From an uncultured Dokdonia sp. (GTDB lineage: Bacteria > Bacteroidota > Bacteroidia > Flavobacteriales > Flavobacteriaceae), in the NCBI RefSeq assembly GCF_937910895.1, contig NZ_CALEMI010000123.1, positions 1 to 39,383 on the forward strand: a DNA stretch of 39,383 nt. The letters are read 5' to 3'. This document shows, piece after piece, positions 1 to 39,383 of this stretch. Numbering within the stretch: the first letter of the stretch is position 1; the number at the start of each line of letters is the position of its first letter. The notes under the pieces were generated by a model, which searched no databases, was not told where the DNA came from, and worked only from the letters and a program-made list of their open reading frames with translations. The position numbers were made by a program, and so were the translations under genes.

Positions 1-811
1 TACCCAATAATTTATAATGATGATTTACATATACCCGTGTACCATCAAGAATATTTTCTGCATCTTCAAAATTTACGAGAAGTCTCGATCGGTCGTTAAA
101 CTGATCGTCACCACTTGTAAACTGTTCAATGGCGATATCTTGCAAACCTCCATTTTCTTGATTTAATAAATCCTGAGCCACCCAATGTGCATTGATCTGA
201 TAGCGATCATCTTTTGTTCTATAACTTCCTGCAAGTCTAAAATTACCTGTACTCGTCAGCGCATGTTGATATTTCCCCAAACTACGCAATCCTTTATAGG
301 CAATAGAAAAATTAAGCCTCGGAGACGTGTTCATTGTAAAAAAAGCATCTAACTGTTGTCCTTGCTCAAAAGCACTTCTAAAGTACAATTCGGTGACAGG
401 CGTTGGTAAGTAGTAATAATTAATGTCTTCTACTTCCAAATAGTTAAAATGTCTTGATTGTGCCACACTGTTAGGAAGCGTAGACCGCTTATCAAAATCA
501 TATACTAGCGTATTATGTGTTTGCCCCGTATTTGCAAACGGCAATAACCCATACCGATCTCTACGTAAATAATTAAACTTGTAATCTTTTGCAATAGTAA
601 GTGAGGTATCTACTGTAATCGTATCGTTCTGAATAGATATGACCTTATAATCTTCTATAGGCGGCCTTACAAAATCTGCAACCTTATTATTACTTACATT
701 CCCTTGTGCACCTCCAGTTCTAGTACCTACATCTTGTCTTCCAAGTGTAGGGAATTGAGCGTAAACAGACGACGTAATGAGTATAAAAAATAAAACGACA
801 AATGTCTTCAT
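1..811 (-). CDS. Putative outer-membrane porin (Porin_10-like), 3' end outside window
   Basis: The reading frame begins at the ATG complementary to 809-811 and stays open to the window edge, giving 270 codons without a stop. It was read directly from the reverse complement. The N-terminus MKTFVVLFFILITSSVYAQ is a clear signal peptide ending in YAQ. The mature part (FPTLGRQDVGTRTGG, then DFVRPPIEDYKV, YDFDKRSTLP, LNFSIAYKGLRSLGKYQ, INAHWVAQDLLNQENGG) has the alternating aromatic pattern of a beta-barrel. It fits the Bacteroidota putative porin family Porin_10, which usually has 600 or more residues, so over half of the gene lies outside. It is divergent from rnhB, a neighbour pairing I recall from other Flavobacteriia. 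The family call is by recognition; substrate is unknown. Confidence 0.75.
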   Translation of the reverse strand, partial: MKTFVVLFFILITSSVYAQFPTLGRQDVGTRTGGAQGNVSNNKVADFVRPPIEDYKVISIQNDTITVDTSLTIAKDYKFNYLRRDRYGLLPFANTGQTHNTLVYDFDKRSTLPNSVAQSRHFNYLEVEDINYYYLPTPVTELYFRSAFEQGQQLDAFFTMNTSPRLNFSIAYKGLRSLGKYQHALTSTGNFRLAGSYRTKDDRYQINAHWVAQDLLNQENGGLQDIAIEQFTSGDDQFNDRSRLLVNFEDAENILDGTRVYVNHHYKLLG

Positions 812-828
812 ATATAATTTTGAAGAGC

Positions 829-836
829 CAAAGTTA
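829..836 (-). promoter_or_regulatory. Possible -7 box for the porin gene
   Basis: On the minus strand this reads TAACTTTG, a match to the Bacteroidota -7 consensus TAnnTTTG. It lies 17 bases upstream of the porin start codon. No TTG is present at the usual 17-23 base distance, so this is a weak call. Confidence 0.35.
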
Positions 837-877
837 ATTTTTTTACCCGTAATCACGTATTTTACAACTCTAAAACG

Positions 878-1498
878 ATGTTAAAGCTTAAATTTCATCC
901 AGATCTCATAGAGTGTGGCACAGACGAAGCTGGTCGCGGATGCCTTGCTGGCCCTGTTACTGCCGCTGTTGTAATACTTCCCGATAATTTTAAAAATGAA
1001 GTGCTTACAGACTCCAAACAGCTCTCAGAACGCAAACGAGAAGCCTTAAAACCGATCATTGAGCAAGAAGCTATTGCTTTTGCAGTGACGCATGTAATGA
1101 TGGAAGAAATCGATCAAATTAATATTTTGAATGCTTCCATTTTAGGAATGCATCGTAGTATTGATGCCATGATACATACGCTTTCGCGAAAGCGTATACC
1201 ACAACACATCCTTGTAGACGGCAATAGATTTAAACCCTATCCTGACATTTCGCATACCTGCGTGATCAAAGGAGACGGAAAATACTTGCCTATTGCTGCC
1301 GCTTCTATTCTTGCAAAAACGGAAAGAGATCACTTTATGGAACGTATTCACGAAGAATACCCAATGTATAACTGGAAAAAAAATAAAGGATATCCCACCA
1401 AAGAACATCGGGAAGCTATCAGAAAATATGGCGTTACAAAATACCATCGTAGAAGTTTTAGATTACTCCCTGAACAATATACATTCGATTTTGAATAG
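878..1498 (+). CDS. rnhB: Ribonuclease HII
   Basis: RNase HII cleaves the RNA strand of RNA-DNA hybrids and removes ribonucleotides misincorporated in DNA; it is cytosolic and needs Mg2+ or Mn2+. The 206-residue length is normal. The family signature is visible: [13 protein letters not shown] at residues 14-26 supplies catalytic D16 and E17, VDGNRF at about 113-118 supplies D114, KGDGK supplies D133, and [12 protein letters not shown] follows. The ATG at 878 gives the correct distance to the DEAGRG motif. Residues 101-106 (TLSRKR) are encoded by a copy of the window's iterated palindrome, which has been accommodated in frame between conserved segments. The gene is divergent from the porin gene and 93 bases upstream of a lipoprotein gene. 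Confidence 0.96.
1177..1196. repeat. Iterated palindrome copy 1 (inside rnhB)
   Basis: This is the full 20-base perfect palindrome TACGCTTTCGCGAAAGCGTA. It is read in the phase that gives TLSRKR. Confidence 0.9.
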
Positions 1499-1591
1499 AT
1501 TTCTTGTTAAAAACCTAGTAGATAACTCCTGTAAGTAATCTGTGATTTCTTTTATACAAGTCCTTACATTTGAAGAAAGGGATTCAACCGT

Positions 1592-4066
1592 ATGAAACGA
1601 TTATTTTTAATGGCTATGATCTTGTGTTTTGTTGCTTGCGAACAGGAACAAAGCACCGAGACGTCAACACTCATAAAGTACATCCCTCGTAAAGCTAGTG
1701 TGATTGTAAAAACAACAAACCTGAAAGGCTTGCAATCTGCGGTTAAAAACAATACTCTTATTCAGGCGTTTGCCAAAACTCGCTATCAAGATTTTTTAAC
1801 GAGTACCACGCCTCTTTTAAAAGACCTACATTCAAAAAACGAAACGCTCATCTGTTACACTCAAATAGGCAACAACACCTACGATGTAAGTGTACTCACA
1901 AAAACAACACCTACACTTTTTACGCCAGACAGCACCAAAATTACACAAACAAAAATAGGAAGTGTTACACCAACAATCACAAAAATACAATCATCTGACG
2001 CTACTTTTTACACGCTAGAAATAGATGGAATCTTTATAACCAGCACCTCTCAATTACTTTTAGAAAACACGCTTAGAGAACAAGAAGATAATGGCATTGC
2101 TGATGATGAAAATTTTGTAACAGCATATAATGCAACAAGTGACGCTACCGCTAGTATTTTAGTAAAAGGAAGTGAAATAGATGACCTATGGTCTACATTA
2201 TATCCAAATTCAAAAAAACATTCTTTACGTAAAGCATTTTCATGGTCGCTAGGCGATTTAGACATTTCTCAAAACGATATTAAAATAAGTGGTGTAACGC
2301 TTACAAAAGATGCCACAGAGCAACACTTATTATTATTCAAAGACACCAATCCAGTCAGCAATACCATTGATCAAATTACACCTATCATAGCGCAAAGCGT
2401 TACTTCTATCTCTTATAATAATTGGAATACCTATAAAAATAACTTAGCCGATCTCCATAAAATAGATCCTTTAAAATTTGAACTAAAAGCAGAAGAGGTA
2501 TTAAGCTCTTTTGATGAAATAGGAAGTATCCAATTAGATGCGGGAACTGTAATCGCAGCGCATAGTATAGATGCTACAATTACAGAAGAAGCAATGGCAT
2601 CTCAAAAGGAAGAAGAAACCATCTATAGACAGGTTCCTATATATCGCTTTAAAGAGACCACAGCTTTTAGTAAAACATACGAATTACTCTTAGAAGTTCC
2701 TGCTATACAACTATACTGTGTGTTGGATAATTTTTATGTTTTTGCAGAGAAGCAAGAGCTTCTGGAAACCATCATTGCAAACTATCAGAATAATGCAACG
2801 TTGATTAATACCACGGTATACGAAAATACAAAATCACAACTAAGTAGCGCCTCTAGCCTACTCAGCATAACCAATACAGAAAAAATTGCGTATGAAGATC
2901 TCGTTTCTGAAGAAGAGGCAAAAGCATTCAAAAAAGTAACGATTCCTACCTATCCCTTTGCTGCATTACAACTTATTCAAGATTCAAATTTTATGCATCT
3001 TAATGTTGTAATTAATAAAAATGAAAATACTCAGAAAGATGGCGCTATCACACAAATAGCGAGCACAAAACTTGAGACCTCTATTTCGCGTGCTCCGCAA
3101 CTTGTAAAAAATCATCGTACCAAAGGTGTTGACGTACTTCTCCAAGATGAGTCAAATATCCTACATCTTATCAGTAATACGGGAAAATTATTATGGCAAA
3201 AAGAGCTAGACGGCCCTATCCTAGGAGACGTACAACAAGTAGATTTATATCGTAATGGCAGACTACAACTTGCCTTTGTCACTTCAAAAACGTGGTATGT
3301 TTTAGATCGTAATGGGAATGAGGTAAAACCTTTTTCTGTTAGTTTTAATGAGACCATCACGCAACCTTTAGCTATTTTTGATTACGAAAACAACCGTAAG
3401 TATCGTTTTATCATCACACAAGGAAAGCAAGTGCAAATGTTTGATAAGGAAGCTAAAATTGTGAAAGGTTTTGACTTTTCAAGTACAGAAAATAGGATTA
3501 TCTATCCGCCAAAGCACCTACAAATAAACAATAAAGATTATATCGTTATTGCCGAAAATGGTGGAAAGCTTCATATCTTAAGTCGTACAGGAAAATCACG
3601 TATTGACGTAAAAGAAACCATACAATTTGGAGATACTCCGATATTTAAAGAAAAAAATACCTTTGCTACTTACGATATTAATGGGGGTAAAATAACGATT
3701 ACCACCAGTGGTAAGCTTACGCGAAAACAAAGCGACAATGCTACAAACACGATTGTAAATACACTTGGAAATACAACGGCTTCACTATTAGAAAACAAGC
3801 TCATCATAAACGACAAAGTCATCGACTTAGAATACGGTTCGTATACAACCCCAGAAATATTTAAGGTAGGCAAACAAGTCTTAATCACGCTTACCAATAC
3901 AGAAACAAGTCAGGTGCTGTGCTTTAATGAAAAAGGAATTCCCCTAGACAACTTCCCCGTATATGGTATTGGTCCAGCGTATTTCGACTATTTAGAACGC
4001 GATAAGAATCTAGGATTTGTCACACAAGGAGATGCAAATAGTATTTTGATATATCAAGTGAATTAG
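1592..4066 (+). CDS. Large lipoprotein with C-terminal beta-propeller-like region
   Basis: This is an 824-residue protein with a lipoprotein signal (MKRLFLMAMILCFVAC, lipidated C16), followed by the acidic EQEQSTE. The N-terminal two thirds is not recognised; it resembles DUF3352-type proteins, without a firm assignment. From about residue 500 short repeated blocks resemble PQQ/WD-type propeller blades, for example HLISNTGKLLWQKELDGP, then TSKTWYVLDRNGNEV and LHILSRTGKS. A -7-like box TACATTTG is at 1565-1572, 19 bases before the ATG. No catalytic motif is visible. It probably sits on the outer membrane as a scaffold or binding protein; function is unknown. Confidence 0.85.
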   Translation: MKRLFLMAMILCFVACEQEQSTETSTLIKYIPRKASVIVKTTNLKGLQSAVKNNTLIQAFAKTRYQDFLTSTTPLLKDLHSKNETLICYTQIGNNTYDVSVLTKTTPTLFTPDSTKITQTKIGSVTPTITKIQSSDATFYTLEIDGIFITSTSQLLLENTLREQEDNGIADDENFVTAYNATSDATASILVKGSEIDDLWSTLYPNSKKHSLRKAFSWSLGDLDISQNDIKISGVTLTKDATEQHLLLFKDTNPVSNTIDQITPIIAQSVTSISYNNWNTYKNNLADLHKIDPLKFELKAEEVLSSFDEIGSIQLDAGTVIAAHSIDATITEEAMASQKEEETIYRQVPIYRFKETTAFSKTYELLLEVPAIQLYCVLDNFYVFAEKQELLETIIANYQNNATLINTTVYENTKSQLSSASSLLSITNTEKIAYEDLVSEEEAKAFKKVTIPTYPFAALQLIQDSNFMHLNVVINKNENTQKDGAITQIASTKLETSISRAPQLVKNHRTKGVDVLLQDESNILHLISNTGKLLWQKELDGPILGDVQQVDLYRNGRLQLAFVTSKTWYVLDRNGNEVKPFSVSFNETITQPLAIFDYENNRKYRFIITQGKQVQMFDKEAKIVKGFDFSSTENRIIYPPKHLQINNKDYIVIAENGGKLHILSRTGKSRIDVKETIQFGDTPIFKEKNTFATYDINGGKITITTSGKLTRKQSDNATNTIVNTLGNTTASLLENKLIINDKVIDLEYGSYTTPEIFKVGKQVLITLTNTETSQVLCFNEKGIPLDNFPVYGIGPAYFDYLERDKNLGFVTQGDANSILIYQVN

Positions 4067-4137
4067 AGATTTAAAAAATTAGACGTTACATACATTCTTT
4101 GTATTTTTAAAAAGAACTAATACTAAATTTAAAAATC

Positions 4138-4287
4138 ATGAGTATGAAAATCACACAAATTAAAGGTGTTATCAAATTATCAACCAACCATTTAAAATCC
4201 ATCCAAGGTGGGGAAGAAGATTATAATTTTTGCTCTGATGATCGTGTAGGCGCAAGAGCAGATTGTCATAGATTTGATGAAGGGTGA
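4138..4287 (+). CDS. Small double-glycine-leader peptide precursor
   Basis: This is a 49-codon gene translated directly from the sequence. It begins MSMKITQIKGVIKLS and continues TNHLKSIQGG (GG at residues 24-25), then a 24-residue acidic/polar core EEDYNFCSDD RVGARADCHRFDEG containing two cysteines (C32 and C43). The leader has the charged, amphipathic LS..HL..I.GG layout of Bacteroidota GG-type natural-product or bacteriocin-like precursors, which are normally cut after GG by a C39-peptidase ABC transporter. ATG at 4144 is an alternative start. No maturase or transporter gene lies nearby. The gene is isolated, with a strong hairpin about 105 bases downstream, and precedes a sensor-kinase gene on the same strand. 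The family call is inference from leader shape. Confidence 0.65.
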   Translation: MSMKITQIKGVIKLSTNHLKSIQGGEEDYNFCSDDRVGARADCHRFDEG

Positions 4288-4297
4288 TCGTTGTAAA

Positions 4298-4311
4298 TGT
4301 GTTAACACATC
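4298..4311. repeat. 14-bp perfect palindrome downstream of the peptide gene
   Basis: ATGTGTTAACACAT is self-complementary and starts 11 bases after the peptide stop codon. It could be an operator-like site or part of the transcript tail; nothing decides between these. Confidence 0.4.
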
Positions 4312-4393
4312 TGACTCTTACCTCTTAGGCTAAGACAGTTAAACAATAAACATCTAGCATAAAATTGCATCATATTCCATACGATTCAATTAT

Positions 4394-4429
4394 AAAAAGG
4401 CTATCTAAAAAATTTTAGATAGCCTTTTT
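4394..4429. terminator. Bidirectional rho-independent terminator
   Basis: A 17-base stem (4394-4410 pairs with 4413-4429) is built on GGCTATCT/AGATAGCC and flanked by A and T runs. It probably ends the peptide transcript and insulates it from the sensor-kinase gene. Confidence 0.85.
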
Positions 4430-4486
4430 ATACTTACGAATTCTTCGCTTCAAATAGACATATTTTAGAACTTTGCAACACTAAAG

Positions 4487-4503
4487 GATATGTAACACAT
4501 ATC
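4487..4503. promoter_or_regulatory. Inverted repeat upstream of the sensor-kinase gene
   Basis: This is a perfect 7-3-7 inverted repeat, GATATGT-AAC-ACATATC. It abuts the GTTACATACGTGA element at 4505 and lies 28 bases upstream of the predicted -33 TTG, a typical position for a regulator site. Confidence 0.45.
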
Positions 4504-4504
4504 G

Positions 4505-4517
4505 GTTACATACGTGA
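4505..4517 (+). promoter_or_regulatory. Shared 13-bp element, copy A
   Basis: GTTACATACGTGA is identical to 7598-7610, and its first nine bases also occur at 4085-4093 before the small peptide gene. Its position just upstream of the kinase promoter suggests autoregulation by the AraC-type domain that the kinase gene encodes. This is inference. Confidence 0.5.
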
Positions 4518-4530
4518 TACTAGTAGGCTC

Positions 4531-4558
4531 TTGGTATTTATATAATTGCGTACATTTA
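4531..4558 (+). promoter_or_regulatory. Predicted promoter of the hybrid sensor-kinase gene
   Basis: TTG (4531-4533), a 17-base spacer, then TACATTTA (4551-4558), one mismatch from the Bacteroidota -7 box TAnnTTTG. The ATG is 25 bases downstream. Confidence 0.55.
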
Positions 4559-4583
4559 TAACACTCACTAATCCTCTCTCGTT

Positions 4584-7553
4584 ATGCGAATAATAATCTC
4601 ATTGTTTATTATCATAATTTGTTCCAAGTCAGTACAAAGTCAAACTCAAAAAAAAATTGACTCATTAAATACTATTATTTCTACTACAGATAATACTAAT
4701 ACAAAACTAGAAGCATACGTCAAGATTTTAAGTATAGAATCTTCAACAAACCTAGATAATATGCTTCTAAATATTAAAAAAATTAAAGACTTGCATGAAA
4801 AAGAATCTTGCAATACATGTCTAGGTATTGCGATGTATTGGGAGGGACGTTATCATTATTACAACGGTAATTTTGCAGAGGCGATTCCCTTTTTTGAATC
4901 AGCTGTAAAAACTGCTTTTGAGGCAGGCGATGATTATACTAGTAACAAATCCCTTACGTTACTTTCTGGAATATATTTTAGCATAAATAATTATCCAAAT
5001 GCTGAGAAATACGCAAATCAACTAATCGCTAAAGGAGAAGCGCAAGATGAAATATCTGATGCACTCATTGACGGTTATTTTATGAAAGGCCTTATCAATG
5101 ATGACCAAAGTTATTACAGTCTAGCAATTACCAATTATAACAAAGCAGATTCATTAAACTCCATAAAAAAAGGGCCGAACTTTCATACATATCAAGCAAA
5201 ATTATACAATAACCTTTCTATTGTTTTTATACAAATTAAAGATTTTGAAAAAGCTGAAAAGTATCTCAAAAAAACAGAAATCAATTACAAAAAAGGCAAT
5301 AACATAGAGGGGTTAAACTCGGTAAAACAGAATTTTGGGTATCTAAAAATTGAACAAGGAAAGTATCAAGAAGCAATTGATCTTTTATCTGAAACAAACA
5401 TCTTTTACAAAGAGCTTAAAATGAAGCACAGAGAAGGGGAGTCAAACTATTTGTTAGGAAGAGCGTATTATGGATTAGATCAGTATGGGGAAGCAATACA
5501 ACATTTAGATGAATCCTTAGTCGCTTTTAAGAATGCAGGAGATACACTAAATTCAGGATTAAGCCATAAGTACATAGGAGATAGTTATTTAAAAATAAAT
5601 AATACAGAAAAGTCAAATTACCATTTTAAACAAGCCTTAGAAATTTTTAATTCTTTAAATGCTCATAGAAATCAATTAAATACTTTGAAATCCTACTCAA
5701 ATCTATTTGAAAAAACAAAAGACTACAAAAAAGCACTAGAATTGTTTAAAGAAGTAGATAGTATTAATTCTATTTTTCAAATAAAACAAAATGAAAAAAG
5801 TGTTTTTGAATTGGAAACCAAATACCAAACTAAGAAAAAGGAGCAAGAAATTGCGTTACTTCAAGCTAAAAATGAAACAGTAGAAATCCAGAAGAAAAAT
5901 CAGCGAAATCTTTTATTAGGAGGTCTTGGACTTACATCAATCGCAGGAATCTTCCTGTTTTTTGGTTTTAGAAATCGTAAAAAAATCAATAATAAGCTAC
6001 GTGAGTTAGATATGATGAAATCTAGCTTTTTTGAGAATATCTCCCATGAGTTCAGAACGCCACTATCACTCATCGCTGGTCCTGTAGAACAACAATTACA
6101 AAAACCAGACATAGACCCTTCTGAACAAAAAAATCTCACCATCGCAAAACGAAATACCAAACGCTTACTCACACTCGTCGATCAATTGTTAGATCTTTCA
6201 AAACTAGAAGCTGGTCATTTTGAGCTTAAAGTACAGCAAGGAGATTTAGGACTTTTCTTAAAATCACTCACAAGTTCTTTTGACTATCTAGCACATGAAA
6301 ATAATCAAACCTATGCTGTAAAAATCAATATACCTGAGAGCATCTATTATTTTGATGCCGATGCATTAGAAAAAATAATCACTAATCTCATTAGCAATGC
6401 ATTAAAATACAGCCCCGACGGAGAATCTATAAAAATAACAGGAGATATACAGCATCAAAAATTACACCTTACTATTAAAAATTCAGGCGCGCCACTATCG
6501 CAAGAAGCGTTGCAAACTATCTTTAACCGTTTTGCACGTATCGACGAGCAAACAGCTGGAACAGGCATAGGACTCGCGCTTTCAAAAGAATTAGTTACAT
6601 TACACAAGGGAACGATCCATGCCTACAGTGAAGCGCCGTGGACTTCTTTTGTCATCACCTTGCCAGTAACTGAAAGTGCATTTTCTGATGCTGAAAAAAT
6701 AAAAGGGATGATCGTTGAGACCGCTTTCGCGAAAGCGAAAAAAACCTCTTCACAAACAGAAATCACAGCCGAAGAACCCGATATCTTCTCAAAAGATACC
6801 AATCCTATACTGCTTATTGTAGATGACAACGCCGATCTAAGAACCTATGTGAGTTCGCTATTTGAAGACACCTACACCATATACACCGCACAAGATGGGA
6901 GCGAGGGATTTGAAATCGCATCTTCTATGGTTCCTGATTTGATCATTACAGATCTGATGATGCCAAAAGATGATGGGATTACGCTTACGCGAAATTGTAA
7001 GACTGCCGAAACCACATCACATATTCCTATGATAATGCTTACGGCAAAAGCTGGAGATGAAAACCAACTTATTGGTTTAGAAAATGGAGCCGATGCATAT
7101 ATTACAAAACCTTTTAATACTGAGATTCTTAAAACAACCGTATATAACTTATTAGAAACTCGTAAAAAACTACAGGAACGCTTTAGTCAGGAAGTGGTGT
7201 TGATTCCTAAAGATATGGCTGTAAATAGTGCAGATGAGCGTTTTCTAGAGAATCTTAAAGAAATTGTTGAGACGCAAATCATAGAATCTGATTTTACTAC
7301 AGAATCCTTTTCAAAAGCGCTTGGGATGAGCCGTATGCAATTGCATAGAAAACTAAAAGCACTCACAGGACTTTCGGCAACCGAATTTATACGAAGTCAG
7401 CGTCTTAAACTTGCTGCACAACTCCTTAAAAAATCTGACATTAATGTATCACAAGTAGGATATGCTGTTGGATTTAATAACCATTCCTATTTTACAAAAT
7501 GCTTCAAAGAGCAGTACGGAGTCTCCCCTTCTGATTACGCAAAAAAATCATAA
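4584..7553 (+). CDS. TPR hybrid sensor kinase / response regulator / AraC one-protein two-component system
   Basis: A 989-residue membrane sensor and DNA-binding regulator in one chain. A signal peptide (about 1-19, ending VQSQ) leads into a TPR array (about 70-390) that should be periplasmic. A coiled coil (about 395-440) and a transmembrane helix (about 442-462) follow. The cytoplasmic half has a HisKA box with ISHEFRTPLSL (phosphoacceptor H488), an HATPase with an N box near 600 and GTGIGLALSKE near 660, a receiver domain (about 745-860) with phosphoacceptor D790 in LIITDLMMP and K in ITKPFN, and a C-terminal AraC HTH (about 890-985). All key residues are present. The iterated palindrome encodes AFAKAK (714-719) in the linker between ATPase and receiver. 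Targets are probably itself and the operon starting at 7697. The ligand is unknown. Confidence 0.93.
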   Translation: MRIIISLFIIIICSKSVQSQTQKKIDSLNTIISTTDNTNTKLEAYVKILSIESSTNLDNMLLNIKKIKDLHEKESCNTCLGIAMYWEGRYHYYNGNFAEAIPFFESAVKTAFEAGDDYTSNKSLTLLSGIYFSINNYPNAEKYANQLIAKGEAQDEISDALIDGYFMKGLINDDQSYYSLAITNYNKADSLNSIKKGPNFHTYQAKLYNNLSIVFIQIKDFEKAEKYLKKTEINYKKGNNIEGLNSVKQNFGYLKIEQGKYQEAIDLLSETNIFYKELKMKHREGESNYLLGRAYYGLDQYGEAIQHLDESLVAFKNAGDTLNSGLSHKYIGDSYLKINNTEKSNYHFKQALEIFNSLNAHRNQLNTLKSYSNLFEKTKDYKKALELFKEVDSINSIFQIKQNEKSVFELETKYQTKKKEQEIALLQAKNETVEIQKKNQRNLLLGGLGLTSIAGIFLFFGFRNRKKINNKLRELDMMKSSFFENISHEFRTPLSLIAGPVEQQLQKPDIDPSEQKNLTIAKRNTKRLLTLVDQLLDLSKLEAGHFELKVQQGDLGLFLKSLTSSFDYLAHENNQTYAVKINIPESIYYFDADALEKIITNLISNALKYSPDGESIKITGDIQHQKLHLTIKNSGAPLSQEALQTIFNRFARIDEQTAGTGIGLALSKELVTLHKGTIHAYSEAPWTSFVITLPVTESAFSDAEKIKGMIVETAFAKAKKTSSQTEITAEEPDIFSKDTNPILLIVDDNADLRTYVSSLFEDTYTIYTAQDGSEGFEIASSMVPDLIITDLMMPKDDGITLTRNCKTAETTSHIPMIMLTAKAGDENQLIGLENGADAYITKPFNTEILKTTVYNLLETRKKLQERFSQEVVLIPKDMAVNSADERFLENLKEIVETQIIESDFTTESFSKALGMSRMQLHRKLKALTGLSATEFIRSQRLKLAAQLLKKSDINVSQVGYAVGFNNHSYFTKCFKEQYGVSPSDYAKKS
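6722..6737. repeat. Iterated palindrome copy 2 (in hybrid kinase)
   Basis: 16-base form CGCTTTCGCGAAAGCG, read as AFAKA in an inter-domain linker. Confidence 0.9.
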
Positions 7554-7592
7554 ACAACCCTTTCTCTTAGGGGCTAAAACCCCATTATTACT

Positions 7593-7630
7593 AGCCTGTT
7601 ACATACGTGACAGGCTTTGTTACATCTGTG
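7593..7630 (+). promoter_or_regulatory. Tandem regulator-like sites (element copy B plus near copy)
   Basis: GTTACATACGTGA at 7598-7610 repeats the element before the kinase gene exactly. GTTACATCTGTG at 7619-7630 is a near copy exactly 21 bases further on, the two-helical-turn spacing common for AraC-family direct repeats. The first copy is also framed by AGCCTGT...ACAGGCT (7593-7617), which could form a hairpin and serve as the kinase terminator. The binding role is inferred. Confidence 0.5.
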
Positions 7631-7654
7631 CTAATCCTCAGCACTCTTCTCAGA

Positions 7655-7662
7655 TAGCTTTG
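7655..7662 (+). promoter_or_regulatory. -7 box of the 7697 operon, lacking a -33 TTG
   Basis: TAGCTTTG matches TAnnTTTG perfectly, but no TTG lies 17-23 bases upstream. The tandem sites end 24 bases upstream instead. A good -7 with no -33 and adjacent sites is what an activator-dependent promoter looks like. Confidence 0.5.
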
Positions 7663-7696
7663 TATCAAAGTTAGTCGTCCACTCCTTTAGAGTACT

Positions 7697-7849
7697 ATGA
7701 ACAAAAAGCCTAAAAAACTAAAAGCCACACTTCCCCCAATGCCTGACCATGAGATTTACCTTAATGTAAATGCGCTTCAGGAGGGAGCATACGAATTAAA
7801 AATTATCCATAAAAACAAAGTGATCAAGAAAACAACTTTTAAAAAATAA
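7697..7849 (+). CDS. 50-residue protein resembling a free-standing T9SS C-terminal domain
   Basis: Translated directly: MNKKPKKLKATLPPMPDHE, then IYLNVNALQEGAYELKI, then IHKNKVIKKTTFKK. There is no signal peptide. The second half closely follows the type IX secretion sorting-domain pattern (hydrophobic-L..L..G.Y.L.I....K.I.K...K) that normally ends large secreted proteins, yet here it is almost the whole gene. The stop at 7847-7849 is three bases before the next ATG, so it is translated together with the lipoprotein at 7853. It could be a decoy or regulatory partner of sorting, an unrelated beta-hairpin protein, or a remnant. The CTD likeness is by eye only. Confidence 0.7.
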   Translation: MNKKPKKLKATLPPMPDHEIYLNVNALQEGAYELKIIHKNKVIKKTTFKK

Positions 7850-7852
7850 CCT

Positions 7853-9049
7853 ATGAAATCGTATAACACATTACTCATATTAGTCCTATCTATCCTATTA
7901 TTTTCCTGTAAAAATGATGATGACGCTACTATTCCAGAAATAGATACTTCAGCCCTAATAGATGCAAAAGCTTCTATTGCCTCGTTTAGCAAACTAGCTA
8001 CTATAGATTTACAAACGGGCACGACCATTACGACACAAAACGATCAACTTATCGCAAGCATGGTCTATGAAGATTCTTTTATAGGTCTTTTTCCTGACCG
8101 TCTGGTACGAAGTAGTGAAACTGATTTTACAGGGGATCTCATCTGGGAATATTCCTTTGAAATTTTAGAGGGATTTGAGCGCACATTTAACTCTGAAACA
8201 GTAAAAATTCAAGGGACTACATTGTACTTAACGTACAGCAAACCTGATGAGTTAATACCCATACCTCTCAATTATATAGAAGCCATAGACCTGACAAATG
8301 GTACAGTCGCATGGAGTGTTCCTCAAAAGTCACGTGAGTATAAACGTCTCAACATACTTAATAACACCATCATTACAGCAGAAGGTCCTTCTAACAATAC
8401 ATCTATTGTTAGTAGAAATATTTCTGATGGATCTATTTTAAATATCTGGAATTTAGGAGAGCGTGTATCACATCTTATATCAGGCACTAATGAAATGATC
8501 GTCATGTCATGGAGCAATGCTGTCTATAGTATTCAAGAAGATCTTACGCTTAACTGGACTTTTTCTACTACTGGAAGTAATGTACAGAAAGGAATCATTG
8601 TAAGCGATCAGTTTGTTTTTCATTCAAGAGATGAGAATATCTATGCTGTCAATCTACAAACGGGTGATCTCAATTGGTCACAAGCATTTCCTGATCTCTT
8701 TATCCGTCAGTTTTTTAACAACGGCACTAGCATTTGGTCCGTGACTGAAGATTTTAACGCAAATAGGTTTGTGATTAACGAGCTAGACGCATCAACAGGA
8801 ACGATTTTATCTAATTTCAATACCCCACTCCCTATAGCAGCTGATGATATAGATGAAATTGAAGTACTCGCTTTTAGTGACTATCTACTCATTCTTATGG
8901 GGCGTTCTGGAGAAAGTACGATTACAGAATTTTATAACTATAAAACACAAAATAAGATTTGGCAAAGCGACCTTGATCTTTCTGACATTTTTACCCTAAG
9001 AGCTAATGTTCACTTAGGAACTAGCAGATACGCACCCACTTCTTTTTAA
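7853..9049 (+). CDS. Lipoprotein with PQQ-like beta-propeller repeats
   Basis: 398 residues. The lipoprotein signal ends LLFSC (C19), followed by acidic KNDDD, a pattern associated with surface export of lipoproteins in Bacteroidota. Blades of the PQQ/quinoprotein type are visible as repeated I.LTNGTVAWSVPQ and VNLQTGDLNWSQAFP motifs, and similar blocks occur every 40-45 residues. No PQQ- or metal-binding residues stand out, so a binding or scaffold role is more likely than an enzyme. It is the second gene of the probable operon from 7697, with a three-base gap before it and 24 bases after it. Confidence 0.85.
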   Translation: MKSYNTLLILVLSILLFSCKNDDDATIPEIDTSALIDAKASIASFSKLATIDLQTGTTITTQNDQLIASMVYEDSFIGLFPDRLVRSSETDFTGDLIWEYSFEILEGFERTFNSETVKIQGTTLYLTYSKPDELIPIPLNYIEAIDLTNGTVAWSVPQKSREYKRLNILNNTIITAEGPSNNTSIVSRNISDGSILNIWNLGERVSHLISGTNEMIVMSWSNAVYSIQEDLTLNWTFSTTGSNVQKGIIVSDQFVFHSRDENIYAVNLQTGDLNWSQAFPDLFIRQFFNNGTSIWSVTEDFNANRFVINELDASTGTILSNFNTPLPIAADDIDEIEVLAFSDYLLILMGRSGESTITEFYNYKTQNKIWQSDLDLSDIFTLRANVHLGTSRYAPTSF

Positions 9050-9073
9050 CAATCATTTTGAAACCACACTATT

Positions 9074-10123
9074 ATGAAAAAGCACATTTTAATAAAACAA
9101 TACATTTTACTATTTCTACTTGGTATATGTATTCTGAGTTGTTCTAGTGACGACGAAACTCCAGTTGTAAATGAGATGCCAGAAGAAGAGATGATGGATC
9201 CTGAAGAACCTGATCCTACAAATCTTGATCTCACCTTTACACTTCATACCCAACAAGATCAAATAGGCGATTTTGCTTTTCACCAGATGGCTGTCTTTAA
9301 TGAAAGCGTACACTCATATTACGGTGCTGGATTGGGAGCAACCACTGAGATGCCTTATAATCTAGGCGTGTGGCATAGTGATAATGGTATTGCTTGGGCT
9401 TCTGACATCTCTTTTGGGAGTGAGCGTAGAGGACATTCTGTTACCGAGTTTAATGGGGATTTATTTCTTATAGGAGGCGCAGATAATGATGATAACGAGC
9501 TCGAAGAAGTATGGGTAAGTAACGATGGATTTAATTGGACACTCGGAGCCGAAATACTCCCTTTTGGCTCTGTCTCTTTTCATAATACGGTAGCTTATGA
9601 TGGGCAACTTTATCTCATTACAGATGATTATGAAGATGGTGATGGCACGCAAATGATGGCTGTATACAGATCTAACAACGGGTTCAACTGGAGCCTTATC
9701 GCTACCGATGTATTTCCAGTACGCACCGCAGCAGAAACGGTTGTCTTTAATAACAAAATCTATCTTATAGGTGGCAGTAATGACACAAACTTCTTTAATG
9801 ATATTTGGACGACAGAAGATGGAATTACTTGGACGCAAATAACCCCAACAGGAACACACTTTGACCCTATTGTCTTTCACACCCTGAACACATATAACAA
9901 CGCTTTATGGCTTATAGGCGGTTGGAGTAGCACCAATCAATACAATAATCACATCTGGTATTCACAAGATGGCATCAACTGGATCAACTACGACGGAGAA
10001 ATTCCTTTTGACGGATTATATGCACATGATATACTCGTCTATGAAAATGAACTTTGGCTTTTTGGAGGTATTCAAAGTGACGGACTCTCAGGAGCAATTG
10101 GCTCTATAAAAATAAATAACTAA
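9074..10123 (+). CDS. Kelch-like repeat lipoprotein
   Basis: 349 residues. The signal ends CILSC (C23), followed by SSDDETPV, close to the flavobacterial surface-lipoprotein export motif SDDE. From about residue 55 to the end there are six or so repeats of the form LYLIGG....NDIWTTEDGITWT, with W-S-x-DGxxW strands, giving a kelch/sialidase-like beta-propeller. Such propellers usually bind proteins or glycans; no hydrolase residues could be picked out. It is in the 7697-12523 gene run and ends three bases before the start assigned to the open frame that follows. Confidence 0.85.
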   Translation: MKKHILIKQYILLFLLGICILSCSSDDETPVVNEMPEEEMMDPEEPDPTNLDLTFTLHTQQDQIGDFAFHQMAVFNESVHSYYGAGLGATTEMPYNLGVWHSDNGIAWASDISFGSERRGHSVTEFNGDLFLIGGADNDDNELEEVWVSNDGFNWTLGAEILPFGSVSFHNTVAYDGQLYLITDDYEDGDGTQMMAVYRSNNGFNWSLIATDVFPVRTAAETVVFNNKIYLIGGSNDTNFFNDIWTTEDGITWTQITPTGTHFDPIVFHTLNTYNNALWLIGGWSSTNQYNNHIWYSQDGINWINYDGEIPFDGLYAHDILVYENELWLFGGIQSDGLSGAIGSIKINN

Positions 10124-10141
10124 CACATGAACTTCTATATT

Positions 10142-10534
10142 ATGAAAACAAAATTGTATGTAACTATTATCGTAATGATGAGTGTATTCGCTTTCGCGAA
10201 AGCGCAAACCACCACAACAAAAGAAAAGCCTAAAACTAAAAATAACCTTCCAGCAGATGGAAACGCACTAGATCAACAAGCACAAGTATTGGGTAACATC
10301 TTTGGAGATTTAGGAGGAATGAAAGAAATGCAAGGAATAGAAGGCTATATGGATCTTTTAAATAAAAGTGATGTGAGTCCAGAGCTCAAGAAAAAATTGA
10401 CTGAGCAGTATAAAGTTATTGCGCTAAGTGATGACCCAAAAAAGAAAAAAGAAATGGAGCTTAAACTATCTAAAATGTTGCAAAAAGCATTAAAAGAAAG
10501 TCAGGAAAAAGACACATTAAAAACAAAAGGATAA
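10142..10534 (+). CDS. Small secreted charged helical protein
   Basis: 130 residues. An in-frame ATG at 10127 adds five residues (MNFYI), but the ATG at 10142 places a standard signal peptide at the N-terminus (MKTKLYVTIIVMMSVFAFAKAQ), so this start is preferred. Cleavage is expected after AKA, and those residues are encoded by a palindrome copy. The mature part is Lys/Glu-rich and helical (EMQGIEGYMDLLNKSD, ELKKKLTEQYK, KKKEMELKLSKMLQKALK). It is not recognised as a known family. It ends five bases before the OmpA-type gene, so the two are probably translated together. Confidence 0.75.
   Translation: MKTKLYVTIIVMMSVFAFAKAQTTTTKEKPKTKNNLPADGNALDQQAQVLGNIFGDLGGMKEMQGIEGYMDLLNKSDVSPELKKKLTEQYKVIALSDDPKKKKEMELKLSKMLQKALKESQEKDTLKTKG
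10189..10204. repeat. Iterated palindrome copy 3 (encodes a signal-peptidase site)
   Basis: 16-base form read as AFAKA, residues 17-21 of the 10142 product, directly before Q22. Confidence 0.9.
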
Positions 10535-10539
10535 CAGCT

Positions 10540-11823
10540 ATGAAAACACTACAAATTATTCTAGTATTCTGCCTTCTTTTATGTGGTACTGGAGCAAACG
10601 CACAACTCTTTAAAAAATTAGGGAAAGTAGCCGAAAAAGCTGCAGAACGCACTGTAGAAGATCGAGTGTCTCGAGAATCTTCTAAAAAAACAGATCAAGC
10701 ACTTGATAGCGTTTTTTCAAAAAAGAAGAAAAAGAAAAACAAAAAGAAACGCAAAAACAAGAATAAAAATAAAGACGAAAAAGATACCACAAGCGCTGAT
10801 GAAGCGTCTACAGTTCCAACCTATACCATAAAGCGAAGTGCTGACTTTACGCCTGGCAATATTACGGTCTTTGACGATCAATTTACCAAAGACAATCCAG
10901 GTGATTTCCCCGCACAATGGGATACCAATGGAAGTGGCGAGATTACTATGATTAACAACCAGAAATGGATGCGATTAGGTGGTAACTCTAAATACATCCC
11001 TATCCTTAAAGAAGCACTTCCAGAAAACTATACTGTAGAGTTTGATTTATTTACAGACGGGTTAGATGGCAAAACAAGTTCTGAAGCTTTTCTCACACTC
11101 CTCATTGAAGATAATACAGGATTTACACGCGCAAAAGATTGGTGTATGACAGAGATTTCTGTATGTCAATTTATAGGAAATCGAGGGGTTGTAGAAAAAG
11201 TAGCTAATGGTAAACGCCAGCTTCGTAATCAGATAGGAAAAGACTATAGAGATGCCATTAATGGGATGTCACATATTGCTATTGCTGTAAACAAAACCCG
11301 TATGCGGGTATGGTTAAATGATAATAAGCTGGTAGATGTTCCAAGGCTCGTTCCAGAAGGCGCTGATGTTTTCAAACTTGCTGTAAGAGGATTAAGAGAT
11401 CCTGATGGCGTTGATGAGCTGTATATTTCTAACATCAAAATCACAAAAGCAGGAGAAGACAATCGTAGTAAATTACTAACAGAAGGTCGCTTAACCACCA
11501 ATAATATTCTATTTGAATCGGCGAGTGCAACGCTTAAAGACAGCTCGTTTTCTATCATACGTGAGATTGCTACAGTACTAGAAGAAAATCCTGAGGTAAA
11601 CATTAAGATTATAGGACATACCGATGCCGATGGTCCGGATGATGGGAATCGTACGCTTTCGCGAAAGCGTGCCGAAGCTGTAAAGAATATGATGACGACT
11701 GCTTATGGAATTGATAGCGCAAGAATCCTAACCGACGGAATGGGAGAAAGTCAACCTATCGCACCTAATACAACAACGGATGGAAAAGCCCTAAACCGAA
11801 GGGTTGAGTTTATAAAACTTTAA
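10540..11823 (+). CDS. OmpA-family peptidoglycan-binding protein with poly-lysine segment
   Basis: 427 residues. The signal peptide ends GANA before QLF. Residues 61-78 are almost all Lys, Asn and Arg. The middle (about 95-310) contains FDDQFTKDNPGDFPAQW and long beta-rich segments resembling a laminin-G/concanavalin-like fold. The C-terminal OmpA domain (about 325-427) has the peptidoglycan-binding core IKIIGHTDADGPDDGNR, then TLSRKRAEAV and LNRRVEFIKL. TLSRKR (372-377) is encoded by a palindrome copy, a place where OmpA domains normally carry LS..RA..V, so the repeat fits the consensus. It probably anchors the outer membrane to the cell wall and belongs to the 7697-12523 gene run. Confidence 0.9.
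   Translation: MKTLQIILVFCLLLCGTGANAQLFKKLGKVAEKAAERTVEDRVSRESSKKTDQALDSVFSKKKKKKNKKKRKNKNKNKDEKDTTSADEASTVPTYTIKRSADFTPGNITVFDDQFTKDNPGDFPAQWDTNGSGEITMINNQKWMRLGGNSKYIPILKEALPENYTVEFDLFTDGLDGKTSSEAFLTLLIEDNTGFTRAKDWCMTEISVCQFIGNRGVVEKVANGKRQLRNQIGKDYRDAINGMSHIAIAVNKTRMRVWLNDNKLVDVPRLVPEGADVFKLAVRGLRDPDGVDELYISNIKITKAGEDNRSKLLTEGRLTTNNILFESASATLKDSSFSIIREIATVLEENPEVNIKIIGHTDADGPDDGNRTLSRKRAEAVKNMMTTAYGIDSARILTDGMGESQPIAPNTTTDGKALNRRVEFIKL
11652..11670. repeat. Iterated palindrome copy 4 (in the OmpA domain)
   Basis: 19 of the 20 bases of the full form, read as TLSRKR. Confidence 0.9.
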
Positions 11824-11845
11824 TTAAAAACCTAATATCACACTC

Positions 11846-12523
11846 ATGAAAACACTTATTATCATCCTCATTTTTTGCATAACAACACCACTACTCGCAC
11901 AAAATAATTGCAGTAAATACTATGCATCAACACCAGGAAGGAAACTCATTCATAAAACGTATGACAAGAGAGACCGTCATAGTTTAACTACAGAATACAA
12001 GATAGAAAACATAACGCCATCAGGGATCAATGTCACTTTTAACCTTTGGGATAAACGCGACAAACATATCACGGGAGGTGAGTTAACGCTGGGATGTGAA
12101 AACAGAACAACCTATCTAGCTTCAGAATCTATTATGACAGATATCTTAAGTCAATATGAAGGTATTGAATATACGGTCACTACCACAGACAGACTTGCGA
12201 TTCCTAACAATTTACAGATTGGACAGACATTGCCTGATGCAAGCACGTCCATCAGTGTGGACGCGCAGATCATGGCAATAAGCTTTGATATTAACCTTTC
12301 TGATAGAAAAGTAGTGAGAAGAGAACAAATAGAAACACCCGCAGGCACTTTTGACTGCTATGTGATTACCTATACCAATCAAATGGCTGGGGGTCTTGGC
12401 ACAAGAAACTATCAAAGCACCGATTGGATTGCAGAAGGCATTGGGATGGTAAAGCAAGAAACCTTTAAGGAAAATGGTAGGCTTGTGAGTCGTTCTGAAT
12501 TAACAGAAGTATCTGACATATAA
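11846..12523 (+). CDS. Secreted DUF3108/TapB-like protein
   Basis: 225 residues with a cleavable signal (MKTLIIILIFCITTPLLAQ). The beta-rich body starts CSKYYASTPGRKLIHKTYDK and contains ETPAGTFDCYVITYT, then STDWIAEGIGMVKQET, the pattern of DUF3108/TapB-type proteins (periplasmic lipid- or polymer-binding beta sheets). It follows the OmpA-type gene by 22 bases and is the last member of the tight gene run from 7697, before a hairpin. The family call is moderate. Confidence 0.75.
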   Translation: MKTLIIILIFCITTPLLAQNNCSKYYASTPGRKLIHKTYDKRDRHSLTTEYKIENITPSGINVTFNLWDKRDKHITGGELTLGCENRTTYLASESIMTDILSQYEGIEYTVTTTDRLAIPNNLQIGQTLPDASTSISVDAQIMAISFDINLSDRKVVRREQIETPAGTFDCYVITYTNQMAGGLGTRNYQSTDWIAEGIGMVKQETFKENGRLVSRSELTEVSDI

Positions 12524-12542
12524 TATTAAAAATGAATAGCCA

Positions 12543-12614
12543 AAACCCAATACTAAGGCATCTCTCTAAGTTTTACAACCATAAGACTTCTCTCACTAGC
12601 CTAGTATTGGGTTT
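12543..12614. terminator. Long hairpin after the DUF3108-like gene
   Basis: 12543-12559 pairs with 12599-12614 (AAACCCAATACTA-GGC against GCC-TAGTATTGGGTTT with one bulged A), enclosing a 39-base loop. The T tract is short, so it may be a transcript-end stabiliser rather than a classic terminator. Confidence 0.4.
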
Positions 12615-12624
12615 ATAAAGTAAA

Positions 12625-12640
12625 CGCTTTCGCGAAAGCG
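12625..12640. repeat. Iterated palindrome copy 5 (intergenic)
   Basis: 16-base form with flanking A and T, 34 bases before the barrel gene start. Confidence 0.9.
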
Positions 12641-12673
12641 TAAAAAATACACTAAACTAAAACTATTTTAACC

Positions 12674-13270
12674 ATGAAAACAATAAAAATCACAGTACTT
12701 TTTTTTGTGCTAAGCATCTCTCTACAAGCGCAAGAAGTATTTAATCAAACAGCACAAGGAAACTGGCTCGCAAACGGAACTGTACGAATCTTTAACACAA
12801 CAACAAAAGCTAAACTAGACGGTACTACAAATAAGGTAGCATCTACTTTTGAAATTCAAGCAGGTCCAAAAGCAGGTTATTTTGTGATAGACAACCTTGC
12901 TGTAGGTTTAGAAACTTTTATCTCATCTACCTCTACAAAATTTGAAAGCCTTGACGACCGCGTAACTACTTCGGCAGTATTTGTAGCTCCTTTTGCTAGG
13001 TATTATATCTATGAAGGCATTTTTGGAGAAGCTACGATAGGGATAGGATCTACCAAGACTACTAATGATATCTTCGGAGAGCAAAAGAGCAATGTATTTG
13101 GATGGCGATTGGGTGCTGGTTATAATATTCCTTTGGGGCAACACATCTCTTTAGAACCCACACTTAATTATTCTTGGGAAAACCAAAAGCCTAAAGACGC
13201 TGGAGATTTTACCCCATCTGACGTTATTACTTCAGTATTTGTTGGGTTGGGAATTACTGCCTTTTTATAA
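12674..13270 (+). CDS. Outer-membrane beta-barrel protein
   Basis: 198 residues. A signal peptide (MKTIKITVLFFVLSISLQAQ) is followed by alternating amphipathic strands such as FEIQAGPKAGYFVIDNLAVG, VAPFARYYIYEGIFGEATIG, FGWRLGAGYNIPL and ISLEPTLNYSWENQ. It ends in a C-terminal strand closing in FL. This matches the small 8-strand outer-membrane beta-barrel class (OMP_b-brl). No ligand can be inferred. The next gene starts 20 bases on. Confidence 0.85.
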   Translation: MKTIKITVLFFVLSISLQAQEVFNQTAQGNWLANGTVRIFNTTTKAKLDGTTNKVASTFEIQAGPKAGYFVIDNLAVGLETFISSTSTKFESLDDRVTTSAVFVAPFARYYIYEGIFGEATIGIGSTKTTNDIFGEQKSNVFGWRLGAGYNIPLGQHISLEPTLNYSWENQKPKDAGDFTPSDVITSVFVGLGITAFL

Positions 13271-13290
13271 TCTAAAACAATTCTACACTT

Positions 13291-13830
13291 ATGAAAAATA
13301 TAGCAAACATAGGATTCCTACTCGTAGCAATCTTTATCGTATCATGCGATACAGACGTTCCTGAAACAGATACCATTGATCCAACCTTCTCCATAAAAAT
13401 TACAGGAGATGGATTTGATAGAACCTTTACGCAAGAGGATAATTTTGATAATTTACAACTCAACCTTCGTGTAGGAGTCTCGTATGACTTTATACTGGCT
13501 GGCGTTGATGCTGGTGGAGTGAGACATATTCAGTTTCAATATTCACCTATTTCAACACCTATTAGCACACCTATTCCCTCTGCTTGGACAGAAAGCAATA
13601 ATGGGTTTACGTCCGTCATTAGATTTAGCGGAGACCGGAATGATGCGATTACGGCACAAATTCTTACAGGATCTTTTACACCTACCCTCATAAGTGAAGA
13701 TATACTGTTTGAGACTTTTTATATCCGGGTAGAAGATTTTGGAGGAGAGAGCGGTCCCCCTTTTAATATCACAGAAGCCGTCTTAGATATTTCTATTGCA
13801 AATCATCCAACAGAAGTTATTACTTTTTAA
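13291..13830 (+). CDS. Hypothetical surface lipoprotein
   Basis: 179 residues. The signal ends IFIVSC (C19), followed by acidic DTDVPETD, consistent with surface export. The body is predicted all-beta (GDGFDRTFTQEDNFDNLQL, VGVSYDFILAGVDAGGV), possibly Ig-like. There is no recognised family. It lies between the barrel gene (20 bases upstream) and the collagen-like lipoprotein gene (77 bases downstream). Confidence 0.75.
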   Translation: MKNIANIGFLLVAIFIVSCDTDVPETDTIDPTFSIKITGDGFDRTFTQEDNFDNLQLNLRVGVSYDFILAGVDAGGVRHIQFQYSPISTPISTPIPSAWTESNNGFTSVIRFSGDRNDAITAQILTGSFTPTLISEDILFETFYIRVEDFGGESGPPFNITEAVLDISIANHPTEVITF

Positions 13831-13907
13831 AAAAATATGTAGTGCGCGTTAACCTTTTAAAGATTGCGATCATAAAAGAGCAAACAAAACATTTTTAAAT
13901 CGATATT

Positions 13908-14504
13908 ATGAAAACTTTGAAACAATTATTTTATTACTCATTTGTTATGCTTGCCATTTTATGTACTTCCTGTGATGCAGAAGACGGAATGGACGGAATA
14001 GACGGAATAGACGGCATAAACGGGGAACAAGGAATCCCAGGGCAAGATGGAGAAGATGGAAACGCAAATGTGATAGGAGTTACCGTAGATCCATTTCCGA
14101 GTTGGACAGAAGGTATTTACTTAGGCCAACAAGCAAATTTTGTAGAAATAGATGAACCTTTGCTAACAGAAGAAATGGCAGATGATGCCCTAGTATTGGC
14201 ATATTTTCAACTTCCTAATAATGATGTATGGTTCCCTATGACGTATGCGTTTGTTTTTGACGATGGCGATAATGAAATCATTACATATACATACGGACAA
14301 GATACTATCACTGTATATGCTTATGACTCTGCTGGACCAATAAACGCAGCAATCTTAAGAATAAGGTACTTTATTATTCCTACAAATGAAGCTGGGGGTA
14401 GAGCACATCTTTCATCAAAAGAAGATATTTTACAGGATTTACGTGACAATAAGGTCAACATTAACAATTATGAAGAAGTAACTAATTACTACAACTTACA
14501 ATAA
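13908..14504 (+). CDS. Collagen-like lipoprotein
   Basis: 198 residues. The lipoprotein signal ends LCTSC (C22). Directly after come DAED and about eight Gly-X-Y triplets (GMD GID GID GIN GEQ GIP GQD GED), a short collagen-like stalk with acidic X/Y residues. A globular beta domain of about 145 residues follows (starts near NVIGVTVDPFPSW). Lipoproteins with Gly-X-Y stalks close to the anchor are common in Bacteroidota and hold a head domain off the surface. Eight triplets is too short to prove a triple helix. The gene ends at a shared terminator with lipB converging. Confidence 0.85.
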   Translation: MKTLKQLFYYSFVMLAILCTSCDAEDGMDGIDGIDGINGEQGIPGQDGEDGNANVIGVTVDPFPSWTEGIYLGQQANFVEIDEPLLTEEMADDALVLAYFQLPNNDVWFPMTYAFVFDDGDNEIITYTYGQDTITVYAYDSAGPINAAILRIRYFIIPTNEAGGRAHLSSKEDILQDLRDNKVNINNYEEVTNYYNLQ

Positions 14505-14523
14505 GAATTACTTTTTGTGCATT

Positions 14524-14554
14524 AAAAAAACCGAAGCTTAGGCTTCGGTTTTTT
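14524..14554. terminator. Bidirectional terminator shared with lipB, overlapping its stop codon
   Basis: CCGAAGC (14531-14537) pairs with GCTTCGG (14542-14548), flanked by A7 and T6 tracts. The lipB stop codon (complement of 14538-14540) lies in the loop, so half of the stem is lipB coding sequence. Confidence 0.9.
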
Positions 14555-15251
14555 GGTGTATTTCTGCTTCAAACAAAGTAGTAAAATGCTTGAGTAATTT
14601 TTCTTTTACTTCGGCTTCATCTACCGTCGCTTTTCCTAATTCGACATTGAGAGACGTCACTGCTTTATCTTTAATCCCACAGGGAATCATCAAATCAAAA
14701 TAGCCTAAGTCTGCGTTGACATTAAAGGCAAAACCATGCATCGTGACCCAACGACTGGCACGTACTCCCAACGCACATATTTTTCGTGCAAACGGAGTTC
14801 CAACATCAAACCAGACGCCAGTTTCTCCTGAAGAGCGCTCAGCTTTCAAACCATATTCTGCAAGTGTTAGAATGACCATTTCTTCCAGAAATCTTAGGTA
14901 CTTATGGATATCTGTAAAAAAGTTGTCAAGATCTAAAATAGGATACCCTACTATTTGGCCAGGTCCATGGTAGGTGATATCGCCTCCTCTATTAATTTTA
15001 TAAAACGTAGCGTTTTTGGCTGCGAGTTCTTTTTCGCTGACAAGCAAATTATCAAAATCACCACTCTTCCCCAATGTAAATACATGAGGATGTTCTACTA
15101 GAAGGAAATAATTAGGTGTTTCAAGCCCTGCATCTTCACGTCTATTCTTAATTTTTATATCTAGAATTTCTTTAAAAAGCACCTCTTGATAATCCCAAGT
15201 TTCTTTATAATCTCGGTTGCCTAAGTCTTGAAGTTGGATTGTCTTATTCAC
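14538..15251 (-). CDS. lipB: Octanoyl-[acyl carrier protein]:protein octanoyltransferase
   Basis: LipB moves octanoyl from ACP to lipoyl domains of 2-oxoacid dehydrogenases and GcvH, the first step of lipoate assembly; it is cytosolic. The signature GGDITYHGPGQIVGYPILDL (about 89-108), the catalytic lysine in FARKICALGVR (K157) and the catalytic cysteine in MIPCGIKDKAVTSL (C191) are all present. The open frame extends up to an ATG at 15290, but that ATG lies in the loop of a terminator hairpin. The GTG at 15249-15251 gives the usual N-terminus (NKTIQLQDLG) and 237 residues, so GTG is chosen. A -7 box TATCTTTG ends four bases before this GTG, which implies a leaderless or nearly leaderless mRNA. 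No lipA is nearby. Confidence 0.93.
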   Translation of the reverse strand: MNKTIQLQDLGNRDYKETWDYQEVLFKEILDIKIKNRREDAGLETPNYFLLVEHPHVFTLGKSGDFDNLLVSEKELAAKNATFYKINRGGDITYHGPGQIVGYPILDLDNFFTDIHKYLRFLEEMVILTLAEYGLKAERSSGETGVWFDVGTPFARKICALGVRASRWVTMHGFAFNVNADLGYFDLMIPCGIKDKAVTSLNVELGKATVDEAEVKEKLLKHFTTLFEAEIHQKTEA

Positions 15252-15255
15252 GGTA

Positions 15256-15263
15256 CAAAGATA
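15256..15263 (-). promoter_or_regulatory. -7 box of lipB
   Basis: TATCTTTG on the minus strand, a perfect TAnnTTTG, separated by TACC from the GTG start. No clear -33 TTG is seen at the usual spacing, so lipB promoter strength is uncertain. Confidence 0.5.
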
Positions 15264-15272
15264 CGGAGAAAC

Positions 15273-15307
15273 AAAAATCCTTCTAAACATTGTTTAGAAG
15301 GATTTTT
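15273..15307. terminator. Terminator between the lipoprotein gene and lipB
   Basis: Perfect 17-base stem (15273-15289 with 15291-15307) built on CCTTCTAAACA, flanked by A5 and T5-6. It ends the minus-strand lipoprotein transcript immediately upstream of the lipB promoter. Confidence 0.85.
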
Positions 15308-15329
15308 TGTTAAAAGTGTTTTGTAGGAT

Positions 15330-16190
15330 TTAGTCTTCAAGAACCACTTCAAAATTCTCTAGCACTTTCTTATTATCTTCAAGAAGCTCTTTCCAAGAAA
15401 TTTCAAAAGTGACTGTTTTTCCGTCTTCTGAAATGACGGCACCTTCTGGTGATACCGATACTACCTTACGAGGAAATACGTATTCTAATTTCATAGTAGA
15501 ATTTTCAAACTCTTGACCAAACTGTTCCATCATCCCTTTGAGCATAACAGTTTCCTGACTATCACCTTCATCTGTTTCCAAATTAGTTTTCAATACTTCA
15601 AGATCCATACGAGTCTCTTCTTTTAGGATCCCATCATCTTTTATATATTTACTTAAACTCTTAGGGTCTGTTCTTCTGAAGGTATTATTCTCAAACGTAT
15701 ACACCACTTTATCCATAGACACTAATTCATCTGCAGATCCTAATTTTGGTCCTTGCCGCGCCTCATTTTTTGCTTGATCAAACACTTGATCTATCTCATA
15801 AGACACGCGTTCAATTTCGGAAAATGTAGCAAAATCTTTAAACATATTCATTTTAAACTCTCCAGTGTCTCCATCCATTTTCATTTTCATGGTAAAGTCT
15901 TTAAGCATTTCTAATTTTGCTTGTTCCTCTTTTGGTAATGTAGCGATACTATCTTTGTGTTCTTTAATAAGATTTGCGAATACGACTACAGTATCTATTT
16001 TTGTTTTTTCTTTATCGGAGTTGGAAGCTCCTGCTCCCATTGAATTTGCCATAGCCATCATAGCAGAAAGATCAAAGGAACTCTCATAACGACCGCCCAT
16101 ATCATTATTAAAAACAATGCGTTCCTGAACACTACAGCTCACTAGAAAAAATATCACCAAGCTGAATAGCACTACTATTTTTTTTGTCAT
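15330..16190 (-). CDS. Hypothetical lipoprotein
   Basis: 286 residues. The open frame has an earlier ATG at 16253, but that extension overlaps the preceding Pmp3 gene and lacks a signal. The ATG at 16188-16190 gives a proper lipoprotein signal (MTKKIVVLFSLVIFFLVSC, C19). SVQERIVFNNDMGGRYESSF follows, and later a run of MAMANSMG and many Lys/Glu helices. The residues after the Cys are not acidic, so periplasmic retention is more likely than surface display. No recognised domain. It starts one base after the Pmp3 gene stop, so the two genes form an operon. Confidence 0.8.
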   Translation of the reverse strand: MTKKIVVLFSLVIFFLVSCSVQERIVFNNDMGGRYESSFDLSAMMAMANSMGAGASNSDKEKTKIDTVVVFANLIKEHKDSIATLPKEEQAKLEMLKDFTMKMKMDGDTGEFKMNMFKDFATFSEIERVSYEIDQVFDQAKNEARQGPKLGSADELVSMDKVVYTFENNTFRRTDPKSLSKYIKDDGILKEETRMDLEVLKTNLETDEGDSQETVMLKGMMEQFGQEFENSTMKLEYVFPRKVVSVSPEGAVISEDGKTVTFEISWKELLEDNKKVLENFEVVLED

Positions 16191-16191
16191 T

Positions 16192-16353
16192 TTAATTATT
16201 TTTTGGATTATTGAGTATGACCAAGGCGGCAATAACACCAGGGACCCATCCACATAGCCAAAGTAAGAAAACGATTAATACAGATCCACATCCTCTTCCT
16301 ATAACGGAAAGTGGCGGGAAAAATATGGCTAAAAGTACACGCCAGAAACTCAT
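16192..16353 (-). CDS. Pmp3/YqaE family small membrane protein
   Basis: A 53-residue gene translated from the reverse complement: MSFWRVLLAIFFPPLSV, then IGRGCGSVLIVFLLWLCGWV, then PGVIAALVILNNPKNN. The FFPPL....G.G....LL....G..PG..AA..I pattern is diagnostic for UPF0057/Pmp3 proteolipids, which have two transmembrane helices and a stress or membrane-potential role in other organisms. The length is exactly normal. Its stop is one base from the start of the lipoprotein gene downstream. The promoter is predicted 69 bases upstream. Confidence 0.9.
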   Translation of the reverse strand: MSFWRVLLAIFFPPLSVIGRGCGSVLIVFLLWLCGWVPGVIAALVILNNPKNN

Positions 16354-16421
16354 AAGATTTGATTTTTATACTACTTCTCAGTAGAATATGATTGATTGAT
16401 GAATACTATACGTCTGCAAAA

Positions 16422-16452
16422 GAAAGATATTGTTACATCTTTCACTATTCAA
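16422..16452 (-). promoter_or_regulatory. Predicted promoter of the Pmp3-lipoprotein operon
   Basis: On the minus strand: TTG (16452-16450), a 20-base spacer, then TATCTTTC (16429-16422), one mismatch from TAnnTTTG. It leaves a 68-base leader. Confidence 0.5.
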
Positions 16453-16453
16453 A

Positions 16454-16608
16454 ACCTATGTTTTTTATAGTAGCGTTTTAAACCATTATGATAGATAAGC
16501 TTTTTATTTTAATCATACTCGAATGTAGCTTCTTATAAGGCTAGCCCCTCTACATACCCTTGTTTATTCAAAGTTTACAAGATAAGCCTCAATTTTAAAC
16601 TTCATTAA
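16454..16608. other. Non-coding stretch before the TPR remnant
   Basis: AT-rich, with stops in all frames. I see no hairpin, repeat or small gene. It forms most of the about 500-base gap between the Pmp3 gene and lysS. Confidence 0.4.
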
Positions 16609-16782
16609 ATATCCTATTTTCACCCCAAAGAAGCGAGTACCTGTTTAAATCTTGGTAATAAGCTAGCAAAACTTGACAGATCCGATGAGGCTTTAGAAAG
16701 CTATCAAAAAGCACTAGCACTAGACCCTGACAATAAAAAAATTCAAGATGCCATAAATACCATGAAAGAGAATATTAAATAG
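16609..16782 (+). pseudogene. TPR-motif gene remnant
   Basis: A 57-codon open stretch between stops, with no usable start. It reads ISYFHPKEASTCLNLGNKLA, KLDRSDEALESYQKALALDP, then DNKKIQDAINTMKENIK and TAG. This is one complete tetratricopeptide unit plus a capping helix, the usual C-terminal end of TPR-bearing serine hydrolases or lipoproteins in this phylum. The part upstream is not recognisable, so the gene appears to be decayed. Confidence 0.6.
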
Positions 16783-16806
16783 AACAAATTCCTCCTCATA
16801 ATAACA

Positions 16807-16837
16807 TTGAATTTTAATGAAGTAACGAGTATCTTTG
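16807..16837 (+). promoter_or_regulatory. lysS promoter
   Basis: TTG (16807-16809), a 20-base spacer, then TATCTTTG (16830-16837), a perfect Bacteroidota -7 box, 20 bases before the lysS ATG. Confidence 0.75.
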
Positions 16838-16857
16838 CACGCTTAAAACAATAGTGT

Positions 16858-18549
16858 ATGGCACTCTCAGAACAAGAACAAGTACGTCGTGATAAATTAT
16901 CACGCTTGCGCGAAATGGGTATCGACCCCTATCCCGCTCCTTTATATCCAGTGAATAATACATCTACCAAGATAAAACAGGACTATAAAGAAGGGATGAA
17001 GGTAATCATTGCAGGGCGTTTGATGTCTAGACGTATTCAAGGGTCTGCTTCTTTTGCTGAGCTTCAAGATGCAGAAGGACGTGTTCAAGTGTATTTTAAT
17101 CGTGATGAGATTTGTACGGGAGACGATAAGTCAAAGTATAACGAAGTCTACAAAAAACTATTGGACATTGGAGATTTTGTAGGAATCGAAGGTGAATTGT
17201 TTACCACCAAAGTAGGAGAAATCACCGTGATGGTGAAGAATTTCATTTTACTAAGCAAATCCTTACGTCCCTTACCGCAGCCTAGAGTAGACGAAGACGG
17301 AAAGATACACGATGAGTTTAATGACCCAGAATTACGCTATCGTCAGCGATATGTAGATCTTGTCGTCAATCCAAAAGTAAAAGACACTTTTGTAAAACGC
17401 ACGCAAATCACCACCGCGATACGCGATTTTTATAATGAGATGGGATTCCTAGAAGTAGAAACTCCAATCCTTCAACCTATTCCAGGCGGTGCTTCTGCAC
17501 GCCCATTTATGACCCATCACAATGCGCTAGACATTCCTTTATATCTGCGTGTTGCCAATGAGTTATACCTAAAACGATTAATCGTGGGAGGTTTTGATGG
17601 CGTATATGAGTTTGCAAAAGATTTCCGTAATGAAGGGATGGATCGTACACACAATCCAGAATTTACGGTGATGGAGATGTATGCTGCTTACAAAGATTAC
17701 CATTGGATGATGGACACCACAGAGAAGTTACTTGAGAAAGTAGCGATAAAACTTCATGGTACGGCTGATGTGCCTTTCGGCGAAAATATCATTAGCTATA
17801 AAGCTCCTTACAAGCGTATCGGAATTCTGGATGCTATTAAGGAACATACAGGCTATGATTTATATCAAAAATCGGAAGAAGAAGTCCGTGATGCTGCCAA
17901 AGCTCTAGGGCTTGAAGTAGATAGTACCATGGGTATCGGAAAACTCATTGATGAGATTTTTGGAGAGAAGTGTGAGCATTTATACATCCAGCCTACTTTT
18001 ATCATGGATCATCCCGTAGAGATGAGTCCGCTGACGAAGAAACACCGAAGTAAAGAAGGATTGACTGAACGTTTTGAACTCATGGTGAATGGGAAAGAAC
18101 TTGCCAATGCCTATACAGAGTTGAATGATCCTATCGATCAACGTGAGCGTTTTGAAGATCAATTGAAGCTTTCTGAAAAAGGAGATGATGAAGCGATGTT
18201 CATCGATCAAGACTTCTTACGCGCCTTAGAATACGGAATGCCTCCTACCTCTGGAATCGGTATCGGGATTGACCGTCTTGCGATGTTTATGACCAACAAT
18301 CAGTCGATACAAGAAGTGTTATTCTTCCCTCAAATGAAACCAGAGAAGAAAGCCTTAGAACTTAACGACAATGAAAAAGCGATCTTTGAAGTTCTCAAAA
18401 AAGAAAAAAGCATCGAACTTAATGCACTTAAAACGGCTTCTGGATTAAGCAACAAAGGATGGGACAAAGGGATTAAAGGCCTTACCAAACTAGGCGTTGC
18501 TAAGGTCACTAAGGATGATGCTGGGCTTACCGTAACGTTAGACAATTAA
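16858..18549 (+). CDS. lysS: Class II lysyl-tRNA synthetase with C-terminal extension
   Basis: LysRS charges tRNA-Lys with lysine in the cytosol. An N-terminal OB-fold anticodon-binding domain (about 50-145; IIAGRLMSRRIQGSASFAEL) is followed by the class II core. Motif 1 surrounds FLEVETPILQPIPGGASA, motif 2 is DFRNEGMDRTHNPEFTVMEM, and motif 3 is GIGIGIDRLAMFMTN with its ATP-binding arginine. The core ends near residue 500 at LFFPQMKPE. About 65 extra residues then follow (ELNDNEKAIFEVLKKEKSIE, LNALKTASGLSNKGWDKGIK) that look like a winged helix; I recall this tail in Bacteroidota enzymes. The total of 563 residues is about 60 more than E. coli LysS. Confidence 0.97.
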   Translation: MALSEQEQVRRDKLSRLREMGIDPYPAPLYPVNNTSTKIKQDYKEGMKVIIAGRLMSRRIQGSASFAELQDAEGRVQVYFNRDEICTGDDKSKYNEVYKKLLDIGDFVGIEGELFTTKVGEITVMVKNFILLSKSLRPLPQPRVDEDGKIHDEFNDPELRYRQRYVDLVVNPKVKDTFVKRTQITTAIRDFYNEMGFLEVETPILQPIPGGASARPFMTHHNALDIPLYLRVANELYLKRLIVGGFDGVYEFAKDFRNEGMDRTHNPEFTVMEMYAAYKDYHWMMDTTEKLLEKVAIKLHGTADVPFGENIISYKAPYKRIGILDAIKEHTGYDLYQKSEEEVRDAAKALGLEVDSTMGIGKLIDEIFGEKCEHLYIQPTFIMDHPVEMSPLTKKHRSKEGLTERFELMVNGKELANAYTELNDPIDQRERFEDQLKLSEKGDDEAMFIDQDFLRALEYGMPPTSGIGIGIDRLAMFMTNNQSIQEVLFFPQMKPEKKALELNDNEKAIFEVLKKEKSIELNALKTASGLSNKGWDKGIKGLTKLGVAKVTKDDAGLTVTLDN

Positions 18550-18585
18550 AATTCAATAAAACCCAAATCTATAAACACAAATATT

Positions 18586-19515
18586 ATGCTTAAAAAACAA
18601 TTTCTTTTCACACTTATAGTAGCATCCTTATTGTACTCTTGTTCTTCTGATTCTGATGAAGACACTGAGTTAGCAAGTTGTCTTTCTATAGAACTTGACA
18701 GTCCTAATATTAGTGCAACACAAATATCACTTAACTATAGTAGTTCATCTACTGCTAATTCTTTTGAAATAGAATATGGTATTACTGGCTTCACTTTGGG
18801 TACGGGCACTAGATATATAACTTCCAATGATTTTACAATAGAGAATCTAACCCCAAATACTACCTATGATATTTATGTCACTAGTATTTGTAATGCTCAA
18901 GATCGTAGTGTCCCCGCTGGACTATTTGCTGTTACAACAAGTCAGTCGCAATGTGTTTTCAACAAAACTCTTAGTGCACAGCAGTTTAATTTAGATGAAA
19001 TATTAGTTGTTCTAAGCTATACTGATGATATTTTTATTGAAGATTTTGAATATGAATATGGAGTAGAAGGCTTTACCCTTGGAACAGGGGTCGTGATTAA
19101 TGATTCTTCATCAATCATAGACATTACAGACTTTGATCCTTCCACTACCTATGACATCTACGCTAGAGCTAGATGTTCTGGAGCAGATTATAGTTCTTAT
19201 GCAATTACAACATTTACAACTTCAGAGAGTTGTCCAAAACCAACTGGATTACAAGCTATATTTAATGGAGGATCTTGTGGTAACAGGCAATATACTCTTG
19301 ATTGGGATTATATGATAGCAAGTTCTAATGCCTCATTTTTTGATGTATCTATTCCTAGTGATGAATCTACACCACCAGTAAGTCAATTTACAACGTCTAA
19401 TACCCAAATAACGCTTTCTCCTTTTTCTTGTGGTGACACTAGATATTTTTACGTCAGGGCAAATTGTTTAGATGGTAATGTTTCAGAATGGGCTGGACCG
19501 ATTCCGTTTAATTAA
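18586..19515 (+). CDS. Fibronectin-III-like repeat lipoprotein
   Basis: 309 residues. The lipoprotein signal ends LLYSC (C19), followed by SSDSDEDTE, a strong surface-export pattern. Three repeats of about 90 residues show the Fn3 hallmarks FEIEYGITGFTLGTGT, LTPNTTYDIYVTSIC and FDPSTTYDIYARARC, with two Cys per repeat. Their wording is close to the Fn3-like repeats of the large gene at 36415. It probably has an adhesion or binding role on the cell surface. It lies 36 bases after lysS and could be read through from it. Confidence 0.82.
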   Translation: MLKKQFLFTLIVASLLYSCSSDSDEDTELASCLSIELDSPNISATQISLNYSSSSTANSFEIEYGITGFTLGTGTRYITSNDFTIENLTPNTTYDIYVTSICNAQDRSVPAGLFAVTTSQSQCVFNKTLSAQQFNLDEILVVLSYTDDIFIEDFEYEYGVEGFTLGTGVVINDSSSIIDITDFDPSTTYDIYARARCSGADYSSYAITTFTTSESCPKPTGLQAIFNGGSCGNRQYTLDWDYMIASSNASFFDVSIPSDESTPPVSQFTTSNTQITLSPFSCGDTRYFYVRANCLDGNVSEWAGPIPFN

Positions 19516-19551
19516 CCAATGTAAATTCATAAAAATTAACGTATTACACAC

Positions 19552-19584
19552 AAAAAGACCTGCTTTTCTCAAGTAGGTTTTTTA
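19552..19584 (+). terminator. Terminator after the Fn3-like lipoprotein
   Basis: A5-G-ACCTGCTT pairs with AAGTAGGTTTTTT (one G-T pair), ending in a T6 tract. Confidence 0.75.
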
Positions 19585-19595
19585 TATTCTTTACA

Positions 19596-19611
19596 CGCTT
19601 TCGCGAAAGCG
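19596..19611. repeat. Iterated palindrome copy 6 (intergenic)
   Basis: 16-base form, 11 bases after the terminator and upstream of a promoter. Confidence 0.9.
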
Positions 19612-19637
19612 TAAAATACCCGTAAAAACACCTATTT

Positions 19638-19664
19638 TTGAAAAACAGATTCTAATTATTTTTG
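19638..19664 (+). promoter_or_regulatory. Predicted promoter of the 19699 lipoprotein gene
   Basis: TTG (19638-19640), a 16-base spacer, then TATTTTTG (19657-19664). TATTTTTGAAAA also occurs at 19633, 24 bases earlier, so two overlapping promoters or a direct repeat are possible. Confidence 0.5.
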
Positions 19665-19698
19665 AAAATTATTAATTAACCAAAACCATTATATCCCC

Positions 19699-21309
19699 AT
19701 GAAAAAAATCTACACATTTTTATCTGTAGGACTTGTATTACTCTTGTGTACCGCGTGTCCTGGTCCTGACAACCATTCGGGAGACAAACCTGACGTAACC
19801 ATCCAAACCTACAAAGTGAGTATTGACTCTGTGTCTACTGCAAATGCACCAGCATTACAGTCGTTTGCGCATGCCACTTCGGGAGCAGACTGGCTGTTAT
19901 TTGCGGGACGTACTAATCAAGATTCTTTAATAGGCGGACTACACAATTTAAGTGCTAATTATGCAGATAAATCTTTTATTCCGCGATCTTATAATCAAAA
20001 TATTTATGCTTATAATTTGGCAGAAGACAAGGTGTCAAGCATTAATTACACATCATTTTTAGATGATTTAAAAGTAAATTTATGTAAAGATCCCTCGTCT
20101 GAGATGTGTCAATCGTTATCCAATGGAGATTATGATTTTACATCTATTTTTGTTAACTCAAATCCGCTTGTCACACAAGATGACAATGGATATTTATATG
20201 TGATAGGTGGTTATGGCCCTAAGAGTTTTGAGTATTTTGAAGAAACTCCTAACTGGAAAAATGATACCACGGCAACAGATAAAAAGAAGCAAGAATACAT
20301 CACCTATAATCAGGTAGCAAGATTAAACATAGCCTCTATGATCAAACTTGCAAAAAAGCAAACACTAAGTGATGCAGAATGGTCAGACGTTTTTCGTTAT
20401 GACACAGCAACTGCTCTTGTAAGTACTGGTGGAGAAGTCTTTAAAATGGGAGCTACTTTTTATGTAGCGGGAGGGCACAATTTTACGAGCAATAGCCAAA
20501 AATATCTAGATGCGGTATATCCGTTTTCAGTATCTCCTTCTGAAACAACCATATCTTTAGGGGTGAGTGTATCAACTCCTATTTCTGATGTATCTGATCC
20601 TACAGATTCTGTGGCTGACAATAATTCTATTTTTAGACGTAGAGATGGGCCTGTAGTGCCTTCTATGTATTATAATGAGACTTATAAAAAAATGGAGCAA
20701 AGTCTTACATTTTACGGAGGTGTGTTTAAACCGGGAGAAGATTTACAAGCATGGAATGATGCGCTTTATGTACATCCAGATTGGGCAACAGGAAATAAAT
20801 TGTATACCAATGATACTGCTTACAATCAAAATAACTACAATGTATATGCCTGTGGTAACTTTGTAGGGTTTGATAGTGATACTAATTTATTACATACGTT
20901 CTTATTAGGAGGTATTGGAGACGGAAAACCCTCTAGTGCATTATCTGGTTTTTCAAATACAGGATTACATATTACCATGGATGTACAAAAGCAGCCTATG
21001 CAAAGTGCCATTGTAGATACGCTTAAAAATGTATTTGGAAATACTTCTAATTTTTATGGTGCTGAATCTATTTTAATTAAAAATGAAAGTAGTATTTTTT
21101 CTAAGGTACCTTATGAAGTGAATGGCAAAAAGATTATGGAAAATACAGAAATCATTGATTTAAAAACAACTATAGGTACAAAAAGTGAGATTGTTATAGG
21201 TCATATATATGGTGGTATAGAATCCTACGAGTCTAATCCTGGAACGTATGGAAAAGGCAAATCTGCGGCTTCTAATAGGGTATGGCAAGTAACACTTACT
21301 AAAGAATAA
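19699..21309 (+). CDS. Large hypothetical lipoprotein, possible kelch/propeller
   Basis: 536 residues. The signal ends LLLCTAC (C20), followed by PGPDNHSGDKPD. Several blocks read like propeller blades (DNGYLYVIGGYGPKSFEYFE, GATFYVAGGHNF, LLHTFLLGGIGDG), i.e. V.GG motifs spaced roughly every 50-100 residues as in kelch proteins but with long inserts. No catalytic residues are evident. Single gene flanked by its own promoter and terminator. Family not recognised with certainty. Confidence 0.78.
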   Translation: MKKIYTFLSVGLVLLLCTACPGPDNHSGDKPDVTIQTYKVSIDSVSTANAPALQSFAHATSGADWLLFAGRTNQDSLIGGLHNLSANYADKSFIPRSYNQNIYAYNLAEDKVSSINYTSFLDDLKVNLCKDPSSEMCQSLSNGDYDFTSIFVNSNPLVTQDDNGYLYVIGGYGPKSFEYFEETPNWKNDTTATDKKKQEYITYNQVARLNIASMIKLAKKQTLSDAEWSDVFRYDTATALVSTGGEVFKMGATFYVAGGHNFTSNSQKYLDAVYPFSVSPSETTISLGVSVSTPISDVSDPTDSVADNNSIFRRRDGPVVPSMYYNETYKKMEQSLTFYGGVFKPGEDLQAWNDALYVHPDWATGNKLYTNDTAYNQNNYNVYACGNFVGFDSDTNLLHTFLLGGIGDGKPSSALSGFSNTGLHITMDVQKQPMQSAIVDTLKNVFGNTSNFYGAESILIKNESSIFSKVPYEVNGKKIMENTEIIDLKTTIGTKSEIVIGHIYGGIESYESNPGTYGKGKSAASNRVWQVTLTKE

Positions 21310-21340
21310 AAGAAGAAAAGAATAGCGTATATCTCTTGAT

Positions 21341-21379
21341 AAAAAAGCCTTTTATGTCCTGTACATGAAAGGCTTTTTT
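21341..21379. terminator. Terminator after the 19699 lipoprotein gene
   Basis: AAAAAAGCCTTTTATG pairs with CATGAAAGGCTTTTTT (one bulge) around a short loop, ending in T6. Confidence 0.85.
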
Positions 21380-21462
21380 ATGTGTTTTATTTTTTTAGTA
21401 ATGAATTTATCATAAGCTCGACACAATACCTGTACTTCACATTATTTTATTATAAGACAGTT

Positions 21463-21849
21463 ATGGAAACAGATTATCAGAAAGACATCATCATATTTGA
21501 CGGAGAATGTAATTTATGCAATGGTGTTATAGGTTGGCTTATAAAATTTGCTCCTACTGCAATGTTTGATTTTATCCCCTTTCAATCTCCTAAAGGACAG
21601 CAACTTTTACAGGATTACAATAAACCCACAGATAGATTAGATACTGTAATTCTTATCAATCAAACAGGCATACATACCCATTCTGATGGATTTTTAAAAA
21701 TCGTAGCTGAAATCCCAAAGTGGAAACGCGTTGCTGCATTACTTGCTTTTATTCCTAGAATGCTTAGAGATTATGTTTATAAAACAGCTTCCCGCCATCG
21801 AGTCAAATGGTTTGGGGTTTCTAAAAGTTGTACGATAGATTTCAGATAA
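21463..21849 (+). CDS. DCC-family (DUF393) thiol-disulfide oxidoreductase-like protein
   Basis: 128 residues from the ATG at 21463. The open frame begins earlier at 21382, but that ATG sits directly after the preceding terminator, and the extra residues (MFYFFSNEFIISSTQ...) are not conserved-looking. The family signature IIFDGECNLCNGVIGWLI (9-26) has D13, C16 and C19, the DxxCxxC that names the family. SDGFLKIVAEI, LAFIPRMLRDYVYKTASRHR and a final Cys in SKSCTIDFR follow. The fold is thioredoxin-like. The cellular substrate is unknown. Confidence 0.9.
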   Translation: METDYQKDIIIFDGECNLCNGVIGWLIKFAPTAMFDFIPFQSPKGQQLLQDYNKPTDRLDTVILINQTGIHTHSDGFLKIVAEIPKWKRVAALLAFIPRMLRDYVYKTASRHRVKWFGVSKSCTIDFR

Positions 21850-21861
21850 TATACTATAAAG

Positions 21862-21890
21862 AAACGGATGGCGAGAACCATCCGTTTTTT
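21862..21890 (+). terminator. Terminator of the DCC gene
   Basis: AAACGGATGG pairs with CCATCCGTTT around CGAGAA, followed by more T residues. Confidence 0.9.
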
Positions 21891-21894
21891 TTTA

Positions 21895-22167
21895 AAACAC
21901 CACTCTTTTGAGATAAGTAATGTATGATTCCTAATAAATTAGGATGAGAGTGACGCTTGCCAAATACATCTTGACTGTCTTACAATGAGTATCTATAGTT
22001 AACCTACTTTTTAACTTTTTACTACAAAAACCACCTATAGACACGTATTCATAAACAGCAATTTATATTCAGCATTTGTTCACTTACTAACAGCAAGTTA
22101 CCATCACTTTTCTATCTACACGTAAAACCCGATAGCATTTTACTTACTACCGGGTTTCTCGCACCAC
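21895..22167. other. Gene-free stretch
   Basis: No start-led frame of useful length on either strand. The only structure seen is a weak inverted repeat AAACCCG.TAG / CTA.CGGGTTT around 22125-22157. Confidence 0.4.
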
Positions 22168-22205
22168 ACAACAAAGCACAACACTCTACTATTGTGCTTT
22201 GTTGT
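22168..22205 (-). terminator. Perfect hairpin at the 3' end of yiaA
   Basis: A 14-base perfect stem (22168-22181 with 22192-22205, ACAACAAAGCACAA/TTGTGCTTTGTTGT) begins at the base next to the yiaA stop codon. It lacks a T tract on the minus strand, so a protective hairpin is as likely as termination. Confidence 0.55.
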
Positions 22206-22661
22206 CTACTTCTCTTTTTGTTCTATAAACTTAACATCTCTTGTATTCTTTTGTACTGCAATAGCCGCAAAGAGACTCAAGAAAAATGAGATCCCATAAA
22301 AGCCTTTTTCACTCAGATCTAATTCTGCATTCCATAAACCTATAACGAGTAATAATATAGAGGTCAAAGTAACAAACCAACTAACTCCATAGTAAATATC
22401 GGTTACGGGAATTCCTTCTAGTTTATCTCTTACCGTTTTTTGAACGGAAATCACTGAAAATAAACCAAATAACAAGATGGTGAAGTAATAACCTTTTTCG
22501 TTAAGATCCATCGTAGCATTCCATAATCCCACGCAAAAAGAGACCATCCCGATGAGTAAAGATGCCCAAGATGCCGATATAAAAGCGGCTGTCGGTTTAT
22601 TGTTAAAATCCTCTTTTACTTTTTCCTTTTTTTCTGTTTGAATTTTTACTTGATTTTCCAT
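22206..22661 (-). CDS. yiaA: YiaA/YiaB-family inner membrane protein
   Basis: 151 residues from the ATG complementary to 22659-22661. The open frame starts 27 bases earlier but adds only a non-conserved MTLTLKHTT. Four transmembrane helices lie at about 24-47, 57-75, 90-110 and 120-137. The protein is an internal duplication: [17 protein letters not shown] in the first half corresponds to [17 protein letters not shown] in the second, and [20 protein letters not shown] closely follows E. coli YiaA. Its biochemical role is not established. It is a single gene. Confidence 0.9.
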
Positions 22662-23024
22662 TGTTGTGTGTTTTAATGTTAATGTCATTTAGTATTGTAT
22701 TTCCAAAAGAATAACGATGTGGTACGTATGCATAATTCTTAGTATCACAAGTATTATAATTTTTAAAAAGTTGGAGTCCGCGATGGCAACAATAAAGGGT
22801 AACTTTTAACGTACCCGATCTGTATTTCCGTTTTCCACTTTAAAAAATAATCTGCTCCACTACTTAAAATCCATGATCCATTGGTTAAATGACAGGGCAA
22901 ATATGCAATGGCCTATTCAGTTTAAAAATCAAATTTTTATCAAAAACTTATGATATATTTATAATTTTTAAACTAATTACTCATATTTTAAAGTACATTT
23001 GGATGATATTACTTACGATATTAT
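22662..23024. other. Gene-free divergent intergenic region
   Basis: 363 bases between yiaA and the 23025 gene, with no credible small gene. Only a -7 box for the 23025 gene was seen. Confidence 0.45.
22994..23001 (+). promoter_or_regulatory. -7 box of the 23025 gene
   Basis: TACATTTG, a perfect TAnnTTTG, 23 bases before the ATG. No TTG is found at -33. Confidence 0.45.
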
Positions 23025-24506
23025 ATGACACTTTTTGATATAATAAACTCACTCTCCACAGAAGATTATGAAAAATTCAAATCCTATCTGCGTCATAAAA
23101 ACAAACGCTCTGACACAAAAAACATAGCGCTCCTTAAACTATTAAGGCAATCGCACCTTCCTACAAACATTGATAATACACTCTATGGAAAAGCTTCTAA
23201 AAACGCATATCATGCCTTGTGTAAAAGACTCCATGACAACGTAATTGATTTTATAGCCAGCAATAGTCTAGCATCTGAAACTACCGAAGAGTTTGATGTT
23301 TTAAAACGTATTCTTACTGCTCGTATTCTATACGAACAAGAAGTATATAGCGCTGCCCAAAAGACGCTTCAAAAAGCAGTAACTATAGCAAAAACCCATG
23401 ACTTGTATAGCATGCTAGGCGAAATATATCATACCCAAATACAATACGCACACATACACCCTGAAATAAATCTTCCTGAATTGATCCAAGAATTTCACAC
23501 CAACCAAAAGCGCCACCAACATCAAGAGAATCTCAACTTAGCTTACGCATATATTAAGGATCGGATTTCAAAAACAAACAATACCGTTACAGAAGATGTC
23601 AACCAACTTCTTACGGATGCTTTTCAAAAATTCAATATCAATATTGATGAATCGCTCACCTTTAAATCGCTGTACCAATTACTTGAAATCATCAATACCG
23701 TAGCGCGATTAGAAAACAATTATTATGATGCTTTGCCCTTTTTTGAACGTGTGTATACAGAGATTACCGTTAAAAAAACGATGACCAATAAGCATCTATA
23801 TTACCATATTCACTTGCTTTATTTCATGGCAAACGCTTATTTCAGGAATCGGCAGTTTGAGCAAGCGACTGCATATCTTGATGTGATGAAAGAACGTATG
23901 CAAGAAGAGCGGGGTTCTTATGAATTCCGCTTTCGCGAAAGCGAACTCTTACTACGCACCCTCCTTCTCAATTACACCGGAAAGGCTACCGAAGCTATTG
24001 GATTATTGGAAACTCATATTGAAAAAATAACAAGAAAAAATAAAACACAAAATCCCGATCTCATCCTTGTGTTATGTATTTGTCTCACGCAACAAGAACA
24101 ACATAAACAAGCATTGAGTGTGCTTAATAAATTAAAACACAGTGTCAACTGGTATGTGACCAAAATGGGAGAAGACTGGATGATCAAACATGATCTGCTT
24201 CAATTGATCACCCATATCGAACTAGAAAACAGTGATCTTGTCGAATCCCTTTTGAAGCGTTTTAAGCGCACCTATAAACACGTTATTCGTCACGAAAACA
24301 GGTTGCAAGATTTTCTTAAAACGGTAGAAATTATTTATAAATACCCAGAAGAAGTAAAAGGAGTTCGCTTTCGCGAAAGCGTAAAAAACCTCTTTACTAC
24401 AGAGAATAAAGCCAAAGAAGATATTTTTATGTTGAGTTATTTTGCTTGGATTCTTTCAAAAACAATGCATAAACCCTTGTACGAAACCACACTGGAATTG
24501 TTATAG
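23025..24506 (+). CDS. Cytosolic helical-repeat (TPR-like) protein
   Basis: 493 residues, no signal peptide or membrane helix. The N-terminus (MTLFDIINSLSTEDYEKFKS, YLRHKNKRSDTKNIALLKLL) is a compact helical domain. From about residue 95 helix pairs of 34-40 residues recur (LYEQEVYSAAQKTLQKAVTI; YFRNRQFEQATAYLDVMKER; GKATEAIGLLETHIEKI; QKQALSVLNKLKHS-like), as in TPR solenoids. Two palindrome copies lie inside it, encoding FRFRES (from R302) and RFRESV (from R448), unusual in one gene. No partner is evident. It is probably a scaffold or regulator. Confidence 0.8.
   Translation: MTLFDIINSLSTEDYEKFKSYLRHKNKRSDTKNIALLKLLRQSHLPTNIDNTLYGKASKNAYHALCKRLHDNVIDFIASNSLASETTEEFDVLKRILTARILYEQEVYSAAQKTLQKAVTIAKTHDLYSMLGEIYHTQIQYAHIHPEINLPELIQEFHTNQKRHQHQENLNLAYAYIKDRISKTNNTVTEDVNQLLTDAFQKFNINIDESLTFKSLYQLLEIINTVARLENNYYDALPFFERVYTEITVKKTMTNKHLYYHIHLLYFMANAYFRNRQFEQATAYLDVMKERMQEERGSYEFRFRESELLLRTLLLNYTGKATEAIGLLETHIEKITRKNKTQNPDLILVLCICLTQQEQHKQALSVLNKLKHSVNWYVTKMGEDWMIKHDLLQLITHIELENSDLVESLLKRFKRTYKHVIRHENRLQDFLKTVEIIYKYPEEVKGVRFRESVKNLFTTENKAKEDIFMLSYFAWILSKTMHKPLYETTLELL
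23928..23943. repeat. Iterated palindrome copy 7 (in the 23025 gene)
   Basis: 16-base form read as RFRES. Confidence 0.9.
24366..24381. repeat. Iterated palindrome copy 8 (in the 23025 gene)
   Basis: 16-base form read as RFRES-V, 438 bases after copy 7 and in the same reading phase. Confidence 0.9.
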
Positions 24507-24690
24507 GTAGAAACATACACTATTATTAATTTTTCATTTGAACAGCACAAATACACTAGTAAAATCAAGGAATCTCAGTTTTTTTGCTACTCTCATAACA
24601 AAACACCAATATATTACAAGGCTTTAACAATATATTCACAAAATCCCCTTCTAACAATACTTATCTTTTGTGCATCCTAAAAAACTCATT

Positions 24691-27183
24691 ATGCGTATAA
24701 AATTACACTATTTGATACTCGCCTTTCTGGCAATATCTATTACAGGTTGTGGAGCCTTGCAATCCAAAAAATCGAAGGCCACGACTGCTTCAAAACCAAA
24801 GCCCAAACCTAAAAAAGGAGAAATAGAACCTTACAGCAAGGTGATTACCAAAGAAGCAAAAACCGATGAAGGGCTTTTTACCATTCATAAAATAGACGAC
24901 TCTTATTTTTATGAGATTCCTGATTCGCTTTTTGGAAGAGAAATGCTGATGGTCACTCGTATTGCTAAAACAGCTACTGGATTGGGATTTGGAGGTGGTA
25001 AGCAAAACACCTCTGTACTACGCTGGGAAGTAAAAGACAAGAAAGTATTATTGCGTGTTGTATCACATCAAATCTATGCTGCAGATTCATTACCTATTTC
25101 TGAAGCTGTAAAGAACAGTAACTTTGAACCTATTTTATACGCTTTTGACATTAAAGCATATCACAAAGACACTGTAAACAATACTAGAAATACAGTTATA
25201 GATGCATCAGAACTTTTTACTAAAGACGTCAAACCTTTAGGGCTACCAGATTCTAGAAGAAAAGGTTATAAAGTAACCCGTCTTGACGAAAAGCGTTCGT
25301 ACATAGACACCATACGTAGTTATCCTAGAAACATTGAGACAAGACACGTAAAAACGTATGCTGCATCAGAGCCACCTAGTAATAGTGCTACTGGATCACT
25401 TTCTTTGATGATGAGTAACTCTATGATTTTACTTCCTGAAACACCTATGAAGCGTCGATATTTTGACCAACGTGTAGGATGGTTTGCTCGTGGTCAAACT
25501 GATTATGGACAAGAAGCTCAAAAGAGTAAGACTATCAGATATCTAGACAGATGGAGATTAGAAGTAAAAGATGAAGACCTTGAAAAATTCAATCGCGGTG
25601 AACTCGTAGAGCCCAAAAAACAGATTATATATTATGTAGATAGAGCCACTCCAAAAAAATGGATTCCTTATATCAAACAAGGTATTGAAGATTGGCAAGT
25701 TGCTTTTGAAGCGGCTGGATTCAAAAATGCTATTATTGCAAAAGATCCACCTACGCCAGAAGAAGATCCTGATTGGAGTCCAGAAGACGTGCGCTATAGT
25801 GTGGTGCGCTATCTCGCTTCCCCTATTCCTAATGCAAATGGTCCTCACGTAAGCGACCCCAGAAGTGGAGAAATTTTAGAAAGTGATATTAACTGGTATC
25901 ATAATGTCATGTCATTATTACGCAACTGGTTTTTTATACAAACCGCTGCCATCAATCCTGATGCACAATCTTTAGAGTTTAAAGATGAAGTGATGGGTCG
26001 TTTGATTCGTTTTGTGTCTTCACACGAAGTTGGACATACCCTAGGTCTACCACACAATATGGGAAGTAGTGTTGCGTATCCAGTAGACAAATTGCGTGAT
26101 CCTGAGTTTACAAAAAAATATGGTACAGCACCTTCTATTATGGATTATGCTCGTTTTAACTATGTAGCACAACCAGGAGACGGAGATGTAGCACTTATGC
26201 CTAACATTGGAATCTATGACAAGTATGCTATCAAGTGGGGGTACAAGCCTATTTTAGACACCTCTGCAGAAGAGGAAAAGAAAACGCTAGACAATTGGAT
26301 TCTAGAACATGCTGGAGATCCTATGTATCGTTTTGGAAGACAACAACGTGGCGTGATTGATCCGAGTTCACAAACAGAAGACCTAGGAGATGATGCTGTA
26401 AAAGCAAGTACCTATGGTATTGCAAACTTAAAGCGTATTGTTCCTAATCTTACAAAGTGGACTGCTGAAGACGGAAAAAACTACGATGACTTAGAGACTA
26501 TGTACAATCAAGTACTATCACAATACAATAGATACATGGGACATGTCACTGCGAATATTGGAGGTGTATATGAAATATACAAAACCTACGATCAAGAAGG
26601 TGCTGTGTATACACACGTAGCTGCTGATAGACAAAAAGAAGCTTTAGCCTTTTTACAAAAGGAGTTGTTTGAAACACCGCAATGGCTTATAGATGAGAGC
26701 ATCTTTGACAAAGTAGAATCTGCTGGAAGTGTAGAGCGCATTCGTCGTTTTCAAACACGTACGTTAGACAACCTACTTGATTTTGGTAGAGTAGCACGTA
26801 TGTTGGAAAACGAAACGCTAAATGATGAAGAAGCATACACCACCATGGAGATGATGGCAGACTTACGTAATGGGCTATTTAGTGAACTTAGAAATAGTAG
26901 AAGAATTGATATCTACCGTCGTAATTTACAGAGAGCGTACGTAGAGCGTTTAGAAACGTTAATGACTAAGGAACAAACAAGTTTATCTGGTCCTTCTGCA
27001 CGTTTTTCTTCTCGCACCAATATAGACGTGAGTCAAAGTGATATTCGTGCCATTGTACGTCAAGAACTTAAAGACTTAAAACGTACGTTACAAAGTAACA
27101 CAGGGCGTATGAGAGATAAGATCAGCAGGATACATCTTGTTGATTTGGTAGAACGTATTGATCTCATATTAGATCCTAAATAA
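24691..27183 (+). CDS. Zinc-dependent metzincin-type lipoprotein protease (DUF5117/DUF5118/DUF4953 family)
   Basis: 830 residues from the ATG at 24691. An in-frame GTG at 24670 is less likely because a -7-like TATCTTTT abuts it. The lipoprotein signal ends ISITGC (C20), followed by a Lys/Pro-rich tether (residues 24-45). N-terminal beta domains (about 45-330) precede the catalytic domain. There HEVGHTLGLPH (445-455) is the full metzincin zinc motif HExxHxxGxxH with E446 as base, and PSIMDYARF supplies a Met-turn (M484). A helical C-terminal region follows to 830. The basic, non-acidic stretch after the Cys suggests periplasmic facing. Members are widespread in Bacteroidota; the natural substrate is unknown. 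Confidence 0.92.
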   Translation: MRIKLHYLILAFLAISITGCGALQSKKSKATTASKPKPKPKKGEIEPYSKVITKEAKTDEGLFTIHKIDDSYFYEIPDSLFGREMLMVTRIAKTATGLGFGGGKQNTSVLRWEVKDKKVLLRVVSHQIYAADSLPISEAVKNSNFEPILYAFDIKAYHKDTVNNTRNTVIDASELFTKDVKPLGLPDSRRKGYKVTRLDEKRSYIDTIRSYPRNIETRHVKTYAASEPPSNSATGSLSLMMSNSMILLPETPMKRRYFDQRVGWFARGQTDYGQEAQKSKTIRYLDRWRLEVKDEDLEKFNRGELVEPKKQIIYYVDRATPKKWIPYIKQGIEDWQVAFEAAGFKNAIIAKDPPTPEEDPDWSPEDVRYSVVRYLASPIPNANGPHVSDPRSGEILESDINWYHNVMSLLRNWFFIQTAAINPDAQSLEFKDEVMGRLIRFVSSHEVGHTLGLPHNMGSSVAYPVDKLRDPEFTKKYGTAPSIMDYARFNYVAQPGDGDVALMPNIGIYDKYAIKWGYKPILDTSAEEEKKTLDNWILEHAGDPMYRFGRQQRGVIDPSSQTEDLGDDAVKASTYGIANLKRIVPNLTKWTAEDGKNYDDLETMYNQVLSQYNRYMGHVTANIGGVYEIYKTYDQEGAVYTHVAADRQKEALAFLQKELFETPQWLIDESIFDKVESAGSVERIRRFQTRTLDNLLDFGRVARMLENETLNDEEAYTTMEMMADLRNGLFSELRNSRRIDIYRRNLQRAYVERLETLMTKEQTSLSGPSARFSSRTNIDVSQSDIRAIVRQELKDLKRTLQSNTGRMRDKISRIHLVDLVERIDLILDPK

Positions 27184-27195
27184 AACATATAACTA

Positions 27196-27241
27196 GTTCA
27201 AAAAGAGGTTATCAAATTAATTTGATAACCTCTTTTTGAAC
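27196..27241. terminator. 46-bp perfect palindromic terminator
   Basis: 27196-27218 is exactly complementary to 27219-27241 (arm GTTCAAAAAGAGGTTATCAA plus ATT), with no unpaired loop base, and contains A5/T5 tracts. It ends the protease transcript. Confidence 0.85.
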
Positions 27242-27406
27242 TTACTTTACATAAAATATATTCAATTATTACATTCTAAATAGCATTCGAATCTATTTAA
27301 GAACATATCTCATAAGATTGATATACTTTAGTTTTATATATATTCGTCATTTAGGATAAAAGCGTTTAAAACTTAAACCTCCTTGATTAGTATTAAAACG
27401 AACAAA

Positions 27407-29011
27407 ATGAAAATTTTTACATTTATATGTTTTCTATTCATTTATAATAGCTGTTATTCTTCTAATGAATATAATTCTGAATTTCTAACATCACAAACCA
27501 AAAATAATATTAATATCGAAAAATCAGGGATATACGTTAAAGATTTTGGAGCTATTGGTGATGGAGTTACTGATGACACTGCTGCTATTCAAGCCGCAAT
27601 AGTAGCATTAAATAAAGAGAGAACTTCTCCAATAGGAAATGACGGATGGGGGCAAAATACCCTTTATTTTGACAAAGGGGAGTATCTGGTATATAAGCCT
27701 TTACTACTTAATAGCAGTTCTTACATAGGAGCAAAATTTATTGGTGCTGGAGAATACGCAACTCAAATTACATTTAGAAACGACACAGATATATGTTTTG
27801 AATTTAATGCTCATATAAATGTGCTTTTTCAAGATATGACTATCTATCATGATCCAGTTAATGAGAAAAGGAGTACTTGGTCAAATTCTTGTTTTAAATT
27901 AAAAGGTAAAGGAGGAGGTAGACGATTTTCATTAGAGAGAGTTACTACTATAAATTTTGATCGAGTAATAACCCATGATAACACTTTTAACGGAAACAAC
28001 GATACTAGTTTAACGATAGGAAGCACGTTTAAAAATTTCAACACCTTTTTATATTCGCGTAATACACAAGCAGTAGTTAATGAATACATACAGTGCTCTT
28101 GGTATGGAGGGGGAGATGTTTTTGATATAGCAGGTTATGGGCATACTTCGTTACGAGGAGGTAGTATTGTGGTAGGCGGCACTTGGTTTAAGTTTGCAAA
28201 TATTCCTAAAAAGTACGGCCCATCAAGTAATTATTCATTGTATAATGTAAAAGGAGAATATAGCGCCAATTATAAAGGCATAGTCGCTACAAAAATTGTG
28301 GAAGCTGTTGGAGAATATATAAATGTAAATATGTCATTTTATAATTGTGGCTTAAGTTCAACTCTACAACCTCTCCCGTCTGCTAAAACTATTGTACTTG
28401 GTTCTAACAGTCAACTTATTTTTAATCAATGCTCTCTTGTAAATTCAAGCATAGAAACCATAGCTCAAGCAACCTTACTTACTGATAATAAATCTTTTAT
28501 TAAATTTTTAAATTGCCCAGACCCCGTTCTACCTGAAAGAGTAAAAAGAACAACTATTTCTAATGGTTTTGGTCATCCAGTAATAAGTTATAATGATTGT
28601 AGTGGGGTAAGTAATATCAGTTTATTAAATTTAACATCGTCGCATGTGAATACAACTCATGTGAATACACTTACCAAACAAACCACTTCTGATGGAAGGT
28701 TAACTGTAAATAATAGACCACACACTTTTACACTTCCATTATATGATCAACACACCGTAATTGAAGAAGCTTACATCGTAATTAACCCATACACAACTGC
28801 TTTAGAAAGTGACATTGAAGTAAGGGTATATGCCGACTTGAAAAAAGAAAAACTATTAGACAATTTTACGTTTAAAAGTAATAAAGATGGTAATGTTTAT
28901 TATATCAATACTATAAAAGGAAAAATAGTACAAGAAGCTATCGTATTCGAAATCATCAACCCTTCTGGAAGACAAATAGGTAGTATAACGGTACGAACGA
29001 AGAATATTTGA
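27407..29011 (+). CDS. Right-handed beta-helix lipoprotein (pectate-lyase-3/tailspike-like)
   Basis: 534 residues from the ATG at 27407; eight residues of upstream open frame (MISIKTNK) are left out because the signal starts at MKIFTFICFLFIYNSC (C16). Residues about 44-62 (YVKDFGAIGDGVTDDTAAIQ) are the diagnostic N-terminal motif of Pectate_lyase_3/GH28-like beta-helices, also found in phage tailspikes. The helix body runs to about 430 with short turns (FINQCSLVN-type NC ladders). The last 110 residues form a separate beta domain. Catalytic residues could not be assigned. Base composition is more AT-rich and codon use looser than in neighbouring genes, which may point to transfer. It probably binds or cuts polysaccharide. 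Confidence 0.85.
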   Translation: MKIFTFICFLFIYNSCYSSNEYNSEFLTSQTKNNINIEKSGIYVKDFGAIGDGVTDDTAAIQAAIVALNKERTSPIGNDGWGQNTLYFDKGEYLVYKPLLLNSSSYIGAKFIGAGEYATQITFRNDTDICFEFNAHINVLFQDMTIYHDPVNEKRSTWSNSCFKLKGKGGGRRFSLERVTTINFDRVITHDNTFNGNNDTSLTIGSTFKNFNTFLYSRNTQAVVNEYIQCSWYGGGDVFDIAGYGHTSLRGGSIVVGGTWFKFANIPKKYGPSSNYSLYNVKGEYSANYKGIVATKIVEAVGEYINVNMSFYNCGLSSTLQPLPSAKTIVLGSNSQLIFNQCSLVNSSIETIAQATLLTDNKSFIKFLNCPDPVLPERVKRTTISNGFGHPVISYNDCSGVSNISLLNLTSSHVNTTHVNTLTKQTTSDGRLTVNNRPHTFTLPLYDQHTVIEEAYIVINPYTTALESDIEVRVYADLKKEKLLDNFTFKSNKDGNVYYINTIKGKIVQEAIVFEIINPSGRQIGSITVRTKNI

Positions 29012-29195
29012 ATTAAATTTTTTAAATAATTTTTTCTTATCCAGACCTATAATGATAACAAAATCTTATTATTATTTTCTTTTTAGATTTTTAAACTTCA
29101 AAAGCGTGCTTCTTAAGACTACGTTAATTTAAGGAAAACCGTTAAACCTTATCGAAAATTCAAGGTCATAGTAGCGTAACAAAAAATTAAAGAAG

Positions 29196-29612
29196 ATGAA
29201 ATATATTTTAACAACGATGTTTTTGTGTTTAACGATGACAATAACTGCGCAAAGAGGAGAAGATCACCAGAAAAGAGCACAGTTAAGCCCTGAGCAACAC
29301 GCTACGCTAACAACGAAAAAAATGACACTTGCTTTAGACCTAAACACACTGCAAGTAGATAAAGTGTATAAGGTACAATTAGCTCAAGCACAAAAGAGAG
29401 AAGCATTTCTTTCAGAGCGCAAAAAAGACGATCGCCAAGCGTTAACAAAAGAACAACGCTTTGAACTTGAAACGAAAAAACTAGACCATAAGATTGCTCT
29501 TCAAAAGGAAATGAAATCTATTCTCACTGCTGATCAATTTAAAAAATGGCATGAGATGAAGCACAAGAAGAATCAAAAAAGAAAAGGGAAACACCACACC
29601 CAAAGAAGATAG
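29196..29612 (+). CDS. Small basic periplasmic protein, Spy/LTxxQ-like
   Basis: 138 residues with a signal peptide (MKYILTTMFLCLTMTITAQ). The mature part is helical and very basic. Two LTxxQ-like segments are present: LSPEQHATLTTKKM near 30 and SILTADQFKKWHEMKHKKN near 108. Between them lies KVYKVQLAQAQKREAF. This layout resembles Spy/CpxP-type periplasmic chaperone-like proteins, here with a Lys/Arg/His-rich tail. The assignment is moderate. It ends at a terminator shared with hemL. Confidence 0.75.
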   Translation: MKYILTTMFLCLTMTITAQRGEDHQKRAQLSPEQHATLTTKKMTLALDLNTLQVDKVYKVQLAQAQKREAFLSERKKDDRQALTKEQRFELETKKLDHKIALQKEMKSILTADQFKKWHEMKHKKNQKRKGKHHTQRR

Positions 29613-29629
29613 ATTAGATGTTGTTTGGA

Positions 29630-29661
29630 AAAGGCAGATATTTTATAAAATATCTGCCTTT
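29630..29661. terminator. Bidirectional terminator overlapping the hemL stop
   Basis: A perfect 32-base palindrome (arm AAAGGCAGATATTTTA) with its centre on the hemL stop codon (complement of 29643-29645). It serves the convergent 29196 gene and hemL. Confidence 0.9.
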
Positions 29662-30956
29662 CTTGTATAGTTTAAAGTGCTTGCGACTTTAGCCACGACA
29701 GCAATCGTTTTGTCTAAATCTTCATACGTCAAGGCGTCTGTTATAAACCAAGTCTCATACGCACTAGGGGCAATATAAACACCTTCTTCTAATAGACCGT
29801 GAAAAAACTTTTTAAAGGTATCATTATCTCCCGCGGCAGCTGTTTTAAAATCAATCACTTCATCTTCTGCAAAATGCACAGAAATCATAGACCCAATACG
29901 ATTGATCGTATGTGTTACTTTATGAGCATCAAGAGCCGCGGTCATTCCTTTATGGAGATATGCTGTCTTTTCTTCTAAGCGCGTAAAAAGATGCTCATCG
30001 TTATGAATAGCTGTAAGCATAGCAAAACCTGCTGCCATCGCTAACGGATTCCCACTTAAAGTCCCTGCTTGATATACAGGTCCTAAAGGGGCTAAATAAT
30101 TCATAATCTCATCACGAGAAGCAAACGCTCCTACTGGCAGTCCGCCTCCTATTACTTTTCCAAAAGTGACAATATCTGCTCGTACATTTTTAAGTTCTTG
30201 TACACCGCCTTTAGCCAATCTAAAACCAGTCATTACCTCATCAAAAATAAGCAATGTCTGGTGTTGATCACATAGACTTCGCAAGCCTTCTAAGAAACCA
30301 TTTTTAGGAACTATACATCCCATATTCCCAGCAACTGGTTCTATAATAATGGCTGCAACCTCCTGTGGATTCGCTTTTAAAAGTGCTTCTACTTGATCTA
30401 GATTATTGTAATCTGCGAGCAATGTATCTTTAGCGGTTCCCTTAGTAACACCAGGGCTATTAGGCGTTCCAAAAGTAACAGCTCCACTCCCCGCTTGGAT
30501 TAAAAAAGAATCAGAATGTCCGTGATAGCATCCTGCAAATTTTATGATTTTCTCTCTATTAGTATACCCTCTTGCCAAACGTATGGCACTCATACAGGCT
30601 TCTGTACCACTATTTACAAAACGTATTTTATCAACACCGGGTACCATCCCTATAGCTAGTTTTGCAATCTCTGTTTCAATTTCTGTTGGCATTCCGAACG
30701 ATGTTCCTTTTTTGGCTTTAGCAACCACAGCATCTACTACAGGCTGATAGGCATGTCCTAATATCATAGGTCCCCAAGAATTGATATAATCTATCAATGT
30801 CCTACCATCCTCATCATACAAATAAGCACCTTTTGCCTCTTTTACAAAAATAGGATCACCTCCTACAGATTTAAAAGCTCGTACTGGGCTATTAACACCT
30901 CCTGGAATCACACGTTGTGCTTCTACAAACAAAGCACTACTTCTTTTATATATCAT
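29643..30956 (-). CDS. hemL: Glutamate-1-semialdehyde 2,1-aminomutase
   Basis: HemL converts glutamate-1-semialdehyde to 5-aminolevulinate using PMP/PLP, in the C5 route to haem. 437 residues is the family norm. Visible motifs are [18 protein letters not shown] at the N-terminus, [19 protein letters not shown] (about 112-130), [27 protein letters not shown] and [18 protein letters not shown] with the PLP lysine K267. It starts three bases after the stop of the GH73-LysM gene in the same operon. No other hem genes are in the window. Confidence 0.97.
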
Positions 30957-30959
30957 GAA

Positions 30960-31772
30960 TTAATATCGGCTATCAAATGGTTCTACATACAGTACTTGTC
31001 CTACAAAAATATCATTGTTTTCAAGTCCATTAATTTTTTTAAGATCCTCTACACTGATCTTATATTTTTTAGAAATACGGTATAAGGTTTCTCCTTTCTC
31101 TACTGTATGCTGATTCTTTTTGTCTTTTACTTTTTTATAATCTTCTTCTGCTTTACCTAGTACTTCTCCATCATAACGATATAATTCATAGCGCTCTATT
31201 AATGAAACAAGTTTCGCTGGATATTTTTTATCTGTCGCGTATCCTGCAGCTCTCAATCCTTTAGCCCATCCTTTATAATCATCTTTAGGAAGTTTAAAAA
31301 GTGCTGCATATCGACCTCGGTTTGTCAGAAATAAAGAATGATCTCTGTATGAAAACTTCGCTAAACTATACTTTCTAAAACACTCGCCTTTTTCATCATC
31401 ATCATGATACACTTTGGCACCTTTCCAATCATGACATTTTATTCCAAAATGATTATTTGCTTTTCTTACTAATTCTCCATTTCCAGCTCCAGACTCTAAA
31501 ATTCCTTGTGCCAAAGTGATACTTGCTGGTATTCCGTACTGACGCATCTCTTCTTGAGCGATGGCGGCATACGTTTCTATATATCCTTCTACACCCGTTT
31601 TAGGAATAGGATTTACTACATTCTCTTCTTCTGGAGTTTCCTTTTTAGGAGGTGTGATCACTCGCTCTTCTCGCTCCTTTTTTGGAGTGACTTTACGTGT
31701 TGTTCTTTTTGAAGAACCGCAACTCCCGAGTATACATCCCATTAAAAACAAAAACACAATACGTCTTATCAT
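30960..31772 (-). CDS. GH73 glucosaminidase lipoprotein with C-terminal LysM
   Basis: 270 residues. The lipoprotein signal ends ILGSC (C18), followed by a Lys/Glu/Pro-rich linker (20-60). The glucosaminidase domain (about 60-200) shows YIETYAAIAQEEMRQYGIPA, LAQGILESGAGNGELVRKAN (catalytic-type E93), NNHFGIKCHDWKGAKVYHDD and LRAAGYATDKKYPAKL. A LysM domain (about 219-265; HTVEKGETLYRISKKYKIS) binds peptidoglycan. It probably cleaves murein glycan strands in the periplasm. Gaps of three bases on both sides tie it into the operon with hemL and the PLP enzyme. Confidence 0.93.
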   Translation of the reverse strand: MIRRIVFLFLMGCILGSCGSSKRTTRKVTPKKEREERVITPPKKETPEEENVVNPIPKTGVEGYIETYAAIAQEEMRQYGIPASITLAQGILESGAGNGELVRKANNHFGIKCHDWKGAKVYHDDDEKGECFRKYSLAKFSYRDHSLFLTNRGRYAALFKLPKDDYKGWAKGLRAAGYATDKKYPAKLVSLIERYELYRYDGEVLGKAEEDYKKVKDKKNQHTVEKGETLYRISKKYKISVEDLKKINGLENNDIFVGQVLYVEPFDSRY

Positions 31773-31775
31773 CTT

Positions 31776-32687
31776 CTAAATAGCTATAGTTTGAAGCCCC
31801 TTTTTCTCTAGTTTTTTGTTGATTCCTGCAACTCCCTGAAGACCTCCTGTATGAATTGCTAAAATACGAGAATTTTGCGGGAAATACCCTTTTGAAATAA
31901 GGTCAAAAATCCCATACATCATTTTACCTGTATATATAGGATCTAATAAAATATGGTATGTTTTATTAAATTCATTTATAAAATTCACAAGCTCTTGGGT
32001 GACTTTGGCATATCCTCCAAAATGATACGCTTGTTGTAATTCCCAATGTGAGGTATTCGTCATTTTTTGTAGTTCGCTTTTTAAAAAATCACCTTTCAAC
32101 GCAGGAAATCCAATGACCTTTTGAGAAGGGCTAGAAGCATTACAAATACCTGCAATAGTACCTCCAGTACCCATGGCGCAACATATATAATCAAACGAAA
32201 GATCTTGCAGAGTTAGTATTTCTTCACATCCTTTTATAGCAAGATCATTGGTGCCTCCTTCTGGCAAAATATATGCCTCAGGATATTCTTTTTTGAGAGA
32301 TGCTAAAAAAGAAGCTTCTTCCTTTTGTTTGTATGATTCTCTTGATATAAATATAAGTTTCATCCCACAAGAAACTGCTTGCGCAAGCGTCGTATTTTCT
32401 TCAAGCGTTTTATCTAAATCCATAGCGAGTTCTTCTCCTCTAATAATTCCTATGGTATTGAAATCATATTTCATTCCGGCGACTGCTGTTGCCGCAATAT
32501 GATTGGAATAAGCACCTCCAAAAGTAAGTAGGGTTGTATAGTTATTTGCTTTCGCGAAAGCGATATTATATTTAAGCTTTCTGTATTTATTTCCTGAAAT
32601 ATAGGGATGAATCAGATCCTCTCTTTTTAACGACAATGACACGTCATAAGGAATTTGCAAGTCTTGATTCTGGGGTACTTCTATCAC
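31776..32687 (-). CDS. ACC deaminase / D-cysteine desulfhydrase family PLP enzyme
   Basis: 303 residues, fold type II PLP enzyme. The signature is at the N-terminus: LSLKREDLIHPYISGNKYRK with the PLP lysine K34 in GNKYRK, then LLTFGGAYSNHIAATAVAG (substrate loop with SNH), and CCAMGTGGTIAGI holding the phosphate. Members either open 1-aminocyclopropane-1-carboxylate or release sulfide from D-cysteine; sequence alone does not separate these, and in bacteria without ethylene metabolism the D-cysteine role is more likely. Residues 43-47 (AFAKA) are encoded by a palindrome copy. It is followed by a three-base gap to the GH73 gene. Confidence 0.9.
   Translation of the reverse strand: MIEVPQNQDLQIPYDVSLSLKREDLIHPYISGNKYRKLKYNIAFAKANNYTTLLTFGGAYSNHIAATAVAGMKYDFNTIGIIRGEELAMDLDKTLEENTTLAQAVSCGMKLIFISRESYKQKEEASFLASLKKEYPEAYILPEGGTNDLAIKGCEEILTLQDLSFDYICCAMGTGGTIAGICNASSPSQKVIGFPALKGDFLKSELQKMTNTSHWELQQAYHFGGYAKVTQELVNFINEFNKTYHILLDPIYTGKMMYGIFDLISKGYFPQNSRILAIHTGGLQGVAGINKKLEKKGLQTIAI
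32548..32561. repeat. Iterated palindrome copy 9 (in the PLP enzyme gene)
   Basis: The 14-base core GCTTTCGCGAAAGC only; the outer base pair is lost. Read on the minus strand as AFAKA. Confidence 0.9.
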
Positions 32688-32740
32688 ACTGTCAAAATTA
32701 GGAAAACGAAACCATAAAAAGACAACCTCTCATCCGATTC

Positions 32741-33067
32741 CTATAGATACTTTACAAAAGACCAAAAAGATCTTTTTTCTAAATAATCAAGGTTATTTTC
32801 ATTTTGGTAAGCTTCTCGCTCAAAAGATATGTTACTATAGGCTTTATATGAATCTCTATACTGAACCAAACGCACTCCATATTCTATGGTATACCAGATA
32901 AAAAAAGGAAGTATCAACAGCTCTACTTGTTGACGTAAATGAATACATTCATGATTTATAAAGACAACATCGTTTTTTAATGTTGCACGTTTCATAATAA
33001 TAAAAGGCCATAGCGTAAGCCCTACAAAACGTTTCCTCAACAAATATTTATTTACTATCAAAAACAT
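32741..33067 (-). CDS. Small membrane HExxH protein (putative mini-metallopeptidase)
   Basis: 108 residues. HECIH at 39-43 in VVFINHECIHLRQQVELL is a zinc HExxH motif. A hydrophobic segment (about 51-65, LILPFFIWYTIEYG) follows, and EREAYQNE (83-90) could provide the third, glutamate ligand as in gluzincins (E..A..N). This is far shorter than usual membrane proteases such as M48 or M56. It is the first gene of the minus-strand operon leading to hemL. A TTG-N18-TACTTTTG promoter ends four bases before the ATG. The family is not recognised; protease activity is inference. Confidence 0.75.
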   Translation of the reverse strand: MFLIVNKYLLRKRFVGLTLWPFIIMKRATLKNDVVFINHECIHLRQQVELLILPFFIWYTIEYGVRLVQYRDSYKAYSNISFEREAYQNENNLDYLEKRSFWSFVKYL

Positions 33068-33071
33068 ATTT

Positions 33072-33100
33072 CAAAAGTACTTTATATTCTTAGTAATCAA
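33072..33100 (-). promoter_or_regulatory. Promoter of the HExxH-to-hemL operon
   Basis: On the minus strand: TTG (33100-33098), an 18-base spacer, TACTTTTG (33079-33072), then AAAT and the ATG. The expected transcription start falls at or near the start codon, i.e. a leaderless mRNA. Confidence 0.65.
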
Positions 33101-33171
33101 AACAATGTACACACGTATTTATCCACGCATCTATTAACAACCCTATAATAGTAATCCTAGCAGAGTCTTAG

Positions 33172-33179
33172 TATATTTG
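33172..33179 (+). promoter_or_regulatory. -7 box of the DUF5522 gene
   Basis: TATATTTG, a perfect TAnnTTTG, 20 bases before the ATG at 33200; the -33 TTG is not evident. Confidence 0.5.
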
Positions 33180-33199
33180 TAGTCATCATAAAAAAAGCA

Positions 33200-33370
33200 A
33201 TGTCATTCATAAAAAAACATATTCCTATTGAAGAAGGAGATTACTATCTCACTCCCGAAGGATATAGATGTTTTACAGAGCAATATCATCGTAAACGCGG
33301 CTATTGTTGTGAAAGCGGTTGCAGGCACTGCCCGTATGGGTTTGACAAAAAAACAAACACCCAGTCTTAA
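33200..33370 (+). CDS. DUF5522 family Cys-rich small protein
   Basis: A 56-residue gene, translated directly: MSFIKKHIPIEEGDYYLTPE, GYRCFTEQYHRKRGYCCESG, CRHCPYGFDKKTNTQS. The GYCCESGCRHCPYGF motif, with Cys at 24, 36, 37, 41 and 44, is the hallmark of the DUF5522 family, whose likely metal-binding role has not been shown here. The length is typical. It is an isolated gene, divergent from the HExxH operon. Confidence 0.88.
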   Translation: MSFIKKHIPIEEGDYYLTPEGYRCFTEQYHRKRGYCCESGCRHCPYGFDKKTNTQS

Positions 33371-33592
33371 GATGGATACTACGGTATTATCATATCGCAA
33401 ATGTATATTTACATCCTACTATAGGGCAAACATGCGTTATCCCTGATTTTTGAAGTATACTTCAACAAGTATCTTTATCAATCACCCACTTGTGAATAAA
33501 CTAGTTAGGTAAGATTTAGATACTAAATTTACAATTTCAACATAAAAGGTCGGGTCATAAAACCCTCTTAAGGAATTTAAAAAAATCAACAC

Positions 33593-35575
33593 ATGACATT
33601 TCAAGAATATATACTTCAAGGAATTCCAAGCGAACTTCCACTTAAAAAAACATACAATCCTTCTGTAAATCATGCGCCTAAACGTAAAGAAATTCTCTCA
33701 GCACCAGAAAAAGAGTTAGCGCTTCGTAATGCATTACGCTATTTTGAGCCAAAACATCATGCAGCATTGCTGCCTGAGTTCGCAGAAGAATTAGACACTT
33801 ATGGACGTATTTATATGTATCGTTTTAGACCAGATTATGATATGTATGCTCGCCCCATAGAAGCATATCCTGCACAATCTAAACAAGCTGCTGCGATCAT
33901 GCTTATGATTCAGAATAATCTGGATCCTGCGGTAGCACAACATCCGCACGAATTGATCACTTATGGTGGGAATGGAGGCGTCTTTTCTAACTGGGCACAA
34001 TACCTGCTTACCATGCAGTATTTAGCCCAAATGAATGACAACCAAACCTTAGCAGTGTATTCTGGACATCCTATGGGGTTATTTCCTTCTCATAAAGATG
34101 CTCCACGTGTGGTCGTGACTAACGGAATGATGATTCCTAATTATTCACAACCAGATGATTGGGAAAAATTTAATGCCCTTGGTGTTACCCAATATGGGCA
34201 GATGACCGCAGGAAGCTATATGTATATTGGTCCGCAAGGGATTGTGCACGGGACAACGATTACCGTTCTGAATGCATTTAGAAAAATAAAAAAACCGCTA
34301 GAAGGTGGTTTATTTGTGACCTCAGGTTTAGGAGGCATGAGTGGCGCACAACCCAAAGCAGGGAATATCTCTGGATGCATTACGGTCTGTGCCGAGGTAA
34401 ATCCAAAAGCAGTACATACGAGACACTCACAAGGTTGGGTAGATGAAGTGATCACAGATACAACAGCACTTGTCAACCGTGTTACCAAAGCAAAAGCTGC
34501 AAAAGAAGTCGTATCTATCGCGTATCAAGGAAACATTGTGGATGTATGGGAAGCCTTTGACAAATATCAAATTCATATTGATATTGGGAGTGATCAAACT
34601 TCACTTCACAATCCGTGGGCTGGGGGGTATTATCCATTAGGGATGAGTTTTGAAGAGGCAAACGTTTGTATGTCTGAAGACCCAGTACGCTTTCGCGAAA
34701 GCGTAAAAAGCACCCTTGTCCGTCATGCAGCAGCCATCAATGCACATACCGTAAAAGGCACTTACTTTTTTGATTATGGAAATGCCTTTTTGTTAGAAAG
34801 TTCGAGAGCTGGCGCTGATATCTTAGCCGAAAATGGGATCGATTTTAAATACCCTAGCTACGTACAGGATATTATGGGACCTATGTGTTTTGATTATGGC
34901 TTTGGTCCTTTTAGATGGGTATGCGCTTCTGGAAAACCTGAAGATTTAGCAAAAACTGATGAGATTGCGTGTAAAGTCTTGGAAGAGCTTGCTGAAGATG
35001 CTCCACCAGAAATCCAACAACAAATGCAGGATAACATTCAGTGGATTAAAGGGGCTCAAGAAAATAAACTTGTGGTTGGCTCCCAAGCTAGAATCTTGTA
35101 TGCAGATGCAGAAGGACGTATGAAAATTGCACAAGCCTTTAATGATGCGATCGCTCATGGCGAAATAGGATACATCATCTTAGGTCGCGACCACCATGAT
35201 GTATCGGGAACAGATTCTCCATATCGAGAAACAAGTAATATTTATGATGGAAGCCGTTTTACGGCAGATATGGCGATACAAAACGTGATAGGAGATAGTT
35301 TTAGAGGAGCTACTTGGGTAAGCATTCATAACGGCGGAGGCGTAGGATGGGGAGAGGTAATAAACGGCGGTTTTGGTATGGTTCTTGATGGTAGTAATGA
35401 TGCCGAAAGACGCTTGCAATCCATGCTTTTCTGGGATGTAAATAATGGTATTGCACGTCGAAGTTGGGCTCGTAATGAAGGTGCTGTTTTTGCTATAAAA
35501 AGAGCGATGGAATCACAACCTGACTTGAAAGTAACTTTGCCAAATATTGTAGAAGACAGTTTATTTAGACAATAA
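33593..35575 (+). CDS. hutU: Urocanate hydratase (long form)
   Basis: Urocanase converts urocanate to 4-imidazolone-5-propionate in histidine breakdown using tightly bound NAD+. 660 residues fits the long urocanase subgroup rather than the about 557-residue proteobacterial form. Recognisable segments are YSGHPMGLFPSHKDAPR, the NAD-loop GGLFVTSGLGGMSGAQPKAG, IDIGSDQTSLHNPWAGGYYP, FDYGFGPFRWVCASG (active-site-region C444) and GRDHHDVSGTDSPYRETSNI. Residues 366-370 (RFRES) are encoded by a palindrome copy. No hutH, hutI or hutG is in this window, so the pathway genes are elsewhere. It is followed by a DUF4136 gene 18 bases on. Confidence 0.96.
   Translation: MTFQEYILQGIPSELPLKKTYNPSVNHAPKRKEILSAPEKELALRNALRYFEPKHHAALLPEFAEELDTYGRIYMYRFRPDYDMYARPIEAYPAQSKQAAAIMLMIQNNLDPAVAQHPHELITYGGNGGVFSNWAQYLLTMQYLAQMNDNQTLAVYSGHPMGLFPSHKDAPRVVVTNGMMIPNYSQPDDWEKFNALGVTQYGQMTAGSYMYIGPQGIVHGTTITVLNAFRKIKKPLEGGLFVTSGLGGMSGAQPKAGNISGCITVCAEVNPKAVHTRHSQGWVDEVITDTTALVNRVTKAKAAKEVVSIAYQGNIVDVWEAFDKYQIHIDIGSDQTSLHNPWAGGYYPLGMSFEEANVCMSEDPVRFRESVKSTLVRHAAAINAHTVKGTYFFDYGNAFLLESSRAGADILAENGIDFKYPSYVQDIMGPMCFDYGFGPFRWVCASGKPEDLAKTDEIACKVLEELAEDAPPEIQQQMQDNIQWIKGAQENKLVVGSQARILYADAEGRMKIAQAFNDAIAHGEIGYIILGRDHHDVSGTDSPYRETSNIYDGSRFTADMAIQNVIGDSFRGATWVSIHNGGGVGWGEVINGGFGMVLDGSNDAERRLQSMLFWDVNNGIARRSWARNEGAVFAIKRAMESQPDLKVTLPNIVEDSLFRQ
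34686..34705. repeat. Iterated palindrome copy 10 (in hutU)
   Basis: Full 20-base perfect form, read as VRFRESV, with bases flanking it similar to copy 8. Confidence 0.9.
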
Positions 35576-35593
35576 CACTTAAAAAAAGAATCT

Positions 35594-36172
35594 ATGAAAG
35601 CATTACGATTACTACCATTACTAGCTATTATGCTACTGATCTCTTCTTGTAGCACTGTCCGAGTGACATCTGATTATGATCAATCTGTTAACTTTAACGA
35701 ATATAAAACGTATGCGTTTTATAAGCCTGGTATAGACAAAGCAGAAATTTCTGACCTTGATAAAAGACGTGTTCTTAAAGCCATCGAAAAAGAAATGGAA
35801 ACCAAAGGATTTGTAAAATCCGAAAACCCTGAAGTACTTATCAGTATTTTTGCAAAAGCAAATAAACGTGTTGATGTATATCAAAACAACTTTGGCTTTG
35901 GAGGCTGGGGCTGGGGAGGTTTTGGACCTTGGGGCGGTGGCGCCTTTTATGGCAATAACATCTCTGAACGTACAGAAGGAATCCTCTACATTGATTTACT
36001 AGATGTAGATAAAAAACAACTTGTTTGGCAAGGGAAAGGAACTGCTACTTTAATAGAAAACGATATAAACAAACGAGAAGCGCGTATACAAGAAATTGTA
36101 AAAGAAATCATGCAAGTGTATCCTCCTGCTATCGCAAGTTCAAATAGCGAACTCACACGTGAGAAAATATAG
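35594..36172 (+). CDS. DUF4136 lipoprotein
   Basis: 192 residues. The signal ends LISSC (C19). The family opening STVRVTSDYDQSVNFNEYKT is followed by YAFYKPGIDKAEISDLDKRR and a central Gly/Trp-rich loop (FGFGGWGWGGFGPWGGG, about 97-115), then ILYIDLLDVDKKQLVWQGKG and a C-terminal helix. This layout is typical of DUF4136 periplasmic-facing lipoproteins of unknown function. It lies 18 bases after hutU and probably shares its transcript. Confidence 0.9.
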   Translation: MKALRLLPLLAIMLLISSCSTVRVTSDYDQSVNFNEYKTYAFYKPGIDKAEISDLDKRRVLKAIEKEMETKGFVKSENPEVLISIFAKANKRVDVYQNNFGFGGWGWGGFGPWGGGAFYGNNISERTEGILYIDLLDVDKKQLVWQGKGTATLIENDINKREARIQEIVKEIMQVYPPAIASSNSELTREKI

Positions 36173-36227
36173 TCTTCTTCTGAAAAGAAAAGACATGTAA
36201 ATGACACAATCTAAGAATTGCGTCCCG

Positions 36228-36257
36228 AAAAACACCGAACATTCATTCGGTGTTTTT
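36228..36257 (+). terminator. Terminator after the DUF4136 gene
   Basis: AAAAACACCGAA pairs with TTCGGTGTTTTT around CATTCA, ending in a T7 tract. Confidence 0.9.
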
Positions 36258-36308
36258 TTGTTTCTAAAATACTCCATAGCGACTACTTAATGGGATTGAG
36301 AATGGGTG

Positions 36309-36324
36309 CGCTTTCGCGAAAGCG
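36309..36324. repeat. Iterated palindrome copy 11 (intergenic)
   Basis: 16-base form between a terminator and the LRR gene. Confidence 0.9.
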
Positions 36325-36389
36325 TATACCACCTATTTCTAATAGGTCAAATAATAGTATTTGAAGTGATGACTTTATACATTCTTATC

Positions 36390-36408
36390 GATGTTATGAT
36401 ATAACATC
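36390..36408. promoter_or_regulatory. Operator-like inverted repeat before the LRR gene
   Basis: A perfect 8-3-8 inverted repeat GATGTTAT-GAT-ATAACATC, ending six bases before the ATG. It could be a repressor site or a 5'-UTR hairpin affecting translation. Confidence 0.4.
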
Positions 36409-36414
36409 ACGTAT

Positions 36415-39383
36415 ATGCGGAATTTTACAAAGTGCATCCTTATTTGTATTGCCTCTCTTTTTGTATCCCAAGGCTGGGGATCACTAGACACTCCTATTTC
36501 TTTAAAAGAAGAATTAAATACACCTACCTATTCTGCGGTTTCAGATACTATAGCAACTACAACAAATCATGAAGAAGAGGAAGAAATAGCATATTGTCAT
36601 CCAGATTATCCTGCTATGGTTGCTTTGTACAATAACCTGAATGGAGCCAACTGGAATCAGCCTTGGAATATATCAGAATGCAATCCTTGTAATACAGCGT
36701 CTTACCCTAACGTACAATGTTCTGCAGGGCGAGTTTGGTCTATTAATATTGTGAATGATCTCAATGTAACGGGTACACTACCTTCAGAAATATCGCAATT
36801 AACACAGCTGGTTTTTTTATCCTTGAACCGCACCAATGTTACTGGGACTTTACCTACATCTATGGGGTCCATGACCAATCTTAATACACTTAATATTACA
36901 AGAGCTTTTGCTGGAGGCTTGAGCGGACCTATTCCTGCTTCTTTTGCTAATCTGACAAACCTTACTTGGCTTTCATTCTCTGGACACGATCTTACAGGCG
37001 CTATACCTTCCTTTATTGGAAATTTCTCTAATTTACAAACACTTAATCTAGGTAGCAACGAATTTACTGGGTCTATTCCTCCCTCCATAGGAAACTTATC
37101 CAGTCTTGAATTTTTAGATTTTCGGGATAATGATTTGTCAGGAGCCATTCCAACTACTTTTGGGAATCTGAATAGCATACAGTATTTGTATATATTCAGT
37201 AATAATTTATCAGGAGCTATCCCTACAGAGATAGGGAATAATACAACGATGTTAGAATTTTGGGCTAATAACAATCAGCTCACAGGGACACTCCCAGCTT
37301 CTTTATCTAATCTTACCAATTTACAACAGCTTAATTTAAATGATAATCAAATATCAGGAGGGTTACCTCCAACATTAGGAAATAATGCACTTCCTAATTT
37401 GATTCTATTATGGCTATCTAATAATCAACTTTCTGGAGGCATCCCTACGTCTTATGGATTTTTTAATTCTCTCCAAGGCATGGACATAGCTGAAAACAAC
37501 TTGATTGGACCTATTCCTACTAGTTTCTCTTCCTTAAGTTCAATATTAAATATTACTTTACAAGACAACCAACTTTCGGGTACAATTCCTCTTAATGCTA
37601 TAACCCAACCTAGCTTAACTAGAGTCAATATTTCTTCTAATAATTTTACAGGAACCTTGCCTCCTAGTTTAAGCGCAAAAACCAATTTACTTTCTGTACA
37701 ATTTAATAATAATAACTTTAGTGGCTCAGTACCTAATCTTACTTCAAATGCTGGATTATCATTCTTTTATATTGACACTAATGCTTTCCAATTTGGTGAT
37801 TTTGAAAACGAATTTCCTTTATATGACGCCAATATTGCACTCTTTAGAGACAATCCACAGGCCTTACTAGACACTGCATATACACAAAACTCAAATGCAG
37901 GAGATAGTGTGAACATGACTGTAAATTGTAGTGGAAGTCAGAACACCTATCAATGGTATGTAGCTCCAGATGCTGTTAGTGCAGGAACTCCCATTACAGG
38001 AGCAACAAATGCCACACTTACTTTAACCAATGTACAAGCAATAGATAATGGGTTTTACTACGCACTTGTCAATAGTAACATTGTTACTGATCTAACATTA
38101 GAACGTAATCGTATTGAGCTTATCGTGACAGGAGGCATCTCTTGTACAACATTAACTTCTCCAACGGATATGCAAACTGGTGTTCCAATTAGCACTGATC
38201 TTACTTGGGATGCTGTCCCTAATGTTACTGGATATAGACTTCATGTTGGAAGTAGTGCAGGTAATTATAATATTATAAATAATCTTGATGTTGGGAATGT
38301 CACTACCTATATTTTCCCAACAGATCTCAATGAGGCTACTACCTATTTTGTTCAAATCACTCCATATAGTCCTAGTGGAGATTTAACGGGATGTACCGAA
38401 GAGCGTTTTACAACAGCTAGTGTATGTACTAATTTGACAAATCCTATAGATGGAACTATTGGTGTTCCTGTAGATACTGATTTAACCTGGAATCCTGTCT
38501 CTGGGGCTATAAATTATCGACTACAAGTAGGTTCGTTTTCTGGAAATTATAACATTTTAGATGTCATAGCTCCTAACACTACTTATAATTTTGCCAATGA
38601 TTTAAATGGTTTAACGAATCATTATGTCTTAATTACACCTCTTGATAGCTCAGGAACTCCGCTAAGTGTTAATTGTAATGAAGAGTTTTTCAGGACAGAT
38701 ATTGAATGTCCTACGTTACTGACACCCATCAACGGATCAATAGATGTTCCAGTAGACACAAATTTAAGTTGGAGCTCTGTACCCGGAGCAGCAGAGTATA
38801 ATCTATTGGTTGGTTTATTTCCAGGAGATTTTAGTGTTACCAATATTCTAACGCCTGGTACTGGTTTTAATTTTCCAAGTGATTTAGATCCTTTTACTAC
38901 CTATTACGTATCAATTATTCCATATAGCTTCTCAGGAATACCATTAAGTCTCAATTGTTCCGAGGAAAGTTTTACTACAGGTGGCGCTTGCACTAACTTG
39001 ATTAGTCCCGTAAACGGTGCTGTGGATGTCTCTGTTGATATAGCCGGTTTAGAATGGAATCCTGTTAGCGGAGCAACCACCTATCAGGTACTTGTTGGGG
39101 ATGCTTCGGGGAATTATAATCTAATCAATGACACAAGCCCAACATCTGTATATCCATTTCCTCTGGGAATACTCAATGCTGCTACCACCTATTATGTGCA
39201 AATCATACCTTATAACAGTAGCGGTGTCCCATTAGGAATCAATTGTGTGGAAGAAAGTTTTACAACCATTAGTTCCTGTACCAGTTTACTAAATCCTTTC
39301 AATGGCGCTGTGGATGTCTCTGTTGATATAGCCGGTTTAGAATGGAATCCTGTTAGCGGAGCAACCACCTATCAGGTACTTGT
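36415..39383 (+). CDS. Giant secreted plant-type LRR / Ig-like / Fn3-like repeat protein, 3' end outside window
   Basis: The frame opens at ATG 36415 and has no stop to the window end (989 codons). A signal-like N-terminus (MRNFTKCILICIASLFVSQG) and a Cys cap (HPDYPAMVALYNNLNGANW) precede a dozen or more 24-residue leucine-rich repeats (about 95-465). These follow the plant-specific consensus L..L..L.L..N.LSG.IP, e.g. NLSSLEFLDFRDNDLSGAIP. An Ig-like domain (about 490-570) comes next. Then come Fn3-like repeats starting near residues 576, 671, 765, 859 and 955, each opening C..L..P..G..DV and containing W..V.GA..Y...VG. Probably a surface adhesin; a T9SS sorting domain may lie past the edge. 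Ligand unknown. Confidence 0.9.
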   Translation, partial: MRNFTKCILICIASLFVSQGWGSLDTPISLKEELNTPTYSAVSDTIATTTNHEEEEEIAYCHPDYPAMVALYNNLNGANWNQPWNISECNPCNTASYPNVQCSAGRVWSINIVNDLNVTGTLPSEISQLTQLVFLSLNRTNVTGTLPTSMGSMTNLNTLNITRAFAGGLSGPIPASFANLTNLTWLSFSGHDLTGAIPSFIGNFSNLQTLNLGSNEFTGSIPPSIGNLSSLEFLDFRDNDLSGAIPTTFGNLNSIQYLYIFSNNLSGAIPTEIGNNTTMLEFWANNNQLTGTLPASLSNLTNLQQLNLNDNQISGGLPPTLGNNALPNLILLWLSNNQLSGGIPTSYGFFNSLQGMDIAENNLIGPIPTSFSSLSSILNITLQDNQLSGTIPLNAITQPSLTRVNISSNNFTGTLPPSLSAKTNLLSVQFNNNNFSGSVPNLTSNAGLSFFYIDTNAFQFGDFENEFPLYDANIALFRDNPQALLDTAYTQNSNAGDSVNMTVNCSGSQNTYQWYVAPDAVSAGTPITGATNATLTLTNVQAIDNGFYYALVNSNIVTDLTLERNRIELIVTGGISCTTLTSPTDMQTGVPISTDLTWDAVPNVTGYRLHVGSSAGNYNIINNLDVGNVTTYIFPTDLNEATTYFVQITPYSPSGDLTGCTEERFTTASVCTNLTNPIDGTIGVPVDTDLTWNPVSGAINYRLQVGSFSGNYNILDVIAPNTTYNFANDLNGLTNHYVLITPLDSSGTPLSVNCNEEFFRTDIECPTLLTPINGSIDVPVDTNLSWSSVPGAAEYNLLVGLFPGDFSVTNILTPGTGFNFPSDLDPFTTYYVSIIPYSFSGIPLSLNCSEESFTTGGACTNLISPVNGAVDVSVDIAGLEWNPVSGATTYQVLVGDASGNYNLINDTSPTSVYPFPLGILNAATTYYVQIIPYNSSGVPLGINCVEESFTTISSCTSLLNPFNGAVDVSVDIAGLEWNPVSGATTYQVL
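39019..39383 (+). repeat. Recent tandem duplication within the Fn3-like region
   Basis: 39019-39095 and 39307-39383 are identical over 77 bases, 288 bases (96 codons) apart. The identity is cut by the window end, so the true repeat is longer. Earlier repeats of the same gene are diverged. Confidence 0.85.

Follow-up and report, generated by a model that had tools for sequence, protein, structure and literature searches.

A highly iterated palindrome in Dokdonia genomes, a possible mark of self DNA

The genomes of marine Dokdonia bacteria carry a perfect palindrome which, as comparison between genomes shows, is a genome-wide DNA signal held at individual sites by selection or drive. The signal consists of CGCTTTCGCGAAAGCG together with outward flanks poor in G and rich in A/C. 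The palindrome is most likely a label for a DNA-handling protein, perhaps a mark of 'self' when DNA is taken up or recombined.

In the window, i.e., the whole analysed stretch of 39,383 nucleotides, GCTTTCGCGAAAGC has 11 matches, and none was found in 100 of 100 dinucleotide shuffles. All 11 copies listed in the initial annotation were recovered; the sites are real, but the positions given for them are offset by 0 to 3 bases from the 14-mer starts, mostly because the start of the longer palindrome had been given. The perfect palindrome is 14 bases long in one copy, 16 in five, 18 in three, 20 in one (34689), and 22 in one (1180), in agreement with the earlier counts of ten copies reaching 16 bases (10 of 11) and two reaching at least 20. 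The ORF list bears out the division into eight genic and three intergenic copies, and the use of all three codon phases (AFAK, FRES, and LSRK) was seen in a larger sample including the window. TCGCGA occurs 12 times in the window, 11 times within palindrome copies. The copies are listed below by their 14-base cores, with no strand assigned, together with their state in the relatives compared.
Copy 1, 1180..1193: in the RNase HII gene (878-1498, plus strand); 22 bases (1176-1197); kept in G011, G015, and G016; missing from the alignment with G014, which is gapped.
Copy 2, 6723..6736: in a TPR/hybrid sensor kinase gene (4584-7553, plus strand); 16 bases; kept in G011; missing from the alignments with G015 and G014, both gapped.
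Copy 3, 10190..10203: close to the 5' end of ORF 10127-10534 (plus strand), which matches no Pfam family; 16 bases; kept in G011 and G015 despite differing flanks.
Copy 4, 11655..11668: in an OmpA-family gene (10540-11823, plus strand); 18 bases; kept in G011, G015, and G014.
Copy 5, 12626..12639: intergenic; 18 bases; no alignable counterpart.
Copy 6, 19597..19610: intergenic; 18 bases; no alignable counterpart.
Copy 7, 23929..23942: in a TPR-domain ORF (23025-24506, plus strand); 16 bases; kept in G011 and G015.
Copy 8, 24367..24380: in the same TPR-domain ORF as copy 7; 16 bases; kept in G011, G015, and G016.
Copy 9, 32548..32561: in a PALP-family enzyme gene (31776-32687, minus strand); 14 bases; kept in G011 and G015.
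Copy 10, 34689..34702: in the urocanase gene (33593-35575, plus strand); 20 bases (34686-34705); kept in G011 and G016, one mismatch in G003.
Copy 11, 36310..36323: intergenic; 16 bases; no alignable counterpart.

The whole genome from which the window comes contains 878 copies and none of the reversed control, and all 17 other Dokdonia genomes searched carry 369 to 905. Among 395 genomes of the family, the own one included, at least 445 copies were found in six, belonging to three genera, and at most 21 in the other 389; the density in two further Flavobacteriaceae lineages is similar to that in Dokdonia. In 540 kb of G016 there are 177 perfect copies versus 8 with one mismatch, while 60 control palindromes of the same composition gave no perfect copy and at most one one-mismatch copy in the same sample. 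The shuffles, the reversed control, and the control palindromes reject chance or base composition as the source of the copies. The initial annotation regarded counts at expectation, or copies confined to the window, as fatal to its proposal; the own genome, the congeners, and the controls show a great genome-wide excess instead. In 80 kb of a close non-carrier, G222, no copy with up to two mismatches was found, which rejects decayed ancestral sites there. The eight one-mismatch matches in named non-carriers do not count as separate sites, all of them being the same conserved part of the Flavobacterium urocanase gene.

Conservation at orthologous sites, which the initial annotation proposed to examine, was measured in Dokdonia only, and the copies proved to be kept far above the measured window identity: 43 of 43 alignable copies between two genomes with 60% identical 14-base windows, and all eight alignable window copies in a comparison with 7% identical 14-base windows. 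At absent sites in ungapped alignments there are 1 to 7 mismatches, i.e., gain or loss proceeds by nucleotide substitution; the remaining absent sites sit in gapped alignments, readable neither as substitution nor as insertion. The flanks change at about the average rate of the genome, hence their hypermutation is rejected. There is next to no chance that a transposase copies the palindrome as a mobile or REP-like repeat, as might be thought from its high copy number and palindromic form, since the flanks share nothing beyond a graded composition bias, the absences in ungapped alignments are of the substitution type, and the copies occupy all codon phases; insertions with conserved flanks were not found.

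There is one copy per 4-8 kb, in and between genes. Intergenic regions, ca. 11% of the DNA, have 106 of 251 copies, an excess with no marked preference for convergent or divergent ones. The lack of even spacing claimed initially is true of the window by itself (CV 0.72; 25% of simulations equally even), but in larger samples the spacing is significantly even, and the copy density is even in 21 stretches sampled along the G016 chromosome. Temperate phages carry copies too, and diverged phages keep them in part (2/3 of the aligned sites between L166 and L168, 1/3 between L166 and L167). Copper-resistance islands in genera without the signal have the palindrome at donor-like density; in close relatives of carriers the signal is missing outside islands.

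Half-sites are much rarer than whole palindromes, so the reader would be a dimeric protein that recognises the site in double-stranded DNA. Whole palindromes contain 502 of the 557 half-sites; CGAAAGC outside them occurs 55 times versus 35 expected from a Markov model (1.6 times), and 27 of the 55 are nearly palindromic, with 5 or 6 of the 7 positions matching in the second half. The outward flanks are G-poor over ca. 25 bases: on each strand, ca. 25 bases 5' of the palindrome are GT-rich and C-poor, in genic and intergenic copies alike. The left and right flanks vary independently, and the lack of covariation beyond position 2 rejects an extended hairpin. A DNA-binding or recombination protein, put forward earlier as the reader, or an uptake protein fits both the preference for whole palindromes and this flank signature. 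The intergenic flanks of the first sample have a 3-base periodicity in phase with the palindrome (none of 2000 rotations as strong), as has the carrier genus g11 (p 0.002); a second intergenic set from Dokdonia did not show it significantly (p 0.087 for 78 half-sites, p 0.44 for the 38 clear of genes).

Such flanks recall Chi sites of RecBCD/AddAB, to which the palindrome is also similar in density. A two-way Chi-like site is conceivable, though unlikely, at which a helicase-nuclease or recombination protein would stop degrading from either side, with RecA loaded on the 3' strand, where the GT-rich, C-poor flank on the 5' side would favour it. RecA has a three-base step and prefers GT, and the periodicity of the first sample and g11 is what a RecA-type filament would give. 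The independence of the two sides also suits such a site, and 28 of 28 genomes encode a PF12705 protein similar to AddB in size. Known Chi sites, however, are short, have a direction, and are recognised on a single strand, while the palindrome is about twice as long and no short single-strand motif in one orientation was found, given the 502 half-sites inside palindromes and the weak excess of lone CGAAAGC, about half of whose copies are near-palindromes. The periodicity is not significant in the second set, and AddB occurs in carriers and non-carriers alike, with a tree that separates the three carrier genera.

A dimeric protein bound at hundreds of evenly spaced sites could also structure resident DNA, and the palindrome would then be a chromosome-organising or nucleoid site. 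The preference for whole palindromes, the even spacing with similar density along G016, and the copies in prophage-type elements and islands agree with such a role, which we nevertheless consider improbable: a simple structural site is not expected to have strand-asymmetric flanks, and close relatives do without the signal outside islands. The parS/Noc sites of the ParB family are 16-base palindromes with TTTC and GAAA half-sites, whose spacing differs from that in the Dokdonia palindrome by one base pair per side; the latter differs further in its hundreds of copies at similar density in all stretches sampled. Nor does the number of ParB proteins track the carriers, 11 of 12 having a single match and G000 two, the second of a type also found in non-carriers, of which 5 of 20 have an extra ParB; no extra ParB-family protein is dedicated to carriers. 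The segregation role raised in the initial annotation is unsupported, given the even density in the 21 stretches of one chromosome and the single ParB match in 11 of 12 carriers.

Its comparison of the palindrome with HIP1 of cyanobacteria is apt in concept. HIP1, according to the available sections of PMC4390886, is likewise a short perfect palindrome of high copy number, spread by substitution, lineage-restricted, and suggested to be polyphyletic; like it, the Dokdonia palindrome is iterated in and between genes and, in ungapped alignments, gained and lost by substitution. It differs in length (14-16 bases versus 8), few one-mismatch copies, even spacing, and graded flanks. The paper mentions neither Bacteroidetes nor the palindrome core, and the open-licence literature gave no report of the Dokdonia palindrome, also in the context of uptake sequences or Bacteroidetes palindromes. 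A tie to an orphan DNA methyltransferase methylating the TCGCGA or CGCG core, which the HIP1-like form and spread would suit, is very improbable, as neither PF00145 (C5 methylases; 6 of 12 carriers, 9 of 20 non-carriers) nor PF01555 (above the cut-off in 2 of 12 carriers, with none of the eight Dokdonia among them) is common to the carriers, and methylation would not explain the 14-16 base core and the flank bias. The data for these two families do not support methylation as the cause, as had been suggested.

Uptake sequences revealed how cells recognise their own DNA. By analogy with them, the palindrome may be a DNA uptake or self-recognition signal of natural transformation, an explanation we prefer to the others and hold to be a good possibility, albeit short of an even chance. 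DNA bearing the palindrome would be preferentially taken up or recombined, so that copies arising by point mutation would be driven to fixation and then held exact, and long-resident DNA in carrier chromosomes, such as prophages and islands, would acquire them. One copy per 4-8 kb would tag most long fragments, which would account for the even spacing. The Neisseria DUS and Pasteurellaceae USS are likewise exact motifs that recur throughout the genome at even spacing; they have no preferred orientation, are overrepresented in non-coding DNA, and AT-rich flanks contribute to them, as described in the available sections of PMC1939737 and PMC7811141; the palindrome, with hundreds of exact, evenly spaced copies, has no orientation at all. 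Copy number, lineage restriction, exactness, orthologous conservation, substitution turnover, even spacing, intergenic excess, and the sites in phages and islands all suggest the uptake reading, as do data on Riemerella, whose essential transformation genes as listed in the accessible part of PMC8459023 include no pilus gene and one for a protein with a DUF5689 domain, and of which R. columbina prefers its own DNA (PMC7965970, in part). Because of that pilus-free list the putative reader would be other than Neisseria ComP, and the type IV pilus machinery of Neisseria and Pasteurellaceae does not go with the palindrome: PF00437, the pilus ATPase, is above the cut-off in 5 of 12 carriers, seven having no match above it, versus 3 of 20 non-carriers.

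A DUF5689-family gene is present in 28 of 28 genomes tested, ten carriers among them, which also suggests uptake, although its tree does not unite the carriers (G012, a Dokdonia allele, clusters with G264 at 93/92 support), so DUF5689 is rejected as the reader. The adjoining barrel gene places 10 of 10 carriers in a group of 15 rows with five non-carriers. The loci that supplied the ORFs for both trees were limited in length; the barrel proteins, like those of AddB, were truncated, and the two genes are equated with the Riemerella ones by domain and adjacency, not by direct comparison. As both also occur in non-carriers, the tested uptake-type genes do not track the trait; neither does the type IV pilus, ParB, the PF00145 and PF01555 methylases, or AddB. 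The uptake reading has further points against it. The strand-asymmetric flanks have no ready explanation under it, phages keep their sites only in part, known uptake sequences are not palindromic (PMC1939737, available sections), and in R. columbina no clear uptake sequence was found among words of up to 10 bases (PMC7965970, in part). Competence of Dokdonia is unsupported, since no paper on it was found in the open-licence literature on Dokdonia competence and ComEC. A signal of this type would be unusual in being palindromic and in Bacteroidota.

Tentatively, a protein reading a perfect 16-base palindrome may have passed from one to another of at least three Bacteroidota genera, or persisted in them, and imposed the same evenly spaced 'self-DNA code' of hundreds of copies on their chromosomes as well as on prophages and islands. 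The code, whose flanks are strand-asymmetric and perhaps triplet-phased, would serve either an uptake system that needs no pilus, or recombination and nuclease arrest from both directions. We know of no palindromic uptake sequence or recombination/nuclease-stop signal, and long, exact, evenly spaced, site-held motifs are, to our knowledge, known in few bacterial groups. The motif is also a fingerprint of the donor lineage, e.g., in the copper-resistance islands of genera without the signal, and would make sequence-based discrimination between self and foreign DNA in Flavobacteriaceae transformation testable. Direct tests of methylation, binding, and uptake are feasible, since carriers are culturable and sequenced, and public PacBio data exist for one strain, Dokdonia sp. 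Dokd-P16 (run SRR33419195; PMC13151707).

A survey of 80 named loci for comparable long palindromes in other genera (12 bases, filter of three copies) returned only an AT run and N runs; shorter palindromes, e.g., TTCCGGAA, were noticed in it.

The window carries 11 copies of the 14-base palindrome GCTTTCGCGAAAGC, the number claimed in the initial annotation, and none appeared in 100 shuffles of the window. Ten of the 11 extend to the 16-base form CGCTTTCGCGAAAGCG, also as claimed, and the length of perfect palindrome ranges from 14 to 22 bases per copy. TCGCGA, contained in the core, occurs 12 times in the window, 11 of them within the palindrome. ORF placement agrees with the earlier division into eight genic and three intergenic copies; the ORFs concerned include those for RNase HII, a hybrid sensor kinase, an OmpA-family protein, a PALP enzyme, and urocanase.

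The copies are not limited to the window, a possibility that the annotation had raised. The genome of the window (4.81 Mb, 169 contigs) contains 878 copies of the palindrome and none of the reversed control. In the first survey of 118 genomes, its own included, all 17 congeners carry 369–905 copies and one genome outside the genus, G027, carries 578, while the remaining 99 have 0–17. The density in carriers, i.e., genomes with a genome-wide signal, is about one copy per 4–8 kb. A survey of the family with the 12-base core as the query (395 genomes of 219 genera, completeness at least 85, own genome included) gave 445–922 copies in six genomes of three genera, Dokdonia, g11, and g207, and at most 21 in each of the other 389. 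No copy was found in 80 named loci of other genera. An 8-base palindrome, TTCCGGAA, exceeds the simple composition expectation about 15–35-fold in several Flavobacterium, Chryseobacterium, and related loci (L010, L013, L045, L047, L049, and L083).

The signal is exact. In 540 kb of the Dokdonia genome G016 there are 177 perfect, eight one-mismatch, and 18 two-mismatch palindromes, against maxima of 0, 1, and 12, respectively, among 60 composition-matched control palindromes. Counting both strands, the pooled sample contains the half-site CGAAAGC 557 times, with 502 occurrences within perfect palindromes; the other 55 exceed the Markov expectation of 35 only 1.6-fold, and 27 of them match five or six of the seven bases in the opposite half. 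On its own, the half-site is thus at most weakly favoured. Imperfect copies often retain one half and are loosened in the outer bases of the other. This preference for whole palindromes points to a reader, the protein proposed to recognise the palindrome, that binds double-stranded DNA as a dimer.

Read outward 5' to 3' on either strand, the flanks contain only 3–4% G at +3 to +7 and return to background near +28, with CC, AC, and AA enriched and GG and TG depleted. The bias is present around genic and intergenic copies alike and recurs in g11 and, weakly, in g207; the left and right flanks vary independently past position 2. It is this flank asymmetry that keeps alive a reading of the palindrome as a two-way recombination signal, which we consider unlikely. 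A periodicity of 3 bases, in phase with the palindrome, was strong in the first set of intergenic copies (174 half-sites, 0/2000 rotations for A and for T) and in intergenic copies of g11 (70 half-sites, p 0.002); in g207 (16 half-sites) p was 0.004 for A and 0.59 for T, and in a second Dokdonia intergenic sample the periodicity was non-significant (78 half-sites, p 0.087), as it was in the gene-free subset of that sample (38 half-sites, p 0.44). It is a lead only. In G264, a g207 genome, 480 kb (L187–L190, L242–L261) hold 63 perfect and 23 one-mismatch copies, with fewer 16-base extensions and a weaker flank bias, a looser signal, as if younger, weaker, or decaying.

Across 828 kb sampled, 106 of 251 copies are intergenic, though about 89% of the DNA lies in called ORFs; near-identical stretches of G003 and G016 both enter this sample and so count double, and its ORFs come from a simple length rule. 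Of the 100 copies with both neighbours, 67 lie in tandem, 19 in convergent, and 14 in divergent gaps, near the base shares of such gaps. The annotation saw no even spacing, which holds for the window alone (non-significant on the coefficient of variation, CV) and fails in larger samples, where the CV is 0.67 vs 0.96 at random and gaps below 1 kb make up 7.6% vs 28% (0/5000 simulations). The CV is significant (p <0.05) separately in the stretches of G016, G003, G012, G006, and G011. The 21 stretches of G016 differ in density, with 15 to 45 copies per 100 kb, and two of the long gaps in G006 are a 28–30% GC stretch and a 3368-codon gene.

The sites are maintained individually, in line with the conservation at orthologous positions that the annotation had suggested looking for. 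With a kept copy defined as a perfect 14-mer at most 20 bases from the aligned position, all 43 aligned copies of G003 are kept in G016 (one unaligned), and 43 of 46 in the reverse direction (two unaligned; the other three have one mismatch in ungapped alignment). Aligned window copies are kept in 8/8 cases in G011 (three unaligned), 6/7 in G015 (four), 2/2 in G016 (nine), 1/2 in G003 (nine), and 1/3 in G014 (eight), several absent sites sitting in gapped alignments and being readable neither as loss nor otherwise. Windows of 14 bases taken at random match exactly in 60.5% of cases for G003/G016, 7.2% for window/G011, and 6.7% for window/G015, and the palindrome flanks of G003 and G016 differ by substitutions at about the genome-average rate.

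The 16-mer is also present in 41 viral-contig stretches; 22 records were studied, eight with a GC content of at least 48% were left out, and 11 stretches belonged to records already included. Over 487 kb, the 22 records contain 67 copies, a figure to be taken as an upper limit, as they were chosen for having a copy and some are the same phage. Phage structural genes adjoin the copies, and each of the six records whose lifestyle was checked has a gene of the lysogeny type:

Mu-like transposase with an AAA transposition protein and a CI-like repressor
CI-like repressors alone
tyrosine integrases
serine recombinase

Diverged phages (65–70% identity) keep part of their sites: two of three aligned for L166/L168, one of three for L166/L167, and one of one for L122/L116. 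Among genomes lacking a genome-wide signal, G160 has all of its 16 copies inside 78 kb and G353 18 of 19 in two stretches. G222 has nine copies, mostly scattered. In six genomes whose regions were picked for clustered copies (G162, G170, G182, G286, G398, and G029; L174–L185), these regions share DNA at 64–97% identity, and one of the six has Pfam matches to copper/heavy-metal efflux, multicopper oxidase, and P-type ATPases. G160 and G353 probably carry this module too, to judge by their identical copy spacings (933 and 2446 bases). A palindrome pair 933 bases apart recurs in the islands, which have donor-like density in hosts otherwise without signal. The islands look like imports from carriers, and the palindrome may serve as a mark of the donor lineage in copper-resistance islands of several Flavobacteriaceae genera.

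Our preferred reading, held tentatively, is that the palindrome may be a signal of the DNA uptake sequence type. It resembles such sequences, as described in excerpts of PMC1939737 and PMC7811141, in exactness, even spacing, non-coding excess, and freedom from orientation; its origin by substitution and spread into resident mobile DNA also place it nearest to them. R. columbina is reported to be transformable and to prefer its own DNA, and the authors of that study found no clear uptake sequence in the species (PMC7965970). The uptake reading stays tentative because no uptake experiment for Dokdonia was found in the open-licence literature and the gene families examined gave no reader. That the palindrome is a site for a chromosome protein seems improbable.

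Several candidates for a reader-linked gene were rejected. All 28 of 28 genomes encode an AddB-sized PF12705 protein, and the AddB tree places Dokdonia, g11, and g207 in three positions, with a minimum of three trait changes, which could also mean one gain and two losses. The type IV pilus ATPase exceeds the cut-off in 5/12 carriers and 3/20 non-carriers, PF01555 in 2/12 and 2/20, and the C5 methylase is found in 6/12 and 9/20. ParB matches twice in a single carrier out of 12 (G000), two or three times in five of 20 non-carriers, and once in all the others. DUF5689 is a domain of a Riemerella protein that is essential for transformation according to excerpts of PMC8459023; it occurs in 28/28 genomes, and its protein tree intermixes carriers and non-carriers.

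A palindrome lies 18–100 bases downstream of the DUF5689 gene end in six of 10 carriers (L301, L302, L306, L308, L316, and L317), a post hoc observation in which several are close relatives; in G012 (L310) an imperfect palindrome follows the gene. The DUF5689 protein tree looks mosaic (L307, L308, L310, L316, and L317), the Dokdonia allele of G012 joining G264 with support of 93/92, which suggests that alleles may have been exchanged; the adjacent barrel gene lacks this grouping.

One further stretch of the window, which might be a terminator or a second kind of repeat, has matches in four congeners at 86–90%, and one of these congeners has it on both strands:

4387–4435, short inverted-repeat-like stretch
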